NCBI RefSeq assembly: GCF_009707485.1
Contig: NZ_CP046121.1
Location: forward strand, 1,984,001 to 2,048,000
From: Nostocoides sp. HKS02
GTDB taxonomy: Bacteria > Actinomycetota > Actinomycetes > Actinomycetales > Dermatophilaceae
Direction of reading: 5' to 3'
Length of the DNA stretch: 64,000 nt
Part shown: one piece after another, positions 1 through 64,000 of the stretch
Layout of the letters: each line of letters opens with the position of its first letter
How positions within the stretch are numbered: the first letter of the stretch is position 1
The notes under the pieces: model-generated
What the model was told of the DNA's origin: nothing
Database searches by the model: none
Seen by the model: the letters and a program-made list of their open reading frames with translations, nothing else
Position numbers and translations under genes: made by a program

Positions 1-65
1 TCAGCGGGGCCCAGCCGCCAGCCAAAGGTCGGGATGCCGCTGACCCCGCCCGACCTACGGCGCCG

Positions 66-89
66 GTCCGAACCAGACCGCCAAGACAC
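66..89 (+). repeat. 24-base direct repeat, copy 1
   Basis: These 24 bases match positions 9323-9346 at 22 of 24 places in the same orientation (GTCCGAAC, one variable base, AGACC, one variable base, CCAAGACAC). Flanking sequence is not similar. The pair encloses the GIY-YIG, ribbon-helix-helix, DUF3987 and serine recombinase genes. It could be an old attachment-site pair or chance. Confidence 0.35.
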
Positions 90-149
90 ACCGGCTGAAC
101 GCCGCAGTCTCCGGTCAGCGACGGCCTTCGGGCGTGGTGCCGCACGCAG

Positions 150-184
150 CTCGACCCCGTCACCTTGAGGGTGACGGGGTCGAG
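150..184. terminator. Strong hairpin, 15-bp stem
   Basis: Perfect 15-bp inverted repeat (150-164 and 170-184) around a 5-base loop. No T-run follows on either strand, so a terminator role for the leftward GIY-YIG gene is only a guess; it could also be a binding site. Confidence 0.4.
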
Positions 185-535
185 CCGATGGTGAACTTGC
201 CCACCGGTGCACTTCGATTCCGGGGTGGGTCCAGTTCGGGAACCGGGAATCAGCCGGTTGTGCCCGCATGGTGGTTGCGACGCTGCGCTGCGTCGACGAA
301 CCGCGGGGGTGTCAGGTGACTCTTGCGCCACCTGACATGGAAGGTCCGGCGGTTGGTCGGCACGTCAATCAGGTCGCAGTGTGAACTGGATCACTGTGGT
401 GACCTGCACCTGTGCTTGGTCGGAGACGCGCGTTGTGCGCTCGTGGGATTGAAGGCCCTTCGAGTCGCTGTGGATCAGGGGCCACGCCTGTCCGGAGCCA
501 GGGGATTCCCAGGGCGACGCGTGACTGAGGCAGCT

Positions 536-1411
536 TCATCCGGCGAGGACTTGGGTTGCGTTGGCCCTTGGGGGTATGGGGTGGGCGGCGTCATAGCCGG
601 ACAACGCCACGCCGGTGGGAAGTGTGGTGGCGTGGAAGATGATTCGGCCGCGGTGGGCGACGGCGTGCGCGCGCGGCGAGCCGGTGCGTTGTTCCCGGTC
701 CGCGATGTCGCGTCGAACGCTGCGCCATCTGGTGCTGCCTGCGGATGGGTACCCGTTGGCCTCGAGCCGGGCGCAGAGCTCCATCAGGTCGATGCCGCGG
801 CGTTCGAGCTTGCTGGCTCGTTGGATGATGCGAGTAGCGGCTTCGCGACAGTTCGGAGCCGGCGCTGGCCACGGATTCTCCCAGCACCCGAGTGCGCGGG
901 TCCAGATGAGCTGAGCGATCGTGTCGCCGAGTGTGACGGCGGCCGCCAGACGCTGGGGGGTTAGGCGGGCGGCGGCGGTCTGGGCTGAGCTGTGCGTGTT
1001 GGTGAGGGCGAGGGAGCCCATGTCGGTGGCCAGTCGGGCGATGACGCGTGCTTCGGTGACGGAGAGCTCGTCGGGGTCGTAGGGCTGGCTGCGGTGCAGC
1101 AGGATCATGGCGTGGGGGTCGATGGCCCGCTGGGCGAGCACCCAGTAGCGCCATGAGGTTCCGGCTCGGCCTGTGAGCGCGTCGGACTTGCCGACGTACC
1201 CACCGATGAACGGGCTTTGCGCGGTGGGCGGGAGGTCGATGCGAGGGCCGACGAACGCGTAGAGGGTTGAGCCGTCGACGGCTGCGCGGCGCAGGGCGGC
1301 CGCGAACGGGACCTGGGGTACGAAGTGCAGGACGCCTCCGTCGTGGAGGGGTATCTGCCGGGCGGTGATGTCGGGCAGCGGTCGGTGCGCTACGTGGTCG
1401 AGCGGGTGCAT
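536..1411 (-). CDS. GIY-YIG-like nuclease domain protein
   Basis: The 291-residue protein has a GIY-YIG-like pattern in its first half: Leu-Tyr at 50-51, Gly-Gly-Tyr-Val-Gly-Lys at 70-75, a following Arg (82), a Glu in a helix (120) and an Asn (138), in the order seen in GIY-YIG endonucleases. The C-terminal half is basic and unassigned; it could bind DNA. The start at 1411 is chosen because AGGAGG lies 6 bases upstream, rather than the longer frame to 1537. The gene diverges from the ribbon-helix-helix gene across a 252-base intergenic stretch. A role as a small element-borne nuclease is inference; the remote domain match is by motif only. Confidence 0.5.
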   Translation of the reverse strand: MHPLDHVAHRPLPDITARQIPLHDGGVLHFVPQVPFAAALRRAAVDGSTLYAFVGPRIDLPPTAQSPFIGGYVGKSDALTGRAGTSWRYWVLAQRAIDPHAMILLHRSQPYDPDELSVTEARVIARLATDMGSLALTNTHSSAQTAAARLTPQRLAAAVTLGDTIAQLIWTRALGCWENPWPAPAPNCREAATRIIQRASKLERRGIDLMELCARLEANGYPSAGSTRWRSVRRDIADREQRTGSPRAHAVAHRGRIIFHATTLPTGVALSGYDAAHPIPPRANATQVLAG

Positions 1412-1663
1412 GGGTGTCCTCCTGTCGCTTGGTGTCTGCAATGCAAGGCGACGGGCAGGACAGGGGCTTGATCGGTCAGGCGTGTGACAGGTGCCGGTGG
1501 CGGAGCAGCCGTGAGCGTACGAGGCAGGCGCGGGCATCGGACGTGCCCGGCGGGGTGGCCCGCACTCCGGACTGGCGGGGTGATTGACGTCGCGGGGCAG
1601 ATGAGGACCTTCGGGGTTTCGCCGCGCTAGCGGTTCGATCCCGACACTGCTCTAGGAGAAAGC

Positions 1664-1834
1664 ATGACGATCTACGACGATCGCAATGAGGTGACCATCG
1701 TGGTGCGCCTGCCCGCAAGCCTGCGCGACGCCATCAAGGCCCGCGCCGCCATGGAGGACCGCAGCGTTGCTTCATTGTTGCGCCTCGCTGCCCGTGACTA
1801 CCTGGCGAGCCTGCCTGCGGTGGGGCAGTCATGA
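1664..1834 (+). CDS. Small ribbon-helix-helix (CopG/Arc type) DNA-binding protein
   Basis: A 56-residue protein with the ribbon-helix-helix layout: a beta strand (EVTIVVRLPASL, residues 9-20), then helix A (RDAIKARAAMED) and helix B (SVASLLRLAARDYLAS). The start has a good site (AGGAGA, 5 bases upstream). Its stop overlaps the next start as ATGA, so it is translationally coupled to the DUF3987 gene. Such proteins commonly repress their own operon; that it controls this replication-type module is inference. No toxin partner is seen, since the coupled gene is a large DUF3987 protein. Confidence 0.75.
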   Translation: MTIYDDRNEVTIVVRLPASLRDAIKARAAMEDRSVASLLRLAARDYLASLPAVGQS

Positions 1835-3190
1835 GCATTCGCGTCTGCCCTGGGGACGTCGGGGCACCGGAGGTCATCGACCTGCTTTCCGCTAGCCGGG
1901 AGCGGGATGCGTATGAGCTGCTCGGCCAGCTCCGGCTGGCGCGAATGCTTCGGTTCCGTAAGGAGGAACCTGAGTTCGACCGGACGGCCCTGTACGGGTT
2001 GGCTGGGGAGATTGTTGACGCGGTCGCGCCCCTGACGGAGGCGAGCCCGCCGGCGATGCTGGTGACGCTTGTTGACCAGCGTGGGCGCGATGGTCGGGCG
2101 CGGTGCGTTCGTTCGGGTGGGTTCGCAGCCGCATTACCCGATTCTGTTCTCTCTGGTGATCGGCCGGTCCGGTACTGGGAAGGGTGTGTCGTTGGACGCG
2201 GTGCGACCGGTCCTGCTCGCCGGCGACGACCCCGATGAGCCGTTCTTCAGCTCGCGGGTGCGCAAGGGCTTCCAGTCCGGCGAGGCGCTGGTCCAGGCCG
2301 CGGCCGACCTCGCCCCGCACCAGGGGGCCCACGGGGCTGGAACGGATCCTGGGGGGCTTGATCAGCGGATGCTGGTTGTGGAGTCGGAGTTCGCGAAGGT
2401 GGTGACGATTGCTCAGCGGCAGGGGTCGATCTACTCGACGGTGCTGCGGTCTGCGTGGGATGGGGAGTCGTTGGAGTGCCGGACGCGTCGGGAGAAGCTG
2501 GTGGCGTCGGCGGCGCACGTTGGTGTGATCGGGCACGTGACGCCGGCTGATCTGCACGGCAAGATCGACATGGTCGAGATCGGGAACGGGTTCTTGAACC
2601 GGTTCTTGCTGGCGTGGTCGGCGCCGACCAAGTTGATGGCCACGCCTCGGGTGCTTGAGGAAGCGGTGGTGGCGGGGTTCGGTGCGCGGCTGCGCGGCGC
2701 TGTGGAGTTCGGCCGGTCGGTGGGCGAGTTGACTCGTACCGCGGCGTTCGATGATGCGTGGGCGTCGCTGTACTACGTGCTGCGGCTGAGGCCCACCGGT
2801 GGCCATGTCCTGGATTCGTTGACGGCCCGGGCGGCACCGCACATCCTGCGCCTGGCGATGGTGTTCGCGCTGCTGGATGAGTCGCCCTCGCTGGACGTGC
2901 CGCATCTGCGGGCGGCGGCAGCGCTCTGGGAGTACTGCGAAGCGTCGGCTGCGCACGTGTGGGGTGGCACGCTGGGCAACTCTCGGCTGGACGCCTTGTT
3001 CGACGCGCTGGTCGCGGCCGGCGACAAGGGGCTCACGCGCAGCGAGCTGAATGCGGTGTTCTCGAACAACCTGCCCAGGGGCGCGCTCGATGCGATGGTG
3101 CTCGAGCTGACCGAGCGCGGCTTGGCACAGGCCAAGACCGTCCCGACCGGTGGGCGCCCCCGGGAGGTGCTGACCGCGACGTCACGCTGA
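1831..3190 (+). pseudogene. DUF3987 (primase/helicase-like) protein, broken by a +1 frameshift
   Basis: The first frame runs from ATG 1831 to about codon 80 and the rest continues in the next frame to the TGA at 3188. Removing one base in the CTTGTT at 2068-2073 restores a continuous protein of about 450 residues reading VTLLTSVGAMVGR across the joint, as expected for DUF3987 proteins. A P-loop-like GRSGTGKG follows about 30 residues later, then an LVVESEFAKV segment and a winged-helix-like C-terminus. DUF3987 proteins occur in plasmids and integrative elements and are thought to act in replication. The break could be real decay or an assembly error. The coupled ribbon-helix-helix gene is just upstream. 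Confidence 0.65.
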
Positions 3191-3251
3191 CGAAGAAACG
3201 AAGGAACGAAGAAAGGCCGTGGGTGACTTTCTTCGTTTCTTCGTTTCTTCG
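3191..3251. repeat. Long hairpin built from GAAGAAAC units
   Basis: Immediately after the DUF3987 stop there are two 24-base arms (3191-3214 and 3228-3251) that pair along their whole length with a single G-T wobble around a 13-base loop. Each arm is itself three near-copies of an 8-base unit (CGAAGAAA). The AT-rich, purine-only/pyrimidine-only arms stand out from the GC-rich surroundings. It may terminate transcription, but iterated units beside a replication-type gene also fit a replication or recombination site. Confidence 0.8.
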
Positions 3252-3266
3252 TGCGCTCCCCGATGT

Positions 3267-3548
3267 TCACCGTCCCCCTGCGCGGACGGCGGTCACGCCG
3301 TCTCCCACTCTCTCCGGCACACAGATGACGACGGCATGGGCCTTGTCGACGAGTTGGAGCAGGTCCAGAGGGACCCGCACCTGTCGAACGGCCGGGCCGG
3401 TGAGCCACCACCTGATCAAGTGGATGGATCCGCCGGGAACCGGCGCCTTGGCTCGCGACTTCCAGCACCCCGCTTTGGCGCGAGACTCGGCACACATCAG
3501 CTGCGCCATGCGTCGGGGGTCCCAGTGGACGACGACCTGCCGGAGCAT
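3267..3548 (-). CDS. Small hypothetical protein (weak)
   Basis: A 93-residue frame with fairly normal composition (many Val, Leu, Arg and two Trp at 58-59) opposite to the DUF3987 gene. There is an ATG at 3548 and an in-frame GTG three bases before it, but no clear ribosome binding site. I recognise no family. A plus-strand frame overlaps it but is richer in Pro/Gly/Asp and looks less coding. The remaining 210 bases up to the serine recombinase stop hold nothing I can identify. Confidence 0.3.
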   Translation of the reverse strand: MLRQVVVHWDPRRMAQLMCAESRAKAGCWKSRAKAPVPGGSIHLIRWWLTGPAVRQVRVPLDLLQLVDKAHAVVICVPERVGDGVTAVRAGGR

Positions 3549-3761
3549 CACGTGCTGGACTTCTGGGGAGTCCGCAAGGCGGCTCGGCCATCCGGTGTGA
3601 CCGGGGCGTAGCTCGTCGAATGGTGCGCTCCGCGGCGCGCGACGTGAGTGTCAAACCCGTTCACGGTAGTCAGCTCCACGTAGGTATTGGTGCGGCCGTC
3701 GAAAGAAGTCGGCCCATGGTTTGGGGTGAGGCTGAACCGGTTCCCGTACTTGGTTCTGGGC

Positions 3762-6700
3762 TCACATACGAGCGGCATCGAATGCAGCTTTGACCGACGC
3801 AGGGATTCGGCCGCGGTCTTGGACGTGATAGCCATTCGCATTGGCCCACTTCCGGATAGCAGCGTTCGTGGGGCGCCCGGCACCCACGGGGGTGCATTGC
3901 GGGTGTGTCGTGGCTTGGGACGGAGGGGTGTCGTCCCAGCGCCACATCGCTCCCGGGCCGGCACTTAGGTCAATGTCGCATCCGGGTTTGGGGCAGGAGA
4001 CCCACGCTCCCGTGCGTCGGAGGGCGGTGTCCAGCAGGGGCTCGTAGCTGTCGGGCAGTTTGACGTTGAGCGTGGGTGGGCGCAGGCATGCGCGGCATAC
4101 GACGCTGGAGTGTGCGCCGATGATGGTCTCCGGAAGGAGGAGCACGGCGTCTGCGGTGAGGCTTGGGCAGTCCTTCCAGGGGCAGGGGATGAGTGCGACA
4201 GTGCGCTCGGCTGCCGGCAGGTTGGCGCTGCCCTGGCCGCTCCAGCCGCCGGTGCGAACGAGACTGGCGGGAATGGCGGGTGCCGCGTCAGCAGCGCCAC
4301 GGCGGGACAGCGGGACGCTGAGCTGGCTCGGGTAGCGCGCGGAGACGCCCATCAGGGCTGCGAGGTGGTCGGTGCGCATTGGCGCGGTGGGGTCTGGCAT
4401 GGAACGGAGGATCGTTATGGCGTCTGCGCGGTGGTCTGCGTTGGCGTCGAGCATGGTGGATCGCAGGCCCCACCCGTGTTCCCGTTGGCGGTAGCTGGTG
4501 GTGATGAGCTGGGCATATCCGTCGGGCAGTCCGGCTGGGGGGAGATCGCCCGGGTTGAGGTCGGCCCACAGGCATGCCCTGGCATCGGGCAGGGGGTGCG
4601 CAGTGATGGCGAAACGTAGGCCTTGGTTGGGGATGCGGTGGGTGGCGAGGGTGTCCATGTCGGCCTGTCCGACGGTTCGGACGGTGCCGGTGGCGAGCTT
4701 GTTCGCGCACCATGCGTAGAGCGTGGTCGGCACTGGCCGCGGCCAGGTGAGAGAGCGTGGGGAGGTCGATCCCTTCGTGGAACCACTTGCGGGCCAGCTC
4801 CTGCTTGGCGTCGTGGCGAAGCTCTTTGGCTTGCTTGGTGTTGGGTCGGCTGCGCCGGAGCACCGTATGCCCGGTGGCGTGGACAGGGGTGCCGTCGAGC
4901 CGTCGAATCGTCACGGTGAGGGTGAGGCGGACGGTGGTGGCATCGAGTAGCTCGAGGCGCGTGCTGTCTGCGCCGAGGGCGCTGAGAGCGGTTTGGAGTG
5001 CCTTGGGTGCCGGCCCCGTGGCGTAGGACCCGGTGAGTGCGGCAAGGACGGCTGCGGCGGTGCCGAAGTCAGCTTTGGCGGGCTGTGCGGCGCTGTCTGG
5101 CGCGGGCACGGGTTGAAGGAGTTCTCGTTCAAGGCGTTCCGTGGCGTCAGTCGCGGCCTTCTGGGCCGTGGCCGCGAGTCGCTCGTAGCCTGCGGCCGAG
5201 GTCTCGTCGCCCTCGGCGCGCTTGCGGGCGGCGGACAGCATGAGGGCGTCGCTGTCGGCGAGTTGACTGGAGACCTCGTCGCGAAGCCTGCTCAATGTGC
5301 TGTCCCTTGCGGTTTGCAGGCGGTCGGCCTCAGCCGTATTGCGCGCGGCGGCGTGCATGGGTGAGGCAGTTGGTAGGGGTGCAGCATCCGGGTGGTCGGC
5401 GATGAGCCCAGTGAGGAGCGATTCTGCCAAGGTGGCCCAAGCTTGGTGGAACTCGCGGACGGGCCAGCTGCAGACGCCTTCGCCGTCGGTTGAGTCCATC
5501 GAGTAGATGTTGCCGCGGGCGTTCCGGCGCGACTCCGCATGGGGCTCGCGGCGCCACGTATACCGATCATGGCCGGTGTTGGTGGTGCCGCTGCAGTACA
5601 GCATGTGGCGATGGTGGGTGTCGCTCCAGCGCAGCAGGCCGGAGAACGGGCGCAGAGCGCTTCGGGCTGCACGCTGGCCGGTGGCTTGGCGGCGAGGGCT
5701 GCCTGCGGCTGAACGGATCTGGTCCCATCCCCAGTCGCCCGGTTCGTCGGCCCAGGCCCAGCCAGCGGGAGTGAAGTCGTCCGGGAGCCAGAACTTGAGG
5801 AGGATGTCACGCCAGTCCTCGGGCGGGACGCCCCAGTCCCAGCCGTTGTCTTCGGGGCGGCCGACGTTGATGTCATAGGTGACGTGGCCGAGATCGTCGC
5901 CCGGGTAGCGGGGTTCGAGCCGGTGACCGTCGCCGGGATTGAACTGGCCCGGGGTCACGCCCTTTTCGGTGTGTGCGAGGCGCCCGGTGAGGTAGGCCCG
6001 GATCTTCTCAGGCGTGATGAGCCCACGACCGGCCATCGTCGGATCACGCAGGGCATCAAGGGGTTCACCGATCTCGTCCGCGCCTCGGGCCGTCAGGCCC
6101 GCGGCGCCGCACTCGACCGCGACCGCCTTCCAGGTCGTGATGGCAGGGTCCAGGCATACCGCTGCGATGGTCTGGACCTGCCAGCGCTCGCGCGGGTCCG
6201 GCACTGGGCGGCTGACCGACAGCTTCTTGGGGTCGGCGGTGAGGTTGAACCTCCCCCGACTGTCGGGTTCCGCAGTGGGTGAGTAGCCCCGCGGAAGCGA
6301 GATGGCATTCATCGGCCAGTTGCCGGCTCGGGCCTTGTTGAGCCGGGCAATGAGAAAGCGCCGCGCAGTGTCGTCACGACCGCGTGAGGCGCCGAACGTG
6401 ATCAGGGTCCATTGATCCTTGGCGTTGGGGCCGAGGGCGTCGAATGGACTCCCGGCGGCGTCGACGCGCACATAGGTGCGAGTGAGAGTGTCAAAGATGG
6501 TCCAGGCGAACTGTTCATTTCGCACGATCCGGTCCAGGGCGTGAGCGTGGAGCAAGGGTCGGCCGGCGTGGTCGTGCGGGTTGTCGTGTGCCATTGCCAG
6601 CAGGGCGGCGATGATGGCTTCGGTGACGGCGTTGCGATTCTGCTCGAGGTCGGCCTTAGCCGCCGAAGAGAGCAGGAACAGGAACAGCCATCCGTTTCGC

Positions 6701-7053
6701 GCGAGCCAGCCCCCGACAAGCCGCTTCGTTCCAGGCGCGTACAAGGCATGCATACCGATTCGACGCCGCGCGAGGTCGCCTTCGGGAGTGTTGCGGAACG
6801 CTTCGACGTCTGTGACATGAGCCTTTACCCACGCCGCTTCTGGTTCGCCGAGCAGCCAGTCGAGATCCTTGTCGAGGTTCTGCTGGAACTTGGGGCGGGA
6901 CTCGTCTGAAACTCGGGCGAGCACGGCCCGCCACGGGGTCGTCTGGATCGTCTGTCCGAGCGGGCCCTTGGGGATCGAGGCGTGGAGGGCGTCCCGCATG
7001 GCGTGGGTGAGGGGCGCGATGCTCGGGTGGTAGTTGGTCAGCAGGTGTTGCAT
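3762..7053 (-). pseudogene. Large serine recombinase with C-terminal Lsr2-like domain, frameshifted
   Basis: Start at 7053 has GGAGG upstream. The N-terminus shows serine recombinase catalytic motifs: LARVSDES (Arg47, Ser49) and ALDRIVRN (Asp174, Arg175, Arg178), with a longer insert between them than usual. Then come a recombinase-like domain (LPRGY), a ribbon-like segment whose cysteines are mostly lost, and a long Ala/Glu/Arg coiled coil. Near 4734 the frame ends in Pro/Arg/His nonsense while a shifted frame takes over; one extra T at 4734 explains it. The second part has Cys pairs (CPWKDC, CRAC, CPKPGC) and ends in a sequence typical of the Lsr2 DNA-binding domain (IRKWANANGY..RGRIP..V). 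The restored protein is about 1,096 residues. It likely integrates or excises an element. Confidence 0.6.
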
Positions 7054-7449
7054 GGTGAGCCTCCGTGGGGTTGGTGGCGTGCACCGTGCGGGCCGTTTCA
7101 TTTCTCGCAATGGGGTGGGTTTCAACTCCGAGACTGGGCACCTGGTCTCGGAGTTGCGGACACCGTGGTGCCGCAATCGTTTCCCCCGGTCAGTGGGGTA
7201 TGGCTGACCTGCACTGGGAGCAGTAGGGGCGCAGGCGACTCGATGGCCGCGCAGGTGGCGTCACGGTCCAGCGCGCGCAGGCGCTGGATGTGGGCACGAA
7301 ACTCATCGGTGAAAGTGGACATTCCCGACATCGTCCAGTTCGACGGCCGTCGCGCCGCCAACTCGGGGCGGCGATCGTCGACACAACGCCCGAGCGATGC
7401 GAAGGGTCGGACCCGATCGCATACTGACGTGTCCGACCGGGGCGGCACC
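7054..7449. other. Divergent intergenic region, no gene recognised
   Basis: About 400 bases separate the leftward recombinase from a rightward hypothetical gene. It should hold two divergent promoters and perhaps the recombinase attachment site, which often lies next to such genes. I see no strong palindrome or repeat. Confidence 0.4.
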
Positions 7450-7929
7450 ATGGGCAGCATGGACGTTCCCCCTGGCCCGTGGCATTGGCAGCAGGTCATC
7501 CCCCAGACGGCGCCAGGGTCAGCACCCGAGACGGCGCCGCGCGGCATGGCTTTGGTCGCCTCCGACGGCACGTGGATTCTCTCGGCTGAGTCCGGGTGGG
7601 GCTCCCCGGACGTGCACCCCGCCGCGAAGAGCGTGCTGGCGCGCGCCTGGGTCCTGAGGCCACCGGATGAGTTGGGCGGGTACGCCTTCGACGCGGACCT
7701 GAATGTGGAAGATGACTTCGGCAACAACTGGTCGCTGCTGGAGCGGTCCGAGTTCGACCCCACGGTCATCTACCCGGGTGCGGTGCTATGGGCGGGCCGT
7801 ACCGGCGCGGCCGCGGAAGTCGAGGTGCTGCGGACCGAGTTGTTCCTGGCCCGCGGGGATGTCCTCGTGCTGGTGACGTTCCGGCAGACGGCGATCCGCA
7901 GCCGTGAGGAGGCCCTTGATGGAAGCTGA
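7450..7929 (+). CDS. Hypothetical protein, 159 residues
   Basis: Acidic, Trp-rich protein with no family I recognise and no membrane segment or Cys motif. Start ATG 7450 is chosen because the frame upstream has Arg/Gly/Ser-rich nonsense; an ATG three codons later is equally possible. No strong ribosome binding site is visible. It overlaps the next gene by 11 bases, so the two are probably one operon. Confidence 0.55.
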   Translation: MGSMDVPPGPWHWQQVIPQTAPGSAPETAPRGMALVASDGTWILSAESGWGSPDVHPAAKSVLARAWVLRPPDELGGYAFDADLNVEDDFGNNWSLLERSEFDPTVIYPGAVLWAGRTGAAAEVEVLRTELFLARGDVLVLVTFRQTAIRSREEALDGS

Positions 7930-8413
7930 CCCGCAGCGCTGGGGGCCGGACACAGCCGCCGTCGAGGCGCTACTAGCTCGAGCAGAGAAGCTGACCCAAG
8001 CGCAACGGTTCGATCTGACGCGGGCATACTCGCTGGCTTGCGGTGAGGGTGAGCATGCGCTGCTGATGATGCCGCGCGACTACGCCTGGCAGCGGTTCCA
8101 CGCCGGGTTGGACGAGCACGGGTTGCGGACCGCGTTCGAGGAGTTGTGGAACGGCCTCCGCCCCACCTGGCCTCTGAACCATGCCGGGTGTCTCATCCGG
8201 GACGCTGCCTGCGCGACACTCCTGACCTCAGTGGCCGGACAGGGGTTCTTTCGCAAGTCCGACCTGGACGTGCTCCTCTGCCCGTGGAGAGCAGTCGTTG
8301 ACGCGGATGCGCGGTCTCGGGTGGCGCTGGTCATCGCGCACCGGCACCCGTACGAAGTCAACGAGGACTGGTGGGCGGTCGTCGACGCGGTACTGGCCCC
8401 GTGCGCGAGGTAG
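7919..8413 (+). CDS. Hypothetical protein, 164 residues
   Basis: Starts at ATG 7919 with GAGGAGG 6 bases upstream, inside the end of the preceding gene. The protein looks helical and mixed-charge (LTQAQRFDLTRAYSLACGEG, WQRFHAGLDEHGL, FEELWNGLRP) with no signal peptide. I recognise no domain. Overlap with the upstream gene suggests that the two products work together. Confidence 0.6.
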   Translation: MEADPQRWGPDTAAVEALLARAEKLTQAQRFDLTRAYSLACGEGEHALLMMPRDYAWQRFHAGLDEHGLRTAFEELWNGLRPTWPLNHAGCLIRDAACATLLTSVAGQGFFRKSDLDVLLCPWRAVVDADARSRVALVIAHRHPYEVNEDWWAVVDAVLAPCAR

Positions 8414-8474
8414 TTCGGACGTCCTGGCAGACACTCTGGCCTTCGTGCGGCTCGACAGACGGTCTCGCGCCAGG

Positions 8475-9061
8475 ATGCCGACGGCCGTATGTGAACCCGA
8501 TTGGAAGAACAACCGGATCGCCGGGTCAGGCGGCCTGCCTCGTCATGGGGTTATCGACCGCTGGTCAACGATCGAGCGCTGTCGGGTCCGGTACGTACGG
8601 CAGGCTGTGATTATTGCCCGCGTCCACGCTCTGGCCAGACTCGCAACCGCAGCCCACCTACTCCCCGATGAAGTGTTTCTGACCGTGCTGCGCGAAACAA
8701 CGCCCGTCGTCCTGGCGCATGCCACAACGGTATGTGGGTGTGTCGAGTGTCGGGCCAGCATCCTGGCCGAGATCGAACTAACCGCCAGGAGGGACGTAAA
8801 AGACCTGGACCAGCAGCTACGGACAAACACCGACAAATCGCGGCAGCACATCGTGGCGGCGTTCCGGCTGCGGACGGAACGATCAGGGGTGTGCGCGATC
8901 GCGCTGAAGCTGCAGAGGCGGCGAGAACGGTGTGGGCGGGCTTGGACGACGCCGGGCTGATGACGGCGGTCCTCCTGGCCGAGGAGGGGTGGGTCGGCAC
9001 CAGTGCCGAGCTGGCCAAAACCGCTGCCGCGATTTCGGTCGAGGTGTCGCACACTCGTTGA
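8475..9061 (+). pseudogene. Possible hypothetical gene with a frameshift near 8870-8890
   Basis: One frame reads plausibly up to about 8870 (VIIARVHALARLATAAHLLPDEVFLTVL, then a CVEC pair, then a charged helix). A second frame then continues plausibly (AEAAEAARTVWAGLDDAGLM..) to the stop at 9061. Neither half alone ends sensibly. The start is uncertain (ATG 8475 or GTG 8607) and I recognise no family. Treat it as a low-confidence broken gene. Confidence 0.3.
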
Positions 9062-9322
9062 CTGACACCGTGCCTATTCGACAAGGGGGTCCGGCTCGGC
9101 TCGGACTCCTCCCACGGCTGCGACCTGTGCCAGCTCACTCTTGGAGTCGAACGGCTGCGCAGTGTGTCCACTGAACCCCTAATGAAGCGCTGGGACACCA
9201 ATCCCGTTCACGCGCACGGCGACGCCAAGGGTGGTTATCGCAGGTGGACGTTGACGCGCTGGGGCCGCGCGTCCGGCTGTTTGACGGGGACCGTCGTGCC
9301 CCGGCTCGGCAGGTCCGGGGGT

Positions 9323-9346
9323 GTCCGAACGAGACCACCAAGACAC
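9323..9346 (+). repeat. 24-base direct repeat, copy 2
   Basis: Partner of the copy at 66-89 (22 of 24 identical, same orientation), 9.26 kb away. It lies 60 bases before the small zinc-ribbon gene. Confidence 0.35.
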
Positions 9347-9405
9347 CCAGCCTCCCGCAACACAGGTTGCTTGCGTCCCTGCGCCGAGCCGCGACAGTGC
9401 TCCAA

Positions 9406-9669
9406 ATGAATGAAAACCAAACATCCACCAGTGCCACCGCTCCCTTGATCGCCTGCCCGCAGTGCGGTGCGGCCGACAGACTGGCCAACGTCCAGATCGT
9501 TGAGACTCAGGTCGTGTACCCCCTCACCGTCGGACTTGACTGGGAGATCGAATATGGCAGCCCGCACCGGAAGTACGAGGTCATCGAATCCAGCGAAGCC
9601 GAGTGCACCGGATGCGGGTGGCGAGAGGACTACATGACCTGGCTAGAGGATGCGTCATTGTCCGGCTGA
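9406..9669 (+). CDS. Small zinc-ribbon protein, 87 residues
   Basis: Two Cys pairs, CPQCG near the N-terminus and CTGCGW near residue 70, spaced by about 50 residues that look like beta strands, suggest a single zinc ribbon. Start ATG 9406 gives the compact form; the longer frame from 9244 adds a Pro/Arg-rich stretch that looks non-coding. There is no partner gene close enough to name a function. Confidence 0.55.
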   Translation: MNENQTSTSATAPLIACPQCGAADRLANVQIVETQVVYPLTVGLDWEIEYGSPHRKYEVIESSEAECTGCGWREDYMTWLEDASLSG

Positions 9670-9674
9670 CAAAG

Positions 9675-9712
9675 GAATGTGGGGCTGCCTGACTACAGGC
9701 GTCCCCACATTC
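9675..9712 (+). terminator. Hairpin after the zinc-ribbon gene
   Basis: A 10-bp perfect stem (9675-9684 with 9703-9712) with an inner GCCT/AGGC pairing begins 6 bases after the stop codon. Only a short T-run follows. The position fits an intrinsic terminator. Confidence 0.6.
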
Positions 9713-10037
9713 GACGCACAGAATCCGCAAGCTCAGGCCACGCCAGCAACGAGTTTGATCACAGCGCGCCGGTCGCCCTCAAGTGCGGCGGCCTGGTCCC
9801 GGTTAAGGGCCGACAGCTGAGCGGGCGCGTCGCCAACCAAGGGCGCCCATTTCGCCCAGATGAAGACCAATGCCTAGCCTGTTCGCCGCCGTTCCCCTAC
9901 TGACTCCCGCCCATCGGTCTGGCAGCAGCCGTCGAACCCCGCGGACCCGCATCGCAGTTCCTGGTAGCGGAGCCGGACCTCAGGCGCATCGGTAAGGGCG
10001 AACAGAGGCCGATCATTGTAGCGGTCAGGGTGAGGCC
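9713..10037. other. No gene recognised
   Basis: About 325 bases without a convincing frame or repeat between a terminator and the next small gene. Confidence 0.5.
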
Positions 10038-10421
10038 GTGCGGTTGATTGACGCCCACGGGGCATCGTGCACGATCCTGGTCGTGAACATTGAACAGGAC
10101 GCCAAGACGGCAACCGACGCCCAGATCACACGCCCGAGCAGCGCGGAGAACAACCCCAGCGGCGACGCTCAGACAACCGCGCCTCCTACCCCAGACTCGG
10201 CCACGGCACCTGTCAGCAACCGCACACACCTCGCCCTGATCCACGATAGGAACGGCACGTGGTTTAGCGTCGGCGGGCTCGAGTTGGTCGCCCTGACACC
10301 CGAGGAGCTCGACGAGCTTGAAGCGGGGAATGAACATCTCCTGGACGACCTGCCCTCAATCAACCTGCTGGACGTCCTCCCTGCGGCCTTGCCCGAGGAG
10401 GACTCCGTCCAGTGGACGTAA
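10038..10421 (+). CDS. Small acidic hypothetical protein
   Basis: 127 residues if it starts at GTG 10038, or 112 from the GTG at 10083. The first half is low-complexity (Thr, Ala, Pro, Ser, Asp) and the second half is strongly acidic (LTPEELDELEAGNEHLLDDL). An acidic protein beside a restriction operon on an element could be a DNA mimic, but nothing beyond charge supports that. It converges with the Res gene. Confidence 0.45.
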   Translation: MRLIDAHGASCTILVVNIEQDAKTATDAQITRPSSAENNPSGDAQTTAPPTPDSATAPVSNRTHLALIHDRNGTWFSVGGLELVALTPEELDELEAGNEHLLDDLPSINLLDVLPAALPEEDSVQWT

Positions 10422-10607
10422 GCGAGATGGCCGCACTGGCGCCCCTGTTCCGTGATCACCCAGCCACGCCTTCGTCAGTCTGACCACAAGGCCTTATGCG
10501 CCGGGAACTCGGCCAGCAACTGCCCTATGCCGCGGCCCGAATGTCACCGGTGCGCTGGTACATCTCTTGGGCCCACTAGCGGTTCACGTGGCCGCGAGCG
10601 GACTAGC

Positions 10608-13600
10608 TCACCCGGCGACGAGTTGGAGCAGTGTGTCGTAGTCGGTCACGACGTCGTACTTAACGCAGTCACGCCCGGCCATGTGGTTGAGGGAGGCAAA
10701 GAACTTTCGCGCGCACTCAATCTTGGCGTTCTCGACGCCCTTGAGCTGAAGGGTCGACATCGAGCCCTTGGTCTCGGCGACGAAGTAGACGTGCTTGATC
10801 TTCGTCGTGTCGTCGCGGAAGGCGATGGCCCAGTCGGGGTTGTAGTCGCCAACCGGTGTCGGGATGAAGAACCCACGGGGCAGCTTCGAGTAGACGATCA
10901 CCTCGTCGCTGACGTCGAGCTTCTCCACAAATGACCTCTCGACCTTCGAGTCGGTGACGACGTACTCGTAGACACTCTTCTTCAGCTTGTCTCCCGCCTT
11001 CGACAGGTCTTGAGCTGTCTGGTTCTCGGTGAAGATCGAGGAGTCGTAGCGGCTAGCGAGTGCGTCGTAGCTCAGGTGCTCGACGATCACCGTGGCCTTC
11101 TGCTCGTTGATGAGCCGGGCGGCCTCGGTGATGAACTGCTCGGGGTTCTGCTTGAACTTCGCGAACGTGCCTGGCTGGATGCCGGTAAGGATCGCCGCGC
11201 AGGTTCGGCGGGTGAGCTGGGTCTTCTCTGCGATCTCGCCGAGCAGGTCGTACTTCACCGTCGATCCCGCCGAGACGGCCGAGTGCTCGACCTTCGTCTG
11301 CGACACCTTGAACCCTGTTCCGGCTTCGAGCTGTTCCACGTCGAGGCCGACGACCTGCTTGCCGGCCTCGACGAGGTACTGCATCACCGTCACTTGGAGC
11401 GCCCGATCGAGGGTGCGAATGCAGTTCTTGATCAACTCCTCGGAGTCGAACTCGACCTGGTAGACGGCTTTTTGGTTGATGCGGCCCCACAACTCCTGGA
11501 ACTCACGCTTCTTGAAGTTCGCCTCGTTGAATGGCACCTTCTTCGGCTTGCGGCCGTCGACCGGCTTCGGCACGTCGAGGTACAGCGCATCGACGAGCGG
11601 CCACATGAAGTCCATCACCGGTTTGAGCACCTCAGCCGTGGGTGCGGCGAGCGTGCCGTCGGCGCGGGCGTCTTTGTACTCCTGGGTGACGAAGCCGTCA
11701 TCGTCGATGTAGTTGTTGCGGATGAGGTGGTTGTACAACGCCTGCGCGACCGCGTTCGCGAGCACGCTCGTGGACCCATCGGCGAGCTTGAACTGCTTGC
11801 CGGTGAAGTAGTCGACACTCGCCTTGCGCGGGCGGGCCGACAGCGACTCGATGATCTCCTTCTGGAGTGCGGTGACGAAGTGGGTGTATGACTCGTCGGT
11901 CACGACGGTCAGCTCATTGATGTCGTGCACGGTGACGGGGTTGTCCATCCGCTCGCCATGCTGGTCGACCGACAGCCGCAGGCCGCGACCGATCTCCTGC
12001 CGTCTCGTCGTGGTGTTGTCGCTCTTCTTCAGCATGCCCATCACGAACACGTTCGGGTTGTCCCAGCCCTCACGCAGCGCCGAGTGCGACCAGATGAACC
12101 GCACCGGTTCTTCGAACGACAGCAGCCGCTCCTTGTCCTTGAGGATCAGGTCGTAGGCGTCGACGTCGTCCGATTGGCCGGCGAAGTCGCCACGCGCCGC
12201 GATCTTGCCGTCGATGGAGCGGCCGGTCTTCTTGTCGATCGAGAAGTAGCCCTCGTGGGTCGAGCGCATCGGGATCGCTTCTACGTGCTTTCGGTACCGC
12301 TCGGCGGCTTCGTCGAGGTCCAACTGGCCGAGGTAGTCGGCCAGCACCGCCTCGTACTCCTCCTCAAACACGCGGGCGTACTCGCCGAGGGCGTCCTCAC
12401 TGTCGTAGTCGCGGTACTTGGCGACCTCGTCGATGAAGAACAGTGACAGCGTCTTGATGCCCTGCGCGAAGAGTTCGCGTTCCTTGTCGAGGTGGGCGCG
12501 GATGACTTCGCGGATCTGGATGCGACGCTTCTGGTCTTCTGCCACATCCTCGGTCACCTCGCCGGCGCCGATGATGTCGCCGTTGCTTAGCTCGATGAGG
12601 TCGCGGTTCGCGTCGACATCACGGATGAACAGGCCCTTGTACGCCTCGATGCCGCCGGAGACGTCGTGCAGGTTCATGCCCTGGCTCAGGCGCTTCACCT
12701 GCCGCCTGATCCCTTGGGCGGTCTGCACCTCCAGCTCGACGCGGGCCTTCGGGAACTCCGCACCCTTGCCGACCTCGAGCCCGTCCACGTACAGGTAGGC
12801 GGTGCTACCGGCCAGGTGCTTGACCGTGATGCCGCGCACCGCGATCTTCTTCACGAGCTTCTGGTTGAACGCGTCGACGGCGTCGAGCCGGTGCACCTTG
12901 GTGCGCTCGATCTTGTGAGTCGCCGAGTAGCGCAGCGCGAACAGGGCGTTGAACAACCCGAGCGCCTCCAGCGACTTCGACGGCTTCTTCGCGTCGCCCT
13001 CGATCTTCTGTGGCTCGTCGATGATGAGGATTGGCCGGTTGGCGGCGATGACGTCGATCGGTTTGCGGGACTGGAAGTCGTCGAGCACCTCGTAGATGCG
13101 TCGGGCGTCCTTGCCGGTGGCGTTGAACGCCTGGATGTTGATGATCATGACCTGTACGCCGGAGTCGGAGGAGAACCGCTCCAGCTCGTGCAGCCGCGAT
13201 GAGTTATAGATGAACGTGCGCGGCTTGGTGCCGTAGAGTTGCTGGAAGTGCTCGGCGGTGATGTCGAAGGACTTCTTCACGCCCTCGCGGATCGCGATCG
13301 ACGGCACGACCACGATGTACTTCGACCACCCGTAGCGCTTGTGCAGCTCCATGATCGTCTTGATGTAGACGTAGGTCTTCCCGGTGCCGGTCTCCATCTC
13401 GATGTCGAGATTGATCGGTGCGGCGGACTTCTTGACCGGGTCCTTGAGATCCTTCGACAGTTCCAGCCCGCGGGCCCTCTGCACCCGCTGGACGTTTTCC
13501 AGGAGCTGCGGCGGCGTGAGCGCGATCTCCGCGTTACGCAGACCAGCGTCCTCCAGCAGCGTCAGTGCCGCACCCTTGCCGGGATCGATGCGGTACTTCA

Positions 13601-13691
13601 CTCCGTCCGCGTACGGCTGCGCGGAGAACACATCGACCACGGCATCGACGGCGTGGGTCTGGTACTGCTGAACCTTGAACTGGAGCTTCAT
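10608..13691 (-). CDS. res: Type III restriction enzyme, Res subunit
   Basis: 1,027 residues, the usual length for Res. Superfamily 2 helicase motifs are clear: METGTGKT (99-106) and IIDEPQ (223-228). The C-terminus has the PD-(D/E)XK nuclease pattern: PDWA near residue 953 and AETKG near 973. Res acts with Mod to translocate on DNA and cut between two unmodified, head-to-head sites. It is the last gene of the operon, 4 bases after the Mod stop, with no ribosome binding site of its own, so translation probably depends on Mod. It looks intact. Confidence 0.92.
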   Translation of the reverse strand: MKLQFKVQQYQTHAVDAVVDVFSAQPYADGVKYRIDPGKGAALTLLEDAGLRNAEIALTPPQLLENVQRVQRARGLELSKDLKDPVKKSAAPINLDIEMETGTGKTYVYIKTIMELHKRYGWSKYIVVVPSIAIREGVKKSFDITAEHFQQLYGTKPRTFIYNSSRLHELERFSSDSGVQVMIINIQAFNATGKDARRIYEVLDDFQSRKPIDVIAANRPILIIDEPQKIEGDAKKPSKSLEALGLFNALFALRYSATHKIERTKVHRLDAVDAFNQKLVKKIAVRGITVKHLAGSTAYLYVDGLEVGKGAEFPKARVELEVQTAQGIRRQVKRLSQGMNLHDVSGGIEAYKGLFIRDVDANRDLIELSNGDIIGAGEVTEDVAEDQKRRIQIREVIRAHLDKERELFAQGIKTLSLFFIDEVAKYRDYDSEDALGEYARVFEEEYEAVLADYLGQLDLDEAAERYRKHVEAIPMRSTHEGYFSIDKKTGRSIDGKIAARGDFAGQSDDVDAYDLILKDKERLLSFEEPVRFIWSHSALREGWDNPNVFVMGMLKKSDNTTTRRQEIGRGLRLSVDQHGERMDNPVTVHDINELTVVTDESYTHFVTALQKEIIESLSARPRKASVDYFTGKQFKLADGSTSVLANAVAQALYNHLIRNNYIDDDGFVTQEYKDARADGTLAAPTAEVLKPVMDFMWPLVDALYLDVPKPVDGRKPKKVPFNEANFKKREFQELWGRINQKAVYQVEFDSEELIKNCIRTLDRALQVTVMQYLVEAGKQVVGLDVEQLEAGTGFKVSQTKVEHSAVSAGSTVKYDLLGEIAEKTQLTRRTCAAILTGIQPGTFAKFKQNPEQFITEAARLINEQKATVIVEHLSYDALASRYDSSIFTENQTAQDLSKAGDKLKKSVYEYVVTDSKVERSFVEKLDVSDEVIVYSKLPRGFFIPTPVGDYNPDWAIAFRDDTTKIKHVYFVAETKGSMSTLQLKGVENAKIECARKFFASLNHMAGRDCVKYDVVTDYDTLLQLVAG

Positions 13692-13695
13692 CGGG

Positions 13696-15564
13696 TCAGA
13701 TCGCCCTTACCTCGGTCTCGGGAGACACCTCGCGGAAGATCTGCTCAGCGTTGATACGCGCGGCATCGCTGGCGAAACCCGCGTCGAGGAACACGGCGCG
13801 CAGCGGATGCCGACTGGCGATCTCCTTGACGACGGCGGAAGTGATGTCATCGGCGAAGCATGCGACGAGCGCGCCATCGGCGACCGACAGAATCTCTCGC
13901 TCGTAGACTTCTTCGGTTACGACTGGCTCGCTCATGTCGAGGGCCCAATCGAGAAGCACCTGGAAGACCAGGTCTTGCGGCGTGCGATCGGGCTTCACGC
14001 TGTTCGCAAGGTCCGCGAGGGCAGGTTGCGCGGTCTGGTCGGGCGCGTGCAGCACAGGAGCCATGTTCGTTGTGTCCACGCGGAGCACGCGGAACCCCCG
14101 GTCGAAGCCTGCAGCCTCAAGGCCGAGCCCGGCAGCGATCTGCGCCCCACTCCGGCGCAACCGCTCCTTCGCGATGTCTGCGATAGAGGCGAAGCCAGCC
14201 TTCGCAGCTTCGCTGTCGGGAGCGCACGGCTCCGGCAGCTGCACCATGATGTAGCGGCGCGAGCCTCCGTCCGCAGCGTTCTGCTGCATGACTGCGTCAG
14301 CCGTCGACGCCGACCCAGCGAAGAAGTCGAGAACAACGGAATCACGGTCCGCAGCAGCCAGTTCCAGGATAAATCGAATCAGTCGAACTGGCTTCGGAGT
14401 GTCAAACACATCCTCTGGCATGAGTTTGAGCAACTCGTACTTTGCCTGACGATTGTGACCGGTGCGATCGAGGTCGATCCACAGTGTGGACGGTGGCAGC
14501 CCCTTCATGTCGGCCAAGTAGGTTCGCCGTCGAATGCCGGTTCCGTCGGGTGTAAAGCGAATCTCGCCCGACGCAATCTTCTCCTGCATGGCCTCACGTG
14601 ACCAGCGCCAGCCGTTCTTGGGAGGCGCGATCGCAATCCCCTGCGGCGACGTCAACGTGTAGACCAAGTTCTCGCGATAGTTAGGCGAGTTTAGCGGGTT
14701 TCCGTCGAAGTACGGGCCTCTCGGGTCGCTGTCAGGATTCCGGAAGTGCCCCTGCTTCGACTGATCGGAGATCCGTTCCGGTATCCACGCCGCACTGCGC
14801 GCGTAAACAAGGATGTGATTGTGATCCAGCGAGAACCGCTTAGCGTCGTTGTTGCTGTTGTCCTTCGAACGCCAGACGACGTTCGCTACGAAGTTCTGCT
14901 CACCAAAGACTTCATCGCAGAGCCGGCGAAGGTTCGCGGCCTCGTTGTCGTCGATTGAGATGAAGATGGCTCCGTCTTCGGCGAGGAGATTGCGCGCGAG
15001 CTTCAGGCGCGGGTACATCATGCTGAGCCAGTCTGAGTGGAAACGCCCGTTGGACTCCGCGTTCGCGACGAGCCGCTCTCCGACGTCCGACCATTGGCCA
15101 GATCGCTCCAGGTAGTCCGCACTAGACTCCGCGAAGTCGTCGTCGTACACGAAGTCGTGGCCAGTGTTGTACGGGGGGTCGATGAAGATGAGTTTGACCT
15201 TACCGAGGTACGACTCCTGGAGAAGTTTCAGTGCGTCCAAGTTGTCGCCCTCGATGAAGAGGTTGCGTGTGGTGTCGAAGTCGACCGACTCGTCGCGCAC
15301 CGGCCGCAGTGTCTTGGCGATCGGCGCGTTGGCGGCGAAGGCGGCGGCGCGCTTGCCGGGCCAGTCGAGCTGGTAGCGCTCCCGCGGTCCTTCGACGACG
15401 TGATCGGTGAGTTCTTGGCGGAGCGCGTCGAAGTCGATAGTGCGGAGGGGGTTGCCGTCCGCGTCGAGGGTCTCGGTGACGACCGCGGGGAAGAGATCGG
15501 CAATCGCGTCGATGTTGCGCTGGGTGAGGTCTGGCGAATGCATCTTGAGCTTGTCCACGGTCAT
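13696..15564 (-). CDS. mod: Type III DNA methyltransferase, Mod subunit
   Basis: 622 residues with beta-class N6-adenine methyltransferase motifs: DPPYNTG (129-135, motif IV) and, later, DFFAGSAST (413-421, motif I). The region between them is the expected target recognition domain. Mod sets sequence specificity and both protects host DNA and guides Res. Start ATG 15564 overlaps the DUF4391 stop as ATGA with AAGGA just upstream; another ATG lies 7 codons later. I see no simple repeat that would suggest phase variation. Confidence 0.92.
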   Translation of the reverse strand: MTVDKLKMHSPDLTQRNIDAIADLFPAVVTETLDADGNPLRTIDFDALRQELTDHVVEGPRERYQLDWPGKRAAAFAANAPIAKTLRPVRDESVDFDTTRNLFIEGDNLDALKLLQESYLGKVKLIFIDPPYNTGHDFVYDDDFAESSADYLERSGQWSDVGERLVANAESNGRFHSDWLSMMYPRLKLARNLLAEDGAIFISIDDNEAANLRRLCDEVFGEQNFVANVVWRSKDNSNNDAKRFSLDHNHILVYARSAAWIPERISDQSKQGHFRNPDSDPRGPYFDGNPLNSPNYRENLVYTLTSPQGIAIAPPKNGWRWSREAMQEKIASGEIRFTPDGTGIRRRTYLADMKGLPPSTLWIDLDRTGHNRQAKYELLKLMPEDVFDTPKPVRLIRFILELAAADRDSVVLDFFAGSASTADAVMQQNAADGGSRRYIMVQLPEPCAPDSEAAKAGFASIADIAKERLRRSGAQIAAGLGLEAAGFDRGFRVLRVDTTNMAPVLHAPDQTAQPALADLANSVKPDRTPQDLVFQVLLDWALDMSEPVVTEEVYEREILSVADGALVACFADDITSAVVKEIASRHPLRAVFLDAGFASDAARINAEQIFREVSPETEVRAI

Positions 15565-16244
15565 TCCTTGGTGCTCGGTACGGGGTCGGTCAGCTCGGTG
15601 AGCACTGCGGTGCGTTCCTTGATCTGCCTTCGAAGTTCGATCTTGCGGTTGAGCTGTGGTTCGGTGCGCAGCTTCTTCTCGACACCGGCGATCTCGCGGG
15701 TGAGCCCGCGGATACGTTCCATTCTGTGGAGGGCGTCCCACAGCTCTTCGAGCGGCCTGATGGGGTGCGGGAGCAAGCGGCCCAACAACTGGCTGTAAAG
15801 ACCGTCCATGTCCAGCGCGGCGGGCAGCGGTATGCGCGGTTGATCAGAGCCGATCCAGCCGGTGCGGAAGTAGTCCGTGCCCTTGGTCCTGCCGCCGGCA
15901 CGCTTGTAGGCGGCGGTAATCGCCTGTTGGGTTCCAGGGCCGTCACCGCGGCGCAGCTCGAAGATGATCTGGCTGGGGATCGCCCTGTCGATGGAGGCGA
16001 GCACGGAGTTGTCGAGGTTGGAGCCTTTGAGGTCCACCACGAAGACTTGGATCTCGGTGACGGTCTCACCGGGCGCGAGGCGCAGCGACTCTTCGCCGAG
16101 CTTGAAGGCCCAGCGGACGCGCTGGACCTCGTCGACGAACCGCTGCTTGAGCACGCCACCTGCGCTGGCTTCGGCGTACAGGCGCTCCTTGGGGATGACC
16201 CGGCCGACCTTCGCCGCCTCGGGCCACTGGATCAGGTCAGTCAT
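15561..16244 (-). CDS. DUF4391 domain protein of the type III operon
   Basis: 227 residues from ATG 16244. The N-terminal LIQWPEAAKVGRVIPKERLY, the VDLKGSNLDNSVLASIDRAIP middle and a charged coiled-coil C-terminus match what I know of DUF4391. That family is found beside SNF2 helicases and Mod/Res genes, with no established biochemical role. Its start overlaps the helicase stop by 8 bases and its stop overlaps the Mod start. The coupling argues that it is an integral part of the system, perhaps a bridging or regulatory subunit (inference). Confidence 0.75.
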   Translation of the reverse strand: MTDLIQWPEAAKVGRVIPKERLYAEASAGGVLKQRFVDEVQRVRWAFKLGEESLRLAPGETVTEIQVFVVDLKGSNLDNSVLASIDRAIPSQIIFELRRGDGPGTQQAITAAYKRAGGRTKGTDYFRTGWIGSDQPRIPLPAALDMDGLYSQLLGRLLPHPIRPLEELWDALHRMERIRGLTREIAGVEKKLRTEPQLNRKIELRRQIKERTAVLTELTDPVPSTKE

Positions 16245-19200
16245 CGGTCGGTTCGGGCTCGACAATGGCGAGGAAGGCGATCAGCTCGAAGTCATCGAGT
16301 CCCTCGAAACTCTGCTGCAACGCGGTGGTCTTTGTGCCGGAGAACAGACTGTCGATGTCACGCTGCTCGGTGACGTCGATGAGGGAGTTGATCGCCTTAT
16401 TGAGGAGGTCCGAGTAGACGCCCATCTCGGCACCTTCGCTCGTGAGTTGGTTGAAGACGTGGTACGCCGAGGGGATCGGCTCATGCGCGCCCTGGCAGCT
16501 CGCCCGAATCAGGTCGAGGAGCTGCTTGACCTCGGTGTGGTCGGTGACGACGTTGCCGTCGTTGTTGAGGTAGATCAGGTAGTGCGGGTGCAGGCGGTTG
16601 TGGCGGTTGATCTTCGCCTGCTCATCGACACTGCGCAGCGCGAAGATCACGCCCGGACGAAGGCCGCGGTCGGGATTGGCGGGAACGGCTGCGTGGAGAC
16701 CTTTGGGCGAGGATGCGAGGTCGCCGTACTGCGCCATGTACTTGAGCAGGTCCATGCGGAAGTCGTTGAGTCCGAGGTCGGTGATGGAGACGCCAGTGCG
16801 GACGTCCTCCAGCTCGATCACCTCGTCCTGGAGGCGGCGGAGCTGCTCCTTGCGGAACTTCGTGTCGTTGGACTCCTGGGTGAGGAGGTTGTCGTCGGCG
16901 GTGGCGGCGAGGTCGGCGATGACCATGCGGTTCTCGACGCGTTCCTTCAGGTTGATGTACTCATCAAGGCTGATGTCGGGCCAGAAGTTGACCATTTGGA
17001 TCACCGAGTTCTTCGAGCCGATGCGGTCGACGCGGCCGAAGCGCTGGATGATCCGCACCGGGTTCCAGTGGATGTCGTAGTTGACGACATAGTCGCAGTC
17101 CTGAAGGTTCTGCCCCTCCGAGATGCAATCGGTGCCGATCAGCAGGTCGATGTCGCCGGGCTCGTCCGGGAACACAACGGCCTTGTCCTTCGAGCCTGGG
17201 GAGAAAAACGTCAAGAGCTTCTGGAAGTCGAAGCCGTCGCCCAGGGTCGTCTTGGGATGAGTGGAGCCAGTGACAAGGCCGATTTCGAGCGATCTTTCGA
17301 CATGGACGGTCTGCTCCAGGTTTGCGTACAGGTAGCGGGCTGTGTCGGCGAACGCCGAGAAGAGCAGCATCTTCTTGTTCTCGCCGTTGAGCGGGTGTTC
17401 GACCTTCTCGTTGATGACCCGCCGGAGTCGCTGGAGCTTGCGGTCGTGCTCCGGGGTGATGAGATCCATTGCTTCCACGAGCTCGCGGATCGTCTCCCGG
17501 TCGTGCCACAGGTCGTTGCGCCACGACGTGGTGTCCATGTCGTCGAGGTCGATCTGGTACTTCTTCCCGACCGAAGGAGCGGTCGGGACCTCGAAGTCAT
17601 CATCATCGGCCTCGATGTCGCCAAGCGCCGCGCCGATGTTGGCGATCTTGCCGTCTTTGTCGTCCAGGTCCCGCAGCGCGTGGTCGACCGCGGCTTCGAC
17701 CTTGCGCAATGTGATGCGGAATGCCTCGACAGAGCTTTCCAGGCGCTTCAGAAGGTTGACTGTCATCAGGGTCTTGAGGCCCTGCTCTCGACCGGCCATA
17801 CCGAGGTTGCCGCGTGCGGTGCCGCCCTCGACGGCATACATGTCGGCGTACTTCTGCATCTTGCTGGGGAAGACGTAGGACAGCGGAGTGTAAACAGCGA
17901 GGTTGAGAACCTGGAGCTGCTCGAAGATCTCGTTGAACGTCGGCGCCTGGGGCAGGTCGGTGAGTGGTTCGCGGATCGACTCCGGCTGAAGGCGCTTGGG
18001 GAAGGGCCCGATGTCGGCGATGTCGTAGAACGACTGGATGTGCTTGCGGGAACGGGCGATGGTGACCGCGTCCAAGAGCTCGAAGAAGTCGAAGTCCAGC
18101 ATGCGCAGGATCGCGTCGGCGGTGCGCTCTTCGGCGGGAAGCTCGGCCCATCTCTTGAAGGCGACCTGGGCTTCGCGGAACACCTGCTCGATTGACTTGT
18201 TGATGTCGAGCTTTGACGAGAGCTGCTCCGACTCGCCTTCATAGGCAAGCTGCAGCTGGTTCTTGAGGTCGTTGAAGCGATTGTTGACGGGGGTGGCCGA
18301 CAGCATGAGGACCTTGGTCTTCACGCCACTCTGGATGACCTTGCGCATGAGCCGCTGGTAGCGGCTCTCCTTGTCCTCGGAGTAGTCGGCATTGCGGAAG
18401 TTGTGGGACTCGTCGATGACGACGAGGTTGAAGTTGCCCCAGTTCACCTTGCTCAGGTCGAGCTGCCCGGAGTAGCCCCTGTCGCGCGACAGGTCGGTGT
18501 GGGCGAGGACGTGGTAGCTGAATCGGTCAGCCGAGAATGGGTTGGTGACGTAGGGGCTGTTGTAGGTCGTCCAGTTGTCCTCGAGCTTCTTCGGCGCCAG
18601 CACGAGGACGGACTTGTTGCGGCTCTCGTAGTACTTGATGACCGCGAGCGCAGTGAAGGTTTTGCCCAGGCCGACGCTGTCGGCAAGTATGCAGCCGTTG
18701 TAGGTCTCCAGCTTGTTGATGATGCCAACGGCGGCGTCGCGCTGGAAGTTGTAGAGCCTCTTCCAGATCTCCGAATCGCGCCATCCGGTCAGGTCATCCG
18801 GTAGCACGTCCTCGCTGATGTCTTCGAGGAACTCCGAAAAGAGGTTGTAGAGGATCAGGAAATAGATCCGCTCCGGGCTGTTCTCGGCGTACACGCTTGC
18901 GATGTGCTCGTAGACGAGCTTGGTGACATCCTCAACCTGCTGGGGGCTCGACCAGATCTGGTCGAAGGTCTGGAGGTAGGCAAACGCAAATGGGGCCTCG
19001 TCGACTTTGTTGACGAGGTTGGACACTGCGTCGCCCCGCTCGTAGCCGAGGTCGGCCGAGGTGAAGCCCTGGAGCGGCATGTACGCGGCCCGGCCATCCA
19101 CCACGGCGAACTGCTGCATGGGTGCGCCGGTCGTGTTGGACTTGAAGGTGACCTTGCGCTTGATCCAGTCTGCGCATTCGCGAGCGATTGCACGCTGTGC

Positions 19201-19497
19201 GAGCTTGTTGCGGAGCCGAATCTCAAACTCGGAACCATAGAGGCTGGACTCGCGCTGGGCCTGCGGTATGTAGAACTCCCGACGCTCCTTCTTGACCTTG
19301 TCGGTCGCCTGGCTAGCCACGAACGTCGGAGCCGTGAAGATGAACTCCAGCTCCTCGACGCCCTCCAACTCCTTGCGAAGCGCCTCGAAGGCGTAGATGG
19401 AGAACGTCGACGCGGCTATGCGGAGTTTGGAGCCGCGAGCGAGTGTGACCTTGAAGTCATCACCCAGCAGCCTGTTGAGGTTGTCGATGATCTCCAT
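16237..19497 (-). CDS. SNF2-type helicase with N-terminal PLD-like domain
   Basis: 1,086 residues. Residues 25-160 resemble a phospholipase D-like fold (KLRIAASTFSIYAFEAL; FAVVDGRAAYMPLQGFTSADLG), but I cannot find an intact HKD pair, so nuclease activity is uncertain. Helicase motifs follow: ADSVGLGKT (272-280), IDESHNFRN (361-369), LSATP, and C-terminal GTDCISEGQNLQ and QRFGRVDRIGS. It lies between the HTH gene and DUF4391 with start/stop overlaps on both sides. Standard type III systems need only Mod and Res, so this is an added translocase. It probably remodels DNA or assists restriction (inference). Confidence 0.85.
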   Translation of the reverse strand: MEIIDNLNRLLGDDFKVTLARGSKLRIAASTFSIYAFEALRKELEGVEELEFIFTAPTFVASQATDKVKKERREFYIPQAQRESSLYGSEFEIRLRNKLAQRAIARECADWIKRKVTFKSNTTGAPMQQFAVVDGRAAYMPLQGFTSADLGYERGDAVSNLVNKVDEAPFAFAYLQTFDQIWSSPQQVEDVTKLVYEHIASVYAENSPERIYFLILYNLFSEFLEDISEDVLPDDLTGWRDSEIWKRLYNFQRDAAVGIINKLETYNGCILADSVGLGKTFTALAVIKYYESRNKSVLVLAPKKLEDNWTTYNSPYVTNPFSADRFSYHVLAHTDLSRDRGYSGQLDLSKVNWGNFNLVVIDESHNFRNADYSEDKESRYQRLMRKVIQSGVKTKVLMLSATPVNNRFNDLKNQLQLAYEGESEQLSSKLDINKSIEQVFREAQVAFKRWAELPAEERTADAILRMLDFDFFELLDAVTIARSRKHIQSFYDIADIGPFPKRLQPESIREPLTDLPQAPTFNEIFEQLQVLNLAVYTPLSYVFPSKMQKYADMYAVEGGTARGNLGMAGREQGLKTLMTVNLLKRLESSVEAFRITLRKVEAAVDHALRDLDDKDGKIANIGAALGDIEADDDDFEVPTAPSVGKKYQIDLDDMDTTSWRNDLWHDRETIRELVEAMDLITPEHDRKLQRLRRVINEKVEHPLNGENKKMLLFSAFADTARYLYANLEQTVHVERSLEIGLVTGSTHPKTTLGDGFDFQKLLTFFSPGSKDKAVVFPDEPGDIDLLIGTDCISEGQNLQDCDYVVNYDIHWNPVRIIQRFGRVDRIGSKNSVIQMVNFWPDISLDEYINLKERVENRMVIADLAATADDNLLTQESNDTKFRKEQLRRLQDEVIELEDVRTGVSITDLGLNDFRMDLLKYMAQYGDLASSPKGLHAAVPANPDRGLRPGVIFALRSVDEQAKINRHNRLHPHYLIYLNNDGNVVTDHTEVKQLLDLIRASCQGAHEPIPSAYHVFNQLTSEGAEMGVYSDLLNKAINSLIDVTEQRDIDSLFSGTKTTALQQSFEGLDDFELIAFLAIVEPEPTDD

Positions 19498-19703
19498 CAG
19501 CGAACCTCACTCGTGGGGGACTTCGCCGTCTGGTCGGCGCCACTGTTGCGCACCCAGTAGTCGACCTCGGTGAGCTTGAACTTCCACAGGCGCCCGACCC
19601 GATGGGCGGGCATTTCCTTCTTCGCAATCCAGGCGTAGATGCTGTCCTTGGCCACGCCGAGATGCTCGGCGATGACGTCAGCAGACACCCAAGGCTCGGT
19701 CAC
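19497..19703 (-). CDS. Small excisionase-like HTH protein heading the restriction operon
   Basis: 68 residues from GTG 19703: a MerR/excisionase-type HTH (WVSADVIAEHLGVAKDSIYAWI) followed by a wing (HRVGRLWKFKLTEVDYWV). The longer frame upstream has no in-frame start near the conserved part, so GTG 19703 is preferred. Its TGA shares a base with the helicase ATG. As first gene of the operon it is a natural candidate for a controller of the restriction genes, but it could instead help DNA targeting. Confidence 0.7.
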   Translation of the reverse strand: MTEPWVSADVIAEHLGVAKDSIYAWIAKKEMPAHRVGRLWKFKLTEVDYWVRNSGADQTAKSPTSEVR

Positions 19704-20075
19704 CCGCCAAACCCTAGTGCCGATTGAGGCCGTTCTTTGCTGGTTTGTGCTGACCTCCTCTCTCCATGGGTTGTCGTGGCAACTCGGCGCGTCTACACGG
19801 CTTGCCGCGGCCCATAGAGCAGACCGGAGTGCCCGGCCGGGAGATCCACCCTCACTGGCCCGAAATCCCATGGCCGGTGGGTCGCGTCGCGTTTTCGCAG
19901 GTACCAGGCGGCCCGGTTCAGAGCTGACAGTAGGCGAGTGCACGTCCTCAGGAGTCGGGGCTGATTCGAAGACAGGGCGCTCTCGCTGTGGGTGCTGGTG
20001 TCGCGCTGCGCCATTGGGTGATGTTGCCGGAGCCACTGACACCGGCCCGTCGGCTTGTCCGTGGCGCGCCACTGG
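19704..20075. promoter_or_regulatory. Leader of the restriction operon, no gene
   Basis: The 372 bases between the nucleotidyltransferase stop and the HTH start should contain the promoter of the five-gene operon. A GGAGAGAGGAGG purine run (minus strand, near 19760) resembles a ribosome binding site but has no good start after it. I see no clear operator. Confidence 0.4.
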
Positions 20076-20630
20076 TTACCTGCCGGTCGGCTGGTGCTTC
20101 TTCACCCAACCGGTGACCCACGCCTTCACCCGTTCCCCTTCGGGGGCATCGGGTAGTTGGACGGCGCGCTCGATGAGGATCTGGGCGCCGACCAGACCCT
20201 GGGCGAGCAGCGCGTGGGCGAACTCGAAGTCCTTATCCCGGCCGGCGACCAGCTTCGAGACCACGAGGTCGTGCGGGTCGAGACAGTGCGCGCGGGCTCC
20301 GTTGGCCGCGTCCCCGGTGTACACCGTCACGCGGTTCTTCCACCCGTTCGGCAGGTGCGCGACCGAGATGTCGACGCCCTGGGCGTAGTACCCGTGCAAC
20401 TCGTGGAAGGCGGACCCTTCGCCGATGTGCATGTCGACTGCGTCTGACTTGTCGTTGTGCGGGTCGTCGTAGAACGTGACGTCGACCTCGATGGAGGCGT
20501 GGGCAGCTTCGGGGAGCTCGTCCTCCCCGAAGCTGCCCAGGATGGCCTGGCTGCCTACGACGCGGATGTCCTCGTCTCGGGCGATGGTCGCAGCGGCACG
20601 CAGGATGTGCTCAAGCTCCTCACGTTTCAC
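20076..20630 (-). CDS. Nucleotidyltransferase-like protein (DUF6036 type)
   Basis: 184 residues with a nucleotidyltransferase-fold signature: VVGSQAILGSF (24-34) then SIEVDVTFYDD (46-56), where the Gly-Ser and the acidic pair would bind the nucleotide and metal, and DPHDLVVSKL further on. I relate it to DUF6036 and to AbiEii-like proteins. Its ATG overlaps the stop of the upstream HTH gene as ATGA. An HTH protein plus a nucleotidyltransferase in this arrangement resembles an AbiE-type toxin-antitoxin or phage defence pair; activity is not shown by sequence alone. Confidence 0.75.
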   Translation of the reverse strand: MKREELEHILRAAATIARDEDIRVVGSQAILGSFGEDELPEAAHASIEVDVTFYDDPHNDKSDAVDMHIGEGSAFHELHGYYAQGVDISVAHLPNGWKNRVTVYTGDAANGARAHCLDPHDLVVSKLVAGRDKDFEFAHALLAQGLVGAQILIERAVQLPDAPEGERVKAWVTGWVKKHQPTGR

Positions 20631-21166
20631 CGCGCCGCCCGGTCCGCCGCCTTGAACGACTCCAGGACATGCATCCGCTCGTCGGGGGTCAGCACGCCCG
20701 CGAACGGGGAGTTCTGCCGCATCTCACGCGCCCACGGGGTCGGCGACGTCAGCACCTCCAGGACCTGATCCACTGGGCCGTCCAGCACCTCACGCCACCG
20801 TGCCAGCCAGTACGCGCCCTGTCCGCGGGTGTGCTTGCCCTGCAGCTTGTCGAGGTTCTTCTTCGCGCGAGCGACCACGTCCTGCGGGTCGGTGACGAGC
20901 TTGCCCGCCACCGCCATGTTCAGCCACTGGCTGCGTCGCTGGTCTCGACTGGTCGGCAAGGTCCGGTTCCGCAGCGCCTCCACGTCACGACGTCGTACCC
21001 GCCGGTGCCGGCCCACGGTCTGGAACGGCAGCGCGCCGTCGTTGCACAGGTCGACCACATGCTGGCGTGAGCTCGACAGCAGGCGCGCCACTTCGCCGGT
21101 AGTTAGGAGCTCGTCGCTCTCCGCCGCCGTCGCGTGCTGCACGTCTGCCAACCTCATGCCATCCAT
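20627..21166 (-). CDS. HTH protein paired with the nucleotidyltransferase (putative antitoxin)
   Basis: 179 residues from ATG 21166 (an ATG at 21157 is also possible; neither has a good ribosome binding site). Residues 20-65 are an excisionase/MerR-type HTH with wing (LTTGEVARLLSSSRQHVVDL, PFQTVGRHRRVRRRDVEAL). The C-terminal part is helical (VLTPDERMHVLESFKAADRAA) and may contact the partner. A 13-bp inverted repeat lies 11-60 bases upstream of the start and is a likely autoregulatory operator. I infer that it represses its own pair. Confidence 0.7.
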   Translation of the reverse strand: MDGMRLADVQHATAAESDELLTTGEVARLLSSSRQHVVDLCNDGALPFQTVGRHRRVRRRDVEALRNRTLPTSRDQRRSQWLNMAVAGKLVTDPQDVVARAKKNLDKLQGKHTRGQGAYWLARWREVLDGPVDQVLEVLTSPTPWAREMRQNSPFAGVLTPDERMHVLESFKAADRAAR

Positions 21167-21176
21167 GGTGCGCTCT

Positions 21177-21226
21177 AAACACCAAAAACGCAAGTAGTGA
21201 GCACGTCAGTTGTGTTTTTGGTGTTT
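21177..21226. promoter_or_regulatory. 13-bp inverted repeat upstream of the HTH/nucleotidyltransferase pair
   Basis: AAACACCAAAAAC (21177-21189) and its exact complement GTTTTTGGTGTTT (21214-21226) are separated by 24 bases. The A-tracts stand out in this GC-rich DNA. The place, directly upstream of a gene for an HTH protein, fits two half-sites of an operator or a leader hairpin that limits translation. Confidence 0.65.
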
Positions 21227-21663
21227 GCAAATCCTCTCACTGCCCAGCCTCGACCGTGACACCAGTCGTCGCAACGCTGTCGAACCTGTGCCGACGGCTC
21301 ATGGGCGTTCCGCGCCTCGCGGACCGGTGCGATCACTCTCAACAGGTGGACAGCAGACAGACACGCCCCAAGGCGGCGTGGTGGCCGGAGGTTGAGCGTC
21401 CTCGCTTTCCGTAACGACCTGCTCATTGCCGAGCGCAACGTCCTCGAACCCGGTTCCGGTAGGTCGTCGCCAAGGCGGGCCCTCACGCCCTGACCACGCA
21501 GCGTCCACCAGCCGACCACTGTCACACAGGTGTCACACAGGGGGTGCCGCGTGGTGCCGGTCCATGCAGCAGCGTGCTGCCTGTCCCTGACCACCGCCAC
21601 CCCTGACATGTGTCTGTCTCAACAACTACAGTTGTACTGACGTGCGGAAATGCCGTCCGACGA
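21227..21663. other. No gene recognised
   Basis: About 440 bases with only low-quality frames. A short palindrome ACAACT-AC-AGTTGT lies at about 21624-21637, just downstream of the acyl-CoA dehydrogenase remnant. Confidence 0.5.
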
Positions 21664-21846
21664 CTACTTGAAGAGCTGACGTGCCATTACGACGCGCTGG
21701 ATCTGGTTGGTGCCTTCGTAGATCTGGGTGACCTTGGCGTCGCGCATCATCCGCTCGAGCGGGAAGTCCCGCCCGTACCCTGCCCCACCGAGCAGCTGGA
21801 CGGCATCGGTGTTCGCGCCCGTCAGGACCAGCTCCGTCGTCGCCAT
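21664..21846 (-). pseudogene. C-terminal remnant of an acyl-CoA dehydrogenase
   Basis: 60 codons matching the conserved end of acyl-CoA dehydrogenases: [39 protein letters not shown] and a terminal ARQLFK before the stop. The rest of the enzyme (about 320 residues) is absent; an in-frame stop lies a few bases before its apparent start. It sits between the integrase end and the nucleotidyltransferase pair. Either it was carried in by recombination or it marks a place where another element cut a chromosomal gene. Confidence 0.85.
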
Positions 21847-21948
21847 CGCGGTTCAACTTCGCCGTTTACGAGGGGACGGTCAGACCACGCGAGACCGCAG
21901 CAACTTCCCTGCGTCTGATCGCTGAGCCGCCCGCTCGGCCTTCTCGCA

Positions 21949-24348
21949 TCACTTGGTCGTGCCGGTAAGGGCGCGAATCGCTTCGGTGAGCGCGGGACGT
22001 CCGACCCGTTCGGCCCACGCGACGGCACTTTCGGCCGTGACGTAGAGGTGACGATTTCCCGGGCGCGTGGCGGTTCGGACCTGCCTGGTGGTGATCATGC
22101 TGGAGAGCTGAGGGCGCGCGACTTGCAGCAGCCTGCGGGTCTCGGTGAACGTCAGCAGCGCTTGCTCTTCGCGCTGCGGGCCCGTCTCATCGGACGACCG
22201 CGGCGGGTACTGACCCAGATACGCCTCGACGCTGACGCGGGTCACGTATCGGTGGCGCGTGTCGTTCGGCCCGTCGGTCAGGATGAGATGGCCCTGACGG
22301 ACCAGGGTCTCCACGGTGCCCACCTGCAGCTTCAGCATGTCGGCTGCCTCCGCCAACGGGACGGCGGCCTCGGCGATATGCAGACGTCGGCGCACCTCCG
22401 CCTTCAGCCGATCCACCGTGGCCGGCGGGAGCTTGATCGTGCTGCCGTGCGGGTGGTGGGCGTCGAGCAGGTCGAGGACGCGCAGCAGGTGCCACACCTG
22501 GTGGTAGCTCCAGCCCAACTCGTCCGCGAGGTCGCTGATCGTGGTGCCGTCCGTCGCCTCGAGGAACCGTTCGACGTCCCGTTCGTAGGCCACCCAGACC
22601 TCGCGTGTCCCCCACCGGGTGGTGTGCGAGCCAATCTTTCCCTCCCGCATCAGACGTCGGGTGAAGCTGACGGCCCTGCCGATGCGGTCGGCGACCTGCT
22701 TCACCGAGAGCTCGCGTCCCGCCCCGGGGACGGTGGTCACGGCCCGCCATCCCGTGTCGACGAGGTGCTGGTCGATGCGTGCGCCTTCTGCGTGGCGCCG
22801 GGTACCTGTCCCCCAGGTCTCGCGGAGCGCGGTCGGGGCGCGCAGGTCGTCGGTGCCGAGCTGGTCACGAATGTGGTCCTGAAGAACCTCCGCGAGGTGC
22901 AGCAACAGGTCGGAGCCCGGGCCGAGGTCGTACCCGTCAGCCACGGTGGCCTTCGCCGGCTCGTGACCGGTGTAGTGGTTGATGACGCGCTCGGCGATTC
23001 CCGCGTCCCTGAGTTCGGTGATCAGCGCGCGGCGCAGGTCATGGGGGTCGAAGGTGGTCCCGAGCGCCTCTTGGGCCGTTTTGAGCCAGGTCCGGAAAGC
23101 GGACTGGCCGCTGGAGTCTTCGGACTGCAGACCGGGGATGAGCCGGGCTTCCCAGTCGACGCGACCCGTCGTCGGGTCGGTGTGGAAGGCGGCGATGAGC
23201 GCGTCGAACAGGCTGGCGAGCTGTTCGGGGATGGCGATGGTGCGCACCCCAGCCGGGGTCTTGGGGTGGTCCTTGCTGTCTCGCTTCACGAACTTGCCCG
23301 TTAGGGGGTCGCGGACCAGGACGGATCGGCCGCCCTGCTTGTCGGTGATCAACCAGGGTCGACCGGCAGAGTCGCGGTAGAAGTCCGATACGAGGTATCC
23401 GTAGATCTCGCTGATACGGGCGCCGAGCAGGCGCCCGGCCCAGAGCACGACCTGTCCGATGACCGGCAGATGTGCGCTGGTGCCGGCCACGGTGGCCAGC
23501 GGGATGGTGGAGATCTTGGCCTTCTTGGGTCGCTGGCGCCTGTGCTGCAGCGGCTCGATCGCGTCCAGGTGGAAGTTCCCGCGCAGGTTGACCCCGTGGT
23601 CACGCGCGCGGTCGATCGCCGCGCGCAGGTCGCGAAGCACGTTGTTGGCGCTGCTCCTGGCGATGCCGTGGGCCTTGCCCGGCTCGAGGAGCAGCCCGGC
23701 CTTGCGAAGGTCGGTGGCGCGCACGATGTCCTGCCCGGTGCGAACGTCCCGGTGCACGGGGACGGCACCCGTCGCGAGGGCAACCGCCAGAGCCTGGTCT
23801 CCCCCGTCGACGACCTGTCCGGCGTCCTCCAGGGTGAGGAAGACGCGGATGATGCTGAGCTTGTGGCCCAGCCGGTCCGCCGCGACCGTCGCGGCGGGCA
23901 GCGGCAGGTCGCCGGCCAGCACCCGCGGCAGAGCCTCCAGGTGGGTGATCCGCAGGTCTGCCGCGCCGCGGTGGTCCTGGGGTCGGGTGGCGTCGAGCTC
24001 GATCAGGAAGGGCAGCAGGTACCGGTGGTGGGTGCTGCTGACGGACTTGACGCGGTCACCCTTGGCTTGACGGTTCGTGCCGTGGTGGGAGGTGAGGTGC
24101 TCGAGCGCCACCTCGGCGAGGCGGTACTGGTCGGGGTCGACGTTGGGGTCCAGGAGCGGGGCGGTGAGCTGCTCGAAGGTGTTCAGCAGCTCGACGAGGT
24201 TGCACTCCTGCTGGGTCAGGACGAGCGGCTCGCCGGCGCACAGGCGCATGAGGGCCGGGCGGTCGGCGAGTGCGGAGACCCGGTCGAGGTCCGTGGGCTG
24301 CGGCGCGGCGGGGACCAGGTCGAGGTGGCGGCGGGCCGCGGCACTCAT
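21949..24348 (-). CDS. Tyrosine recombinase (integrase) with C-terminal HTH repeats
   Basis: 799 residues, about twice the normal length. The catalytic core is in the middle: Arg311 (GRLLGARISEIYGY), Lys near 364, HDLRR (436-440), His462 (YTGHE) and a Tyr at 473 (DGYD). Residues 540-799 then carry three or four excisionase/MerR-like HTH units (ELSVKQVADRIGRAVSFTRR; ISDLADELGWSYHQVWHLL; VPLAEAADMLKLQVGTVETL; TFTETRRLLQVARPQLSSM). It lies 0.7 kb from tRNA-fMet and is coupled to a small HTH/coiled-coil gene, so it probably integrates the element at that tRNA. The added HTH units may replace a separate excisionase. Confidence 0.88.
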   Translation of the reverse strand: MSAAARRHLDLVPAAPQPTDLDRVSALADRPALMRLCAGEPLVLTQQECNLVELLNTFEQLTAPLLDPNVDPDQYRLAEVALEHLTSHHGTNRQAKGDRVKSVSSTHHRYLLPFLIELDATRPQDHRGAADLRITHLEALPRVLAGDLPLPAATVAADRLGHKLSIIRVFLTLEDAGQVVDGGDQALAVALATGAVPVHRDVRTGQDIVRATDLRKAGLLLEPGKAHGIARSSANNVLRDLRAAIDRARDHGVNLRGNFHLDAIEPLQHRRQRPKKAKISTIPLATVAGTSAHLPVIGQVVLWAGRLLGARISEIYGYLVSDFYRDSAGRPWLITDKQGGRSVLVRDPLTGKFVKRDSKDHPKTPAGVRTIAIPEQLASLFDALIAAFHTDPTTGRVDWEARLIPGLQSEDSSGQSAFRTWLKTAQEALGTTFDPHDLRRALITELRDAGIAERVINHYTGHEPAKATVADGYDLGPGSDLLLHLAEVLQDHIRDQLGTDDLRAPTALRETWGTGTRRHAEGARIDQHLVDTGWRAVTTVPGAGRELSVKQVADRIGRAVSFTRRLMREGKIGSHTTRWGTREVWVAYERDVERFLEATDGTTISDLADELGWSYHQVWHLLRVLDLLDAHHPHGSTIKLPPATVDRLKAEVRRRLHIAEAAVPLAEAADMLKLQVGTVETLVRQGHLILTDGPNDTRHRYVTRVSVEAYLGQYPPRSSDETGPQREEQALLTFTETRRLLQVARPQLSSMITTRQVRTATRPGNRHLYVTAESAVAWAERVGRPALTEAIRALTGTTK

Positions 24349-24758
24349 GCCGCACCCGCGATCTGGCCGATGAGGCGGCTGAGCAGGTCGCCCTGCTTGG
24401 CGATCTGCCGGTCCTTCTGCGCGAGCTGCTCGCGCAGGGTGTCGCTGAGTCCTTCGGCGGCCGCAAGCCGGCCGGTGAGCTCGGCAATCTGGACGCGCAG
24501 GGCGGTCACGGACTCGCGGGCGCGCAGCACCTGGGCGGACTCGGCCGGGGTGAGGCCTGCGGTGAGGTCCTCGTGGCGCAGGTGGCCCAGGGTGACGAAG
24601 TCGTCGACGCGGACCAGGACGCGGCCCTTGTCATCGGTGCGGGTGGCCAGCTCGTGCTTGGTGACGAGCCGGCGGACGGTGTCCTCGCTCTTGCGGATGA
24701 GGGCGGCCATGTCGGCGCGCAGGACCCAGTCCTGGCCTGCGGGGAGTTGTGGTGACAT
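24345..24758 (-). CDS. Small HTH/coiled-coil partner of the integrase
   Basis: 137 residues from ATG 24758, chosen for its GGAG site; the longer frame to 25049 is Pro-rich and runs over palindromes. Residues 8-50 look like an HTH with wing (WVLRADMAALIRKSEDTVRR, then GRVLVRVDDFV). The second half is a heptad-rich coiled coil (VTALRVQIAELTGRLAAAEG, LREQLAQKDRQIAKQGDLL). The stop overlaps the integrase start. It is probably a DNA-binding accessory factor for integration or excision. Confidence 0.7.
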   Translation of the reverse strand: MSPQLPAGQDWVLRADMAALIRKSEDTVRRLVTKHELATRTDDKGRVLVRVDDFVTLGHLRHEDLTAGLTPAESAQVLRARESVTALRVQIAELTGRLAAAEGLSDTLREQLAQKDRQIAKQGDLLSRLIGQIAGAA

Positions 24759-24863
24759 TGGGGTGCTCCGTGGTGCGGCGGCCTGGTTGGCCGCGTGTGC
24801 ACCGAACCGGTCCGCGGTCGCCCGGGGAGCGCAGTCGCCCCACAGATGCGACACCCGTGCCAC

Positions 24864-24903
24864 CCCGCCGCGCGGCGGGCAGGCCGCTCCGCCGCACGGC
24901 GGC
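24864..24903. repeat. GC-rich palindromes between integrase operon and tRNA
   Basis: CCCGCCGCGCGGCGGG (24864-24879) is a perfect 16-base palindrome, followed by a second imperfect one (about 24890-24903). They lie upstream of the integrase operon, between it and tRNA-fMet. They could be recombinase arm sites or simply GC-rich promoter DNA. Confidence 0.5.
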
Positions 24904-25007
24904 GGGGGTGGCGCCGGGCTGGCAGCCGGCAGATGCCATGGCAGGCGCCCGGCACCTGCCGGGGCAGAAGTGGTGTCAGGAGAAGGCTGGGGCGCGCCCG
25001 GGAACGC

Positions 25008-25041
25008 GATCAGCCCCCCAGGCGAGCCTGGGGGGCTGATC
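25008..25041 (-). terminator. Hairpin downstream of tRNA-fMet
   Basis: A perfect 15-bp stem (25008-25022 with 25027-25041) with a 4-base loop, preceded on the tRNA strand by a 7-bp hairpin (25044-25050 with 25059-25065). Both lie within 65 bases of the tRNA 3' end and probably end its transcript. No T-run follows. Confidence 0.6.
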
Positions 25042-25070
25042 GTCAACACTTGAGTCGCAGTGTTGCGTTG

Positions 25071-25144
25071 TAGCGGGGGCAGGATTTGAACCTGCGACCT
25101 CCGGGTTATGAGCCCGGCGAGCTACCGAGCTGCTCCACCCCGCG
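25071..25144 (-). tRNA. Initiator tRNA-fMet (CAU)
   Basis: The 74-nt minus-strand sequence folds as a tRNA with anticodon CAU in GGG-CTCATAA-CCC. The three G-C pairs below the anticodon and the unpaired first base (C1 opposite U72) mark it as the initiator. CCA is not encoded. Its 3' half is the probable attachment site of the neighbouring tyrosine recombinase. The gene looks complete, so integration would have regenerated it. Confidence 0.95.
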
Positions 25145-25212
25145 TCGGTGAACACCACCTTACGGGAGCGCGTCGCCACGTCCAAATCGGCTGCGACGGC
25201 CCTCAGGGCGCC

Positions 25213-28200
25213 CTACTTGGTGGACGAAGGTGACGGTGTGGCGGTGGACGACGGGGTGGCAGCCCCGGACGGGCTCGGCGTCGGCGTCACGCTGACGCTG
25301 CCGCCCTTGGGGGCCGCCGCGACCGCCCGCCGGATGGCGTCGTCGAGCTGCTTCTGCGCCGCCCCGTAGGCCGCAAAGTCGCCGTTGCGCAGGGCGGTCT
25401 GCCCGGCGGCATACGCGGCCTGGATGTCGGCGAGCGCCTTGGTGAGGGCCGCGGCGGCGCTCGGCGACGTGGGGCCGGTGCCCCCGCCGGTGCCGGTGGT
25501 CGGCGGCGGCGCGCCCGACCCGGAGTCACCCGTGGTCGCACCGGAGTTTCCGCCGAAGAGGCCAGAGAGGGCGCCGTCGAGCGTGTCCGACCAGGCGAGC
25601 TTGTCACCGAACGCCGCGATGGTCGCGCGCGAGAGCGGGTAGGCCGACGACCCCTGGGCGCTGACGTAGATGGGTTGCACGTAGAGCAGTCCCCCGCCGA
25701 CGGGCAGGGTGAGCAGGTTGCCCAGCGTGACCTTGGAGCCCTGCTGGCGGCTCTGGTTCAGGAACTGGTTGAGGGTCAACGTGAACGCCGCGGACGTCTG
25801 GTTGGACGAGGCGACGTCGTTCTCGACCTGACCGGGCCCCTTGACCGTGGTGTCGCGCGGGAGCACGAGCAGCCGGAGCTTGCCGTAGTCGTCGAGCCGG
25901 GCGCCGGCCTGGGTGCCCGCGTTCGAGTCCACCGCCAGGAACCCCGAGAGCACCTCGCGGTCGCCGGCCGGCATGAACGTGGAGGTCAGCGAGAAGGTCG
26001 GCTTCTCCTGGTCCGGCATCGCCAGCGTGAGGTAGTACGGCGGCTGCATGACGACGCGGTCCTCCTGGGCCGGGTCGTTCGGCACCCGCCAGAAGTCCTG
26101 CCCGCCGTAGAACGAGTCGGCGTCGGTGACGTGGTAGCGGGCCAGCATCGTGCGCTGGACCTTGAACAGGTCCTCCGGGTACCGCAGGTGGGACATGAGG
26201 TCGGCACTGATGTCGCTCATCGGGAGCACCGTGTTGGAGAACGCCTTGCTCCAGGCCTTGAGCAGCGGGTCCTGGTTGTCCCAAGAATAGAGCTTGACCG
26301 ACCCGTCGAACGCGTCCACGGTCGCCTTGACCGAGTTGCGGATGTAGTTGACCTGGCCGCTGCCGATCGGGCGCACGGCCGAGGAGTTGGCGGTGACCGA
26401 GTCGGAGGTGGCGTTGTCGATGGCCTGGAGGCGGGAGTACGGGTAGTCCGCCGAGGTGGTGTACCCGTCGATGATCCACTGGATCCGGCCGCCGACGACC
26501 GCCGGGTAGGGGTTGCCGTCGAGGGTCAGCCACGGCGCGACCCGCTGCACCCGGTCGAGCGGCGTGCGGTGGTCGAGCAGCCGGCTGTCGCTGTTCACGG
26601 TGTCGGACAGGATCAGGTTGAGCTCGTGGTACTTCATCGCGTACGCGACCTTGCGGGCGAACGAGCTGAGCTGGACACCACCCGTGCCGGTGTAGGTGTT
26701 GTTCTTCTGCCCCGCCACGCTGCTGTCCGGGTAGTCGAACTCGCGGGGCCGGCTGCCGGGCGCGCCGCCGACGATGGAGTACTCGGGCGACTGCTCGCCG
26801 AAGTACACCCGCGGCTCGAACTGGGGCAGCGGACCGATGGTGGGGATGTTCTGCTCGTAGAACACCGGCTGGCCGTCGGCCCCACGCTGGTTGCCGTAGG
26901 CCGCGACGACGCCGAAGCCGTGGGTGTAGACCGTGTGGTCGTTGAGCCAGTTGCGCTGGTTGGCGGGCACACCGTTGAGGTCGAGCTCGCGGACCGCGAT
27001 GACGGTGTCGTTGACCTTGCCGTTGATCGTGTAGCGGTCGACGTCGAGGGCGTCGGGGAACGCGTAGTACGACTTGATCGACTGCAGCTGCTTGAAGGTC
27101 GGGCTGACGACGATCGGGTCGACGAGCCGGATGCCCGGGATCGTCTCGGCGTCGTTGCGCAGCTGGCCGGCAGTGGCCTTGGTCGTCGCCTGGTACGTGC
27201 TGGTGTCCACCCCGTCGATGCCGTATGCCGCGCGCGTCGCCTTGATGCTTCGGTCGATGTAGGGGCGCTCCAGCGTCTTCTGCGAGGGCTGGACCTTGAA
27301 GTTCTGCACCAGGGCCGGGTAGATGGTGCCGACGACGACCGACGTGATGACCAGCAGCGCCACCCCGACGGCGGGCAGGCGCCACGAACGCGTCCAGATC
27401 GAGGCGACGAACAACCCCGCCGTCATGATCGCGGCCACCGCCAGGATCGCCTTGGTCGGCATCACCGCGTGGGCGTCGGTGTAGCCGATGCCGGTCAGCA
27501 GGGGCGAGTCCTTGGTGGCCAGGGAGTAGCGGTCGAACCAGTAGTTTGCCGCGCGCACCAGCACGAGCACGGCGAGCAGCACCGCGAGATGGGTGCGGGC
27601 CGCCCTGGTGGTGCGCTCGGCCCGGACCTGCAGCTGGAGCCCGCCGTAGACGTAGTGCGTGAACGCTGCGGCGACCAACGCCATGACCAACACCATGGTG
27701 AGGAAGCCGAGCAGGAACCGGATCCACGGCAGCGTGAAGACGAAGAACGACAGGTCGAGGTGGAACTGTGGGTCCTTGATGCCGAACGGCACCTGGTTGC
27801 GCCAGAGCAGGTAGGTCTTCCACTCCCCGGCTGCCCCGGTGGCCGTCAGCAGCCCGAGCAGGCCGGGGACGATGATGATCGCGAGCTTGCGCAGCGGCTC
27901 GATCGCCTCGCGGTACTGGTCGAGGCTCTGCTGCTGCGGGGTGACGGGGGCATAGATCGGGCGCGTGCGGTAGGCGACGACCAGGCTCGAGCCCACCAGA
28001 CCCGCCGTGAGCAGGAACCCGACCGTGAAGAGCACGATCTTGGTGGTCAGCTCGGTGACGAAGACGCCCTCGTACCCCACGGAGTCGAACCAGAGGACCT
28101 CCGTCCAGACCGAGGCCGCCAGCGAGACGACGAAGCCGAGCACCACGAGGATGACGATCGTGGGGGCCAACGGACCCCGTCCCGCGCGCAGGCGCAGGTT

Positions 28201-28293
28201 CGGCGGCCGACGACCGCCGCCAGCCGGACGCGCGTCCTCCGGTCGCTCGCCATCGCCGGGCCCACCAGAGCCGAACCAATCAGAGGAACTCAC
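25213..28293 (-). CDS. UPF0182 family membrane protein
   Basis: 1,026 residues from GTG 28293. A Pro/Gly/Arg-rich cytoplasmic start is followed by about seven membrane segments in the first third (for example APTIVILVVLGFVVSLAAS, IVLFTVGFLLTAGLVGSSLV, HLAVLLAVLVLVRAANYW). A large extracytoplasmic domain comes next and the tail is Thr/Pro/Ser-rich. This is the UPF0182 layout; its function is unknown. The upstream start is uncertain, since the frame continues to 28380 and no strong ribosome binding site is visible. Mycobacteria carry a homologue in the same neighbourhood. Confidence 0.88.
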   Translation of the reverse strand: MSSSDWFGSGGPGDGERPEDARPAGGGRRPPNLRLRAGRGPLAPTIVILVVLGFVVSLAASVWTEVLWFDSVGYEGVFVTELTTKIVLFTVGFLLTAGLVGSSLVVAYRTRPIYAPVTPQQQSLDQYREAIEPLRKLAIIIVPGLLGLLTATGAAGEWKTYLLWRNQVPFGIKDPQFHLDLSFFVFTLPWIRFLLGFLTMVLVMALVAAAFTHYVYGGLQLQVRAERTTRAARTHLAVLLAVLVLVRAANYWFDRYSLATKDSPLLTGIGYTDAHAVMPTKAILAVAAIMTAGLFVASIWTRSWRLPAVGVALLVITSVVVGTIYPALVQNFKVQPSQKTLERPYIDRSIKATRAAYGIDGVDTSTYQATTKATAGQLRNDAETIPGIRLVDPIVVSPTFKQLQSIKSYYAFPDALDVDRYTINGKVNDTVIAVRELDLNGVPANQRNWLNDHTVYTHGFGVVAAYGNQRGADGQPVFYEQNIPTIGPLPQFEPRVYFGEQSPEYSIVGGAPGSRPREFDYPDSSVAGQKNNTYTGTGGVQLSSFARKVAYAMKYHELNLILSDTVNSDSRLLDHRTPLDRVQRVAPWLTLDGNPYPAVVGGRIQWIIDGYTTSADYPYSRLQAIDNATSDSVTANSSAVRPIGSGQVNYIRNSVKATVDAFDGSVKLYSWDNQDPLLKAWSKAFSNTVLPMSDISADLMSHLRYPEDLFKVQRTMLARYHVTDADSFYGGQDFWRVPNDPAQEDRVVMQPPYYLTLAMPDQEKPTFSLTSTFMPAGDREVLSGFLAVDSNAGTQAGARLDDYGKLRLLVLPRDTTVKGPGQVENDVASSNQTSAAFTLTLNQFLNQSRQQGSKVTLGNLLTLPVGGGLLYVQPIYVSAQGSSAYPLSRATIAAFGDKLAWSDTLDGALSGLFGGNSGATTGDSGSGAPPPTTGTGGGTGPTSPSAAAALTKALADIQAAYAAGQTALRNGDFAAYGAAQKQLDDAIRRAVAAAPKGGSVSVTPTPSPSGAATPSSTATPSPSSTK

Positions 28294-28400
28294 ACCACGC
28301 CCGATCTGCCGCGCGGCCGACTCACCTGACCGCATGCTCGTAGTGGACCAACTTACCGAGGCTCGCTGTGGTTCCCGCACTGTTCCGCGGATGCGGCACG

Positions 28401-28946
28401 ATGGGTGCCGTGAGCCAGACCTCCAGCCCCGTGGCCGACCCGCTGTCCATTGCCGCCCTCGACACCGAGCGGCACGTCGCGGCCTCCGGGTGGGACCAGA
28501 ACCCCCGCCTGTTCGCGCTGGTGCCGACGGCCGAGCTGGTCGACCGCGAGCCCCACCTGCGCGCCCAGCTGCAGGGCCACGACCTGGTGACAGGCGCCCT
28601 CAGCGCGGTCGAGCAGGAGAACCTCCCCAAGACCGCCAACCTCGAGACCCTGCTCGGCGGGATCGCGTGGCCGGGCACCGTCGTGGGCGCCGCCCTGGCG
28701 GTGGAACGGATCGTCGTGCCCCCGGAGGCCGAGCGGGACCTGCCCGAGCACCCCGACGCGGCCGTCGACGCGCTGGCCGCCCATCCCCTGCGTCAGGACG
28801 TACGGCTGCTCGTCGCCGTCACCCGCGATGGCCAGAGCCGCTGCCTGCTGCGCCAGCGGGCGCACGACCGCGACGACCAGGTCGCCATGGGCGAGGACAT
28901 CGCTCCGGGCCTCGTGCACGCCCTCCAGGCAACCCTGCAGGAGTAG
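28401..28946 (+). CDS. PPA1309 family protein
   Basis: 181 residues from ATG 28401, or 178 from GTG 28410. The conserved opening (ALDTERHVAASGWDQNPRLF, ALVPTAELVDREPHLRAQL) and the middle EQENLPKTANLETLLGGIAW match an actinobacterial family annotated as PPA1309, of unknown function. No membrane segment or catalytic motif is evident. It diverges from UPF0182 across about 110 bases and converges with the PDZ protease gene. Confidence 0.75.
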   Translation: MGAVSQTSSPVADPLSIAALDTERHVAASGWDQNPRLFALVPTAELVDREPHLRAQLQGHDLVTGALSAVEQENLPKTANLETLLGGIAWPGTVVGAALAVERIVVPPEAERDLPEHPDAAVDALAAHPLRQDVRLLVAVTRDGQSRCLLRQRAHDRDDQVAMGEDIAPGLVHALQATLQE

Positions 28947-28966
28947 CCGCGCCCCGCGGCATACCG

Positions 28967-30073
28967 CTAGTGGGTGCAGGTGGGCAGGCCGGACGCCTGG
29001 CCCGCGGCAATGGCCTCCACAGCCTTGCGGGCCTGGTCGAAGGTCGCGATCTTGACGACCCGCAGGCCGTCGGGGACGTGGCCCACGACCTCGTCGCAGT
29101 TCGAGGCCGGCGCGAGGAACCAGTGGGCGCCGCCGTCGTGGGCGCCCGCAAGCTTCTGGCGGATGCCGCCGATGGGGCCGACCTGGCCGGTGTAGTCGAT
29201 CGTGCCGGTGCCGGCGATCTTCTGACCGCCGGTGAGTGGCCCCGGGGTCAGCAGGTCGTAGATCCCGAGCGCGAACATCGTTCCGGCAGAAGGGCCGCCG
29301 ATGCTGCCGGCGTTGATCTTCACGTCGAACGGGAACGTGAACCGCATGCCCAGGAAGACCCCGATCGTGGTGCGGCCGCCGGATGACCGGGTCTTCGCGG
29401 CGGCGGTGACGGGCACCCCGCCCCGGATCAGGCGCAGCTGCACGAAGTCACCAGCGTGGTGCCTCCCGACGAGGGTGCGCACGGTGTCCGAGGAGCTGAC
29501 CGGCGTGCCATCGATCGAGACGAGCTCGTCGCCGGCCCGCAGCACCGAAGCGGACGGGGCGTCCTTCGCGACATCGGTGATGATCAGGTGAGGGGTGACC
29601 TGGTGGCCGGTCGCCTTGAGCGCAACGGCGATCGCCTCCTGCTGGGAGTCGACCATCTCCGCGGTGTTCTGCTCCTGGACCTGCTTGTCGGTGACGCCCT
29701 GGGGGAAGTAGAGGTCGACCGGCTCGATGGCGTCCTCGGAGCTCAGCCGCGCGGCGAGCAGGTCCCAGACCGTCACGGACGTCCCGGGCCCACCGACGAG
29801 GCGCACCGTCGTGAAGTCGAGGGCGCCGTCGGTGGGGTACGTGGGAGCACCCGACACGGTGATGAGCTGGGTGCCCGACAGCTTGCCCAGGGTGTTGGCG
29901 ATGGGTCCGGGCTTGAGGACGACGTAGGGCAGGCCGACCATGACCGACAGCGCAGCCAGGATGATCACGACGACCGAGGCCACCAGCGCGACGATGGAGC
30001 GCCGGGTGAGCGCATGGGGGTCGACCGGGTTCGTGGGTGAGATGACCGGCTGGTGCTGGATGTCCTCGGTCAC
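28967..30073 (-). CDS. PDZ-domain Lon-like membrane protease (YlbL type)
   Basis: 368 residues from GTG 30073, which overlaps the MoaE stop. One membrane anchor near residues 25-50 (SIVALVASVVVIILAALSVM) is followed by an extracytoplasmic part. That part has a PDZ domain (LRAGDELVSIDGTPVSSSDT) and a Lon-type protease domain with the catalytic Ser in GGPSAGTMFALG and a Lys in IRQKLAGA. The ATPase part of Lon is absent, as in the YlbL family. It probably cleaves secreted or membrane substrates. Confidence 0.88.
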   Translation of the reverse strand: MTEDIQHQPVISPTNPVDPHALTRRSIVALVASVVVIILAALSVMVGLPYVVLKPGPIANTLGKLSGTQLITVSGAPTYPTDGALDFTTVRLVGGPGTSVTVWDLLAARLSSEDAIEPVDLYFPQGVTDKQVQEQNTAEMVDSQQEAIAVALKATGHQVTPHLIITDVAKDAPSASVLRAGDELVSIDGTPVSSSDTVRTLVGRHHAGDFVQLRLIRGGVPVTAAAKTRSSGGRTTIGVFLGMRFTFPFDVKINAGSIGGPSAGTMFALGIYDLLTPGPLTGGQKIAGTGTIDYTGQVGPIGGIRQKLAGAHDGGAHWFLAPASNCDEVVGHVPDGLRVVKIATFDQARKAVEAIAAGQASGLPTCTH

Positions 30074-30537
30074 GGGAGTCCGACCCACTCGTCGGAGCCG
30101 TCCGTGAACTGCTGGTGCTTCCAGATCGGCACCCGCGACTTCAGCGTGTCGATGAGGTCGCGACACGCCTCGAACGCCTCGCCCCGGTGGGGGGCCGACA
30201 CCGCCGCGACGACGGCCAGGTCGCCGATCTCGAGGTGGCCCACCCGGTGGACCGCGCCCAGGCGGGCGACTGGGTGCCGGGAGGCGACCTCGCGGCATAC
30301 CTCTGCGAGCGTGTCGACGACGCTCGGGTGTGCGGAGTAGTCGAGCGCAGACACGGCCTCGCCGTGGTCGTGGTCGCGGACGACACCCACGAACAGCGCG
30401 ATCCCCCCGCACCGCGGGTGGCGCACGAGCCCGAGCACCTCGTCGACACTGAGTGGCTCGGACCGGACGTCGCTGAGGACGACCTCGGGTCCGTCGCCCA
30501 GGTCTGAGGACCCGACCGGGTTCGCTGGCTGGCTCAC
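30070..30537 (-). CDS. moaE: Molybdopterin synthase catalytic subunit MoaE
   Basis: 155 residues. MoaE hallmarks are present: CGGIALFVGVVRDHDHGEAV, LDYSAHPSV, HRVGHLEIGDLAVVAAVSAP, and the C-terminal KSRVPIWKHQQF with the active-site Lys residues. MoaE, with MoaD, adds two sulfurs to precursor Z in molybdenum cofactor synthesis. It starts at GTG 30537, overlapping the SDR stop, and its stop overlaps the protease start, so the three genes form one operon. The moeZ gene at 51.5-52.7 kb could supply the MoaD sulfur carrier. Confidence 0.93.
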   Translation of the reverse strand: MSQPANPVGSSDLGDGPEVVLSDVRSEPLSVDEVLGLVRHPRCGGIALFVGVVRDHDHGEAVSALDYSAHPSVVDTLAEVCREVASRHPVARLGAVHRVGHLEIGDLAVVAAVSAPHRGEAFEACRDLIDTLKSRVPIWKHQQFTDGSDEWVGLP

Positions 30538-31655
30538 AGGGTGCCGCCCTTCCTGCGGCGTCGCCGCATGATGGCCGCCGTACCCACGAGGGCGACAGCG
30601 GCGCTGGCCGCCCCGAGTGCGGCGTCCTTGCGGTCGAGGCGACGTGCCGCGACCGCGTGGGAACCCCGGATGGTGTCCAGGAGGACCCCGAGGCAGGTCT
30701 CATTGTCGTAGGCAGGCGCCCACCCCTGCTCGCGCAGGGTCCGGGAGGACACCACCCAGGGGAAGGCGACGAAGGCGAGATCGCTGGCCGGAGCCGGCAG
30801 CACTCCAACGCGGTGGAGACGGTCGGCGGTTCCCAACGCGGCCCCCATGCTCAGCTCCACCCGACGCATCCCCGTCAGCCGCTCGAGGTCGCTCTGGCCG
30901 AGGTGACCCTCGGAGCCGACCGTGACAACCGGCCCCAGCCCTCTGGCCAGCACCACCACGACCGAGGAACCGAGGTCGTCGACATGGCAGAACTGCCAGG
31001 CCGACGCGGCGCCGCGCACGGTGAGCAGGCGCGGAGCCTCGAAGTGGCGGGTCGTGACCGTGTCGACGCCCTCGCCCACGAGCGCCGCGGGACGTACCGC
31101 CGTGATGGCCAGGCCCGGGTGGACGTCGCGCGCCACCGCGATCAGCTGCTCGACATCCATGAGGTCGCCGACCTGGCCCTCGTCGGAGGGCGCCTGGAGG
31201 GGTGCGTCTTCGTCGAGCGGCACCGGGTTGCCCGGCTGCGCGCCGTAGACCTGGGCTCCGGTGACCACCACGAGGTGGCGGACCCCGGCTGCCGCCGCGG
31301 CCGTGATGACGGTCTGCGCGCGGCGCAGGTTGCGCTCGCGGCGCACGCGAGCGCCGAGGACGAGGTCGGCCGCCAGGTCCGTGCTGGCGGCGACGTATGC
31401 CGCGCTGTGCACGCCGCGCAGCGCGTCCACGAGGTGGGGGTCGCCCGGGTCGGCGAGCCGGAACTCGACTCCTCCGACCGGGGGTCGGTCCACGTCGACC
31501 GCGACGACCCTGCCGATTTCGCCGTGCGCCGCCGCGGTCACGAGCGCGCGCAGCACCGCCCGGCTCGCGGGGTCCCCCGCGCCCACCACGGCGACGTCGA
31601 CAGCAGTACGCCGCGAGCGAACGGCGCGCCGCTGGGGGCTCGCAGGGGAACTCAC
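30534..31655 (-). CDS. NAD-dependent epimerase/dehydratase-like (SDR) protein
   Basis: 373 residues from GTG 31655. The N-terminal Rossmann strand VDVAVVGAGDPASRAVLRAL keeps part of the glycine-rich NAD(P) motif. VTGAQVYGAQPGNPVPLDED resembles the extended-SDR substrate region, with the Tyr present but the YxxxK pair altered (DVEQL follows). A short hydrophobic stretch and Arg-rich end (AAIMRRRRRKGG) close the protein. It is probably a degenerate sugar-epimerase-like protein of unknown substrate, first in the operon with moaE and the PDZ protease. Confidence 0.78.
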   Translation of the reverse strand: MSSPASPQRRAVRSRRTAVDVAVVGAGDPASRAVLRALVTAAAHGEIGRVVAVDVDRPPVGGVEFRLADPGDPHLVDALRGVHSAAYVAASTDLAADLVLGARVRRERNLRRAQTVITAAAAAGVRHLVVVTGAQVYGAQPGNPVPLDEDAPLQAPSDEGQVGDLMDVEQLIAVARDVHPGLAITAVRPAALVGEGVDTVTTRHFEAPRLLTVRGAASAWQFCHVDDLGSSVVVVLARGLGPVVTVGSEGHLGQSDLERLTGMRRVELSMGAALGTADRLHRVGVLPAPASDLAFVAFPWVVSSRTLREQGWAPAYDNETCLGVLLDTIRGSHAVAARRLDRKDAALGAASAAVALVGTAAIMRRRRRKGGTL

Positions 31656-31716
31656 TGTGGCCTCCGCGTGGTTGTCTTGGTCAGAACCATCCTCTCAGGA
31701 CTGCCGAGGAGCCGTC

Positions 31717-33126
31717 GTGCCCGACCACCCGAACACGCCCGCCCAGCCGGCCGGCGACCCCGGCGACGAGTCCGGTCTGCCGTCCGACATCGAGGCGATG
31801 CTGGCCCGCCTGACGGGCGGCCCCGTGGACCCCGAGATGGTCAAGGCTCTCAAGGACATGGGCATCGACCGCATCGACCCCGCCATGATGCAGATGATGG
31901 TCAGCCAGATGCAGGCGATGTTCGCCAGCACCGACACTGAAGCCTTCAACGTCGCCCTGGCCACCGACACCGCGCGCAAGACGGTGTCGGCCGCCGGTGA
32001 CACCACCGTGAGCGAGGCCGCTGCGCGCCAGACGGCTCAGGCCGCCCAGGTCGCCGAGCTGTGGCTCGACGAGGTGACGGCCTTCGAGGCGCCGGGCATC
32101 ACCACCCACGCGTGGAGCCGGGCCGAGTGGGTCGAGGCGAGCATGCCGGTGTGGCGCACGCTGGTCGAGCCGGTGGCCGAGGGCGTGGGCCGGGCCGTGG
32201 GCGATGCGATGCGCGCCCAGGTCGAGCAGCTCGGCGAGGGCGCCCTCCCCGAGGGAATGCTGCCGCCCGGCACCGACGCCTCCGCCCTGATCGGCCAGAT
32301 GGAGCCCATGCTCGCCAAGATGAGCGGATCGATGTTCGGGCTCCAGGTCGGTCAAGCCGTCGGCGCCCTGGCCGCCGAGACCGTCAGCGGAACCGAGGTG
32401 GGGCTGCCATTGGTGGCGGACCGGTCCGTCGTCCTGCTGCCGGCGAACATCGAAGCCTTCGCCGACGGCTTGGGCATCGATCTCGAGCAGGTCCGCCTCT
32501 ACCTCGCCGTGCGCGAGGCGGCTCGCGTCCGGCTCTTCTCCGAGGTGCCCTGGATCGGGCCGCAGCTCGTCGCCGCGGTCCGCGACTACGCCCGCGACAT
32601 CACCATCGACACCGACCGCATCGAGTCGGCTCTTCAGTCGGTCGACCCGACCAACGCCGAGGCCCTCCAGTCCGCCCTGCAGGACCAGCTGTTCCGCCCG
32701 GAGCCCAGCGCCTCGCAGCGTGCTGCCCTCGGACGCCTCGAGACCTACCTCGCGCTCGTCGAGGGCTGGGTCGACGTCGTGACCGACCGGGCGACCCGCG
32801 ACCACCTGCCTCAGGCGGGTGCGCTGGGCGAGGCCGTGCGACGCCGCCGTGCCACGGGTGGGCCGGCCGAGAAGGCGTTCGCCGGTCTCGTCGGTCTCGA
32901 GCTGCGCCCCCGCCGTCTGCGCGATGCCGCCAACCTGTGGGGCGCCCTCGAGTCGGCCCACGGCGCCCAGGGGCGCGATGCCGCCTGGGGACATCCCGAC
33001 GTGGCCCCGACCAGCGCCGACCTCGACGACCCGCTCGGGTACGTCGAGCGAGCCGGTACCTCCGACACCTCCGACCTCGACGTCGCCCTCGACGAGATCC
33101 TGCGCGAGGGCGAGGACGGCGCGTGA
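31717..33126 (+). CDS. Putative zinc metallohydrolase family protein (TIGR03624-like)
   Basis: 469 residues from GTG 31717 with GAGGAG upstream. The segment GLQVGQAVGALAAETVSGTEVGLP and the helix VRLYLAVREAARVRLFSEVPWIGP match an actinobacterial family annotated as putative hydrolase or zinc-dependent protein. In the presumed metal-binding helix the usual His in REAAH is Arg here (REAAR), so activity is doubtful. The C-terminus is acidic. The next (NUDIX) gene starts inside its stop codon. Confidence 0.8.
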   Translation: MPDHPNTPAQPAGDPGDESGLPSDIEAMLARLTGGPVDPEMVKALKDMGIDRIDPAMMQMMVSQMQAMFASTDTEAFNVALATDTARKTVSAAGDTTVSEAAARQTAQAAQVAELWLDEVTAFEAPGITTHAWSRAEWVEASMPVWRTLVEPVAEGVGRAVGDAMRAQVEQLGEGALPEGMLPPGTDASALIGQMEPMLAKMSGSMFGLQVGQAVGALAAETVSGTEVGLPLVADRSVVLLPANIEAFADGLGIDLEQVRLYLAVREAARVRLFSEVPWIGPQLVAAVRDYARDITIDTDRIESALQSVDPTNAEALQSALQDQLFRPEPSASQRAALGRLETYLALVEGWVDVVTDRATRDHLPQAGALGEAVRRRRATGGPAEKAFAGLVGLELRPRRLRDAANLWGALESAHGAQGRDAAWGHPDVAPTSADLDDPLGYVERAGTSDTSDLDVALDEILREGEDGA

Positions 33127-33716
33127 GCGACGCACCAGCCAGCCTGCGCACTGACGTGCCGGCGGCATACCTCGCCCTGCGCGAGGACGCGAGGCGCGTC
33201 CTCGACCGGTGGCGCGCCCCCAGCGCCGCGCAGGACCGGCTGCGCCGCGAGCTGCTGGCCCACTGCGACGAGCACCCCGGCGCGCTGTGGAAGCAGGGCC
33301 CACCCGCTCACCTGACGGCCAGCACCCTGGTGTTCAACCGCGGGCTCGACAAGGTGCTGCTCACCCTGCACGCCAAGGCGGAGCTCTGGTTGCAGTTCGG
33401 TGGCCATTTCGAGCCCGGCGACCCGACCGTGCTCGCCGCCGCCACCCGCGAGGCCCGCGAGGAGTCCGGCCTGCCGGAGCTCGTGCTTCACCCGGAGCTC
33501 ATCCACCTCGACCGACACCGGCTGCTCGCCGCGGGCTTCGGGAGGTGCGCGGAGCACCTGGACCTGCGGTACGCCGCCGTGGCCGCTGACGAGGACGCGT
33601 ATGCCGTGAGCGCAGAGTCGCTCGACGTGGCCTGGTGGCCCGTAGATGCCCTGCCGGCCGAGAGTCGTGCCGAGATCGGCCCCCTGGCCGACGCGGCGCG
33701 ACGGGTGCTCGCCTGA
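33123..33716 (+). CDS. NUDIX hydrolase
   Basis: 197 residues from GTG 33123, overlapping the previous stop as GTGA. The NUDIX box is GGHFEPGDPTVLAAATREAREESGL at about residues 98-122, with REAREESG intact and the first acidic position slightly shifted. The substrate is probably a nucleoside diphosphate derivative, but the family is broad. It converges with the metallopeptidase gene a few bases away. Confidence 0.88.
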   Translation: MSDAPASLRTDVPAAYLALREDARRVLDRWRAPSAAQDRLRRELLAHCDEHPGALWKQGPPAHLTASTLVFNRGLDKVLLTLHAKAELWLQFGGHFEPGDPTVLAAATREAREESGLPELVLHPELIHLDRHRLLAAGFGRCAEHLDLRYAAVAADEDAYAVSAESLDVAWWPVDALPAESRAEIGPLADAARRVLA

Positions 33717-33720
33717 CGGC

Positions 33721-34287
33721 TCAGTCGCTGGGACCGAAGTCGAGCGCCGCCTGCCCGAGCCCGTCCTCGACCGCGCCATCAGACAGCTCGAGTCCCGCCG
33801 TCGCGGCCACCCCCTCGAGATAGCCGCGCGCCCGCTCGAGGCGGGGGTAGCTCGTGAGCAACGACCAGAACTCGGGACCGTGGCCGGGGGCCACCAGGTG
33901 GGCGAGCTCGTGCAGGATGACGTAGTCGAGGACGTACGCCGGCATGCCTTTGACCCGGGTCGAGATGCGGATCGTGCCGTCGGCGGGGGTGCAGGAGCCC
34001 CAGCGGGAGTTCTGGTTGGTGACCCAGCGGATGCTCGACGGCTTGGCCAGGCCACCCAGGTGACGCTGGGACAGCTCGGCGGCGCGCGCCTTGAGCTGGG
34101 CGTCGCTCGGGCGTCGCTTGCGGTCGCCCTTGGCCAGCCGCTCGACCATCGTCTCGACCCAGTGCTGCTCCTCGGCCTTGGTGAAGCGGGCCGGGATGAG
34201 CACGATCGTGCGGTTGCCCTCGCGGTAGGCGCTCACAGTGCGACGGCGCCGCCTGCTGCGCCTGACCTCGATGTCAGTGGTCCCCAT
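33721..34287 (-). CDS. YgjP-like (M48/DUF45) zinc metallopeptidase
   Basis: 188 residues from ATG 34287. The zinc motif is ILHELAHLVAPGHGPEFW (HExxH with a third His five residues on). It is preceded by the family signature RWGSCTPADGTIRIS. A basic N-terminus (RRSRRRRRTVS) and a central AELSQRHLG are typical. Function is unknown; in some genomes related proteins sit with type I restriction genes, but here it is in a core region. Start weak: GGTGAG only. Confidence 0.88.
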   Translation of the reverse strand: MGTTDIEVRRSRRRRRTVSAYREGNRTIVLIPARFTKAEEQHWVETMVERLAKGDRKRRPSDAQLKARAAELSQRHLGGLAKPSSIRWVTNQNSRWGSCTPADGTIRISTRVKGMPAYVLDYVILHELAHLVAPGHGPEFWSLLTSYPRLERARGYLEGVAATAGLELSDGAVEDGLGQAALDFGPSD

Positions 34288-34351
34288 GCTCACCACGATA
34301 AGCGAGCGGGCCGACATCGCCCGGCACCCCGCTCCGTGCCCCTGCACGAAG

Positions 34352-34425
34352 CTCTGCTTGCAGACCTTCCTGCCCGGGGTACACGTTGCACCGTGGGCTG
34401 GCGGCAGCAACCTCTGCAAGCAGAG
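34352..34425. repeat. Inverted pair of TCTGCAAGCAGAG sites
   Basis: CTCTGCTTGCAGA (34352-34364) and its complement TCTGCAAGCAGAG (34413-34425) are themselves palindromic around the centre. They lie 48 bases apart in the divergent gap between the metallopeptidase and the DUF5679 gene. The second extends to CCTCTGCAAGCAGAGG. Such twin palindromes are typical of repressor sites. No regulator is adjacent. Confidence 0.6.
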
Positions 34426-34574
34426 GGTGCTGCCGTGCGGGTCGGGCGGAGTCTAGAGGGGCCCTCCTGAGCACGGCAGACACGCCCCCTTGCGCGATTT
34501 TGTGCTCAGCATGGTCTAAGTTGGCCGAAGTCCACCGGCGCACCCTGTGCCGTGAACAACAAGGAGACATTTCG

Positions 34575-34733
34575 ATGGCTGACGAGACCTACAAGGGCGA
34601 GTTCTACTGCGTGAAGTGCAAGGAGAAGCGCGAGGCCGAGGGCCGCGTCGTGGAGACGAACGGTCGTCGCATGGCCAAGGGCGTCTGCCCCGTGTGTGGC
34701 ACCAACCTCAACCGCATCCTCGGCAAGGCCTGA
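34575..34733 (+). CDS. DUF5679 small zinc-ribbon protein
   Basis: 52 residues with YCVKCKEKRE and CPVCGTNLNRI, a four-Cys zinc ribbon, and the conserved NGRRMAKG between them. The start has a good AAGGAG site. The family is widespread in actinobacteria with no assigned role. A strong terminator follows directly, so it is probably a single-gene transcript. Confidence 0.92.
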   Translation: MADETYKGEFYCVKCKEKREAEGRVVETNGRRMAKGVCPVCGTNLNRILGKA

Positions 34734-34748
34734 CCCAGGCCCCCCCAT

Positions 34749-34792
34749 CGAGAGGGGCGGACCCGGCCGACTGGCCGGGTCCGCCCCTCTCG
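34749..34792 (+). terminator. Strong intrinsic terminator after DUF5679
   Basis: A perfect 20-bp stem (34749-34768 with 34773-34792) and a GACT loop, followed by GTTT, 15 bases after the stop codon. Confidence 0.9.
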
Positions 34793-34879
34793 GCGTTTCC
34801 GGTCCCGGCCCGGTCCCCGCCTGCAGACCCTGTGGACGACGGGGCCTGGCCCCGGGCCGGCTGTGCCAGATTGGCGCGG

Positions 34880-35842
34880 GTGACGATACGCCCGCTGCTC
34901 AAGTGCCTCTGGCCCGTCCTGCGCCGCGGATCCGGCGAGGTCCAGCTCGGCATCGACCCCACGCACGCCGTGGTCCTGTGCGGGCTGAATGAGGCCCAGA
35001 TCGTGGCGCTGGAGTCCCTCGACGGCACGCGCGAGCTCCCTGCCGTGCTCGCCGAGAGCCCCGGCCTGGTCTCCTCGTTGCAGCGCCGCGGCCTGCTCGC
35101 CGACACCGCCGACACCGGCGACCTGCCGGTCGGGCTCCGGGCGGCCCTGGCTCCCGAGGCGGACGCACTCGTGCGCACGGCCGGTCCCCGACAGGGGTAT
35201 GACGCGTTGGCACGGCGACGCGACTCACTCGTCCTCGTCTGCGGTCGGGGCGCGCTGCCGATGGCCGCCGCGACCCTGCTGCGTCGCGCGGGCGTGGGGC
35301 AGGTCCGGGTCGGACCTGAAACCGCTGACGAGCAGCCCGGTCAGCACAGCGAGCCCGCTGAACCCGCGCTCGTCGTCCTCACCGCAGCCCAGGCGATCGG
35401 ACCGGGGGCGGCCGAGTCGTGGCGCCGCCGCGGCATACCCGTCCTGCCGGTGGTGATGCACCTCGTGGAGGCGGTCGTGGGGCCGCTCGTCGCTGCGGGC
35501 ACTCCGTGCCTGCGCTGCCTGGACCTCACCCGAGCAGACCTCGACACCGCGTGGCCCCTGCTCGCGGGCCAGCTCACCCGGCCCGCCGTCGGACGGGGCC
35601 CGGAGGTGGGCGGCGAGACCTCGCTGGTCGCGGTGACCGCGGCGCTGGCCACCATGGTGGCGCTCGCCGCCCTCGACGGGCAGCCGGTGCCCAGCGGTCG
35701 CTCACTCGAGGTGGCGCTGCCGTGGCCCGGAGTCCGGCAGCGTCAGTGGGTGGTCCATCCGCGCTGTTCGTGCGCCGCGGACGACGTGTCGGACCGCCCT
35801 GCCGACGCGGACGATCCCGGGCAGGCGAGAATGGCTGGGTGA
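34880..35842 (+). CDS. E1/ThiF-like protein of the cyclodehydratase-associated type
   Basis: 320 residues from GTG 34880. The N-terminal LLKCLWPVLRRGSGEVQLGI and a short winged-helix-like region recall the leader-binding part of bacteriocin (TOMM) cyclodehydratase E1-like proteins. The later VVGPLVAAGTPCLRCLDLTRAD is the conserved pre-cysteine segment of the same family. An ATP-binding motif is not visible, so it is probably non-adenylating. No peptide precursor, YcaO or dehydrogenase is nearby. The next gene (ABC1 kinase) starts inside its stop codon. Confidence 0.65.
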   Translation: MTIRPLLKCLWPVLRRGSGEVQLGIDPTHAVVLCGLNEAQIVALESLDGTRELPAVLAESPGLVSSLQRRGLLADTADTGDLPVGLRAALAPEADALVRTAGPRQGYDALARRRDSLVLVCGRGALPMAAATLLRRAGVGQVRVGPETADEQPGQHSEPAEPALVVLTAAQAIGPGAAESWRRRGIPVLPVVMHLVEAVVGPLVAAGTPCLRCLDLTRADLDTAWPLLAGQLTRPAVGRGPEVGGETSLVAVTAALATMVALAALDGQPVPSGRSLEVALPWPGVRQRQWVVHPRCSCAADDVSDRPADADDPGQARMAG

Positions 35843-37177
35843 GCGAACTCCCCCGCCGGGCCGTGGCCCGCACGGCGCGACTGGCCAGCCTGCCCCTCGG
35901 CTTCGCCGGGCGTACCGCCATGGGGTTCGGCAAGCGGGTCGGGGGCAAGCCCGCCGAGGCGGTCGCGGCCGAGCTCCAGGCGCGTACCGCCGAGCAGCTT
36001 GTTCAAGGTGCTTGGCGAGCTCAAGGGTGGCGCGATGAAGTTCGGCCAGGCGATGTCGGTCATGGAGGCCGCGCTCCCCGAGGACCTTGCGGCGCCGTAC
36101 CGCGCCACCTTGACCAAGCTCCAGGAGGCCGCGCCCGCGCTGCCGGCCGCCACGGTCCACCGGGTCCTCGCCGAGGAGCTCGGCCCACGATGGCGCACCG
36201 CGAAGTTCCAGTCGTTCGACGACACGCCCGCGGCCGCGGCCTCGATCGGTCAGGTGCACCGGGCCGTCTGGCGAGACGGGCGCGAGGTCGCGGTCAAGAT
36301 CCAGTACCCCGGCGCCGGCAAGGCGTTGCTGTCCGACCTCAACCAGCTCGCCCGCGTGGCCCGGATCGCCGGCGGCTGGATCCCCGGCATGGACATCAAG
36401 CCGATCACCGACGAGCTCAAGTCGCGCATGGCCGAGGAGCTCGACTACACGCTCGAGGCGGCCAACCAGCGCCGGTTCGCCAAGGTGTTCCGCGGCGACG
36501 CGCACTTCGCCGTGCCCGACGTGCTCGCCACCAGCGAGCACGTCATCGTCTCGGAGTGGATGGACGGCACCCCGCTGTCCCAGATCGTCACGTCGGGCAC
36601 GCCCCAGCAACGCGACGCCGCCTCCCGGCGCTACATGGAGTTCCTGCTCGTCGGACCTGCCCGGGCCGGGCTGCTGCACGCCGACCCGCACCCGGGCAAC
36701 TTCCGTCTGCTCGATGACGGGCGTCTCGGGGTCATCGACTACGGCGCGGTGAACCGCCTGCCGTCAGGGCTGCCGCCGGCCATGGGCTCGCTCGTCGCGG
36801 CTGCCCTCTGCGGTGAAGCCGCCGAGCTCGAGCTCGGGCTGCGCACCGAGGGCTTCATCAAGCCGACCATGTCCCTCGACGCCGAGGCCCTGCTCGAGTA
36901 CCTCCAGCCCTTCATCGAACCCCTCAGCCACGAGACCTTCACGTTCAGTCGGCCCTGGCTGCGCAGCGTCGCCGCTCACATCAACGACGTCCGCCGGCCC
37001 GAGTTCCTCGTCGGCATGAAGCTCAACCTCCCGCCGTCATACCTGCTGATCCACCGGGTCTGGCTCGGCGGCATCGGGGTGCTCTGCCAGCTCGGTGGCA
37101 CCGTGCCCGCTCGGCAGATCGTCGTGGACCACCTGCCCGGTATGCAGCTGCGTCACCTGCCGCCGCCAGTCGCCTGA
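35839..37177 (+). pseudogene. ABC1/UbiB-family kinase-like protein, apparent +1 frameshift
   Basis: Starts at GTG 35839 in the upstream stop. The first 53 codons read well (LGFAGRTAMGFGKRVGGKPA, AVAAELQARTAEQL), then the frame must shift at CTTGTT (35998-36003) to continue MFKVLGELKGGAMKFGQAMS. Removing one base gives a protein of about 446 residues with the KxGQ-like segment, AVKIQYPG Lys, and HADPHPGNFRLLDDGRLGVIDYG catalytic and metal motifs. All kinase-like motifs after the shift are intact, so an assembly indel is quite possible. Homologues are next to whiB7 in mycobacteria too. Confidence 0.8.
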
Positions 37178-37191
37178 CCAGCCGGGCTGGC

Positions 37192-37380
37192 TCACCACCA
37201 GGCCGAGTCGAGCTTGCCCTCGATGCTGCGCAGGTGTTCGCGGCTGCACCGTTCGCAGGTCCAGACCTCGCGCCCGTTCTCGGTGCCGCGGGTCCAGGTC
37301 ACCCCTGCCAGGGTCGCGGTCGGCGCGACCGCACCGCACGAGGCACACACCGGGGATGCCTCAGCCTGCGCGTCAGGCAT
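37192..37380 (-). CDS. Small zinc-ribbon protein, 62 residues
   Basis: Four Cys in two pairs (CASC near residue 12 and CERC near 43) separated by beta-like residues (TWTRGTENGREVWT) indicate one zinc ribbon. Start ATG 37380. It follows the HhH-GPD gene in the same direction, 1 base after that gene's stop, so they form one operon. Role unknown. Confidence 0.75.
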   Translation of the reverse strand: MPDAQAEASPVCASCGAVAPTATLAGVTWTRGTENGREVWTCERCSREHLRSIEGKLDSAWW

Positions 37381-37381
37381 G

Positions 37382-37993
37382 TCAGGCCTTGGCTCCCGAA
37401 GCTGAGCTCGTTGCCGCCGCGGCCTTGGCCTTCGCCTGGGCCTTGGCCGCCTGCTTGAACTCGCGCACCTTCGCGAGGGACTCGGCGTCGACGACGTCCG
37501 CCACCGAACGGTAGGAGCCGTCCTCGGCATACGGGCCGATCGCCTCCTGCCACCCCGCGGGTCGCACGCCGAGGCGCTTGCCCACCAGCGCAGCGAAGAT
37601 GCGCGCCTTCTGGTCACCGAAGCCGGGCAGGTCGCGCAGCCGCGCGAGCAGGTCGGCACTGTCGGTGGCGCCGGTCCACACCCGCTCGGCGTGGCCGTCG
37701 TACTGGTCGCGCACCACGGCCGCGAGCTGCTGCACGCGGCCGGCCATCGAGCGGCCGTAGCGGTGGATCGCCGGCGGGGTGGAGCACAGGTCGGCGAACG
37801 CCTCGGGCTCGGCCGCCGCGATCGCGTCAGGGGCCAGCGTGCCGAAGCGATCGAGGATCTTCCACGGGCCCCGGAAGGCGTGCTCCATCGGGTACTGCTG
37901 GTCGAGCAGCATGCCGACGAGCAGCGCGAACGGGTCGTTGCTCAGCACCTCGTCGGCGGCGTCGTCCTGAGCGATGCGGATCCGGGTCGACAT
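37382..37993 (-). CDS. HhH-GPD base-excision DNA repair protein
   Basis: 203 residues. It has a helix-hairpin-helix glycosylase pattern: LLVGMLLDQQYPMEHAFRGP early, and RLRDLPGFGDQKARIFAAL as the hairpin. There the usual catalytic Lys of K-containing glycosylases is not in the standard place, so it may be monofunctional. An Ala/Lys-rich tail (AAKAQAKAKAAAATSS) ends it. Start ATG 37993 is preferred over 38044, because an 18-base tandem repeat lies between the two. Confidence 0.85.
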   Translation of the reverse strand: MSTRIRIAQDDAADEVLSNDPFALLVGMLLDQQYPMEHAFRGPWKILDRFGTLAPDAIAAAEPEAFADLCSTPPAIHRYGRSMAGRVQQLAAVVRDQYDGHAERVWTGATDSADLLARLRDLPGFGDQKARIFAALVGKRLGVRPAGWQEAIGPYAEDGSYRSVADVVDAESLAKVREFKQAAKAQAKAKAAAATSSASGAKA

Positions 37994-38048
37994 GGTCGCC
38001 AGCCTAGCCATGCCGTTGCGGGACATGAAGAACGTGCGGGACATGAAG

Positions 38049-38089
38049 AACCCGCCGGGACGGCCCCAGAGCGGGGGTCCCGGCGGGTT
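38049..38089 (-). terminator. Hairpin between the whiB7 operon and the repair gene
   Basis: A 12-bp stem (38049-38060 with 38078-38089) followed on the minus strand by TTCTTCATG. It lies just after the small gene downstream of whiB7 and probably ends that transcript. Confidence 0.6.
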
Positions 38090-38101
38090 CGGGCGACGGG
38101 G

Positions 38102-38233
38102 TCACCGGGCCAGCATGCGAGGCAGGGCGTGCAGCATCTCGTGCTGCGCCCGCGCCTCGAGCTGGCGCTGGTACTCCCGTTGGCGGCGCCGGCGATGGGC
38201 GCGCGCCAGGTCGGCGTACAAGGCCTGGAACAT
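38102..38233 (-). CDS. Small basic protein downstream of whiB7
   Basis: 43 residues from ATG 38233, which has AGGAG 7 bases upstream. An alternative ATG at 38296 overlaps the whiB7 stop as ATGA and would give 64 residues. The protein is a single very basic amphipathic helix (LARAHRRRRQREYQRQLEAR). It is in the whiB7 transcript and not covered by any family I know. It could bind RNA or the ribosome, but this is only suggested by charge. Confidence 0.5.
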   Translation of the reverse strand: MFQALYADLARAHRRRRQREYQRQLEARAQHEMLHALPRMLAR

Positions 38234-38292
38234 CGTGGGGCTCCTGAGGGATGAGGTCTGGACATCTGGAGTCGGTGTGGTCATCGCGGTCG

Positions 38293-38580
38293 TCATGCGG
38301 CGACCGGGTTCTTGCGCGGGCGGCCACGCGGGCGCTTGCGCGCCACGATCGCCCCCTGGACGAAGAGCTCCCCGCCCCACACGCCCCACGGCTCGGCACG
38401 GTCGATGGCGCCTGCGAGGCAGGCACGGACCGCCGGGCACGTGCGGCACAGCGACTTGGCGAACTCGACGTCGGCCGGGCTCTCGGCGAACCACATCTCG
38501 GCGTCGTTGTCTCGACACGGGATGCCGGCGCCTGCGATCTCGGCCTGCTCGAACAGGTCGTGGACTGCGCTCAACTGCAT
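38293..38580 (-). CDS. whiB7: WhiB7 transcriptional activator
   Basis: 95 residues with four Cys for the iron-sulfur cluster (CRDND; CRTCPAVRAC), the WhiB motif EPWGVWGGE and a C-terminal AT-hook RGRPRKN, which marks WhiB7 among WhiB proteins. It activates intrinsic antibiotic-resistance genes with the primary sigma factor when ribosomes are inhibited. The start has a strong GGGAGGTG site. A 0.5-kb leader with an upstream ORF and a terminator suggests control by attenuation. It lies next to uvrD2, as in mycobacteria. Confidence 0.95.
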   Translation of the reverse strand: MQLSAVHDLFEQAEIAGAGIPCRDNDAEMWFAESPADVEFAKSLCRTCPAVRACLAGAIDRAEPWGVWGGELFVQGAIVARKRPRGRPRKNPVAA

Positions 38581-38675
38581 CGGGTGTCACCTCCCTCTCG
38601 TCGTCCCGCCACGGTGGTGGCGGTCTGCTGGGTTGCTGTCTGGCCGGTGGGTCCCCGGTGGGGGGCCGGCCCGTT

Positions 38676-38711
38676 CTCTTCGGTGCTGTCGTGCTCTTCG
38701 GTGCTGTCGTG
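38676..38711. repeat. 18-base perfect tandem repeat in the whiB7 leader
   Basis: Two exact copies of CTCTTCGGTGCTGTCGTG (38676-38693 and 38694-38711) lie between the leader terminator and the whiB7 start. In one minus-strand frame they would read HDSTEE twice, but no ribosome binding site supports that frame. Confidence 0.8.
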
Positions 38712-38779
38712 CTGGTTCATCTGTGGTGGTGCTTCTTCCTGCCGTGGTGGTGCGGAAGAAATCTGTCTGGACAAACAGA

Positions 38780-38816
38780 AAGGCCGCGGATCCCGGATGT
38801 CGGGTTCCGCGGCCTT
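38780..38816 (-). terminator. Intrinsic terminator in the whiB7 leader (attenuator)
   Basis: On the minus strand a 16-bp stem with one mismatch (38816-38801 with 38795-38780) and a 5-base loop is followed by TTTCTGTTTG, a classic terminator. It lies 24 bases after the stop of the leader ORF and 200 bases before whiB7. Known whiB7 leaders use an upstream ORF and a terminator to couple whiB7 transcription to translation stress; this matches that layout. I did not identify an antiterminator by eye. Confidence 0.8.
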
Positions 38817-38840
38817 GGAGAGGGCCTGCTGGCTGGTGGC

Positions 38841-39071
38841 CTAGACAGGTGGCTCTCCGAAGGGGCGGAACGCGAGATCCTTGGTGGTGCCGAAACCGTC
38901 GACGTACGTCGGAACCTGGGCATCGGCGATCATCGGGACGAGGGCGCTGGACACAGTGGTCCCGTTGACCCATCCACGGTTGCCTGCGAGGAGGACTCGG
39001 CCGGCCTCGGGGCACACGGAACGGACGCGGGACAGGTGCGTCGCGTCAATCGTCATCGTCGTGTTCTCCAT
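38841..39071 (-). CDS. Upstream ORF in the whiB7 leader, 76 residues
   Basis: A frame from ATG 39071 (AAGGAGG about 11 bases upstream; a second ATG at 39056) to TAG at 38841. Its codon use looks genuine (MTIDATHLSRVRSVCPEAGR, VLLAGNRGWVNGTTVSSALV). It ends just before the leader terminator. It may act as the translated sensor that controls read-through into whiB7 rather than as a working protein. It is longer than the short uORFs I know from mycobacterial whiB7. I recognise no domain. Confidence 0.65.
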   Translation of the reverse strand: MENTTMTIDATHLSRVRSVCPEAGRVLLAGNRGWVNGTTVSSALVPMIADAQVPTYVDGFGTTKDLAFRPFGEPPV

Positions 39072-39217
39072 CAGGACCAACCCTCCTTCAGCGTCTCGTG
39101 GGCCCCAACCGGTCGCGAACGACCGGCGGGCTGGGCGTTCGTCAAGGGTAGGGCAGCAGGTGTAACGGCGGCAACGCATTTATCGAGATTTCGTGTCACG
39201 GAACGGTGAACTCCGCG

Positions 39218-41396
39218 TCAGTCGCTGGATTCCGTTGCGTCAGAAGGGGTTTCGAGCACCTCGTCGAGGGTCGCGCCACCGAGCAGGGACAGTACCTGGC
39301 TGCCGTAGAGACCGAGCTTGCGAACGCCCACACCGGAGATCTGCGCGAGCTCGCCGTCGGAGCGGGGTTCGCGCTCGGCGATGGCGGTGAGGGTGGCGTC
39401 GGTGAAGACGACGTATGCCGGCACACTCGCCTCGCGGGACACCGCCAGCCGCCAGGCGCGGAGCTTCTCGAAGGTCGCCTCGTCGTAGGCGGGCGGGCAG
39501 TCCGCGCAGCGCCCGGTCTTGCGCTGCGCCGCGGTGGTGAGCTCGGCGCCGCACCCGCGACAGTGCGCCGGCAACGCGGGCTTGAGCGGCTTGGCGCCAC
39601 GCCGGCCACCGGAGGTGTTCTTCGGCGCGGACCGGGCGCCCTCGCCGAGGATGCTCGCCGCCCCGTCGAGGAAGCGCGACGGGCGACGGGTCGCGCGGGC
39701 CCCGGGCGTGCGGGCGCCGGACCAGGACAGCCGCAGCTCGCGTCGGGCGCGCGTCACGCCGACATAGGTGAGGCGGCGCTCTTCCTCGATGGCCTCGGGG
39801 GTGTCGGCCATGGCGATCGGGAGGTAGCCGTCGGAACAGCCGGCGAGGAACACGACGTCCCACTCCAGACCCTTGGCGGCGTGCAGGGACGCGAGCGTCA
39901 CGCCCTGCACCGCGGGGGGCGTGCTGTGCGGCGGCACGCTCGTCGAGCTCGCGGACGAAGTCGGGCAGGCGGGCCTGGGCGTTGGCCGCCACCAGGTCGT
40001 CGGACAACGCGGCGAGCGCGGCGAGGGACTCCCAGCGCTCGCGCGCCGCACCGCCCGAGGTCGGCGCCTCACGGGTCCAGCCCGCGCCCAGCAGCACGTC
40101 GCGGACCAGGTCTGGCAACGCGATGCTGCCGTCGTCGGAGCGGGCAGCCCCCCTCATCAGCAGCACCGCGTCACGGACCTCGCTGCGGGAGAAGAAGCGC
40201 TCTCCCCCACGCACGAGGTAAGGGATGTCGCGCTCGGCCAGGGCCGACTCGAACGCCTCGGACTGCCCGTTGGTGCGGAACAGGATGGCCATCTGCGCCG
40301 GGGCGACGCCGGCGGCCATCCGCTCGGCGACCTCACCAGCGATGGCCGCCGCCTCGGCGGGGTCGTCGGGGTGGGCGCTCAGGGCGGGGGTCGGCCCGTC
40401 GCCCACCTGGGCCTGGAGCTGCACGGCGTGGCCCCGTAGCGCCCCCGACGGCCCCCTGACGATGAGGTTGGCGAGGTTCACGATCGGCGAGGTCGAGCGG
40501 TAGTTGCGCACCAGCCGGACGACCCGCGAGGTGGGGTGCCGGGTGGCGAACTCGAGCAGGTGGCGGGGGCTGGCCCCGGTGAAGGAGTAGATCGTCTGCG
40601 CGGGGTCGCCCACCACGCACACGTCGTCGCGCTCGCCGACCCACAGGTCGAGCAGTCGCTGCTGGAGGGCGTTGACGTCCTGGTACTCGTCGACGACGAA
40701 GTGGCGGTACTGCCCGCGCACGACCCGGGCGATGTCGTCGCGGTCGGCGAGGATGCCCACCGTCAACAGCAGGACGTCCTCGAAGTCGATGACCCCGCGC
40801 TGGGTCTTGACCTGCTCGTAGGCCTCGAGCACCCGGGCCATGGCCGTGACGTCGAGCCCCGGTGGCTCTCGGCGCGCGGCCCGGGCTCCCGCGGCATACG
40901 TCTCCGGGGTGAGCATGGAGACCTTGGCCCACTCGACCTCGGCGGCGAGGTCCCGGATGGCCGTGCGGTCACGGGCGAAGTCGAGCCGTAGCGACGCCGC
41001 GGCCTGGGCGACCGCCGACGCCTTGTGGCTCATGACCTCGGGCGCCGCACCGCCGACCGCCTGCGGCCAGAAGAAGTGCAGCTGGCGCAGGGCCGCCGCG
41101 TGGAAGGTGCGGGCCTGCACCCCGGGGACGCCCAGGTCGCGCAACCGGGTGCGCATCTCGCCCGCCGCTCGCGCCGTGAAGGTGACCGCGAGCACGCGCT
41201 GGGGCTGGTAGGCGCCGGAGTGCACGCCGTAGGCGATGCGGTGGGTGATCGCGCGGGTCTTGCCGGTGCCGGCCCCTGCCAGCACGCACATCGGCCCCAA
41301 CGGGTGCGCGGCAACCTCGCGCTGCTCGGGGTCGAGCGCGGCGAGGACGTCGTCGGCGGAGGCGTGCACGGGTATGCCGCGGAGCTGGGTGGCCAT
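39218..41396 (-). pseudogene. uvrD2: UvrD2-type helicase with HRDC domain, apparent frameshift
   Basis: Start ATG 41396. Superfamily 1 motifs are intact: CVLAGAGTGKT, FTARAAGEM, VDEYQDVN, LVRNYRS. At the run of six G (39914-39919) the frame breaks. Removing one base continues as AVQGVTLASLHAAKGLEWDV and VGVTRARREL. A four-Cys zinc motif (CRGC, CADC) and an HRDC domain (FEKLRAWRLAVSREASVPAY) follow, the UvrD2 architecture. The restored protein is about 725 residues. A homopolymer run is a common site of sequencing error, and UvrD2 is essential in mycobacteria, so the gene may well be intact in the organism. Confidence 0.85.
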
Positions 41397-41469
41397 CGCG
41401 GCGATCCTGTCAGACGGGACCGACGGCGCCCAGCGCGAGGGGGACCCGGCTGCGCCGGAGGCGGACCGG

Positions 41470-41910
41470 TCACGGCGTGAGGCCGTACACGCGGGTGACA
41501 TGGACCCGCAGGATCCGGCGGTGGTCCTCGACCATCGCGCGGCGGTAGTCGTCCCAGTCCGGGTGATCCTCACCGCGGATCGTCCGGTACAGCTCGACGA
41601 GCTCGTCGACGGTCGCGTCGTCGCGGGCTGCCGCCACCGGTGAGAGCTCCGCGTCGCCCTCGAGCACGGCATACGACCAGCCGTCGGGCGAGGTGACCAG
41701 GAGCGAGGCGCGGGGGTCGCGGAGCAGGTTCGCGACCTTCGCGCGCCCGTCGACCACGGACACGCGCACCGTGGCGGTCGCCTGGTCGAGTGCGAAGTTG
41801 ACCATCGACAGCTGGGGTCGACCGTCCTTCTTGAGCGCGGCCAGGGTGCCGAGGTTGCGGCCCGCGGCCAGGGCGAGGAGGCGGGGGTCGAGCGGAGTCT
41901 TCGTGGGCAT
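41470..41910 (-). CDS. PPOX-class F420-dependent oxidoreductase
   Basis: 146 residues with the split-barrel flavin fold of the family: LGTLAALKKDGRPQLSMVNF at the start, TVRVSVVDGRAKVANLLRDP, and EDHPDWDDYRRAMVEDHRRIL near the end. Members bind F420 or FMN and act as reductases or heme/biliverdin-related enzymes. It is transcribed toward uvrD2 with about 70 bases between. Confidence 0.88.
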   Translation of the reverse strand: MPTKTPLDPRLLALAAGRNLGTLAALKKDGRPQLSMVNFALDQATATVRVSVVDGRAKVANLLRDPRASLLVTSPDGWSYAVLEGDAELSPVAAARDDATVDELVELYRTIRGEDHPDWDDYRRAMVEDHRRILRVHVTRVYGLTP

Positions 41911-42011
41911 GGGCCCATCATGGTCACCGAGATCACACCCGCGCAGGGGAAGATCGCCGCCAACCCGGGTGTTGTGAGCAGTGCAACACGCCGTCGACCC
42001 GAAGAGAGATC

Positions 42012-42281
42012 ATGCCGAACACCGCGACCAAGGCCCCGGCCCCCGGCTCCGTCACCATGTTCACGACCTCCTGGTGCGGCTACTGCAACCGGCTCAAGGC
42101 CCAGATGGGTCGTGAGGGCATCACCTTTACCGAGGTGAACATCGAGGACGAGCCCGAGGCGGTGAAGTTCGTCATGGACGTCAACGGCGGCAACCAGACC
42201 GTGCCGACGCTGCTCTTCCCCGACGGCTCCGCCGCGACCAACCCCTCGATCAACGAGGTCAAGAAGCGCCTCGCGTCCTGA
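42012..42281 (+). CDS. mrx1: Mycoredoxin (glutaredoxin-like)
   Basis: 89 residues with the redox motif WCGYC (21-25), cis-Pro in TVPTLLFPDG and the GG(N) segment DVNGGNQTVP of the thioredoxin fold. Mycoredoxins reduce mycothiol mixed disulfides, fitting an actinobacterium. In mycobacteria the same gene also lies between uvrD2 and nudC. A GAGAG purine run precedes the ATG. Confidence 0.92.
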   Translation: MPNTATKAPAPGSVTMFTTSWCGYCNRLKAQMGREGITFTEVNIEDEPEAVKFVMDVNGGNQTVPTLLFPDGSAATNPSINEVKKRLAS

Positions 42282-42287
42282 CGTCGG

Positions 42288-43232
42288 CTAGGTCTCGTCG
42301 AGCCCGTGGCCGAGCCAGCGCTCGATGAGGCGCCGGGCGATCGACAGCCGGGTCGAGGCACCAACGCGGCCTGAGGCCAGCACGGCGCGGTACTCCTCGC
42401 GCGTGAACCAGCGCGCCTCGGCGATCTCGGCCTCCTGAAGGCGCAGGTCCGCGCCGCTCGCCCGGGCCGTGAAGCCGACCATCAGCGAGCTGGGGAACGG
42501 CCACGGCTGGTCCCCGAGGTACTGCACGTCGCGCACCTCGAGCCCGACCTCCTCGCGCACCTCGCGGGCCACCGCGGCGGCCAGGCTCTCGCCCGGCTCG
42601 AGGAACCCGGCGAGCACGGAGAACCGCCCCTCGCCCCAGCCCGCACCCCGCGCCAGCAGGATCCGGTCCTGGTCGTCGACCACCGAGACGATGATCGCCA
42701 CGTCGGTACGCGGGTAGTGGTCGCTGCCGTCGCGCGTGCACCGCCGCAGCCACCCGGCCTGGGCCGGCTCCGTCGGCGCGCCACACCGCGGGCAGTGGGT
42801 GTGCGCGGCGTGCCAGTTCGCGAGGGCGAGAGCGGTGGCGAAGAGCCCGGCGTCGCGGTCGCCGAGGTCGGCGCCCACCTGTCGCAAGGTCCGCAGCTGC
42901 GGCTCGTGCGGCTCACGCGCGTCCTGCGGGGGCTCGTCGGCGTCCTCGACGGGTGGTCCCGCCACAGCGAGGTATGCCGTGCCGTCGCCGTCCTGCCCGA
43001 GGAAGAGCACGAGCCCGGCACCGTCCTGGGTCGTCGGGGACCGCACAGCCAGCCGGAACCCGTCCTCCCCGGCGACCACCTCGGCACGGTCCCCGTGGAG
43101 CTGCACCACTCGGGTGCCCTCGTCGCCGAGCAGCTCGGTCACGAGATCCGGGTCGAGCCGACGCTCGGCCCGCCGGTCGAGCCCCGGACGGGCGAGGGAC
43201 AGATTCGGCAGAGTTTCCAACAGGCGGCCCAC
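42288..43232 (-). CDS. nudC: NAD(+) diphosphatase NudC
   Basis: 314 residues. It has a zinc ribbon (CPRCGAPTEP, then one further Cys), the NUDIX box GFLEPGESLAAAVAREVREE and the NudC-specific DQPWPFPSSLM about 20 residues later. It hydrolyses NAD(H) to NMN(H) and AMP and can decap NAD-capped RNA. It converges with the mycoredoxin gene and diverges from the phosphotransferase gene. Confidence 0.94.
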   Translation of the reverse strand: MGRLLETLPNLSLARPGLDRRAERRLDPDLVTELLGDEGTRVVQLHGDRAEVVAGEDGFRLAVRSPTTQDGAGLVLFLGQDGDGTAYLAVAGPPVEDADEPPQDAREPHEPQLRTLRQVGADLGDRDAGLFATALALANWHAAHTHCPRCGAPTEPAQAGWLRRCTRDGSDHYPRTDVAIIVSVVDDQDRILLARGAGWGEGRFSVLAGFLEPGESLAAAVAREVREEVGLEVRDVQYLGDQPWPFPSSLMVGFTARASGADLRLQEAEIAEARWFTREEYRAVLASGRVGASTRLSIARRLIERWLGHGLDET

Positions 43233-43273
43233 GCCTCCACCCTAGGCGTGGCTGTTCGGCATACGGTGGCGGT

Positions 43274-44512
43274 GTGGACCGCAGCCCCCTCTTTCTCGCA
43301 GCGATCGCGAGCGCCGCCGTGCCGGGACTCGACCCCGCGAGCGTCGAAGCCCTCCCCGGCACCCCCGACCACCAGTACGACGTGGCCTTCGTCCAGGACA
43401 CCCAGCACCGACGGTGGGTGGTGCGGGTGCCGCGCAGCCAGGCCGCGTCGGCCCAGATGGAGTCGACCTTCGGGCTGTTGGGGCTGCTCTCCCGCCGGCT
43501 TCCGTTCCAGGTGCCGACCCCCCGCGGGTTCACCGCCCTCAAGGACGGCGGGCGGGCGGCGGTCTACCCGTACCTGCCCGGCCAGAACATCGACTTCGCG
43601 GGGCTGCCCGCAGGCCCGGGGCTGGCCGCAGAGCTGGGCCGGGCCATCGCAGCGTTGCACAACGCCGACCACGCGCTCTTCGACGAGGCGGGCCTGCCGG
43701 CCTACGACGCCGACACCTACCGCACCCGTCGGCTCAGTGAGCTCGACCGGGCCGCGGCGACCGGTCACGTGCCCACCGGGTTGCTGAGCCGCTGGGAGAA
43801 GGCCCTCGAGGACGTCTCGTGGTGGCGGTTCGCGCCGACCCCGACCCACGGTGACCTCACCGGCGACCAGGTGCTCGTGGTGTTCGACGACGAGGACGAC
43901 GCCACCACGGGCCGGGTCAGGGGCATCACGGGCTGGGAGGACGCCAAGGTCGCCGATCCCGCCGACGACTTCTTCGCCCTGGCCACCCAGACCTCGCCCG
44001 ACGCGCTCGAGACGGTGATGGAGGCCTATGCCCACGCACGCAGCGAGCGACCCGACGAGCACCTGCTCGACCGGGCCAAGCTGTCGGCCGAGATGCGCTC
44101 GCTCACCGAGCTGCTGACCGCGGTGGCCCGGGGTGAGGACGTGTTCATCGCGCGCCAGGCCATCGCGCTGCGGCGTCTCGACGACCGCGTGCACGCCGAG
44201 CAGGAGGCGGCCAGCGACTACACCCGTCCGGTGATGGCCCCGGCGCGCCGCAAGGCGCCGGTGCTCGTGCCGCCCGACGTGGTGGAGGACGACGAGGACG
44301 ACCACGAGGTCGAGCAGGACGACGTCGAGGTGATGTTTGCCAAGACGTCGGAGCCGGTCGCGGAGCCACCCTCGGACCCGGTCCCGGAACCACCCTCGGA
44401 GCCGGCCCCCGAACCGTCCTCGACCCTCAGGGAACCCGAGCCGATCGGGGGCGAGGACCCCGGGCCGGAGTTCGAGCCGGGCTTCTCCCCGAGCGACCGC
44501 TCAGGCAGATAG
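43274..44512 (+). CDS. APH/Mph-like phosphotransferase with acidic tail
   Basis: 412 residues from GTG 43274. The kinase-like core shows WVVRVPRS, the linker YPYLPGQNIDF, the catalytic THGDLTGDQVLV (HxDxxxxN-like) and ITGWEDAKVADPADDF (metal site). It resembles proteins annotated as macrolide 2'-phosphotransferase in actinobacteria. The last 80 residues are a Glu/Pro/Asp-rich tail with PSEP-type repeats, not needed for catalysis. Substrate unproven. Confidence 0.82.
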   Translation: MDRSPLFLAAIASAAVPGLDPASVEALPGTPDHQYDVAFVQDTQHRRWVVRVPRSQAASAQMESTFGLLGLLSRRLPFQVPTPRGFTALKDGGRAAVYPYLPGQNIDFAGLPAGPGLAAELGRAIAALHNADHALFDEAGLPAYDADTYRTRRLSELDRAAATGHVPTGLLSRWEKALEDVSWWRFAPTPTHGDLTGDQVLVVFDDEDDATTGRVRGITGWEDAKVADPADDFFALATQTSPDALETVMEAYAHARSERPDEHLLDRAKLSAEMRSLTELLTAVARGEDVFIARQAIALRRLDDRVHAEQEAASDYTRPVMAPARRKAPVLVPPDVVEDDEDDHEVEQDDVEVMFAKTSEPVAEPPSDPVPEPPSEPAPEPSSTLREPEPIGGEDPGPEFEPGFSPSDRSGR

Positions 44513-44520
44513 TCGGGCAG

Positions 44521-47500
44521 CTAGTCGGGCACTGAGCGCAGCAGGTCGGCGAGCTCCTGCTCGTCGGGCAGCTCGGGGCGCACCGTCTCACCGGTGCCCG
44601 CGTAGTAGAACGCGCCGTCGACCATCGCGGGGTCCAGCCCGCGCAACCGCGCGAACGCCACCCGGTATGCCGCCAGCTGCAGCGACCGGGTGCGCGCCAG
44701 CTCGCCGGTGGGCTTGGCGCCGGTCTTCCAGTCGACGATGGTGAAGCCGCCACCGTCGGCGGGCGGGCGGGCGAACACCGCGTCGATCCGCCCACGGACC
44801 GCAATCCCGTCGATGACGGTCTCGAGGGCGATCTCGATCTCGGCCGGTGTGCGGTGCGCCCACTCGCTGGCCAGGAACCGCTGCTTCATCGCGGGCAGCT
44901 CGGCGTCGTCGGCAGGATCGTCGTCGGCGCTGCCGGGCAGGTCGAGGACGTCGACCATCGCCGCCCGGGCGAAGTGCTGCTCCACCCAGGCGTGGAACGC
45001 CGTCCCACGCCGCGCGGCCAGCGCCGGGGCTTCGGGCATCGGACGGCGCAGGGCCGTGGCGAACCGCACCGGGTCCTGGGCCAGGGAGACCACTGCCGAC
45101 GCCGACAGGTGACGAGGCATCAGCACGGTGACGTCGCCCCGCTCGGCCAGTCGGCGCCGCTCCTCGAGCAGCAGGTCGATCTCGTCGCTCTGGCTAAGGG
45201 CGGTGCCGGGCACAGGGAAGGCCGGCTGCTCCATCGCACCCGACCCGGCGGCATACGACGCCAGGGCGGCGCGCACCGCGGCCGCGCCCTCGGTCACCAC
45301 GGCGCGGCGGTCGCGCAGCGGGTCACCGGGCCACAGATGGGCTTCGCCGTCCTGGGCGCGCGGACTGAGCGCCTTGCCGTGGGGGTCGGGGTCGGGCATC
45401 GGCGCCCACTCCCGGACCGTGATGGGCAGCGCCGCGTCGGGGTCGACGACCTGCATCAGGAACCGCGAGGTGACCCGTGGGGTCGTCGCGTCGGCCCAGA
45501 TCGGAGCCGTGAGCAGCATCGCCTTGCGGGCCCGGGTGAACGCGACGTACGCCAGCCGGCGCTCCTCGACGACGCCGTACTCGCCGGCATCGAGACGGAA
45601 CGCCTTGACGCGGTCCTCGAGATCCTTCAGGTCGGGGGCCGTCTGCCAGTCGAGGACGGGCAGCCCCTCGCGGTCGCCACGCAGGCCGAACGGGATGCCC
45701 GCCTGCGACAGCCCGCCGGTCCAGGCCTTGTCGGACGGCGTCCTGACGACCCAGTCGCTGCCGTCGTGGCTGCTCTGGCTCTGGGCGTGCGCGGGGAAGG
45801 ACGCCTCGGTCAGCCCAGGCACCGCGACGACGTCCCACTCGAGTCCCTTGGCCGCGTGCACCGTCAGCACCTGGACGGAGCCGTCGGCCGCGGTCTCGAT
45901 GTACCCCTTGTCGAGGCCGCGTTCCTCCTTCAGTGCCGCGGCGAGCCAGGCGAGGAAGCCACCGAGGGTCGGGCGGTCGGCACTGACCGAGAAGCCGGCC
46001 GCCACGTCGGCGAAGGCGTCGAGGTGCGCTCGGGCGGACTCCGTCGAGTCGTACTCGGGCCGGGTCAGCACCTCGATGTCGAGACCGAGCGCGCGCTCCG
46101 CCTCGCCCACCAGGTCGGCCAGCGGGAGCGACGTCAACCCGCGCAGCCCGCGGATGGTGGCGCCCAGCTCGGCCAGCCGCTCCCGGGCGGTGGGTCCGAT
46201 CCGCTTGCCGTCGTAGCTGACCCAGCCGGGTCGGGGCAGGGCATCGATGGCTTCGACGATGCTGGCGTTCTCGGCGCTGTCGGGGGCCTGGTCCGTCGGC
46301 CTGGCCACAGCCCCCGGCTCGGCCCCCAGGTCGACGCCGGGGCCGTCGTCGTCGAGGTCGGCCTCGGCCGGCGCGGCGGGCAGGCCGAGCCGGAGGCGCT
46401 GCTGCTCGCGCGCCCAGGCGGCCAGCCCGTCGAGGTCGGCCGGACCGAGGCGGCACAGTGGCCCGGTGAGCAGCCGCATCAGCTGGTCACCCCGGGTCGG
46501 GTCGTTAACCGCGTGCAGGAGGGCGACGACGTCCTGCACCTCGGGCGTGATCAGCAGCCCACCGAGGCCGACGACCTCGTAGGGCAGGTCGGCGTGCTCG
46601 AGGGCCGCGATGACCGGCCCGAACTGCGAGCGCTTGCGGCACAGCACGGCGAACGACCGCGCGACCCCGGCCTTGCGGTGGCCGGCCACCCAGTCGGCCA
46701 CCAGGGCAGCCTCGTCCTCGATGGTCTCGACCCGCGCCACGTCGACGACGCCTCGCCCGGCGTCGGCGCGCGGGCTGAGCTCGAGGACCGTGATCCTCGG
46801 GTCGTCGCGGAGCGGCTCGGCGACGGCATTGGCGACCTCGAGGATGGCCCGGTCGTTGCGCCAGCTCGTCGACAGCGGACTCTCGGCGGCGGGCACGCCG
46901 TCCTGGGGGAACAGCCTCGGGAAGTTCTTGAGCGTCGTGGCACTCGCCCCACGCCAGCCGTAGATGGACTGGTTGGGGTCGCCGACCGCGGTGACCGGGA
47001 CCGGGACGCCCGGGGCCACGAAGAGCGCCCGCAACAGCTCGAGCTGGGCCTCGGAGGTGTCCTGGAACTCGTCGAGCAGCACCGCCTTGAACCGCGCGCG
47101 CTCGATCTCGCCGATGTCGTCGAAGTCCCGGGCCAGCCGCGCCGCGAGGGCCATCTGGTCGGCGAAGTCCATCGCGTCGCGGCGCTTCTTCAGGGCGAGG
47201 TACTCCTCCACGATCGGCATGACCGCGGCCTTGGCCCGCAGGGTCGCCCGTAGCTCCTTGACGCCCGCGGGCATGCCGCCGCGGTTCGTGCCCGCCGGGA
47301 GGGAGTCGATCCGGGCGACGACCTCGTCGAGGTATGCCGTGACCTCACCCGGGGTGCGCAGGTGCTCGGCCAGCTCGCCGGCGAAGTCGACGACGGCGGC
47401 CTTGACCGTCGACTCCTTGTTGGTGACCTCGCCCATCGGTCCGTCGTAGGCATCGACGACCTCCGAGGCGTACTGCCACGCGGCCGCCTCGGAGAGCAGC

Positions 47501-47919
47501 CGCGAGTCGCCCTCGTAACCGAGGCGCAGCGCGTGCTCGCGCACCAGCCGGCCGGCATACGAGTGGTAGGTCGAGACGGTGACCGTGCCCCCGAGGGTCT
47601 CGGCGCCGCTGCCGTCGTCGCTCGCCGGGGTCCACAGTCCCTCGAGGCGAGCGTGCCGCAGCTGGGAGTTGATCCGGTGGGCCAGCTCGGTAGCCGCCTT
47701 GCGGGTGAAGGTCAGGCCCAGCACCTGGTCGGCGTCGACGAGGCCGTTGACGACGAGCCAGACCACCCGGCCGGCCATCGTCTCGGTCTTGCCGGAGCCG
47801 GCCCCGGCGACGACGAGCATCGGCTCGAGCGGCGCCTCGATGACGGCGGTCTGTTGCGGTGTCGGCGGCGGCTTGTCGAGCCGCTTGGCGATCTCGGCCG
47901 CGCCGAGCAGCTGGCTCAC
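44521..47919 (-). CDS. adnB: AdnB-type helicase-nuclease subunit
   Basis: 1,132 residues from GTG 47919. Superfamily 1 motifs: MLVVAGAGSGKTETM, LTFTRKAATELAHRI, LLDEFQDTSEAQLELL, GDPNQSIYGWRGAS, and later VLTVHAAKGLEWDVV. The C-terminus has a RecB-type nuclease motif FTIVDWKTGAKPTGE. With AdnA it forms the mycobacterial-type heterodimer that resects double-strand breaks. Its start overlaps the AdnA stop as GTGA, so the two are coupled. Confidence 0.9.
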   Translation of the reverse strand: MSQLLGAAEIAKRLDKPPPTPQQTAVIEAPLEPMLVVAGAGSGKTETMAGRVVWLVVNGLVDADQVLGLTFTRKAATELAHRINSQLRHARLEGLWTPASDDGSGAETLGGTVTVSTYHSYAGRLVREHALRLGYEGDSRLLSEAAAWQYASEVVDAYDGPMGEVTNKESTVKAAVVDFAGELAEHLRTPGEVTAYLDEVVARIDSLPAGTNRGGMPAGVKELRATLRAKAAVMPIVEEYLALKKRRDAMDFADQMALAARLARDFDDIGEIERARFKAVLLDEFQDTSEAQLELLRALFVAPGVPVPVTAVGDPNQSIYGWRGASATTLKNFPRLFPQDGVPAAESPLSTSWRNDRAILEVANAVAEPLRDDPRITVLELSPRADAGRGVVDVARVETIEDEAALVADWVAGHRKAGVARSFAVLCRKRSQFGPVIAALEHADLPYEVVGLGGLLITPEVQDVVALLHAVNDPTRGDQLMRLLTGPLCRLGPADLDGLAAWAREQQRLRLGLPAAPAEADLDDDGPGVDLGAEPGAVARPTDQAPDSAENASIVEAIDALPRPGWVSYDGKRIGPTARERLAELGATIRGLRGLTSLPLADLVGEAERALGLDIEVLTRPEYDSTESARAHLDAFADVAAGFSVSADRPTLGGFLAWLAAALKEERGLDKGYIETAADGSVQVLTVHAAKGLEWDVVAVPGLTEASFPAHAQSQSSHDGSDWVVRTPSDKAWTGGLSQAGIPFGLRGDREGLPVLDWQTAPDLKDLEDRVKAFRLDAGEYGVVEERRLAYVAFTRARKAMLLTAPIWADATTPRVTSRFLMQVVDPDAALPITVREWAPMPDPDPHGKALSPRAQDGEAHLWPGDPLRDRRAVVTEGAAAVRAALASYAAGSGAMEQPAFPVPGTALSQSDEIDLLLEERRRLAERGDVTVLMPRHLSASAVVSLAQDPVRFATALRRPMPEAPALAARRGTAFHAWVEQHFARAAMVDVLDLPGSADDDPADDAELPAMKQRFLASEWAHRTPAEIEIALETVIDGIAVRGRIDAVFARPPADGGGFTIVDWKTGAKPTGELARTRSLQLAAYRVAFARLRGLDPAMVDGAFYYAGTGETVRPELPDEQELADLLRSVPD

Positions 47920-50900
47920 AGGACGCGCCCCTCGGGCCAGGCCGGGCAGCAGGACCGCACCGGGCAGGTCGAGCACAGGTCGTTGACGGTGGCGGTGAAG
48001 GTGGCCCCCGCCATGCCCTCGGCCGTCCGCGCGACGAGCTCGGCCGCCCACGAGGGGTGCTCGGCCTCGGTGAGCGGGGGTTGTTCGTTGAGCGTGACGC
48101 CCTGGTTGGCGGCGGCTCCCAGCTGCAGCAGGGCGGCGCCACCGGACTCGGTGCCGAACTCGGCCAGGGCTCCGGCATCGACCCCCAGCTGGTAGACGCC
48201 GAGCTGCGGGTGCGTGGGCAGGTCGGCCTTGGTCACCCGGCCGCTGCCGGTCTTGTAGTCGACCACCCGCAGCCGGCCGTCGGGAAGTCGCTCGAGGCGG
48301 TCGATCGAGCCCTTGATCTCGGCCCGACCCAGGACGACCCGCAGGTCCACCTCGGCACCGAGCTTGACCCAGCCCCGGTCTCGCGCGAGGTCGAAGTAGG
48401 CGGCGAGTCGGCGGGTCATGTCGCGCGCCTCGGCGCGCTTGCGGTCGGAGATCCAGCCGTCACGCATGCCGAGCCGACCCCACCGCCGGTCCACCTCGGC
48501 CGCAAGGTCCGGCGCCGGGGCGTCGCCGAGGTCGTGCGCGATCTGGTGGACCAGCGTGCCGACGTCGGCCGCACCGATCGACGGGCCGTCGCCACCGACC
48601 GAGGTCAGCAGCCACTTGAGCCCGCACTTCTGGAAGTTGTCGACCCTGCTCGGGGAGACCCGCACCACGGCATCCCCCTCACGCAGCGGGCGGTCGTCGG
48701 TCAGCGTCCGCATCACCCACCACCGGTCGGGGTCGGCGCCGTCGACGCCAGCATCGGCGAGGCGGACCAAGGCGCGGACGGACTCGCGGCGGACCTTCGC
48801 AGAGGGGGACAGGAGCAGCCGGCGCTGCTGGGCGACGACCGCCGGCAGGGTGAGCGTCTCGGGCACCGTGTCGAAGCCCCGCGAGCCGTCGTCGGCGACG
48901 TTCGTGGGCTCGGGATCGAGGACATCGAGGTAGACGGACGGCTGCTCGTCGTCGCTGCGGACCGCCGTGACCATGACGTGCTCGCGAGCCCGGGTGAGAG
49001 CCACCAGGAAGGACCGGGTCTCGTCGTAACGCACCGCCGCCTGCGCCCCGCGGAAGTTGGTCGGCCGGCCGGACACTCGGTTGACCAGGGCCTCGGAGCC
49101 GAGCAGCGAGCCGCGCAGGCGCAGGTCTGGCCAGACGCCCTCCTGCACTCCGGCGACGGCCACCAGCCGCCACTCGCGGCCGGCGGCTGCCTGCGGGGTC
49201 AGCACGGTGACCGACTCGCCGACCGGTGACCGGGCGACCAGCGTGTCGCCCGGGATGTCCTGGCTCTCGATGTGGGTGAGGAACTCCTCGGGGCCGGCCT
49301 GCGGCAGCCGGTCGGCGAACTTGGCGGCGGCGTCGAACAGCCCGACCACGGCGTCGAGGTCGCGGTCGGCCCGGCTGGCGCCGTGCCCGCCGGCGAGCGC
49401 GATCCCCTGCCACTCCTTGGCCAGGCCGGTCGCCGACCACATCTGCCACAGCACCGACTCGGCAGTCACCCCGGGTGCCCAGCGGCCGCTGGGGCCGCCC
49501 TCACCGACCGCAGCGGCCCGCAGGCCCGCGGCCAGGATCGCCGCGACCCGTCGGGCCGGGCCCGCCTCGGGGCCGAGCTCGAGGAGCGTGGCCGGGCGGA
49601 CCAGCGCCTCGGCGAGCAGCTCGTCGCTCGTGCGACCGCCACCCGCGTCGAGCTCCTCGCGACGCAACGCCCGACGCAGCCGTCGCAGGGTGACGGCGTC
49701 GCACCCCCCGAGCGGCGAGGTGAGGGCGTCGACGGCGACCTGGGGGTCAAGCAGCTCGCGCTCGCCCTGGGCCAGCTCGAGGGTCATCCGCAGCAGCGCC
49801 AGCAGCGGGCGGACCGCCACCTCGTCACGCACCGGCAGGTCGGTCGCGTTGCCTGCCACCGGGACGCCGGCTGCCATGAGCACCCGCCGCAGTGTGGCGG
49901 TCCGACCCTGCCCGCGCACGATCACCGCCATGTCGGACCACGGCATACCGTCGCGCAGGTGGGCCGCCCGCAGCCGGGCAGCGATGGTCGACGCCTCCTG
50001 GCTGACGGCCCGCAGCAGCATCACCTCGACGGTGCCGCCGGGGCGACCGGGCTGGGCCTGACGCTGCGCACCACCGCCGAGCGCCGCGATCTTGGGCGTC
50101 AGCCGCGCGGTCGCCTCGACCACAGCGGCCGGGAGCCGGTATGCGGTCGGGAGCACGAGGGTGGGTCCGTCGCCGAGGGTGTGCCAGCCGTCGGCGAGGA
50201 AGCGGGGATCCGCCCCGCGGAAGGTCTGCACCGCCGCATCCGGGTCGCCGAGGAGCACCATGTCGATACCCGGCGCGACCACTCGGCGCAGCAGGCGCAC
50301 CCCAGCCGCCGTGAGCTCCTGGGCATCGTCGATGACGATGAGCCGCAGGCTGTCGTGCAGGCGGGCAAGGGCCTCGGGCTCCTCGTCGAGCAGGTCGGCC
50401 GCGGCGCCGAGGATCCAGGCCGGGTCGTAGGCGCCGGGCGCCGAGAGCGCCGTCACCTGGTCGTACTCGGCGAGCACGTCGGCCGCAGCCTCCCACTCCG
50501 GGCGGCCGTACTGGGCGCCGAGCCGGCGCAGGTCGTCGGGCTCCAGATCGTGCTCGACGGCGCGCATCAGCAGGTCGCGCAGCTCGCCGCGGAAGCCCCG
50601 GGTGCCGAGCGCCAGCCGCACGCGCTCGGGCCAGACAGGGCCCGTGCCGAGCTCGGCATGGCCCGCGAGCAGCTCGCGCAGGATGACGTCCTGCTCGGGC
50701 CCGCTGAGCAACCGCGGCGTCGGGTCGCCGCGCAGGGCGGCGGCCTGGCGCAGGATGCCGAACCCGAAGGCCTGGTGGGTGCGGGCCAGCGGCTCGGTGG
50801 AGGTGCGGCCGAGGCGGGCCGTCACGCGCTCGCGCAGCGACCCCGCGGCCGTGCGCGAGGACGTGAGCACGAGGCACTGGTCGGGTCTGGCCGCGCCCGA

Positions 50901-51095
50901 CTCGACCCGGGCGACGACCAGCTCGATGGCCGTGGTCGTCTTGCCCGTGCCCGGGCCCCCGAGGACCCGCAGGACGCCGCCGCGGTGGGCGAGCGCGGCC
51001 TGCTGGACCTCGTCGAGCGGCGGCACGTCGGCCACCACGCTCGGGGCACGGCGGAGGATCAGCACGGGGCCGATTCCATCACCACGGACCGACAT
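47916..51095 (-). CDS. adnA: AdnA-type helicase-nuclease subunit
   Basis: 1,059 residues from ATG 51095. Walker A is VLGGPGTGKTTTAIEL and motif II reads VIDDAQELTAAG (DDAQ rather than DExQ), as typical of the AdnA partner. The C-terminal nuclease domain has LRVVDYKTGSG and cysteines in KCGLKW and CSTCPVRSCCPAW for an iron-sulfur cluster. AdnA contributes a second nuclease. The pair replaces RecBCD/AddAB in actinobacteria. It lies in a region dense in the 8-mer CGGCATAC. Confidence 0.9.
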   Translation of the reverse strand: MSVRGDGIGPVLILRRAPSVVADVPPLDEVQQAALAHRGGVLRVLGGPGTGKTTTAIELVVARVESGAARPDQCLVLTSSRTAAGSLRERVTARLGRTSTEPLARTHQAFGFGILRQAAALRGDPTPRLLSGPEQDVILRELLAGHAELGTGPVWPERVRLALGTRGFRGELRDLLMRAVEHDLEPDDLRRLGAQYGRPEWEAAADVLAEYDQVTALSAPGAYDPAWILGAAADLLDEEPEALARLHDSLRLIVIDDAQELTAAGVRLLRRVVAPGIDMVLLGDPDAAVQTFRGADPRFLADGWHTLGDGPTLVLPTAYRLPAAVVEATARLTPKIAALGGGAQRQAQPGRPGGTVEVMLLRAVSQEASTIAARLRAAHLRDGMPWSDMAVIVRGQGRTATLRRVLMAAGVPVAGNATDLPVRDEVAVRPLLALLRMTLELAQGERELLDPQVAVDALTSPLGGCDAVTLRRLRRALRREELDAGGGRTSDELLAEALVRPATLLELGPEAGPARRVAAILAAGLRAAAVGEGGPSGRWAPGVTAESVLWQMWSATGLAKEWQGIALAGGHGASRADRDLDAVVGLFDAAAKFADRLPQAGPEEFLTHIESQDIPGDTLVARSPVGESVTVLTPQAAAGREWRLVAVAGVQEGVWPDLRLRGSLLGSEALVNRVSGRPTNFRGAQAAVRYDETRSFLVALTRAREHVMVTAVRSDDEQPSVYLDVLDPEPTNVADDGSRGFDTVPETLTLPAVVAQQRRLLLSPSAKVRRESVRALVRLADAGVDGADPDRWWVMRTLTDDRPLREGDAVVRVSPSRVDNFQKCGLKWLLTSVGGDGPSIGAADVGTLVHQIAHDLGDAPAPDLAAEVDRRWGRLGMRDGWISDRKRAEARDMTRRLAAYFDLARDRGWVKLGAEVDLRVVLGRAEIKGSIDRLERLPDGRLRVVDYKTGSGRVTKADLPTHPQLGVYQLGVDAGALAEFGTESGGAALLQLGAAANQGVTLNEQPPLTEAEHPSWAAELVARTAEGMAGATFTATVNDLCSTCPVRSCCPAWPEGRVL

Positions 51096-51153
51096 CGGCA
51101 CGGCCGACCTGCCGGGCAGGCGACGCCGGCGCCACCGATGGCTGCCGCGCGCA

Positions 51154-51501
51154 TCAGCTCCCCGGCCGCGCCGCGCCGGACCAGCGGGCGCGCGCGAGGT
51201 CGACCCGGCGGCCGTCGACCTGCCCGCGGACCAGCGGCGTACCCTCCTCGCGGTAGTGCGCCAACGCCTCGTCCTCGAGTCCCTGCGGGAAGTGGCCCCC
51301 CGCCCGGAGGACCCGCCACCACGGCACGTCGGAGCCGTACCGCGCCATGACCGTGCCGACCCCGCGGGGGCCGCCACGCCCGAGGAGCTCGGCGATGTCG
51401 CCGTACGTCATGACCATCCCCTCGGGGATCTGGTCGACGACCTCCAGCACGTCGTCGGCGAAGTCGCTCGGCAGCCCGAAGTCCCGCCCGTCGCTCACCA
51501 T
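51154..51501 (-). CDS. Alkyltransferase-like (ATL) MGMT-family protein
   Basis: 115 residues with the MGMT DNA-binding fold (VVDQIPEGMVMTYGDIAELLGR, GGPRGVGTVMARY). The active-site PCHRV is replaced by VPWWRVLR, so it cannot accept alkyl groups. ATL proteins bind O6-alkylguanine and flag it for nucleotide excision repair. It lies between adnA and moeZ in the same direction. Confidence 0.9.
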   Translation of the reverse strand: MVSDGRDFGLPSDFADDVLEVVDQIPEGMVMTYGDIAELLGRGGPRGVGTVMARYGSDVPWWRVLRAGGHFPQGLEDEALAHYREEGTPLVRGQVDGRRVDLARARWSGAARPGS

Positions 51502-51507
51502 GGGCCC

Positions 51508-52731
51508 TCAGTAGGTCGGGAGGCTGGGGTCGACGTCGCGCACCCACGCCAGCACGCCGCCGGCGAGGTTGGAGACGTCCTGGCGCCCGGTCGCGGCCAG
51601 CAGTCCCGCGGCCTCGGCCGACCGAACCCCGGACTTGCAGTGCAGGACGACAGGTATGCCGCGCGGCAGCGCGGCTGCGGCTGCCCCCGACCGGAACTCC
51701 TCGAGGTGGATGGCGCGCGCCCCCGGAATCGAGACGACCTCGCGCTCCCCCGGCTCGCGTACGTCGACCAGCTCGAACTCGGCCTCTCCCCGGTCGCGGG
51801 CCGCCAGCATCGACGCGAGTTCGACCGCCGTCACCTCGGCGAAGCCGGTGCCGCCGGTGACGTCGACGCCACCGGCGGTGGCGGACGCAGCGTCGGAGGC
51901 ACCCGGCATACCGCAGAACTCGTCGTAGTCGACCAAGGTCGTGACCGTCGGCGACTCACCGCACACCCGGCAGGCCGGGTCGGCCCGCACGGTCAGCGAG
52001 TCCCACGTCTGTCGCAGCGAGTCGTGCACGAGCAGGCGCCCGACCAGCGGGTCACCCTGGCCGGTGATGAGCTTGATGGCCTCGGCCACCTGCACCGAGC
52101 CGATGGCGGCGCAGAGCACCCCGAGGACGCCGCCGGTGGCGCAGGAGGGGACGGCGTCGGGCGGCGGTGGGTCCGGGAACACGCAGCGGTAGCAGGGCCC
52201 CACCCCCGCGAACCACACCGACACCTGCCCGTCGAACCGGTAGATCGACCCCCAGACGTGCGGCAGCCCGAGCAGGACGCACGCGTCGTTGACGAGGTAG
52301 CGGGTGGCGAAGTTGTCGGCGCCGTCGAGGACCACGTCGTAGTCGGCGAGGATCTCCAGCGCGTTGGCCGACGTGAGTCGCACGTCGTGGCGCACGACGG
52401 TCACGAGCGGGTTGATGCCGGCCACCGTCTCGGCCGCGGACTCGGTCTTGAGCCGCCCCACGTCGGCCACCCCGTGCACCACCTGGCGCTGCAGGTTGGA
52501 CGCGTCCACCACGTCGTCGTCGACGACGCCGATCGTGCCCACCCCGGCAGCGGCGAGGTACAGCAGGGCCGGTGAGCCCAACCCGCCAGCGCCGACCACC
52601 AGCACCCGCGCGTTGACCAGCCGACGCTGGCCCTCGAGACCGATCTGGGGCAGCAGGATGTGGCGGGCGTAGCGCGCCTTCTGCGGCGCCGTGAGCGCAG
52701 GCCCGGGGGCGACAAGCGGCGGGATGGCCAT
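51508..52731 (-). CDS. moeZ: Adenylyltransferase/sulfurtransferase MoeZ
   Basis: 407 residues from ATG 52731. The ThiF/MoeB domain has VLVVGAGGLGSPALLYLAAA, a DGADNFATRYLVND catalytic region and zinc Cys pairs (CYRC, CRVC). The C-terminal rhodanese domain has the active Cys in HCKSGVRSAE. It activates small sulfur carriers and passes sulfur to MoaD, CysO and ThiS. ATG 52731 is preferred over the GTG at 52749, because the latter lies in an operator-like palindrome. It diverges from the TetR gene. Confidence 0.93.
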   Translation of the reverse strand: MAIPPLVAPGPALTAPQKARYARHILLPQIGLEGQRRLVNARVLVVGAGGLGSPALLYLAAAGVGTIGVVDDDVVDASNLQRQVVHGVADVGRLKTESAAETVAGINPLVTVVRHDVRLTSANALEILADYDVVLDGADNFATRYLVNDACVLLGLPHVWGSIYRFDGQVSVWFAGVGPCYRCVFPDPPPPDAVPSCATGGVLGVLCAAIGSVQVAEAIKLITGQGDPLVGRLLVHDSLRQTWDSLTVRADPACRVCGESPTVTTLVDYDEFCGMPGASDAASATAGGVDVTGGTGFAEVTAVELASMLAARDRGEAEFELVDVREPGEREVVSIPGARAIHLEEFRSGAAAAALPRGIPVVLHCKSGVRSAEAAGLLAATGRQDVSNLAGGVLAWVRDVDPSLPTY

Positions 52732-52749
52732 GTGAGTCACGTTACTCAC
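52732..52749. promoter_or_regulatory. Palindrome in the moeZ/TetR divergent gap
   Basis: GTGAGTCACGTTACTCAC is symmetric at 16 of 18 positions around ACGT. It lies directly at the moeZ start and 68 bases before the TetR gene, the size and place expected for a TetR operator. It may control both genes. Confidence 0.65.
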
Positions 52750-52817
52750 CCGTACGATGGCAACGACACCGCAGTCAGGCCGACCACCGAACGCCGACGA
52801 ACGAACTGAGAGGCCCC

Positions 52818-53480
52818 ATGGCGCTCCGCACCGCAGACCCGCGCACCGACGCCAAGCAGCCCGGGCAGCGCATGCCGCGCTCCGCCCGCCGCGCCCAGCT
52901 CCTGGAGGCGGCGCAGGCGGCGTTCGTCGAGTCCGGCTACCACGCGGCCGCGATGGACGACATCGCCGAGCGCGCGGGGGTGTCCAAACCCGTGCTGTAC
53001 CAGCACTTCCCCGGCAAGCTCGAGCTCTACCTCGCGCTGCTCGACAAGCACAGCGAGGGGCTCGAGAAGCTCGTCCGCGAGGCCCTCGAGTCGACCCACG
53101 ACAACAAGGAGCGGGTGTACGCCGCGATCAACGCGTACTTCGACTTCGTCTCGCGGGACGGTGCGGCGTTCCGGCTGATCTTCGAGTCCGACCTCACCAA
53201 CGAGTCCGCAGTCCGCAACCGGCTCGACGCCGTTGGCCTGGTCTGTGCCGAGGCGGTCGCCGAGGTCATCGCCGAGGACACCGGGCTCACCGACGAGGAC
53301 GCCTCCCTGCTCGGCATGGCCCTGACCGGGCTCGCGCAGGTCAGCGCCCGGCACTGGCTCGCCCAGGGCTCCGAGGTCCCCAAGGACGAGGCGGCCCGGC
53401 TCGTCGGCGCGCTGGCGTGGCGTGGGCTGGGCTCGTTCCCCAAGGTGGGCGGGGAAGGTTCCCAGGACCCCGCTCGTTAG
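52818..53480 (+). CDS. TetR family transcriptional regulator
   Basis: 220 residues. The N-terminal HTH is canonical: RRAQLLEAAQAAFVESGYHA, AAMDDIAERAGVSKPVLYQH, FPGKLELYLALLD. The C-terminal ligand domain is helical, with AAFRLIFESDLTNESAVRNR. It resembles the TetR gene at the same place in mycobacteria (next to a DUF3107 gene). A palindrome 68 bases upstream is a candidate operator. Ligand unknown. Confidence 0.93.
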   Translation: MALRTADPRTDAKQPGQRMPRSARRAQLLEAAQAAFVESGYHAAAMDDIAERAGVSKPVLYQHFPGKLELYLALLDKHSEGLEKLVREALESTHDNKERVYAAINAYFDFVSRDGAAFRLIFESDLTNESAVRNRLDAVGLVCAEAVAEVIAEDTGLTDEDASLLGMALTGLAQVSARHWLAQGSEVPKDEAARLVGALAWRGLGSFPKVGGEGSQDPAR

Positions 53481-53544
53481 CCTTCAGCGAGACACCCGCG
53501 CGCGCCCGTATGCCGCGCGGCCACCCGAACAGAGAGGTACCACC

Positions 53545-53769
53545 GTGGAGGTCAAGATCGGCGTGCAGAACGTCGCTCGCGAGATCACGTTCGAGACCGA
53601 CGCGAGCGCCGACGAGGTCGTCAAGGCCGTCAGCGCCGCCGTCGAGAACGGCACCGCGCTCACGCTGACCGGCGAGAAGGGCCGCCAGCTCCTCGTCCCG
53701 GCCGGCGTCCTCGGCTACGTCCAGCTCGGTGAGACCGAGAAGCGCGGCGTCGGGTTCGGCAACATCTGA
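53545..53769 (+). CDS. DUF3107 protein
   Basis: 74 residues from GTG 53545 with AGAGAGG upstream. EVKIGVQNVAREITFETDAS and the C-terminal LLVPAGVLGYVQLGE define the actinobacterial DUF3107 family (a small alpha/beta protein, role unknown). It follows the TetR gene with 64 bases between, as in mycobacteria. A CGGCATAC copy (as GTATGCCG at 53508) lies in that gap. Confidence 0.93.
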   Translation: MEVKIGVQNVAREITFETDASADEVVKAVSAAVENGTALTLTGEKGRQLLVPAGVLGYVQLGETEKRGVGFGNI

Positions 53770-53980
53770 GGACGCTGTCCAGCCCTTCTCAACCCGGCTG
53801 ACCTGCGCGTTTGTTGCCGGGTGGGTGTCGAGGCCGGCGCCCGGGTTGTTGTCACACCGTGACCATCCTGAGTGGCGGCTGAGCGTGCACTGAGGAACAA
53901 AAGCGTGTTGAGTGAGGTCGTCCGGGCCGGTCAACGGCCCCTCACCCGAGCGCGGCTCCCGCGCGGAAGGAGTGCACAAG

Positions 53981-54256
53981 ATGATCGGAACGATTATCGG
54001 CGCCATCATCGGTGGCCTCATCATCGGAGCGCTGGCCCGGCTCGTGCTGCCAGGCAAGCAGAACATCTCCGTGTTGATGACCATCGTCCTCGGGGTGCTG
54101 GGCTCGCTCATCGCCTCGTGGCTGGTCTACCAGCTCGGTTACAACAACTCCAACGGCGGTTTCAAGATCATCCCGTTCCTCGTCGGGATCGTCGTCGCGG
54201 CGATTCTCATCGTCATCTACGGCAACGTCGCGGGAAAGCGGAACACCAGCGCCTGA
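53981..54256 (+). CDS. GlsB/YeaQ/YmgE family stress membrane protein
   Basis: 91 residues with three membrane helices rich in Gly and Ile (IIGAIIGGLIIGALARLVLP; LMTIVLGVLGSLIASWLVY; IIPFLVGIVVAAILIVIYG). This is the transglycosylase-associated (GlsB) family. Start ATG 53981 has GGAAGGAG 8 bases upstream. A terminator follows. It is associated with stress in other bacteria; function not defined. Confidence 0.92.
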   Translation: MIGTIIGAIIGGLIIGALARLVLPGKQNISVLMTIVLGVLGSLIASWLVYQLGYNNSNGGFKIIPFLVGIVVAAILIVIYGNVAGKRNTSA

Positions 54257-54266
54257 CCTCACGACG

Positions 54267-54293
54267 AAGGGCCCCGTCGCAGACGGGGCCCTT
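54267..54293. terminator. Bidirectional terminator
   Basis: A 12-bp perfect stem (54267-54278 with 54282-54293) with a 3-base loop and an A/T pair tail sits between two converging genes, GlsB and the ferritin-like protein. Confidence 0.85.
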
Positions 54294-54301
54294 TCGCGTG
54301 C

Positions 54302-54994
54302 TCAGGCAGCCAGGCCGAGGCGCCCCATCCGACGGGTGTGCTCGTCGGTGAGCCGGGCGAACATCCGGCCCAGCTCGGCCAGGTCGGCGCTGGGGCGGTC
54401 GGAGCTCCCGACCCCGCCCACGAGCAGCGAGGCCAGGGCGTCCCGCTCGACGGCCACCTGCTGGGCCTGTGAGAGCGCCTCCCCCACCAGGCGCCGCCCC
54501 CACAGGGCGAGCCGGCCGGCGATCCGGGGGTCCTCCTCGATCGCCTCACGGACCACCTTGACGACGAATTCGGCCTGGCCGACGTCCTCCATCGCCGAGT
54601 GCACGAGGGCCTGGGTCGAGGGGTCCACGTAGGCCGCGATCTCGCGGTAGAAGTCGGTTGCGATCCCGTCCCCGACGTACGCCTTGACCAGGCCCTCGAG
54701 CCACGTGCTGGGCCTGGTGCGCTCGTGGAACGCATCGATCGGGGCGATGAACGGCGCCATCGCGGCCTCGGCGTCGATGCCCATCGCGTCCAGCCGCGCC
54801 ACGAGGATCTCGTAGTGCCGGAACTCGGCCACGGCCAATCCGGCCACCGATGCCTTGAGCGGCTGGGACGGCGAGAGCTCGGAGTCCCCTGCGAGCCGGG
54901 TGAACGCGGTGAGCTCTCCGTAGGCCAGCACCCCGAGCAGGTCGGCCACGGCGTCTCGGTACTGCGGGTCGGCGAGCCAGTCGTCCTGGGTCAT
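54302..54994 (-). CDS. Ferritin-like fold protein
   Basis: 230 residues. Helices with Glu and His suited to a di-iron centre: VLAYGELTAFTRLAGD, AVAEFRHYEILVARLDAMG and MEDVGQAEFVVKVVREAI. It belongs to an actinobacterial ferritin-like group also found beside the DEAD-box helicase in mycobacteria. An RNA-modifying hydroxylase (MiaE-like) role is possible but not shown. Start ATG 54994 is chosen; an ATG three codons before is equally open. Confidence 0.82.
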   Translation of the reverse strand: MTQDDWLADPQYRDAVADLLGVLAYGELTAFTRLAGDSELSPSQPLKASVAGLAVAEFRHYEILVARLDAMGIDAEAAMAPFIAPIDAFHERTRPSTWLEGLVKAYVGDGIATDFYREIAAYVDPSTQALVHSAMEDVGQAEFVVKVVREAIEEDPRIAGRLALWGRRLVGEALSQAQQVAVERDALASLLVGGVGSSDRPSADLAELGRMFARLTDEHTRRMGRLGLAA

Positions 54995-55193
54995 GGCGCC
55001 CACCCTATAAGCGCCTCGAGCGCCGCAATGCCGGGCTCGCAGCCCCGTCCCGCTAGACTGGGGTGGTCAAAGGTGCCCGGTCGGCACGAACCAGCTGCGG
55101 ATCTGCTCCGCGCCCCTTTCCTGAAAACCTCCGATCGGCCCGCTGCGCGATGGCCTCCCGCCCACCGGGAAGGCCCCCGATCGAGAGAACTTC

Positions 55194-56732
55194 ATGACTG
55201 ACTCCACCGCGACTTCTGACGCGACAACGCCCCCCGCCCCCAGCTTCGCCGACTTCGACGTCCACCCCGACATCGTCGGTTCACTGGCTGACGCCGGCAT
55301 CATCACCCCGTTTCCGATCCAGGCGATGACCCTGCCGGTCGCGTTGGCCGGTCACGACATCATCGGGCAGGCCAAGACCGGCACCGGCAAGACCCTCGGC
55401 TTCGGCGTCCCGATGCTCAACCGCACCGTGGCGCGTGGCGACGCCGCCTGGGAGACCTTCCCGTATGCCGGCAAGCCCCAGGCGCTCGCGGTCGCCCCGA
55501 CCCGAGAGCTCGCCGTCCAGGTCTCCAGCGACCTCGAGCGGGCTGGCAAGCGGCGCGGGATCCGCGTCCTCACCGTCTACGGTGGCCGCGCCTACGAGCC
55601 GCAGATCGATGCGCTCAAGAACGGCGTCGAGGTCGTCGTCGGCACGCCGGGTCGGCTCATCGACCTGGCCAAGCAGGGCCACCTCGACCTCTCCCACGTG
55701 AAGTCGGTCGTGCTCGACGAGGCCGACGAGATGCTCGACCTGGGGTTCCTCCCGGACGTCGAGAAGCTGCTGGCCCTGACCTCCGCTTCCCGCCAGACCA
55801 TGCTGTTCTCGGCGACCATGCCGGGCGCGGTCGTCGCGCTCGCCCGTCGCTACATGAAGCAGCCCACGCACATCCGCGCGATGGGCGACGACCAGGAGAA
55901 CGCGCATACCGTCAAGGCCGTCGAGCAGTTCGTCTACCGCGCCCACGCGATGGACAAGGTCGAGATGCTGGCTCGCATGCTGCAGGCCGAGGGCCGTGGC
56001 CTGACCATCATCTTCAGCCGCACCAAGCGCACCGCCGCCAAGGTCGCCGACGACCTGATCGACCGCGGGTTCGCCGCCGCCCCGATCCACGGAGACCTGG
56101 GCCAGGGTGCCCGCGAGCAGGCGCTCCGAGCCTTCCGCAACGGCAAGGTCGACATCCTCGTCGCCACCGATGTCGCGGCTCGTGGCATCGACGTTGACAA
56201 CGTCACCCACGTCATCAACTACCAGTGCCCCGAGGACGAGAAGACCTACCTCCACCGCATCGGGCGCACGGCGCGGGCGGGCAACACCGGCATCGCGGTG
56301 ACCTTCGTCGACTGGGACGACCTGCCGCGCTGGGGCCTGATCAACAAGACCCTGGACCTCGGCATCCCCGAGCCGGAGGAGACCTACTCCTCCTCCGACC
56401 ACCTCTACGAGCAGCTCGACATCCCGCGCACGGCCAAGGGTCGGCTCCCCAAGTCGGCACAGACCCGTGCGGGCCTCGACGCCGAGGTGGTCGAGGACCT
56501 GGGCGAGACCGGCAAGTCGGGCGGACGTCGCCCTGCTGGCGCCGGTCGCCCTGCTGGTGGTGGTCGCGACTCCCGCGGTGACCGTGGTGGGCGCGAGGGT
56601 CGCGAGGGCGGCAACCGCAGCCCCGAGCGGCGCAGCGACAGCGCCACCGCGCAGGCCGGCGAGGGCAGCACCGGTCCGCGTCGCAACCGCAACCGGCGGC
56701 GCACCCGCGGCGGCGAGACCAGCCAAGCCTGA
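55194..56732 (+). CDS. rhlE: DEAD-box RNA helicase (RhlE-like)
   Basis: 512 residues. The Q motif FPIQAMTLPVALAG, AKTGTGKT (Walker A), PTRELA, DEADEMLD, SAT, IIFSRT and HRIGRTARAG are all present. The C-terminus is a disordered Arg/Gly-rich tail (RRPAGAGRPAGGGRDSRGDR) that binds RNA. It is the counterpart of rhlE in the mycobacterial block. A 190-base leader precedes it without an obvious riboswitch; such leaders can mediate cold control. Confidence 0.93.
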   Translation: MTDSTATSDATTPPAPSFADFDVHPDIVGSLADAGIITPFPIQAMTLPVALAGHDIIGQAKTGTGKTLGFGVPMLNRTVARGDAAWETFPYAGKPQALAVAPTRELAVQVSSDLERAGKRRGIRVLTVYGGRAYEPQIDALKNGVEVVVGTPGRLIDLAKQGHLDLSHVKSVVLDEADEMLDLGFLPDVEKLLALTSASRQTMLFSATMPGAVVALARRYMKQPTHIRAMGDDQENAHTVKAVEQFVYRAHAMDKVEMLARMLQAEGRGLTIIFSRTKRTAAKVADDLIDRGFAAAPIHGDLGQGAREQALRAFRNGKVDILVATDVAARGIDVDNVTHVINYQCPEDEKTYLHRIGRTARAGNTGIAVTFVDWDDLPRWGLINKTLDLGIPEPEETYSSSDHLYEQLDIPRTAKGRLPKSAQTRAGLDAEVVEDLGETGKSGGRRPAGAGRPAGGGRDSRGDRGGREGREGGNRSPERRSDSATAQAGEGSTGPRRNRNRRRTRGGETSQA

Positions 56733-56743
56733 CTCCTGTTGGG

Positions 56744-57301
56744 TCAGGTCGGCAGGGGTCGGTTCACCCGCAGGAGGTAGTGCAGCGGGTCGTCGACCGG
56801 GTTGTCTGGCGTCAGGTCGCCCTGAGCCACGCGCCGAAACCCGGCCTTCTCCACCGCGCGCCACGACGCGAGGTTGGCCGCGACCACGGACACGAGGATC
56901 GCCGGAGTGTCCGGCAGGTCCTGCCAGGTGCGCTCGACCATTGCCGAGATCATCGCCGAGCCGAGCCCCTGCCCCAGCCTGGTCGGATCGCCGACGAGGT
57001 AGTCCAGCGTCGCGGCGCCCTCGGGCACCTCGGTGAGCGACGAGAAGTCGGCGAGGTTCTCGGCATACGCCGCCACCCGCGAGCGCTGCACCAGTCCGAA
57101 CGGTTCACCGTCGAGCATCGCCAGCCAGTCCTCGCCCGGTTCCACACCGTCGACCGTGGGCCCGAAGTCCCGCTCGAGCGCCTCCGCAGTCCACTCGTGG
57201 TGCCACCACCGGGCGACCGGTGGCGACGCCAGCCACGCCGCGAGCAGCGGGAAGTCGGCACGCGTCAGCCGGCGGAAGGTCACCCGTGACGACGCGACCA
57301 C
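56744..57301 (-). CDS. GNAT-family N-acetyltransferase
   Basis: 185 residues. The acetyl-CoA loop is recognisable in PTRLGQGLGSAMISAMVERT and the C-terminal NLASWRAVEKAGFRRVAQGD. The opening FRRLTRADFPLLAAWLASPP with VARWW resembles AAC(6')-like aminoglycoside acetyltransferases. The substrate cannot be told from sequence. It converges with rhlE. Confidence 0.88.
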   Translation of the reverse strand: MVASSRVTFRRLTRADFPLLAAWLASPPVARWWHHEWTAEALERDFGPTVDGVEPGEDWLAMLDGEPFGLVQRSRVAAYAENLADFSSLTEVPEGAATLDYLVGDPTRLGQGLGSAMISAMVERTWQDLPDTPAILVSVVAANLASWRAVEKAGFRRVAQGDLTPDNPVDDPLHYLLRVNRPLPT

Positions 57302-57310
57302 CGGGGACCC

Positions 57311-58357
57311 TCAGGCGTCGATGGTGGCGGTGTCGATCACGAAGCGGTAGCGGACGTCCGACTTGACCACGCGGTCGTAGGCCTCGTTGACCTGGTCGGC
57401 CGAGATGGTCTCGATCTCGGCGGCGATGCCGTGCTCGGCGCAGAAGTCGAGCATCTCCTGGGTCAGGGCGATCCCGCCGATGTTGGACCCGGCGACGACC
57501 TTGTCACCGCCCACGACGGCGCTGAACGGCAGCAGCTGCGGGTTGCCGGGCAGCCCCACCGTGACGAAGGCGCCGAACGGCTTCACCAGCGAGAGGTATG
57601 CCGCGAGGTCGAGGTCGGCGCTCACCGTGGACAACACGAGGTCGAACTTGCCCTGGAGGTCCTCGAAGGTGCTCGCGTCGCTTGTGGCGCGGTAGTCCCG
57701 GGCACCGAACCGCCGGCCGTCCTCCTGCTTGGACAACCCCTGGCTGAGCACGGTCACGTCGGCGCCCAGTGCGGCGGCGATCTTGACCGCCATGTGCCCC
57801 AGGCCGCCCATGCCGACCACGGCGACCTGCGCACCGGGCTGGGCACCCCAACGCCGCAGCGGCGTGTAGACCGTGATGCCCGCGCACAGCAGCGGAGCCG
57901 CCACGTCGAGGGCGAGGCCGTCGGGGATCCGCACGGCGAACCGCTCCGTGACGACGATGCTCTGGCTGTACCCACCGAGGGTCGTCTCGCCGTGGAGGTC
58001 GACATCGCCGTAGGTCCAGACCGTCTTGGCCTCGCAGAAGTTCTCGTGACCGTCGACGCACTGGGCGCAGGTGCCGCACGAGTCCACCATGCAGCCGACG
58101 CCCACGCGGTCGCCGACCTGGAACTTCGTCACCTTCGCCCCCACCGCGCTGACGACTCCGGCGATCTCGTGCCCGGGCACCATGGGGAAGGTCGCCTCGC
58201 CCCACTCCTCGCGCACCATGTGGATGTCGCTATGGCAGATCCCGGCGAAGGCGATGTCGATGGCGATGTCGTCCGGTCGCAGGTCGCGACGCTGGATCAC
58301 GGTCGGGGCGAGCGCGGCGCCGGCGGACGGCGCTGACAGGGCTGCGGTGCTGGGCAT
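57311..58357 (-). CDS. Zinc-dependent NAD(P) alcohol dehydrogenase
   Basis: 348 residues. Catalytic zinc region FAGICHSDIHMVREEWG with GHEIAGVV; structural zinc Cys cluster DSCGTCAQCVDGHENFC; Rossmann motif VAVVGMGGLGHMAVKIAAAL. It resembles the YahK/cinnamyl alcohol dehydrogenase class that reduces aldehydes, usually with NADPH. GAAAGG precedes the ATG. Confidence 0.92.
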   Translation of the reverse strand: MPSTAALSAPSAGAALAPTVIQRRDLRPDDIAIDIAFAGICHSDIHMVREEWGEATFPMVPGHEIAGVVSAVGAKVTKFQVGDRVGVGCMVDSCGTCAQCVDGHENFCEAKTVWTYGDVDLHGETTLGGYSQSIVVTERFAVRIPDGLALDVAAPLLCAGITVYTPLRRWGAQPGAQVAVVGMGGLGHMAVKIAAALGADVTVLSQGLSKQEDGRRFGARDYRATSDASTFEDLQGKFDLVLSTVSADLDLAAYLSLVKPFGAFVTVGLPGNPQLLPFSAVVGGDKVVAGSNIGGIALTQEMLDFCAEHGIAAEIETISADQVNEAYDRVVKSDVRYRFVIDTATIDA

Positions 58358-58376
58358 GGTGGGCCTTTCAGAGCAG

Positions 58377-58418
58377 GGCGTTCAGAACTGGGCGTTCAGA
58401 GCTGGGCGTTCAGAGCTG
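58377..58418. repeat. 14-base tandem repeat over the parA stop
   Basis: Three head-to-tail copies of GGCGTTCAGAGCTG (first with one change) cross the stop codon of the ParA gene at 58410. A 14-base period is not in frame, so it is not a protein repeat. Confidence 0.75.
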
Positions 58419-59204
58419 GGCGGACAGGGCGGCGGCCACCTCGCGGTAGGCCTTCGCCCCCTTGGAGGACCGGGAGGTCGAGAGGATCGAGCGGCCGACC
58501 GCCGGCGCCTCGGCGAAGCGCACCGTCTTGGGGATCGGGGGCTCGAGCACGGGCAGGCCGTAGCGCTCACCGACGTCGGCGAGGACCTCCTGGGCGTGGT
58601 TGCTGCGGCCGTCGAACAGGGTGGGGAGGATGCCGATGACCCGCAGGTCCTTGTTGAGGATCTTCTGCACGTCGGCCACGGTGTCGAGCAGCTGGCCGAC
58701 GCCGCGGTGGCTGAGCATCTCGCAGGGCATCGGGATGATCAGGCCCTGGCTGGCCGTCAGCGCGTTGAGAGTGAGCACCCCGAGGCTCGGCGAGCAGTCG
58801 AGCATGATGACGTCGTACTCGGCGCGGACCTCCTCGAGCACGCCGCGCAGGATGTACTCGCGACCGGGCCGGGGCAGCAGCTGGGCCTCGGCCCCGGCGA
58901 GGTCGATCACGCTGGGCACGAGGTCGACGCCGTCCTCGCAGGCGACCCGCACGTCGGCGATGCTCGCCTTGCCGAGGAGCACCTCGTTGACCGAGCCGTC
59001 GACCGCGTCGGGGTCCACCCCGAGGCTGAACGTCAGGCAGGCCTGGGCATCGAGGTCGACGAGCAGCACGCGCTTGCCCTGCTCGGCGAAGGCCGCGCCG
59101 AGCGAGGCCACGGAGGTCGTCTTCGCGACGCCGCCCTTCTGGTTGGCGACCGAGATGACGGTGGCCGGCTTCGGGGTGGTGCGTGCCAAGGCGGCGCCTT
59201 TCAC
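58410..59204 (-). CDS. ParA-family ATPase
   Basis: 264 residues with the deviant Walker A KGGVAKTTSVASLG, Walker B-like VIMLDCSPSLGVLT and the ARTTPKPATVISVANQ opening of this actinobacterial class (a second ParA, not the chromosomal parA beside parB). No ParB is next to it. Its mycobacterial counterpart lies near rhlE. It probably positions a cellular cargo; role unclear. Start at 59204; a TTG at 59189 would give the more usual start ARTT. Confidence 0.9.
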   Translation of the reverse strand: MKGAALARTTPKPATVISVANQKGGVAKTTSVASLGAAFAEQGKRVLLVDLDAQACLTFSLGVDPDAVDGSVNEVLLGKASIADVRVACEDGVDLVPSVIDLAGAEAQLLPRPGREYILRGVLEEVRAEYDVIMLDCSPSLGVLTLNALTASQGLIIPMPCEMLSHRGVGQLLDTVADVQKILNKDLRVIGILPTLFDGRSNHAQEVLADVGERYGLPVLEPPIPKTVRFAEAPAVGRSILSTSRSSKGAKAYREVAAALSAQL

Positions 59205-59229
59205 GAGTGCGGGGGTGCCGGGAGCCCGC

Positions 59230-60132
59230 TCAGTCTCTCAGGTCGCCTCGTGGGACCGCGACCGGTGCCTCCAAGGCAGCCCAGCCGGACTTCTCCGGGC
59301 CGGCAGCCTGACCGGCCGGGCAGTGCGCCCGGAAGTCGCACCACTGGCAGAGCGGACCGACCGAGGCGGGGAAACGGCCGGAGTCGGTGCCGAACTCGGC
59401 GTAGTCCTGCTCGGCGCGGCGGGCGTCGCGGGCGATCGACTCGGCCTCGTCGATCTTGCGCTTCAGGGAGTCGCCGGTGTGCTCGTGGACCGCGACGGAG
59501 CCGCTCGGGAGGTGGTGCAGCTCGACCCGCACGCAGCGGCGCCGGAACATCTTCCACGCGGCCGCGGCATACAGCGCCAGCGGCAGGGACGTGCGGGCAT
59601 CGTCGTCGGTCGGCGCCACCCGGCTCGTCTTGTAGTCGACGACGGCCAGACCGTCGGGCCGATCATCGAGGCGGTCGACGCGGCCTTGGAGGGCGAGCAC
59701 CGAGGTCTTGAGCGAGACCGTGCGCTCGATGCCCAGCGGCTGCTCACCGGGGTCGACGTCGTGCAGGTATGCCGTGACCTGGTCCTGGGCGCGTGTGCGC
59801 CACTCGAGCGACTGGGCGACGTCGCGGAACCCGGTCTCGATCCACGAGGTGCGGACGAGCTCGGCGCCGGCCTGCGGCGTGCGCTCGCCCGGCGCGAGGT
59901 CCCACCAGTCGCGCAGGGCGTTGTGGACGGCCACCCCGACCGACGTGTGGGCTCGTTGTGACCGGGCAGCGGGAGCGGGCCGGTCGAGGTACTGCATGCG
60001 GTAGCGGCGGGGGCAGTCGACCCAGGCGAGCAGCCGGCTGGGGCTCGCCCGGAACAGCCGCCGCGGCATACCGGCGAGCTCGGTCTGCACGAAGGCCTCG
60101 CGCGTGCTCTCGCGGGTGGTCGGGCTGCTCAC
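59230..60132 (-). CDS. RecB-like PD-(D/E)XK nuclease
   Basis: 300 residues. CPRRYRMQYL at the start, LAVVDYKTSRV (nuclease core Asp and Lys) in the middle and CQWCDFRAHC at the end form the iron-sulfur RecB/Cas4-like nuclease pattern. It stands alone with no helicase. A DNA repair role is likely. It follows ParA upstream on the same strand. Confidence 0.88.
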   Translation of the reverse strand: MSSPTTRESTREAFVQTELAGMPRRLFRASPSRLLAWVDCPRRYRMQYLDRPAPAARSQRAHTSVGVAVHNALRDWWDLAPGERTPQAGAELVRTSWIETGFRDVAQSLEWRTRAQDQVTAYLHDVDPGEQPLGIERTVSLKTSVLALQGRVDRLDDRPDGLAVVDYKTSRVAPTDDDARTSLPLALYAAAAWKMFRRRCVRVELHHLPSGSVAVHEHTGDSLKRKIDEAESIARDARRAEQDYAEFGTDSGRFPASVGPLCQWCDFRAHCPAGQAAGPEKSGWAALEAPVAVPRGDLRD

Positions 60133-60141
60133 GTCGCCACC

Positions 60142-60759
60142 CTAGGCACGGGCACTGACGAAGGCCCGGATGCTGTCGGCCACCATCTGCACGGCGATCG
60201 CCGAGAGCAGCAGCCCCGCGATGCGGGTGATCAGGACCGTGCCGCTGTCCTTGAGCACGCGGTGCACCTGTCCGGCGAAGCGGAAGAACAGCCAGACGAC
60301 GACCATGGTCGCGATCAGCGCGAGACCCACGGCCATGTACTCGCTAAGTCGGTCGGAACGCTTCACCGCGAGCATCGTGGCCACAATCGCGCCAGGCCCT
60401 GCGAGCAGCGGCGTCCCCAAGGGCACCAGCGCGACGTTCACCCCGGCGTCGGCGTGCTGCTCCTGCTCGGACCCGGTGAGCAGCTGGAGTGCCACGAGCA
60501 GCAGGAGCAGGCCGCCGGCGCCTTGCAGCGCGGGCAACGAGATGTGCAAGGACGTCAGCAGCTGCTGACCGAAGACGGCGAACACCACGATGACGCCCAG
60601 GGCGACCAGCGAAGCCCGTCGGGCGGCCGCGATCTTCTGGCGCTGCGTGAGCGACCCCGTGAGCGCGAGGAAGATCGGCAGCGCGCCCGGAGGATCCATG
60701 ATGACGAGCAAGGTCACGAACACGGACGAGAACATCTGCAGGTCCAGGAGGCTGCTCAC
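60142..60759 (-). CDS. MarC-family membrane protein
   Basis: 205 residues with six predicted membrane helices (FSSVFVTLLVIMDPPGALPI, SLVALGVIVVFAVFGQQLL, AGGLLLLLVALQLL, LLAGPGAIVATML, YMAVGLALIATMVVVWLFF, RIAGLLLSAIAVQMVADSI). The family signature PPGALPIFLALT is present. Transported substrate unknown. It overlaps the PHP gene stop by 4 bases, so these two are coupled. Confidence 0.92.
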   Translation of the reverse strand: MSSLLDLQMFSSVFVTLLVIMDPPGALPIFLALTGSLTQRQKIAAARRASLVALGVIVVFAVFGQQLLTSLHISLPALQGAGGLLLLLVALQLLTGSEQEQHADAGVNVALVPLGTPLLAGPGAIVATMLAVKRSDRLSEYMAVGLALIATMVVVWLFFRFAGQVHRVLKDSGTVLITRIAGLLLSAIAVQMVADSIRAFVSARA

Positions 60760-61604
60760 GGGCGCACCACCTCGGTCCCGCTGCTCGCCTGGGACTCGAT
60801 CTGCGCCAGCACCGCAGCCGTCGTCGTGTTCTCGCCCAACCGGTTCTCCTTGCCTGTGCCGTGGTAGTCGCTCGAGCCGGTGACGAACAGCCCGAGTCTC
60901 GATGCGAGCGCCTCGGCGTGCGCACGCTCGGCCGGCCGGTGGTCGCGGTGGTACGCCTCGAGGCCCGCCAGCCCCGCCTCGGCCATGTCCTCGATGACGG
61001 CGTCCTCGACGGTCCAGCCACGCGCGTTCGCGAACGGGTGGGCCATGACGGGCACCCCGCCGGCCTGGCGCACGAGCTCGACGGCGTGGATCGGGTCGGG
61101 CGCGTAGTGCGGGACGTAGTACCGACTGCCGCCCCGCAGGATGTCGCGGAAGGCCTCGTCACGGTTGCCCACGTACCCGTTGGCGACGAGGACATCGGCG
61201 ATGTGCGGTCGCCCCAGCGTCGCTCCCTCGCCTGCCAGCGACCGCACCTGGTCCACCGAGACGGGTATGCCGTCGTCGGCCATCCGCTCGACCATGCGCT
61301 CGATGCGCGTCTCGCGCGAGTCCCGCGCGTGCTCGAGCTCGGCGAGCAAGGCGGGTGCGTGCGGGTCGACGAGGTAGCCGAGCAGGTGGACGCTGACCCC
61401 GCGGTGCGAGCACGAGATCTCCACCCCGCGGACCAGGTCGACGCCGACCTCGTGAGCGGCGGCGACGGCCGCCGGCCACCCGGCATACGTGTCGTGGTCG
61501 GTCAGCGCCACGACGTCCAACCGGGCCCGCGCCGCCGCGGCGACCACGTCGGCCGGGGGCTCGGTGCCGTCGCTCGCGGTGGAGTGCGTGTGCAGGTCGA
61601 TCAT
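60756..61604 (-). CDS. PHP-domain metal-dependent phosphoesterase
   Basis: 282 residues. MIDLHTHSTASDGTEPPADV, ALTDHDTYAGW and GVEISCSHRGVSVHLLGYLV give the His/Asp metal ligands of PHP, and VTGSSDYHGTGK near the end supplies the last ones. It resembles YciV/RNase AM types acting on nucleotides or short RNA 3'-phosphates. Upstream of MarC in one operon. Confidence 0.92.
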   Translation of the reverse strand: MIDLHTHSTASDGTEPPADVVAAAARARLDVVALTDHDTYAGWPAAVAAAHEVGVDLVRGVEISCSHRGVSVHLLGYLVDPHAPALLAELEHARDSRETRIERMVERMADDGIPVSVDQVRSLAGEGATLGRPHIADVLVANGYVGNRDEAFRDILRGGSRYYVPHYAPDPIHAVELVRQAGGVPVMAHPFANARGWTVEDAVIEDMAEAGLAGLEAYHRDHRPAERAHAEALASRLGLFVTGSSDYHGTGKENRLGENTTTAAVLAQIESQASSGTEVVRP

Positions 61605-61724
61605 GGCGGCCCCAGCCTAGGGCCGGGGCGGCGCCGTCTCGCGCACCCCGCGCACCCTGGCTGTGAGGGAACCCACGCGCTGCAGCCATGTCCCTGGCCC
61701 GATCGGCTCGGCAGGATGGGGCAC

Positions 61725-62243
61725 ATGCAATTCGGACGCAGCTATGAGGAGTTCGAGGTCGGCGCGGTGTACAAGCACTGGCCGGGCAAGACGGTGACCG
61801 AGTACGACGACCACCTGTTCTGCCTCCTGACCATGAACCACCACCCGCTCCACCTCGACAGCAACTACGCCGAGAACACCACCCAGTTCGGCAAGAACGT
61901 CGTGGTCGGCAACTACATCTACTCGTTGCTGCTCGGCATGTCGGTGCCCGATGTCTCGGGCAAGGCCATCGCCAACCTGGAGGTCGAGTCGCTGCGCCAC
62001 GTCGCCCCGACCTTCCACGGGGACACGATCTACGGCCAGACCGAGGTCCTCGACAAGTGGGAGTCGACCTCCAAGGACGACCGGGGCGTCGTGTCCGTCG
62101 AGACCAAGGGCTACAACCAGGACGGCACCCTGGTCTGCATCTTCCGCCGCAAGGTGATGGTGCCCAAGCAGTCCTACCTCGAGGCGCGGGGCGGGGAGCA
62201 GCCGGCCCGGCCCGAGCTCGCCGAACCCGCCACCAAGGACTGA
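61725..62243 (+). CDS. MaoC-family dehydratase
   Basis: 172 residues from ATG 61725 (an ATG three codons earlier is possible). Hot-dog fold with the hydratase motif VTEYDDHLFCLLTMNHHPLH (Asp and His) and the GNYIYSLLLGM helix. It hydrates enoyl-CoA compounds; likely part of short acyl-CoA metabolism. No pathway partners are adjacent. Confidence 0.9.
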   Translation: MQFGRSYEEFEVGAVYKHWPGKTVTEYDDHLFCLLTMNHHPLHLDSNYAENTTQFGKNVVVGNYIYSLLLGMSVPDVSGKAIANLEVESLRHVAPTFHGDTIYGQTEVLDKWESTSKDDRGVVSVETKGYNQDGTLVCIFRRKVMVPKQSYLEARGGEQPARPELAEPATKD

Positions 62244-62271
62244 CCCACCTGGAGCCCGGTGACGCGCAGTG

Positions 62272-62306
62272 CTGCGCGGACTGCGCGGACTGCGCGGACT
62301 GCGCGA
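62272..62306. repeat. 9-base tandem repeat before glpK
   Basis: CTGCGCGGA occurs three times in a row plus a partial fourth, in the 85-base gap between the MaoC and glycerol kinase genes. It could affect the glpK promoter. Confidence 0.8.
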
Positions 62307-62328
62307 AGCTCACCACTAGGGTCGCCTC

Positions 62329-63852
62329 ATGGCCGATTTCGTCGGGGCGGTTGACCAGGGGACGACGAGCACCCGCTTCATGGTGTTCGACCACGACGGC
62401 GCCGAGGTGGGCCGCCACCAGCTCGAGCACGAGCAGCTCCTCCCGCAGGCGGGCTGGGTCGAGCACGACCCGCTGGAGATCTGGGAGCGCACCCAGACCG
62501 TGATCGGCTCGACGCTCGCCCGGCTCAACCTCCAGGCGAGCGACCTGGCCGCACTCGGCATCACCAACCAGCGCGAGACCACCGTGGTGTGGAACCGCCG
62601 CACCGGCCGTCCGGTCCACAACGCCATCGTCTGGCAGGACACCCGCACCGACCGGATCGCGCGCGCCCTCGACCAGTCGGGCCGCGGTGACGTGATCCGC
62701 GAGCGCGCCGGCATACCGCCAGCTGCGTACTTCTCGGCGGGCAAGGTCCAGTGGATCCTCGAGCAGGTCGACGGAGCCCGCGCCGCCGCCGAGGCGGGCG
62801 AGCTGGCGTTCGGCACCATCGACAGCTGGCTGCTCTGGAACCTCACGGGCGGCACCGACGGCGGCGTCCACGTCACCGACGTGACCAACGCCAGCCGCAC
62901 CATGCTCATGGACCTGAGGACGCTGGACTGGGACGACGAGCTGTTGGGGTTCTTCGACATCCCGCGCGGCATGCTCCCCCAGATCCGGCCGAGCTCGGAC
63001 CCGAGCTTGTACGGCCTCACCCGGTCAGGGGGCCCGCTCGGTGGCGAGGTGGCGCTCGCAGGCGATCTCGGCGACCAGCAGGCCGCCACCGTCGGCCAGG
63101 TGTGCTTCAGTCCCGGCGAGGGCAAGAACACCTACGGCACCGGCAACTTCATGATCCTCAACACCGGCGAGGAGATCGTCCGCAGCGAGTCAGGCCTGCT
63201 CACGACCGTCTGCTACCAGCTCGGCACCGCAGCCCCGGTCTACGCGCTCGAGGGGTCCATCGCCGTCACAGGTTCTGCCGTCCAGTGGCTGCGCGACCAG
63301 CTGGGCATCATCTCCGGCGCTGCCGACATCGAACGACTCGCGAGCCAGGTGCAGGACACCGGCGGGCTCTACTTCGTCCCGGCGTTCTCGGGGCTGTTCG
63401 CGCCGTACTGGCGGCCCGACGCCCGAGGCGCCATCGTCGGCATGAGCAGGTTCAACACCAACGCCCACCTGGCGCGCGCGACGCTCGAGGCCATCTGCTA
63501 CCAGACCCGAGACGTCTCCGACGCCATGACCAAGGACTCGGGTGTCGAGCTCGAGGTCCTCAAGGTCGACGGCGGGGTCACCGCGAACAGCCTGTGCATG
63601 CAGCTGCAGTCCGACATCCTCGGGGTGCCGGTGTCCCGGCCGGTGGTCGCCGAGACGACGGCGCTCGGTGCCGCCTACGCTGCAGGTCTGGCCACGGGCT
63701 TCTGGTCCGACACCAGCGAGCTCCGGGCGAACTGGCAGGAGTCGCGTCGGTGGTCCCCCACCTGGACCGCCGCGCAGCGCCGCGACGGGTATGCCGGGTG
63801 GCGCAAGGCCGTGGAACGCACCCTGGACTGGGTGGACGTCGACGAGGGATAG
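62329..63852 (+). CDS. glpK: Glycerol kinase
   Basis: 507 residues. FGGY kinase motifs: [20 protein letters not shown] at the start (phosphate-1), [30 protein letters not shown], and YGTGNFMIL plus [20 protein letters not shown] at the C-terminus. It phosphorylates glycerol to glycerol 3-phosphate. The next gene, glpD, starts 6 bases after its stop. No regulator is visible in the window. Confidence 0.97.
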
Positions 63853-63857
63853 GACCG

Positions 63858-64000
63858 ATGGGGCTGGCACACACGAGCAGCGCGCTCTCACCGCAGGGGC
63901 GCGCGTCCGCGATCGAGCGGCTGTCCGCAGCCGACGAGCTCGACCTGCTGGTCATCGGCGGCGGGGTCGTCGGCGCAGGCACCGCCCTCGACTCCGTCAC
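63858..64000 (+). CDS. glpD: Glycerol 3-phosphate dehydrogenase, 5' part
   Basis: Cut by the window end after 47 codons. The segment DLLVIGGGVVGAGTALDSV is the N-terminal FAD-binding motif of GlpD. It follows glpK closely, the normal order for glycerol use. Start ATG 63858 has AGGA shortly upstream. Confidence 0.85.
   Translation, partial: MGLAHTSSALSPQGRASAIERLSAADELDLLVIGGGVVGAGTALDSV

Follow-up and report, generated by a model that had tools for sequence, protein, structure and literature searches.

CGGCATAC, a dialect-forming octamer spaced strand by strand in one actinobacterial family, as a candidate DNA uptake sequence

The uptake sequences known to us to form dialects come from two Gram-negative families, and we know of no Chi site of AdnAB. 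In the portions of the literature available to us, the uptake sequences USS and DUS are characterized by a density near one per kb, a lack of orientation bias, regular spacing, some inverted pairs and a strong consensus (PMC1626085), dialects are described for the Neisseriaceae (PMC3630211), and uptake by Haemophilus influenzae is reported to be independent of the orientation of the site (PMC1939737); in the same partial sources, transformation of Micrococcus luteus uses Tad clusters and ComEA/EC (PMC4322843), and HIP1 of cyanobacteria is linked to orphan methyltransferases (PMC4390886).

The octamer CGGCATAC has in common with DUS (Neisseriaceae) and USS (Pasteurellaceae) about one copy per kb, equal orientations, regular spacing, an exact consensus, some inverted hairpin pairs, single-base dialects and, as found for CGGCATAC in the island described below, scarcity in that island. 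It differs from them in belonging to another phylum and envelope type, in being 8 bp long with flanks that carry hardly any information, in the type IVa pilus marker being missing from 144 of 149 family genomes, and in keeping its spacing only between copies of the same orientation, a property not reported in those parts of the DUS/USS literature examined. Like the Chi sites of RecBCD and AddAB, it is a short asymmetric word, over-represented genome-wide and suited to a directional reader, but it has no strand bias, and a single family uses more than one dialect of it. HIP1 is likewise a hyperabundant clade octamer, although a palindromic one with a methyltransferase link, whereas CGGCATAC is asymmetric and spaced by strand. 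Polar segregation sites such as KOPS are also short, asymmetric and frequent, whereas the orientations of CGGCATAC are nearly equal all along the genome.

Abundance and exactness of the octamer

The window is the whole 64,000-nt stretch of Nostocoides sp. HKS02 (NZ_CP046121.1) analysed here, and its core spans positions 25407–63796. A sequence-only reading of this DNA had counted at least 33 core copies, and the recount was identical (18 plus, 15 minus), with 35 copies in the window as a whole (Table 1). It had estimated one or two copies by chance; dinucleotide shuffles of the window gave about 1 (mean 1.03, largest 5), and under a second-order Markov model CGGCATAC was the most over-represented 8-mer of the core (33 vs 0.67). 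GGCATAC occurred 38 times in the window and, as had been stated, C preceded every core copy (33/33). The island had been credited with one CGGCATAC copy; it holds two, together with three GGCATAC that lack the preceding C. A Type III restriction system is also present in the island.

Table 1. Positions of CGGCATAC and of related features in the window
Feature	Positions	Strand	Remark
CGGCATAC copy	25407..25414	+	exact match
CGGCATAC copy	27223..27230	-	exact match
CGGCATAC copy	28957..28964	+	exact match
CGGCATAC copy	30293..30300	+	exact match
CGGCATAC copy	31395..31402	-	exact match
CGGCATAC copy	33163..33170	+	exact match
CGGCATAC copy	33599..33606	-	exact match
CGGCATAC copy	35431..35438	+	exact match
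CGGCATAC copy	37525..37532	+	exact match
CGGCATAC copy	39413..39420	-	exact match
CGGCATAC copy	40892..40899	+	exact match
CGGCATAC copy	41372..41379	-	exact match
CGGCATAC copy	41667..41674	+	exact match
CGGCATAC copy	42972..42979	-	exact match
CGGCATAC copy	43257..43264	+	exact match
CGGCATAC copy	44665..44672	-	exact match
CGGCATAC copy	45249..45256	+	exact match
CGGCATAC copy	47332..47339	-	exact match
CGGCATAC copy	47553..47560	+	exact match
CGGCATAC copy	49941..49948	+	exact match
CGGCATAC copy	51654..51661	-	exact match
CGGCATAC copy	51904..51911	+	exact match
CGGCATAC copy	53508..53515	-	exact match
CGGCATAC copy	55463..55470	-	exact match
CGGCATAC copy	57061..57068	+	exact match
CGGCATAC copy	57596..57603	-	exact match
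CGGCATAC copy	59565..59572	+	exact match
CGGCATAC copy	59767..59774	-	exact match
CGGCATAC copy	60064..60071	+	exact match
CGGCATAC copy	61265..61272	-	exact match
CGGCATAC copy	61481..61488	+	exact match
CGGCATAC copy	62709..62716	+	exact match
CGGCATAC copy	63789..63796	-	exact match
CGGCATAC copy in motif-poor island	4093..4100	+	exact match
CGGCATAC copy in motif-poor island	17832..17839	+	exact match
AdnA-like ORF	47916..51377	-	UvrD-like helicase + PDDEXK nuclease; candidate reader if the word is Chi-like
AdnB-like ORF	44521..48051	-	UvrD-like helicase + PDDEXK nuclease; candidate reader if the word is Chi-like
Motif-poor island	1..25150		adjoins tRNA-Met (25070-25144 -); left end beyond window

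The proposal of a genome-wide motif was confirmed, in that the window's genome (G000) carries 2,537 copies (0.73 per kb), compared with 159 of the reversed control word; the mixed orientation noted in the core also holds here, with 1,264 forward and 1,273 reverse copies. Density in 5-kb bins was 0.23 per kb below 66% GC and 0.81–0.85 per kb at 70–74% GC. CGGCATAC is scarce in the island (two copies in 25 kb), taken as recently acquired DNA, and in the low-GC bins, which were defined by GC alone and may be mobile DNA. Neither a missing genome-wide excess nor an equal density in mobile DNA, the two outcomes named as counting against the sequence-only reading, was observed. As to exactness, 633 exact copies were found vs 648 for all 24 single mismatches summed, for which the Markov model gave about 586 (hand sums), i.e. 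near misses had no overall enrichment over the Markov background.

In genes, most copies fall on the pair Ala-Tyr (GCA TAC) or Tyr-Ala (TAT GCC), as would be expected if codon or dipeptide usage, or mutation bias, generated the word as a side effect. However, 507 copies lay in genes called in a core sample of 839 kb, or a quarter of the genome, vs 36 ± 7 in 20 synonymous-codon shuffles, so that the excess survives a codon-aware null, and the word also occurs outside called genes (0.88 vs 0.73 per kb inside; the gene finder missed some genes, including that of AdnA). These two results, the near misses staying at background overall, and 25 control 8-mers of like abundance, which showed no exclusion of close pairs (lowest observed/expected 1.00), refute this explanation, to which we give practically no credence.

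Distribution and dialects in the family

Of the 149 family genomes, 79 were clearly rich in CGGCATAC, and none of 454 genomes outside the family reached 0.1 copies per kb; the word is spread over the whole genome in many genera of this actinobacterial family and confined to the family in our sample. Another 11 of the 149 (hand count) were rich in CGGCGTAC instead (at least 5 times its control and at least 0.2 per kb), with up to 4,185 copies, and in two genomes of the window's own genus (G007 and G009) both words exceeded the control. CGGCATAC and CGGCGTAC are one-base dialects; mutual exclusion between them was not found in G000. These dialects, the absence outside the family, and the strand-separate spacing and hairpin pairs reported below go beyond the sequence-only reading.

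Further words were seen in single genomes or loci. CGGCATCC occurred 47 times in G036 vs 9.2 in codon shuffles and had 8, 13 and 6 copies in three Janibacter loci, where it fell outside the six leading words, the first of which was CGAAGGGG (30 vs 5.1); CGGCATCC and, in G066, CCGCATCG are candidate words only. Neither seven readable short pieces representing other families of the order nor Rhodococcus loci showed a comparable word, in a comparison of low power (eight pieces in all, one consisting entirely of N and one 4.6 kb long; Rhodococcus loci mutually homologous); in one other-family piece GTCCTCGA reached 7 vs 0.51 (z 9.1), and CGGCATAC had z 9.7–13.9 in four core pieces. A literature search for CGGCATAC itself gave one paper, unrelated to judge by its entry, and one for uptake sequences in Actinobacteria gave no fitting title among the matches listed (best 12 of 953).

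Orientation, spacing and possible readers

Orientations were nearly equal along the genome (24 stretches, 864 kb, scanned irrespective of origin and terminus; largest imbalance of a 20-kb stretch 8 vs 3), and over the 149 family genomes the forward minus reverse z had an sd of 0.81, i.e. no orientation bias. The copies are more even than random (variance/mean 0.46 in 5-kb bins of GC at least 69%). Same-orientation pairs within 800 bp numbered 55 vs 191 expected and opposite pairs 208 vs 191, and a same-orientation count that low was given by 0 of 2,000 label shuffles; each strand's copies are spaced separately from those of the other strand. CGGCATAC had neither 5′ nor 3′ bias inside genes, and place within genes was therefore dropped as the source of the spacing. 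Among inverted pairs within 40 bp, those of the -+ kind were in excess (13 vs about 5 expected, hand count), and those of the +- kind were not (5, hand count).

An exact octamer that occurs inside and outside called genes and is scarce in the island could be a selected protein-binding or methylation mark that organises the chromosome or labels self DNA against a nuclease, and HIP1, tied to orphan methyltransferases in the part of the source available (PMC4390886), offers a model. We nevertheless consider such a mark improbable, as CGGCATAC is non-palindromic (it differs from its own reverse complement), a symmetric architectural site would not give strand-wise exclusion, and the island's Type III restriction system cannot account for a family-wide word. 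The nearly equal orientations along the genome also speak against KOPS-like polarity; among the four classes that had been offered for the motif, a polar chromosome-organising site is disfavoured on this ground, nothing in these data points to a methylation target, and the uptake sequence and the Chi-like site remain.

As a Chi-like site, the word would be read in one orientation by a helicase-nuclease travelling from a DNA end, most likely AdnAB, which would then switch from degradation to recombination. Separate series of sites would be needed for the two directions of travel, so that the two strands would be spaced independently, and strand-wise exclusion is predicted for a one-way reader reacting at the first site. 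AdnAB-like ORFs lie inside the window, PDDEXK_1, the AdnAB nuclease family, had matches in 149/149 family genomes (some maybe not AdnAB), and RecC had no match in G000 or in eight other genomes of its genus. RecC was found in 59 of the 149; RecBCD-Chi was set aside, as RecC was commoner in motif-poor genera (Fisher p 0.065, pre-dialect grouping) and G000 had no match. Chi of Escherichia coli, however, behaves differently, with 59 plus vs 28 minus copies in 350 kb and same-strand pairs below 1 kb in excess (26 vs 12), whereas such pairs are avoided in CGGCATAC. One-base dialect shifts, even within genera, would also be hard to achieve if all sites of the enzyme were in use. In 24 sequences, residues of AdnA and AdnB did not track the motif beyond label shuffles (one AdnA column, matched by 93 of 300 shuffles; none in AdnB), a test of low power whose motif-poor group included the dialect carriers G078 and G034. 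Moreover, AdnAB is widespread in Actinobacteria, yet the other-family pieces and Rhodococcus loci, with their low power, yielded no comparable word. A Chi-like function is therefore regarded as a tentative and rather unlikely alternative, and an uptake sequence is favoured over it.

Competence genes and the proposed uptake sequence

In our estimate the chances are about even that CGGCATAC marks self DNA in the manner of DUS/USS, is used with ComEA/ComEC and Tad pili and is read with polarity. An uptake sequence is suggested by its density, exactness and dialects, together with the hairpin pairs and the equal orientation, and the polar spacing fits a one-way reader. G000 has its own ComEA, comEC and Tad locus. 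ComEC was found in 145 and T2SSF/Tad in 146 of the 149 family genomes; being nearly universal, they cannot account for CGGCATAC being carried by some genera and not others, and presence of ComEC was discarded as a discriminator. PilM, the type IVa pilus marker, was found in only 5 of 149, without link to the motif and with no match in G000; type IVa pili were therefore rejected as the machinery, and no receptor like the ComP of Neisseria is expected. Genera averaging fewer than 3 T2SSF hits made up 0/31 of the motif-rich and 5/18 of the motif-poor ones (Fisher p 0.0045, kinship ignored), and the genus-level means of the two groups gave a Mann-Whitney p of 0.032 (49/53 genera, from 132 of the 149 genomes after 17 with low completeness were left out; G038, at 81%, was kept).

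In the proposed mechanism, natural transformation would proceed via Tad/Flp pili and ComEA/ComEC, with a putative receptor preferring DNA that carries CGGCATAC. Alleles with the word would be taken up and recombined more often, by which the word would accumulate to about one copy per recombination tract; off-consensus copies would not be kept, and drift of the receptor could change the dialect. The strand-wise spacing may reflect directional reading, e.g. on the strand threaded in, in which case a further same-orientation copy less than about 1 kb away would add little and one on the other strand would count fully.

Several observations speak against the uptake sequence. The spacing is weak or absent in four genomes (G069, G010, G049 and G109). 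The comEC of G000 spans two overlapping frames, by an assembly indel or a real break, and the motif is at a rich or intermediate level in the four genomes that lack a ComEC match (G039, G042, G043 and G093, all in at least 330 contigs). In addition, from the orientation-independent uptake of H. influenzae, as given in the part of that source available (PMC1939737), a plain uptake model predicts exclusion in either orientation, which is not seen here.

Taken more broadly, it is probable that a Gram-positive actinobacterial family marks its DNA as self by a dialect-forming octamer read directionally, strand by strand, either as an uptake sequence, with a Tad-pilus/ComE-based reader of the incoming strand, or as the Chi of AdnAB. 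Under both, the rule that spacing is kept strand by strand adds a new property by which such words can be measured; it makes the mode of reading measurable and can be checked in known DUS, USS and Chi genomes. If the interpretation is true, self-DNA recognition would have arisen here as an independent case, and the word's gain, loss and switching could be compared across some 50 genera; it would also show which DNA these actinobacteria can exchange, its absence marking foreign islands.

Abundance and exactness of the word

An exact count over the 64 kb gave 35 copies of the octamer CGGCATAC against a mean of 1.03 in dinucleotide shuffles of the window, close to the one or two expected in the sequence-only reading. 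Its 33 copies in the core (25407–63796; 18 plus, 15 minus) were recovered exactly and each core GGCATAC was preceded by C (33/33), whereas the island, credited with one copy, held a second. The excess was genome-wide: the window's own genome (G000; 3,482,451 bp, one contig) contained 1,264 and 1,273 copies by strand, compared with 65 and 94 for the reversed control (the same letters read backwards). A sample of 24 stretches (864 kb with the window, a quarter of the genome) contained 635 copies in approximately equal orientations along the genome, the largest 20-kb imbalance being 8 versus 3; origin and terminus could not be placed from GC skew in these stretches.

The excess also withstood a codon-aware null, as genes called in 839 kb outside the island held 507 copies versus 36 ± 7 in 20 synonymous-codon shuffles. 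The majority of in-gene copies lay on Ala-Tyr pairs (GCA TAC; 153 copies, about one quarter of 652 such pairs in called genes) or Tyr-Ala pairs (244 copies, reading TAT GCC in the coding direction, on about one third of 693). Density was 0.88/kb outside called genes versus 0.73/kb, a difference that is not safe because the simple purpose-made gene finder missed some genes, AdnA among them.

Under a third-order Markov model of the same sample, 633 exact copies compared with 30 expected, and all 24 single-base variants together gave 648 versus approximately 586 (hand sums), the near-miss expectations being inflated by the exact copies themselves. The highest variant ratios were 2.6 for CGGCATAG (28 copies) and 2.2 for both CGGCATCC (196) and CGGCAAAC (16). 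GGCATAC was preceded by C in 633 cases, G in 7, T in 7 and A in 5, and the flanks were information-poor (at most 0.29 bit, maximum at -2). Both edges were exact in 52/52 copies in G008, of the window's genus; in G132 the first base was looser (53 C versus 22 G, 5 A and 4 T). In pieces of G132 (L048–L052, L138), GGCATACC was enriched as much as CGGCATAC (47 versus 3.3 and 40 versus 3.2), from which the word in genus g47 may be shifted or longer.

The motif-poor part of the window has the appearance of a mobile defence island beside tRNA-Met (table). Another G000 stretch (L101, 2900001–2920000; 65.8% GC) had just 3 CGGCATAC per 20 kb and is perhaps a second island.

Features of the motif-poor island (window coordinates)
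Feature	Position	Adjacent	Remarks
Motif-poor island	1–25150	tRNA-Met 25070–25144	two CGGCATAC
Type III restriction-modification pair	10608–15741		minus strand; Res 10608–13691, Mod 13696–15741; in island
Large SNF2/Helicase_C protein	16237–19497		minus strand; match to PADLOC candidate C3a139 (HKD+Snf2)
HTH_17 domain ORFs	20627–21193 and 21949–24348
DUF3987 ORF	2081–3190

Strand-wise spacing and inverted pairs

Orientation flipped at 27 of 32 steps from one copy to the next in the core and at 432 of 609 across the genome sample, where permuting orientations at fixed positions gave a mean of 312 and a maximum of 357. For same-orientation pairs, the 838.85-kb core sample gave 24, 31 and 63 at 0–400, 400–800 and 800–1200 bp versus 95.6 expected each; for opposite-orientation pairs it gave 118, 90 and 101 versus 95.5. 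In a first sample, +- and -+ pairs were each near expectation. Depletion was absent for 25 control 8-mers of similar abundance (minimum observed/expected 1.00). In eight relatives pooled (five genera including the window's, 537 sites), same-orientation pairs below 800 bp numbered 78 versus 125 shuffled, with 0/2,000 shuffles that low. Spacing was clear in G027 (4 versus 23.6), G008 (3 versus 10.8) and, below 400 bp, G134 (1 versus 8.5), moderate in G077 (21 versus 41.8) and G132 (4 versus 9.6), and weak or absent in G069 (26 versus 33.4) and G010 (9 versus 9.2); G074 had too few sites. Two genomes using the one-base dialect CGGCGTAC showed no significant spacing (56 versus 64; 156/2,000 shuffles as low).

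By inference, the word is rewarded by something that reads it with a fixed direction and profits little from another copy less than about 1 kb away. Such polarity favours a motor, and one such as AdnAB would produce direction-dependent spacing; E. coli Chi, however, is strand-biased over 350 kb (59/28), with same-strand pairs below 1 kb in excess (26 versus 12), and a Chi-like site appears rather unlikely. One-strand threading through ComEC would likewise produce direction-dependent spacing, which goes beyond the marks of uptake sequences; for H. influenzae uptake, orientation is reported to be irrelevant (PMC1939737).

Within 40 bp, -+ pairs numbered 13 and +- pairs 5, versus about 5 expected of each (G000 sample). 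Tallied and judged by eye, 9 of the 13 lay outside called genes, 7 of these at most 60 bp from a called gene's 3′ end, and in 7 close -+ pairs the stem extended past the word, terminator-like. DUS and USS are described as forming such hairpin pairs likewise (PMC3630211, PMC7811141).

Distribution, dialects and candidate uptake machinery

All 11 genomes of the window's genus held 625–3,986 CGGCATAC (reversed control 43–159). In the family, 79 of 149 genomes were rich (above both 0.1/kb and three times the reversed control), 15 intermediate and 55 poor; 0.1/kb was reached by 0/273 genomes of the order outside the family (top count 177, control 135) and 0/181 further genomes of the class (386, control 176). 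CGGCGTAC was abundant in the CGGCATAC-poor genomes G109 (4,185), G049 (3,903), G057 (2,618), G114 (2,529), G089 (2,366), G033 (2,216), G085 (2,111), G078 (1,463) and G034 (1,359), the two other sampled genomes of G078's genus using CGGCATAC. Within the window's genus, G007 (625 and 865) and G009 (836 and 1,011) carried CGGCATAC and CGGCGTAC together, and in genus g2 CGGCGTAC stood at 4.5–5.7 times control at low density.

Among the remaining poor genomes, some were enriched in CGAAGGGG (Janibacter and G131), CCGCATCG (G066) or CGGCATCC (G036), and others had no standout word in 20–60 kb samples. Against codon shuffles, CGAAGGGG gave 30 versus 5.1 in Janibacter (L106–L108) and 20 versus 3.9 in G131 (L061–L062), and CCGCATCG 40 versus 9.5 in G066 (L053–L054). 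Janibacter, the nearest named genus by AdnA (54–55% identity), had zero CGGCATAC in three loci, and CGAAGGGG is perhaps its counterpart of the tag; an actinomycete MAG (L109; AdnA 56% identity) had 9 CGGCATAC in 16 kb. The family studied is probably the one to which Janibacter belongs (Dermatophilaceae/Intrasporangiaceae).

G000 holds the components of an actinobacterial transformation machine: a ComEA ORF with SLBB and HHH domains, a Tad locus with T2SSE, two T2SSF and a TadZ-like ATPase, and comEC spread over two overlapping frames (L093:16197–18598; G000 1516197–1518598). ComEC-family matches were also split in some other genomes (e.g. G097, G098 and G148), reflecting either real breaks or assembly indels, and at the Tad locus a 670-aa ORF (L192:5738–7750) fuses von Willebrand A and TadB-like T2SSF domains. 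According to PMC4322843, Micrococcus luteus transformation requires two tad clusters, and tad is frequently paired with comEA/EC among actinobacteria.

Among the 149 family genomes, ComEC was matched in 145, the four others being CGGCATAC-rich or intermediate and each in at least 330 contigs, and T2SSF in 146, the three others (two g7, one g15) being CGGCATAC-poor; PilM was matched in 5, RecC in 59 and the AdnAB nuclease family in all. Genera averaging fewer than 3 T2SSF hits were 0/31 motif-rich versus 5/18 motif-poor (p 0.0045, kinship ignored).

CGGCATAC shares the uptake-sequence marks named in PMC1626085 (frequency, balanced orientation, even spacing, exact consensus and inverted pairs), and uptake-sequence dialects are described for Neisseriaceae in PMC3630211. 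An architectural or methylation mark seems improbable. The turnover of dialects and the word's patchy occurrence speak for uptake, and there is about an even chance that CGGCATAC serves these bacteria as an uptake-type tag.
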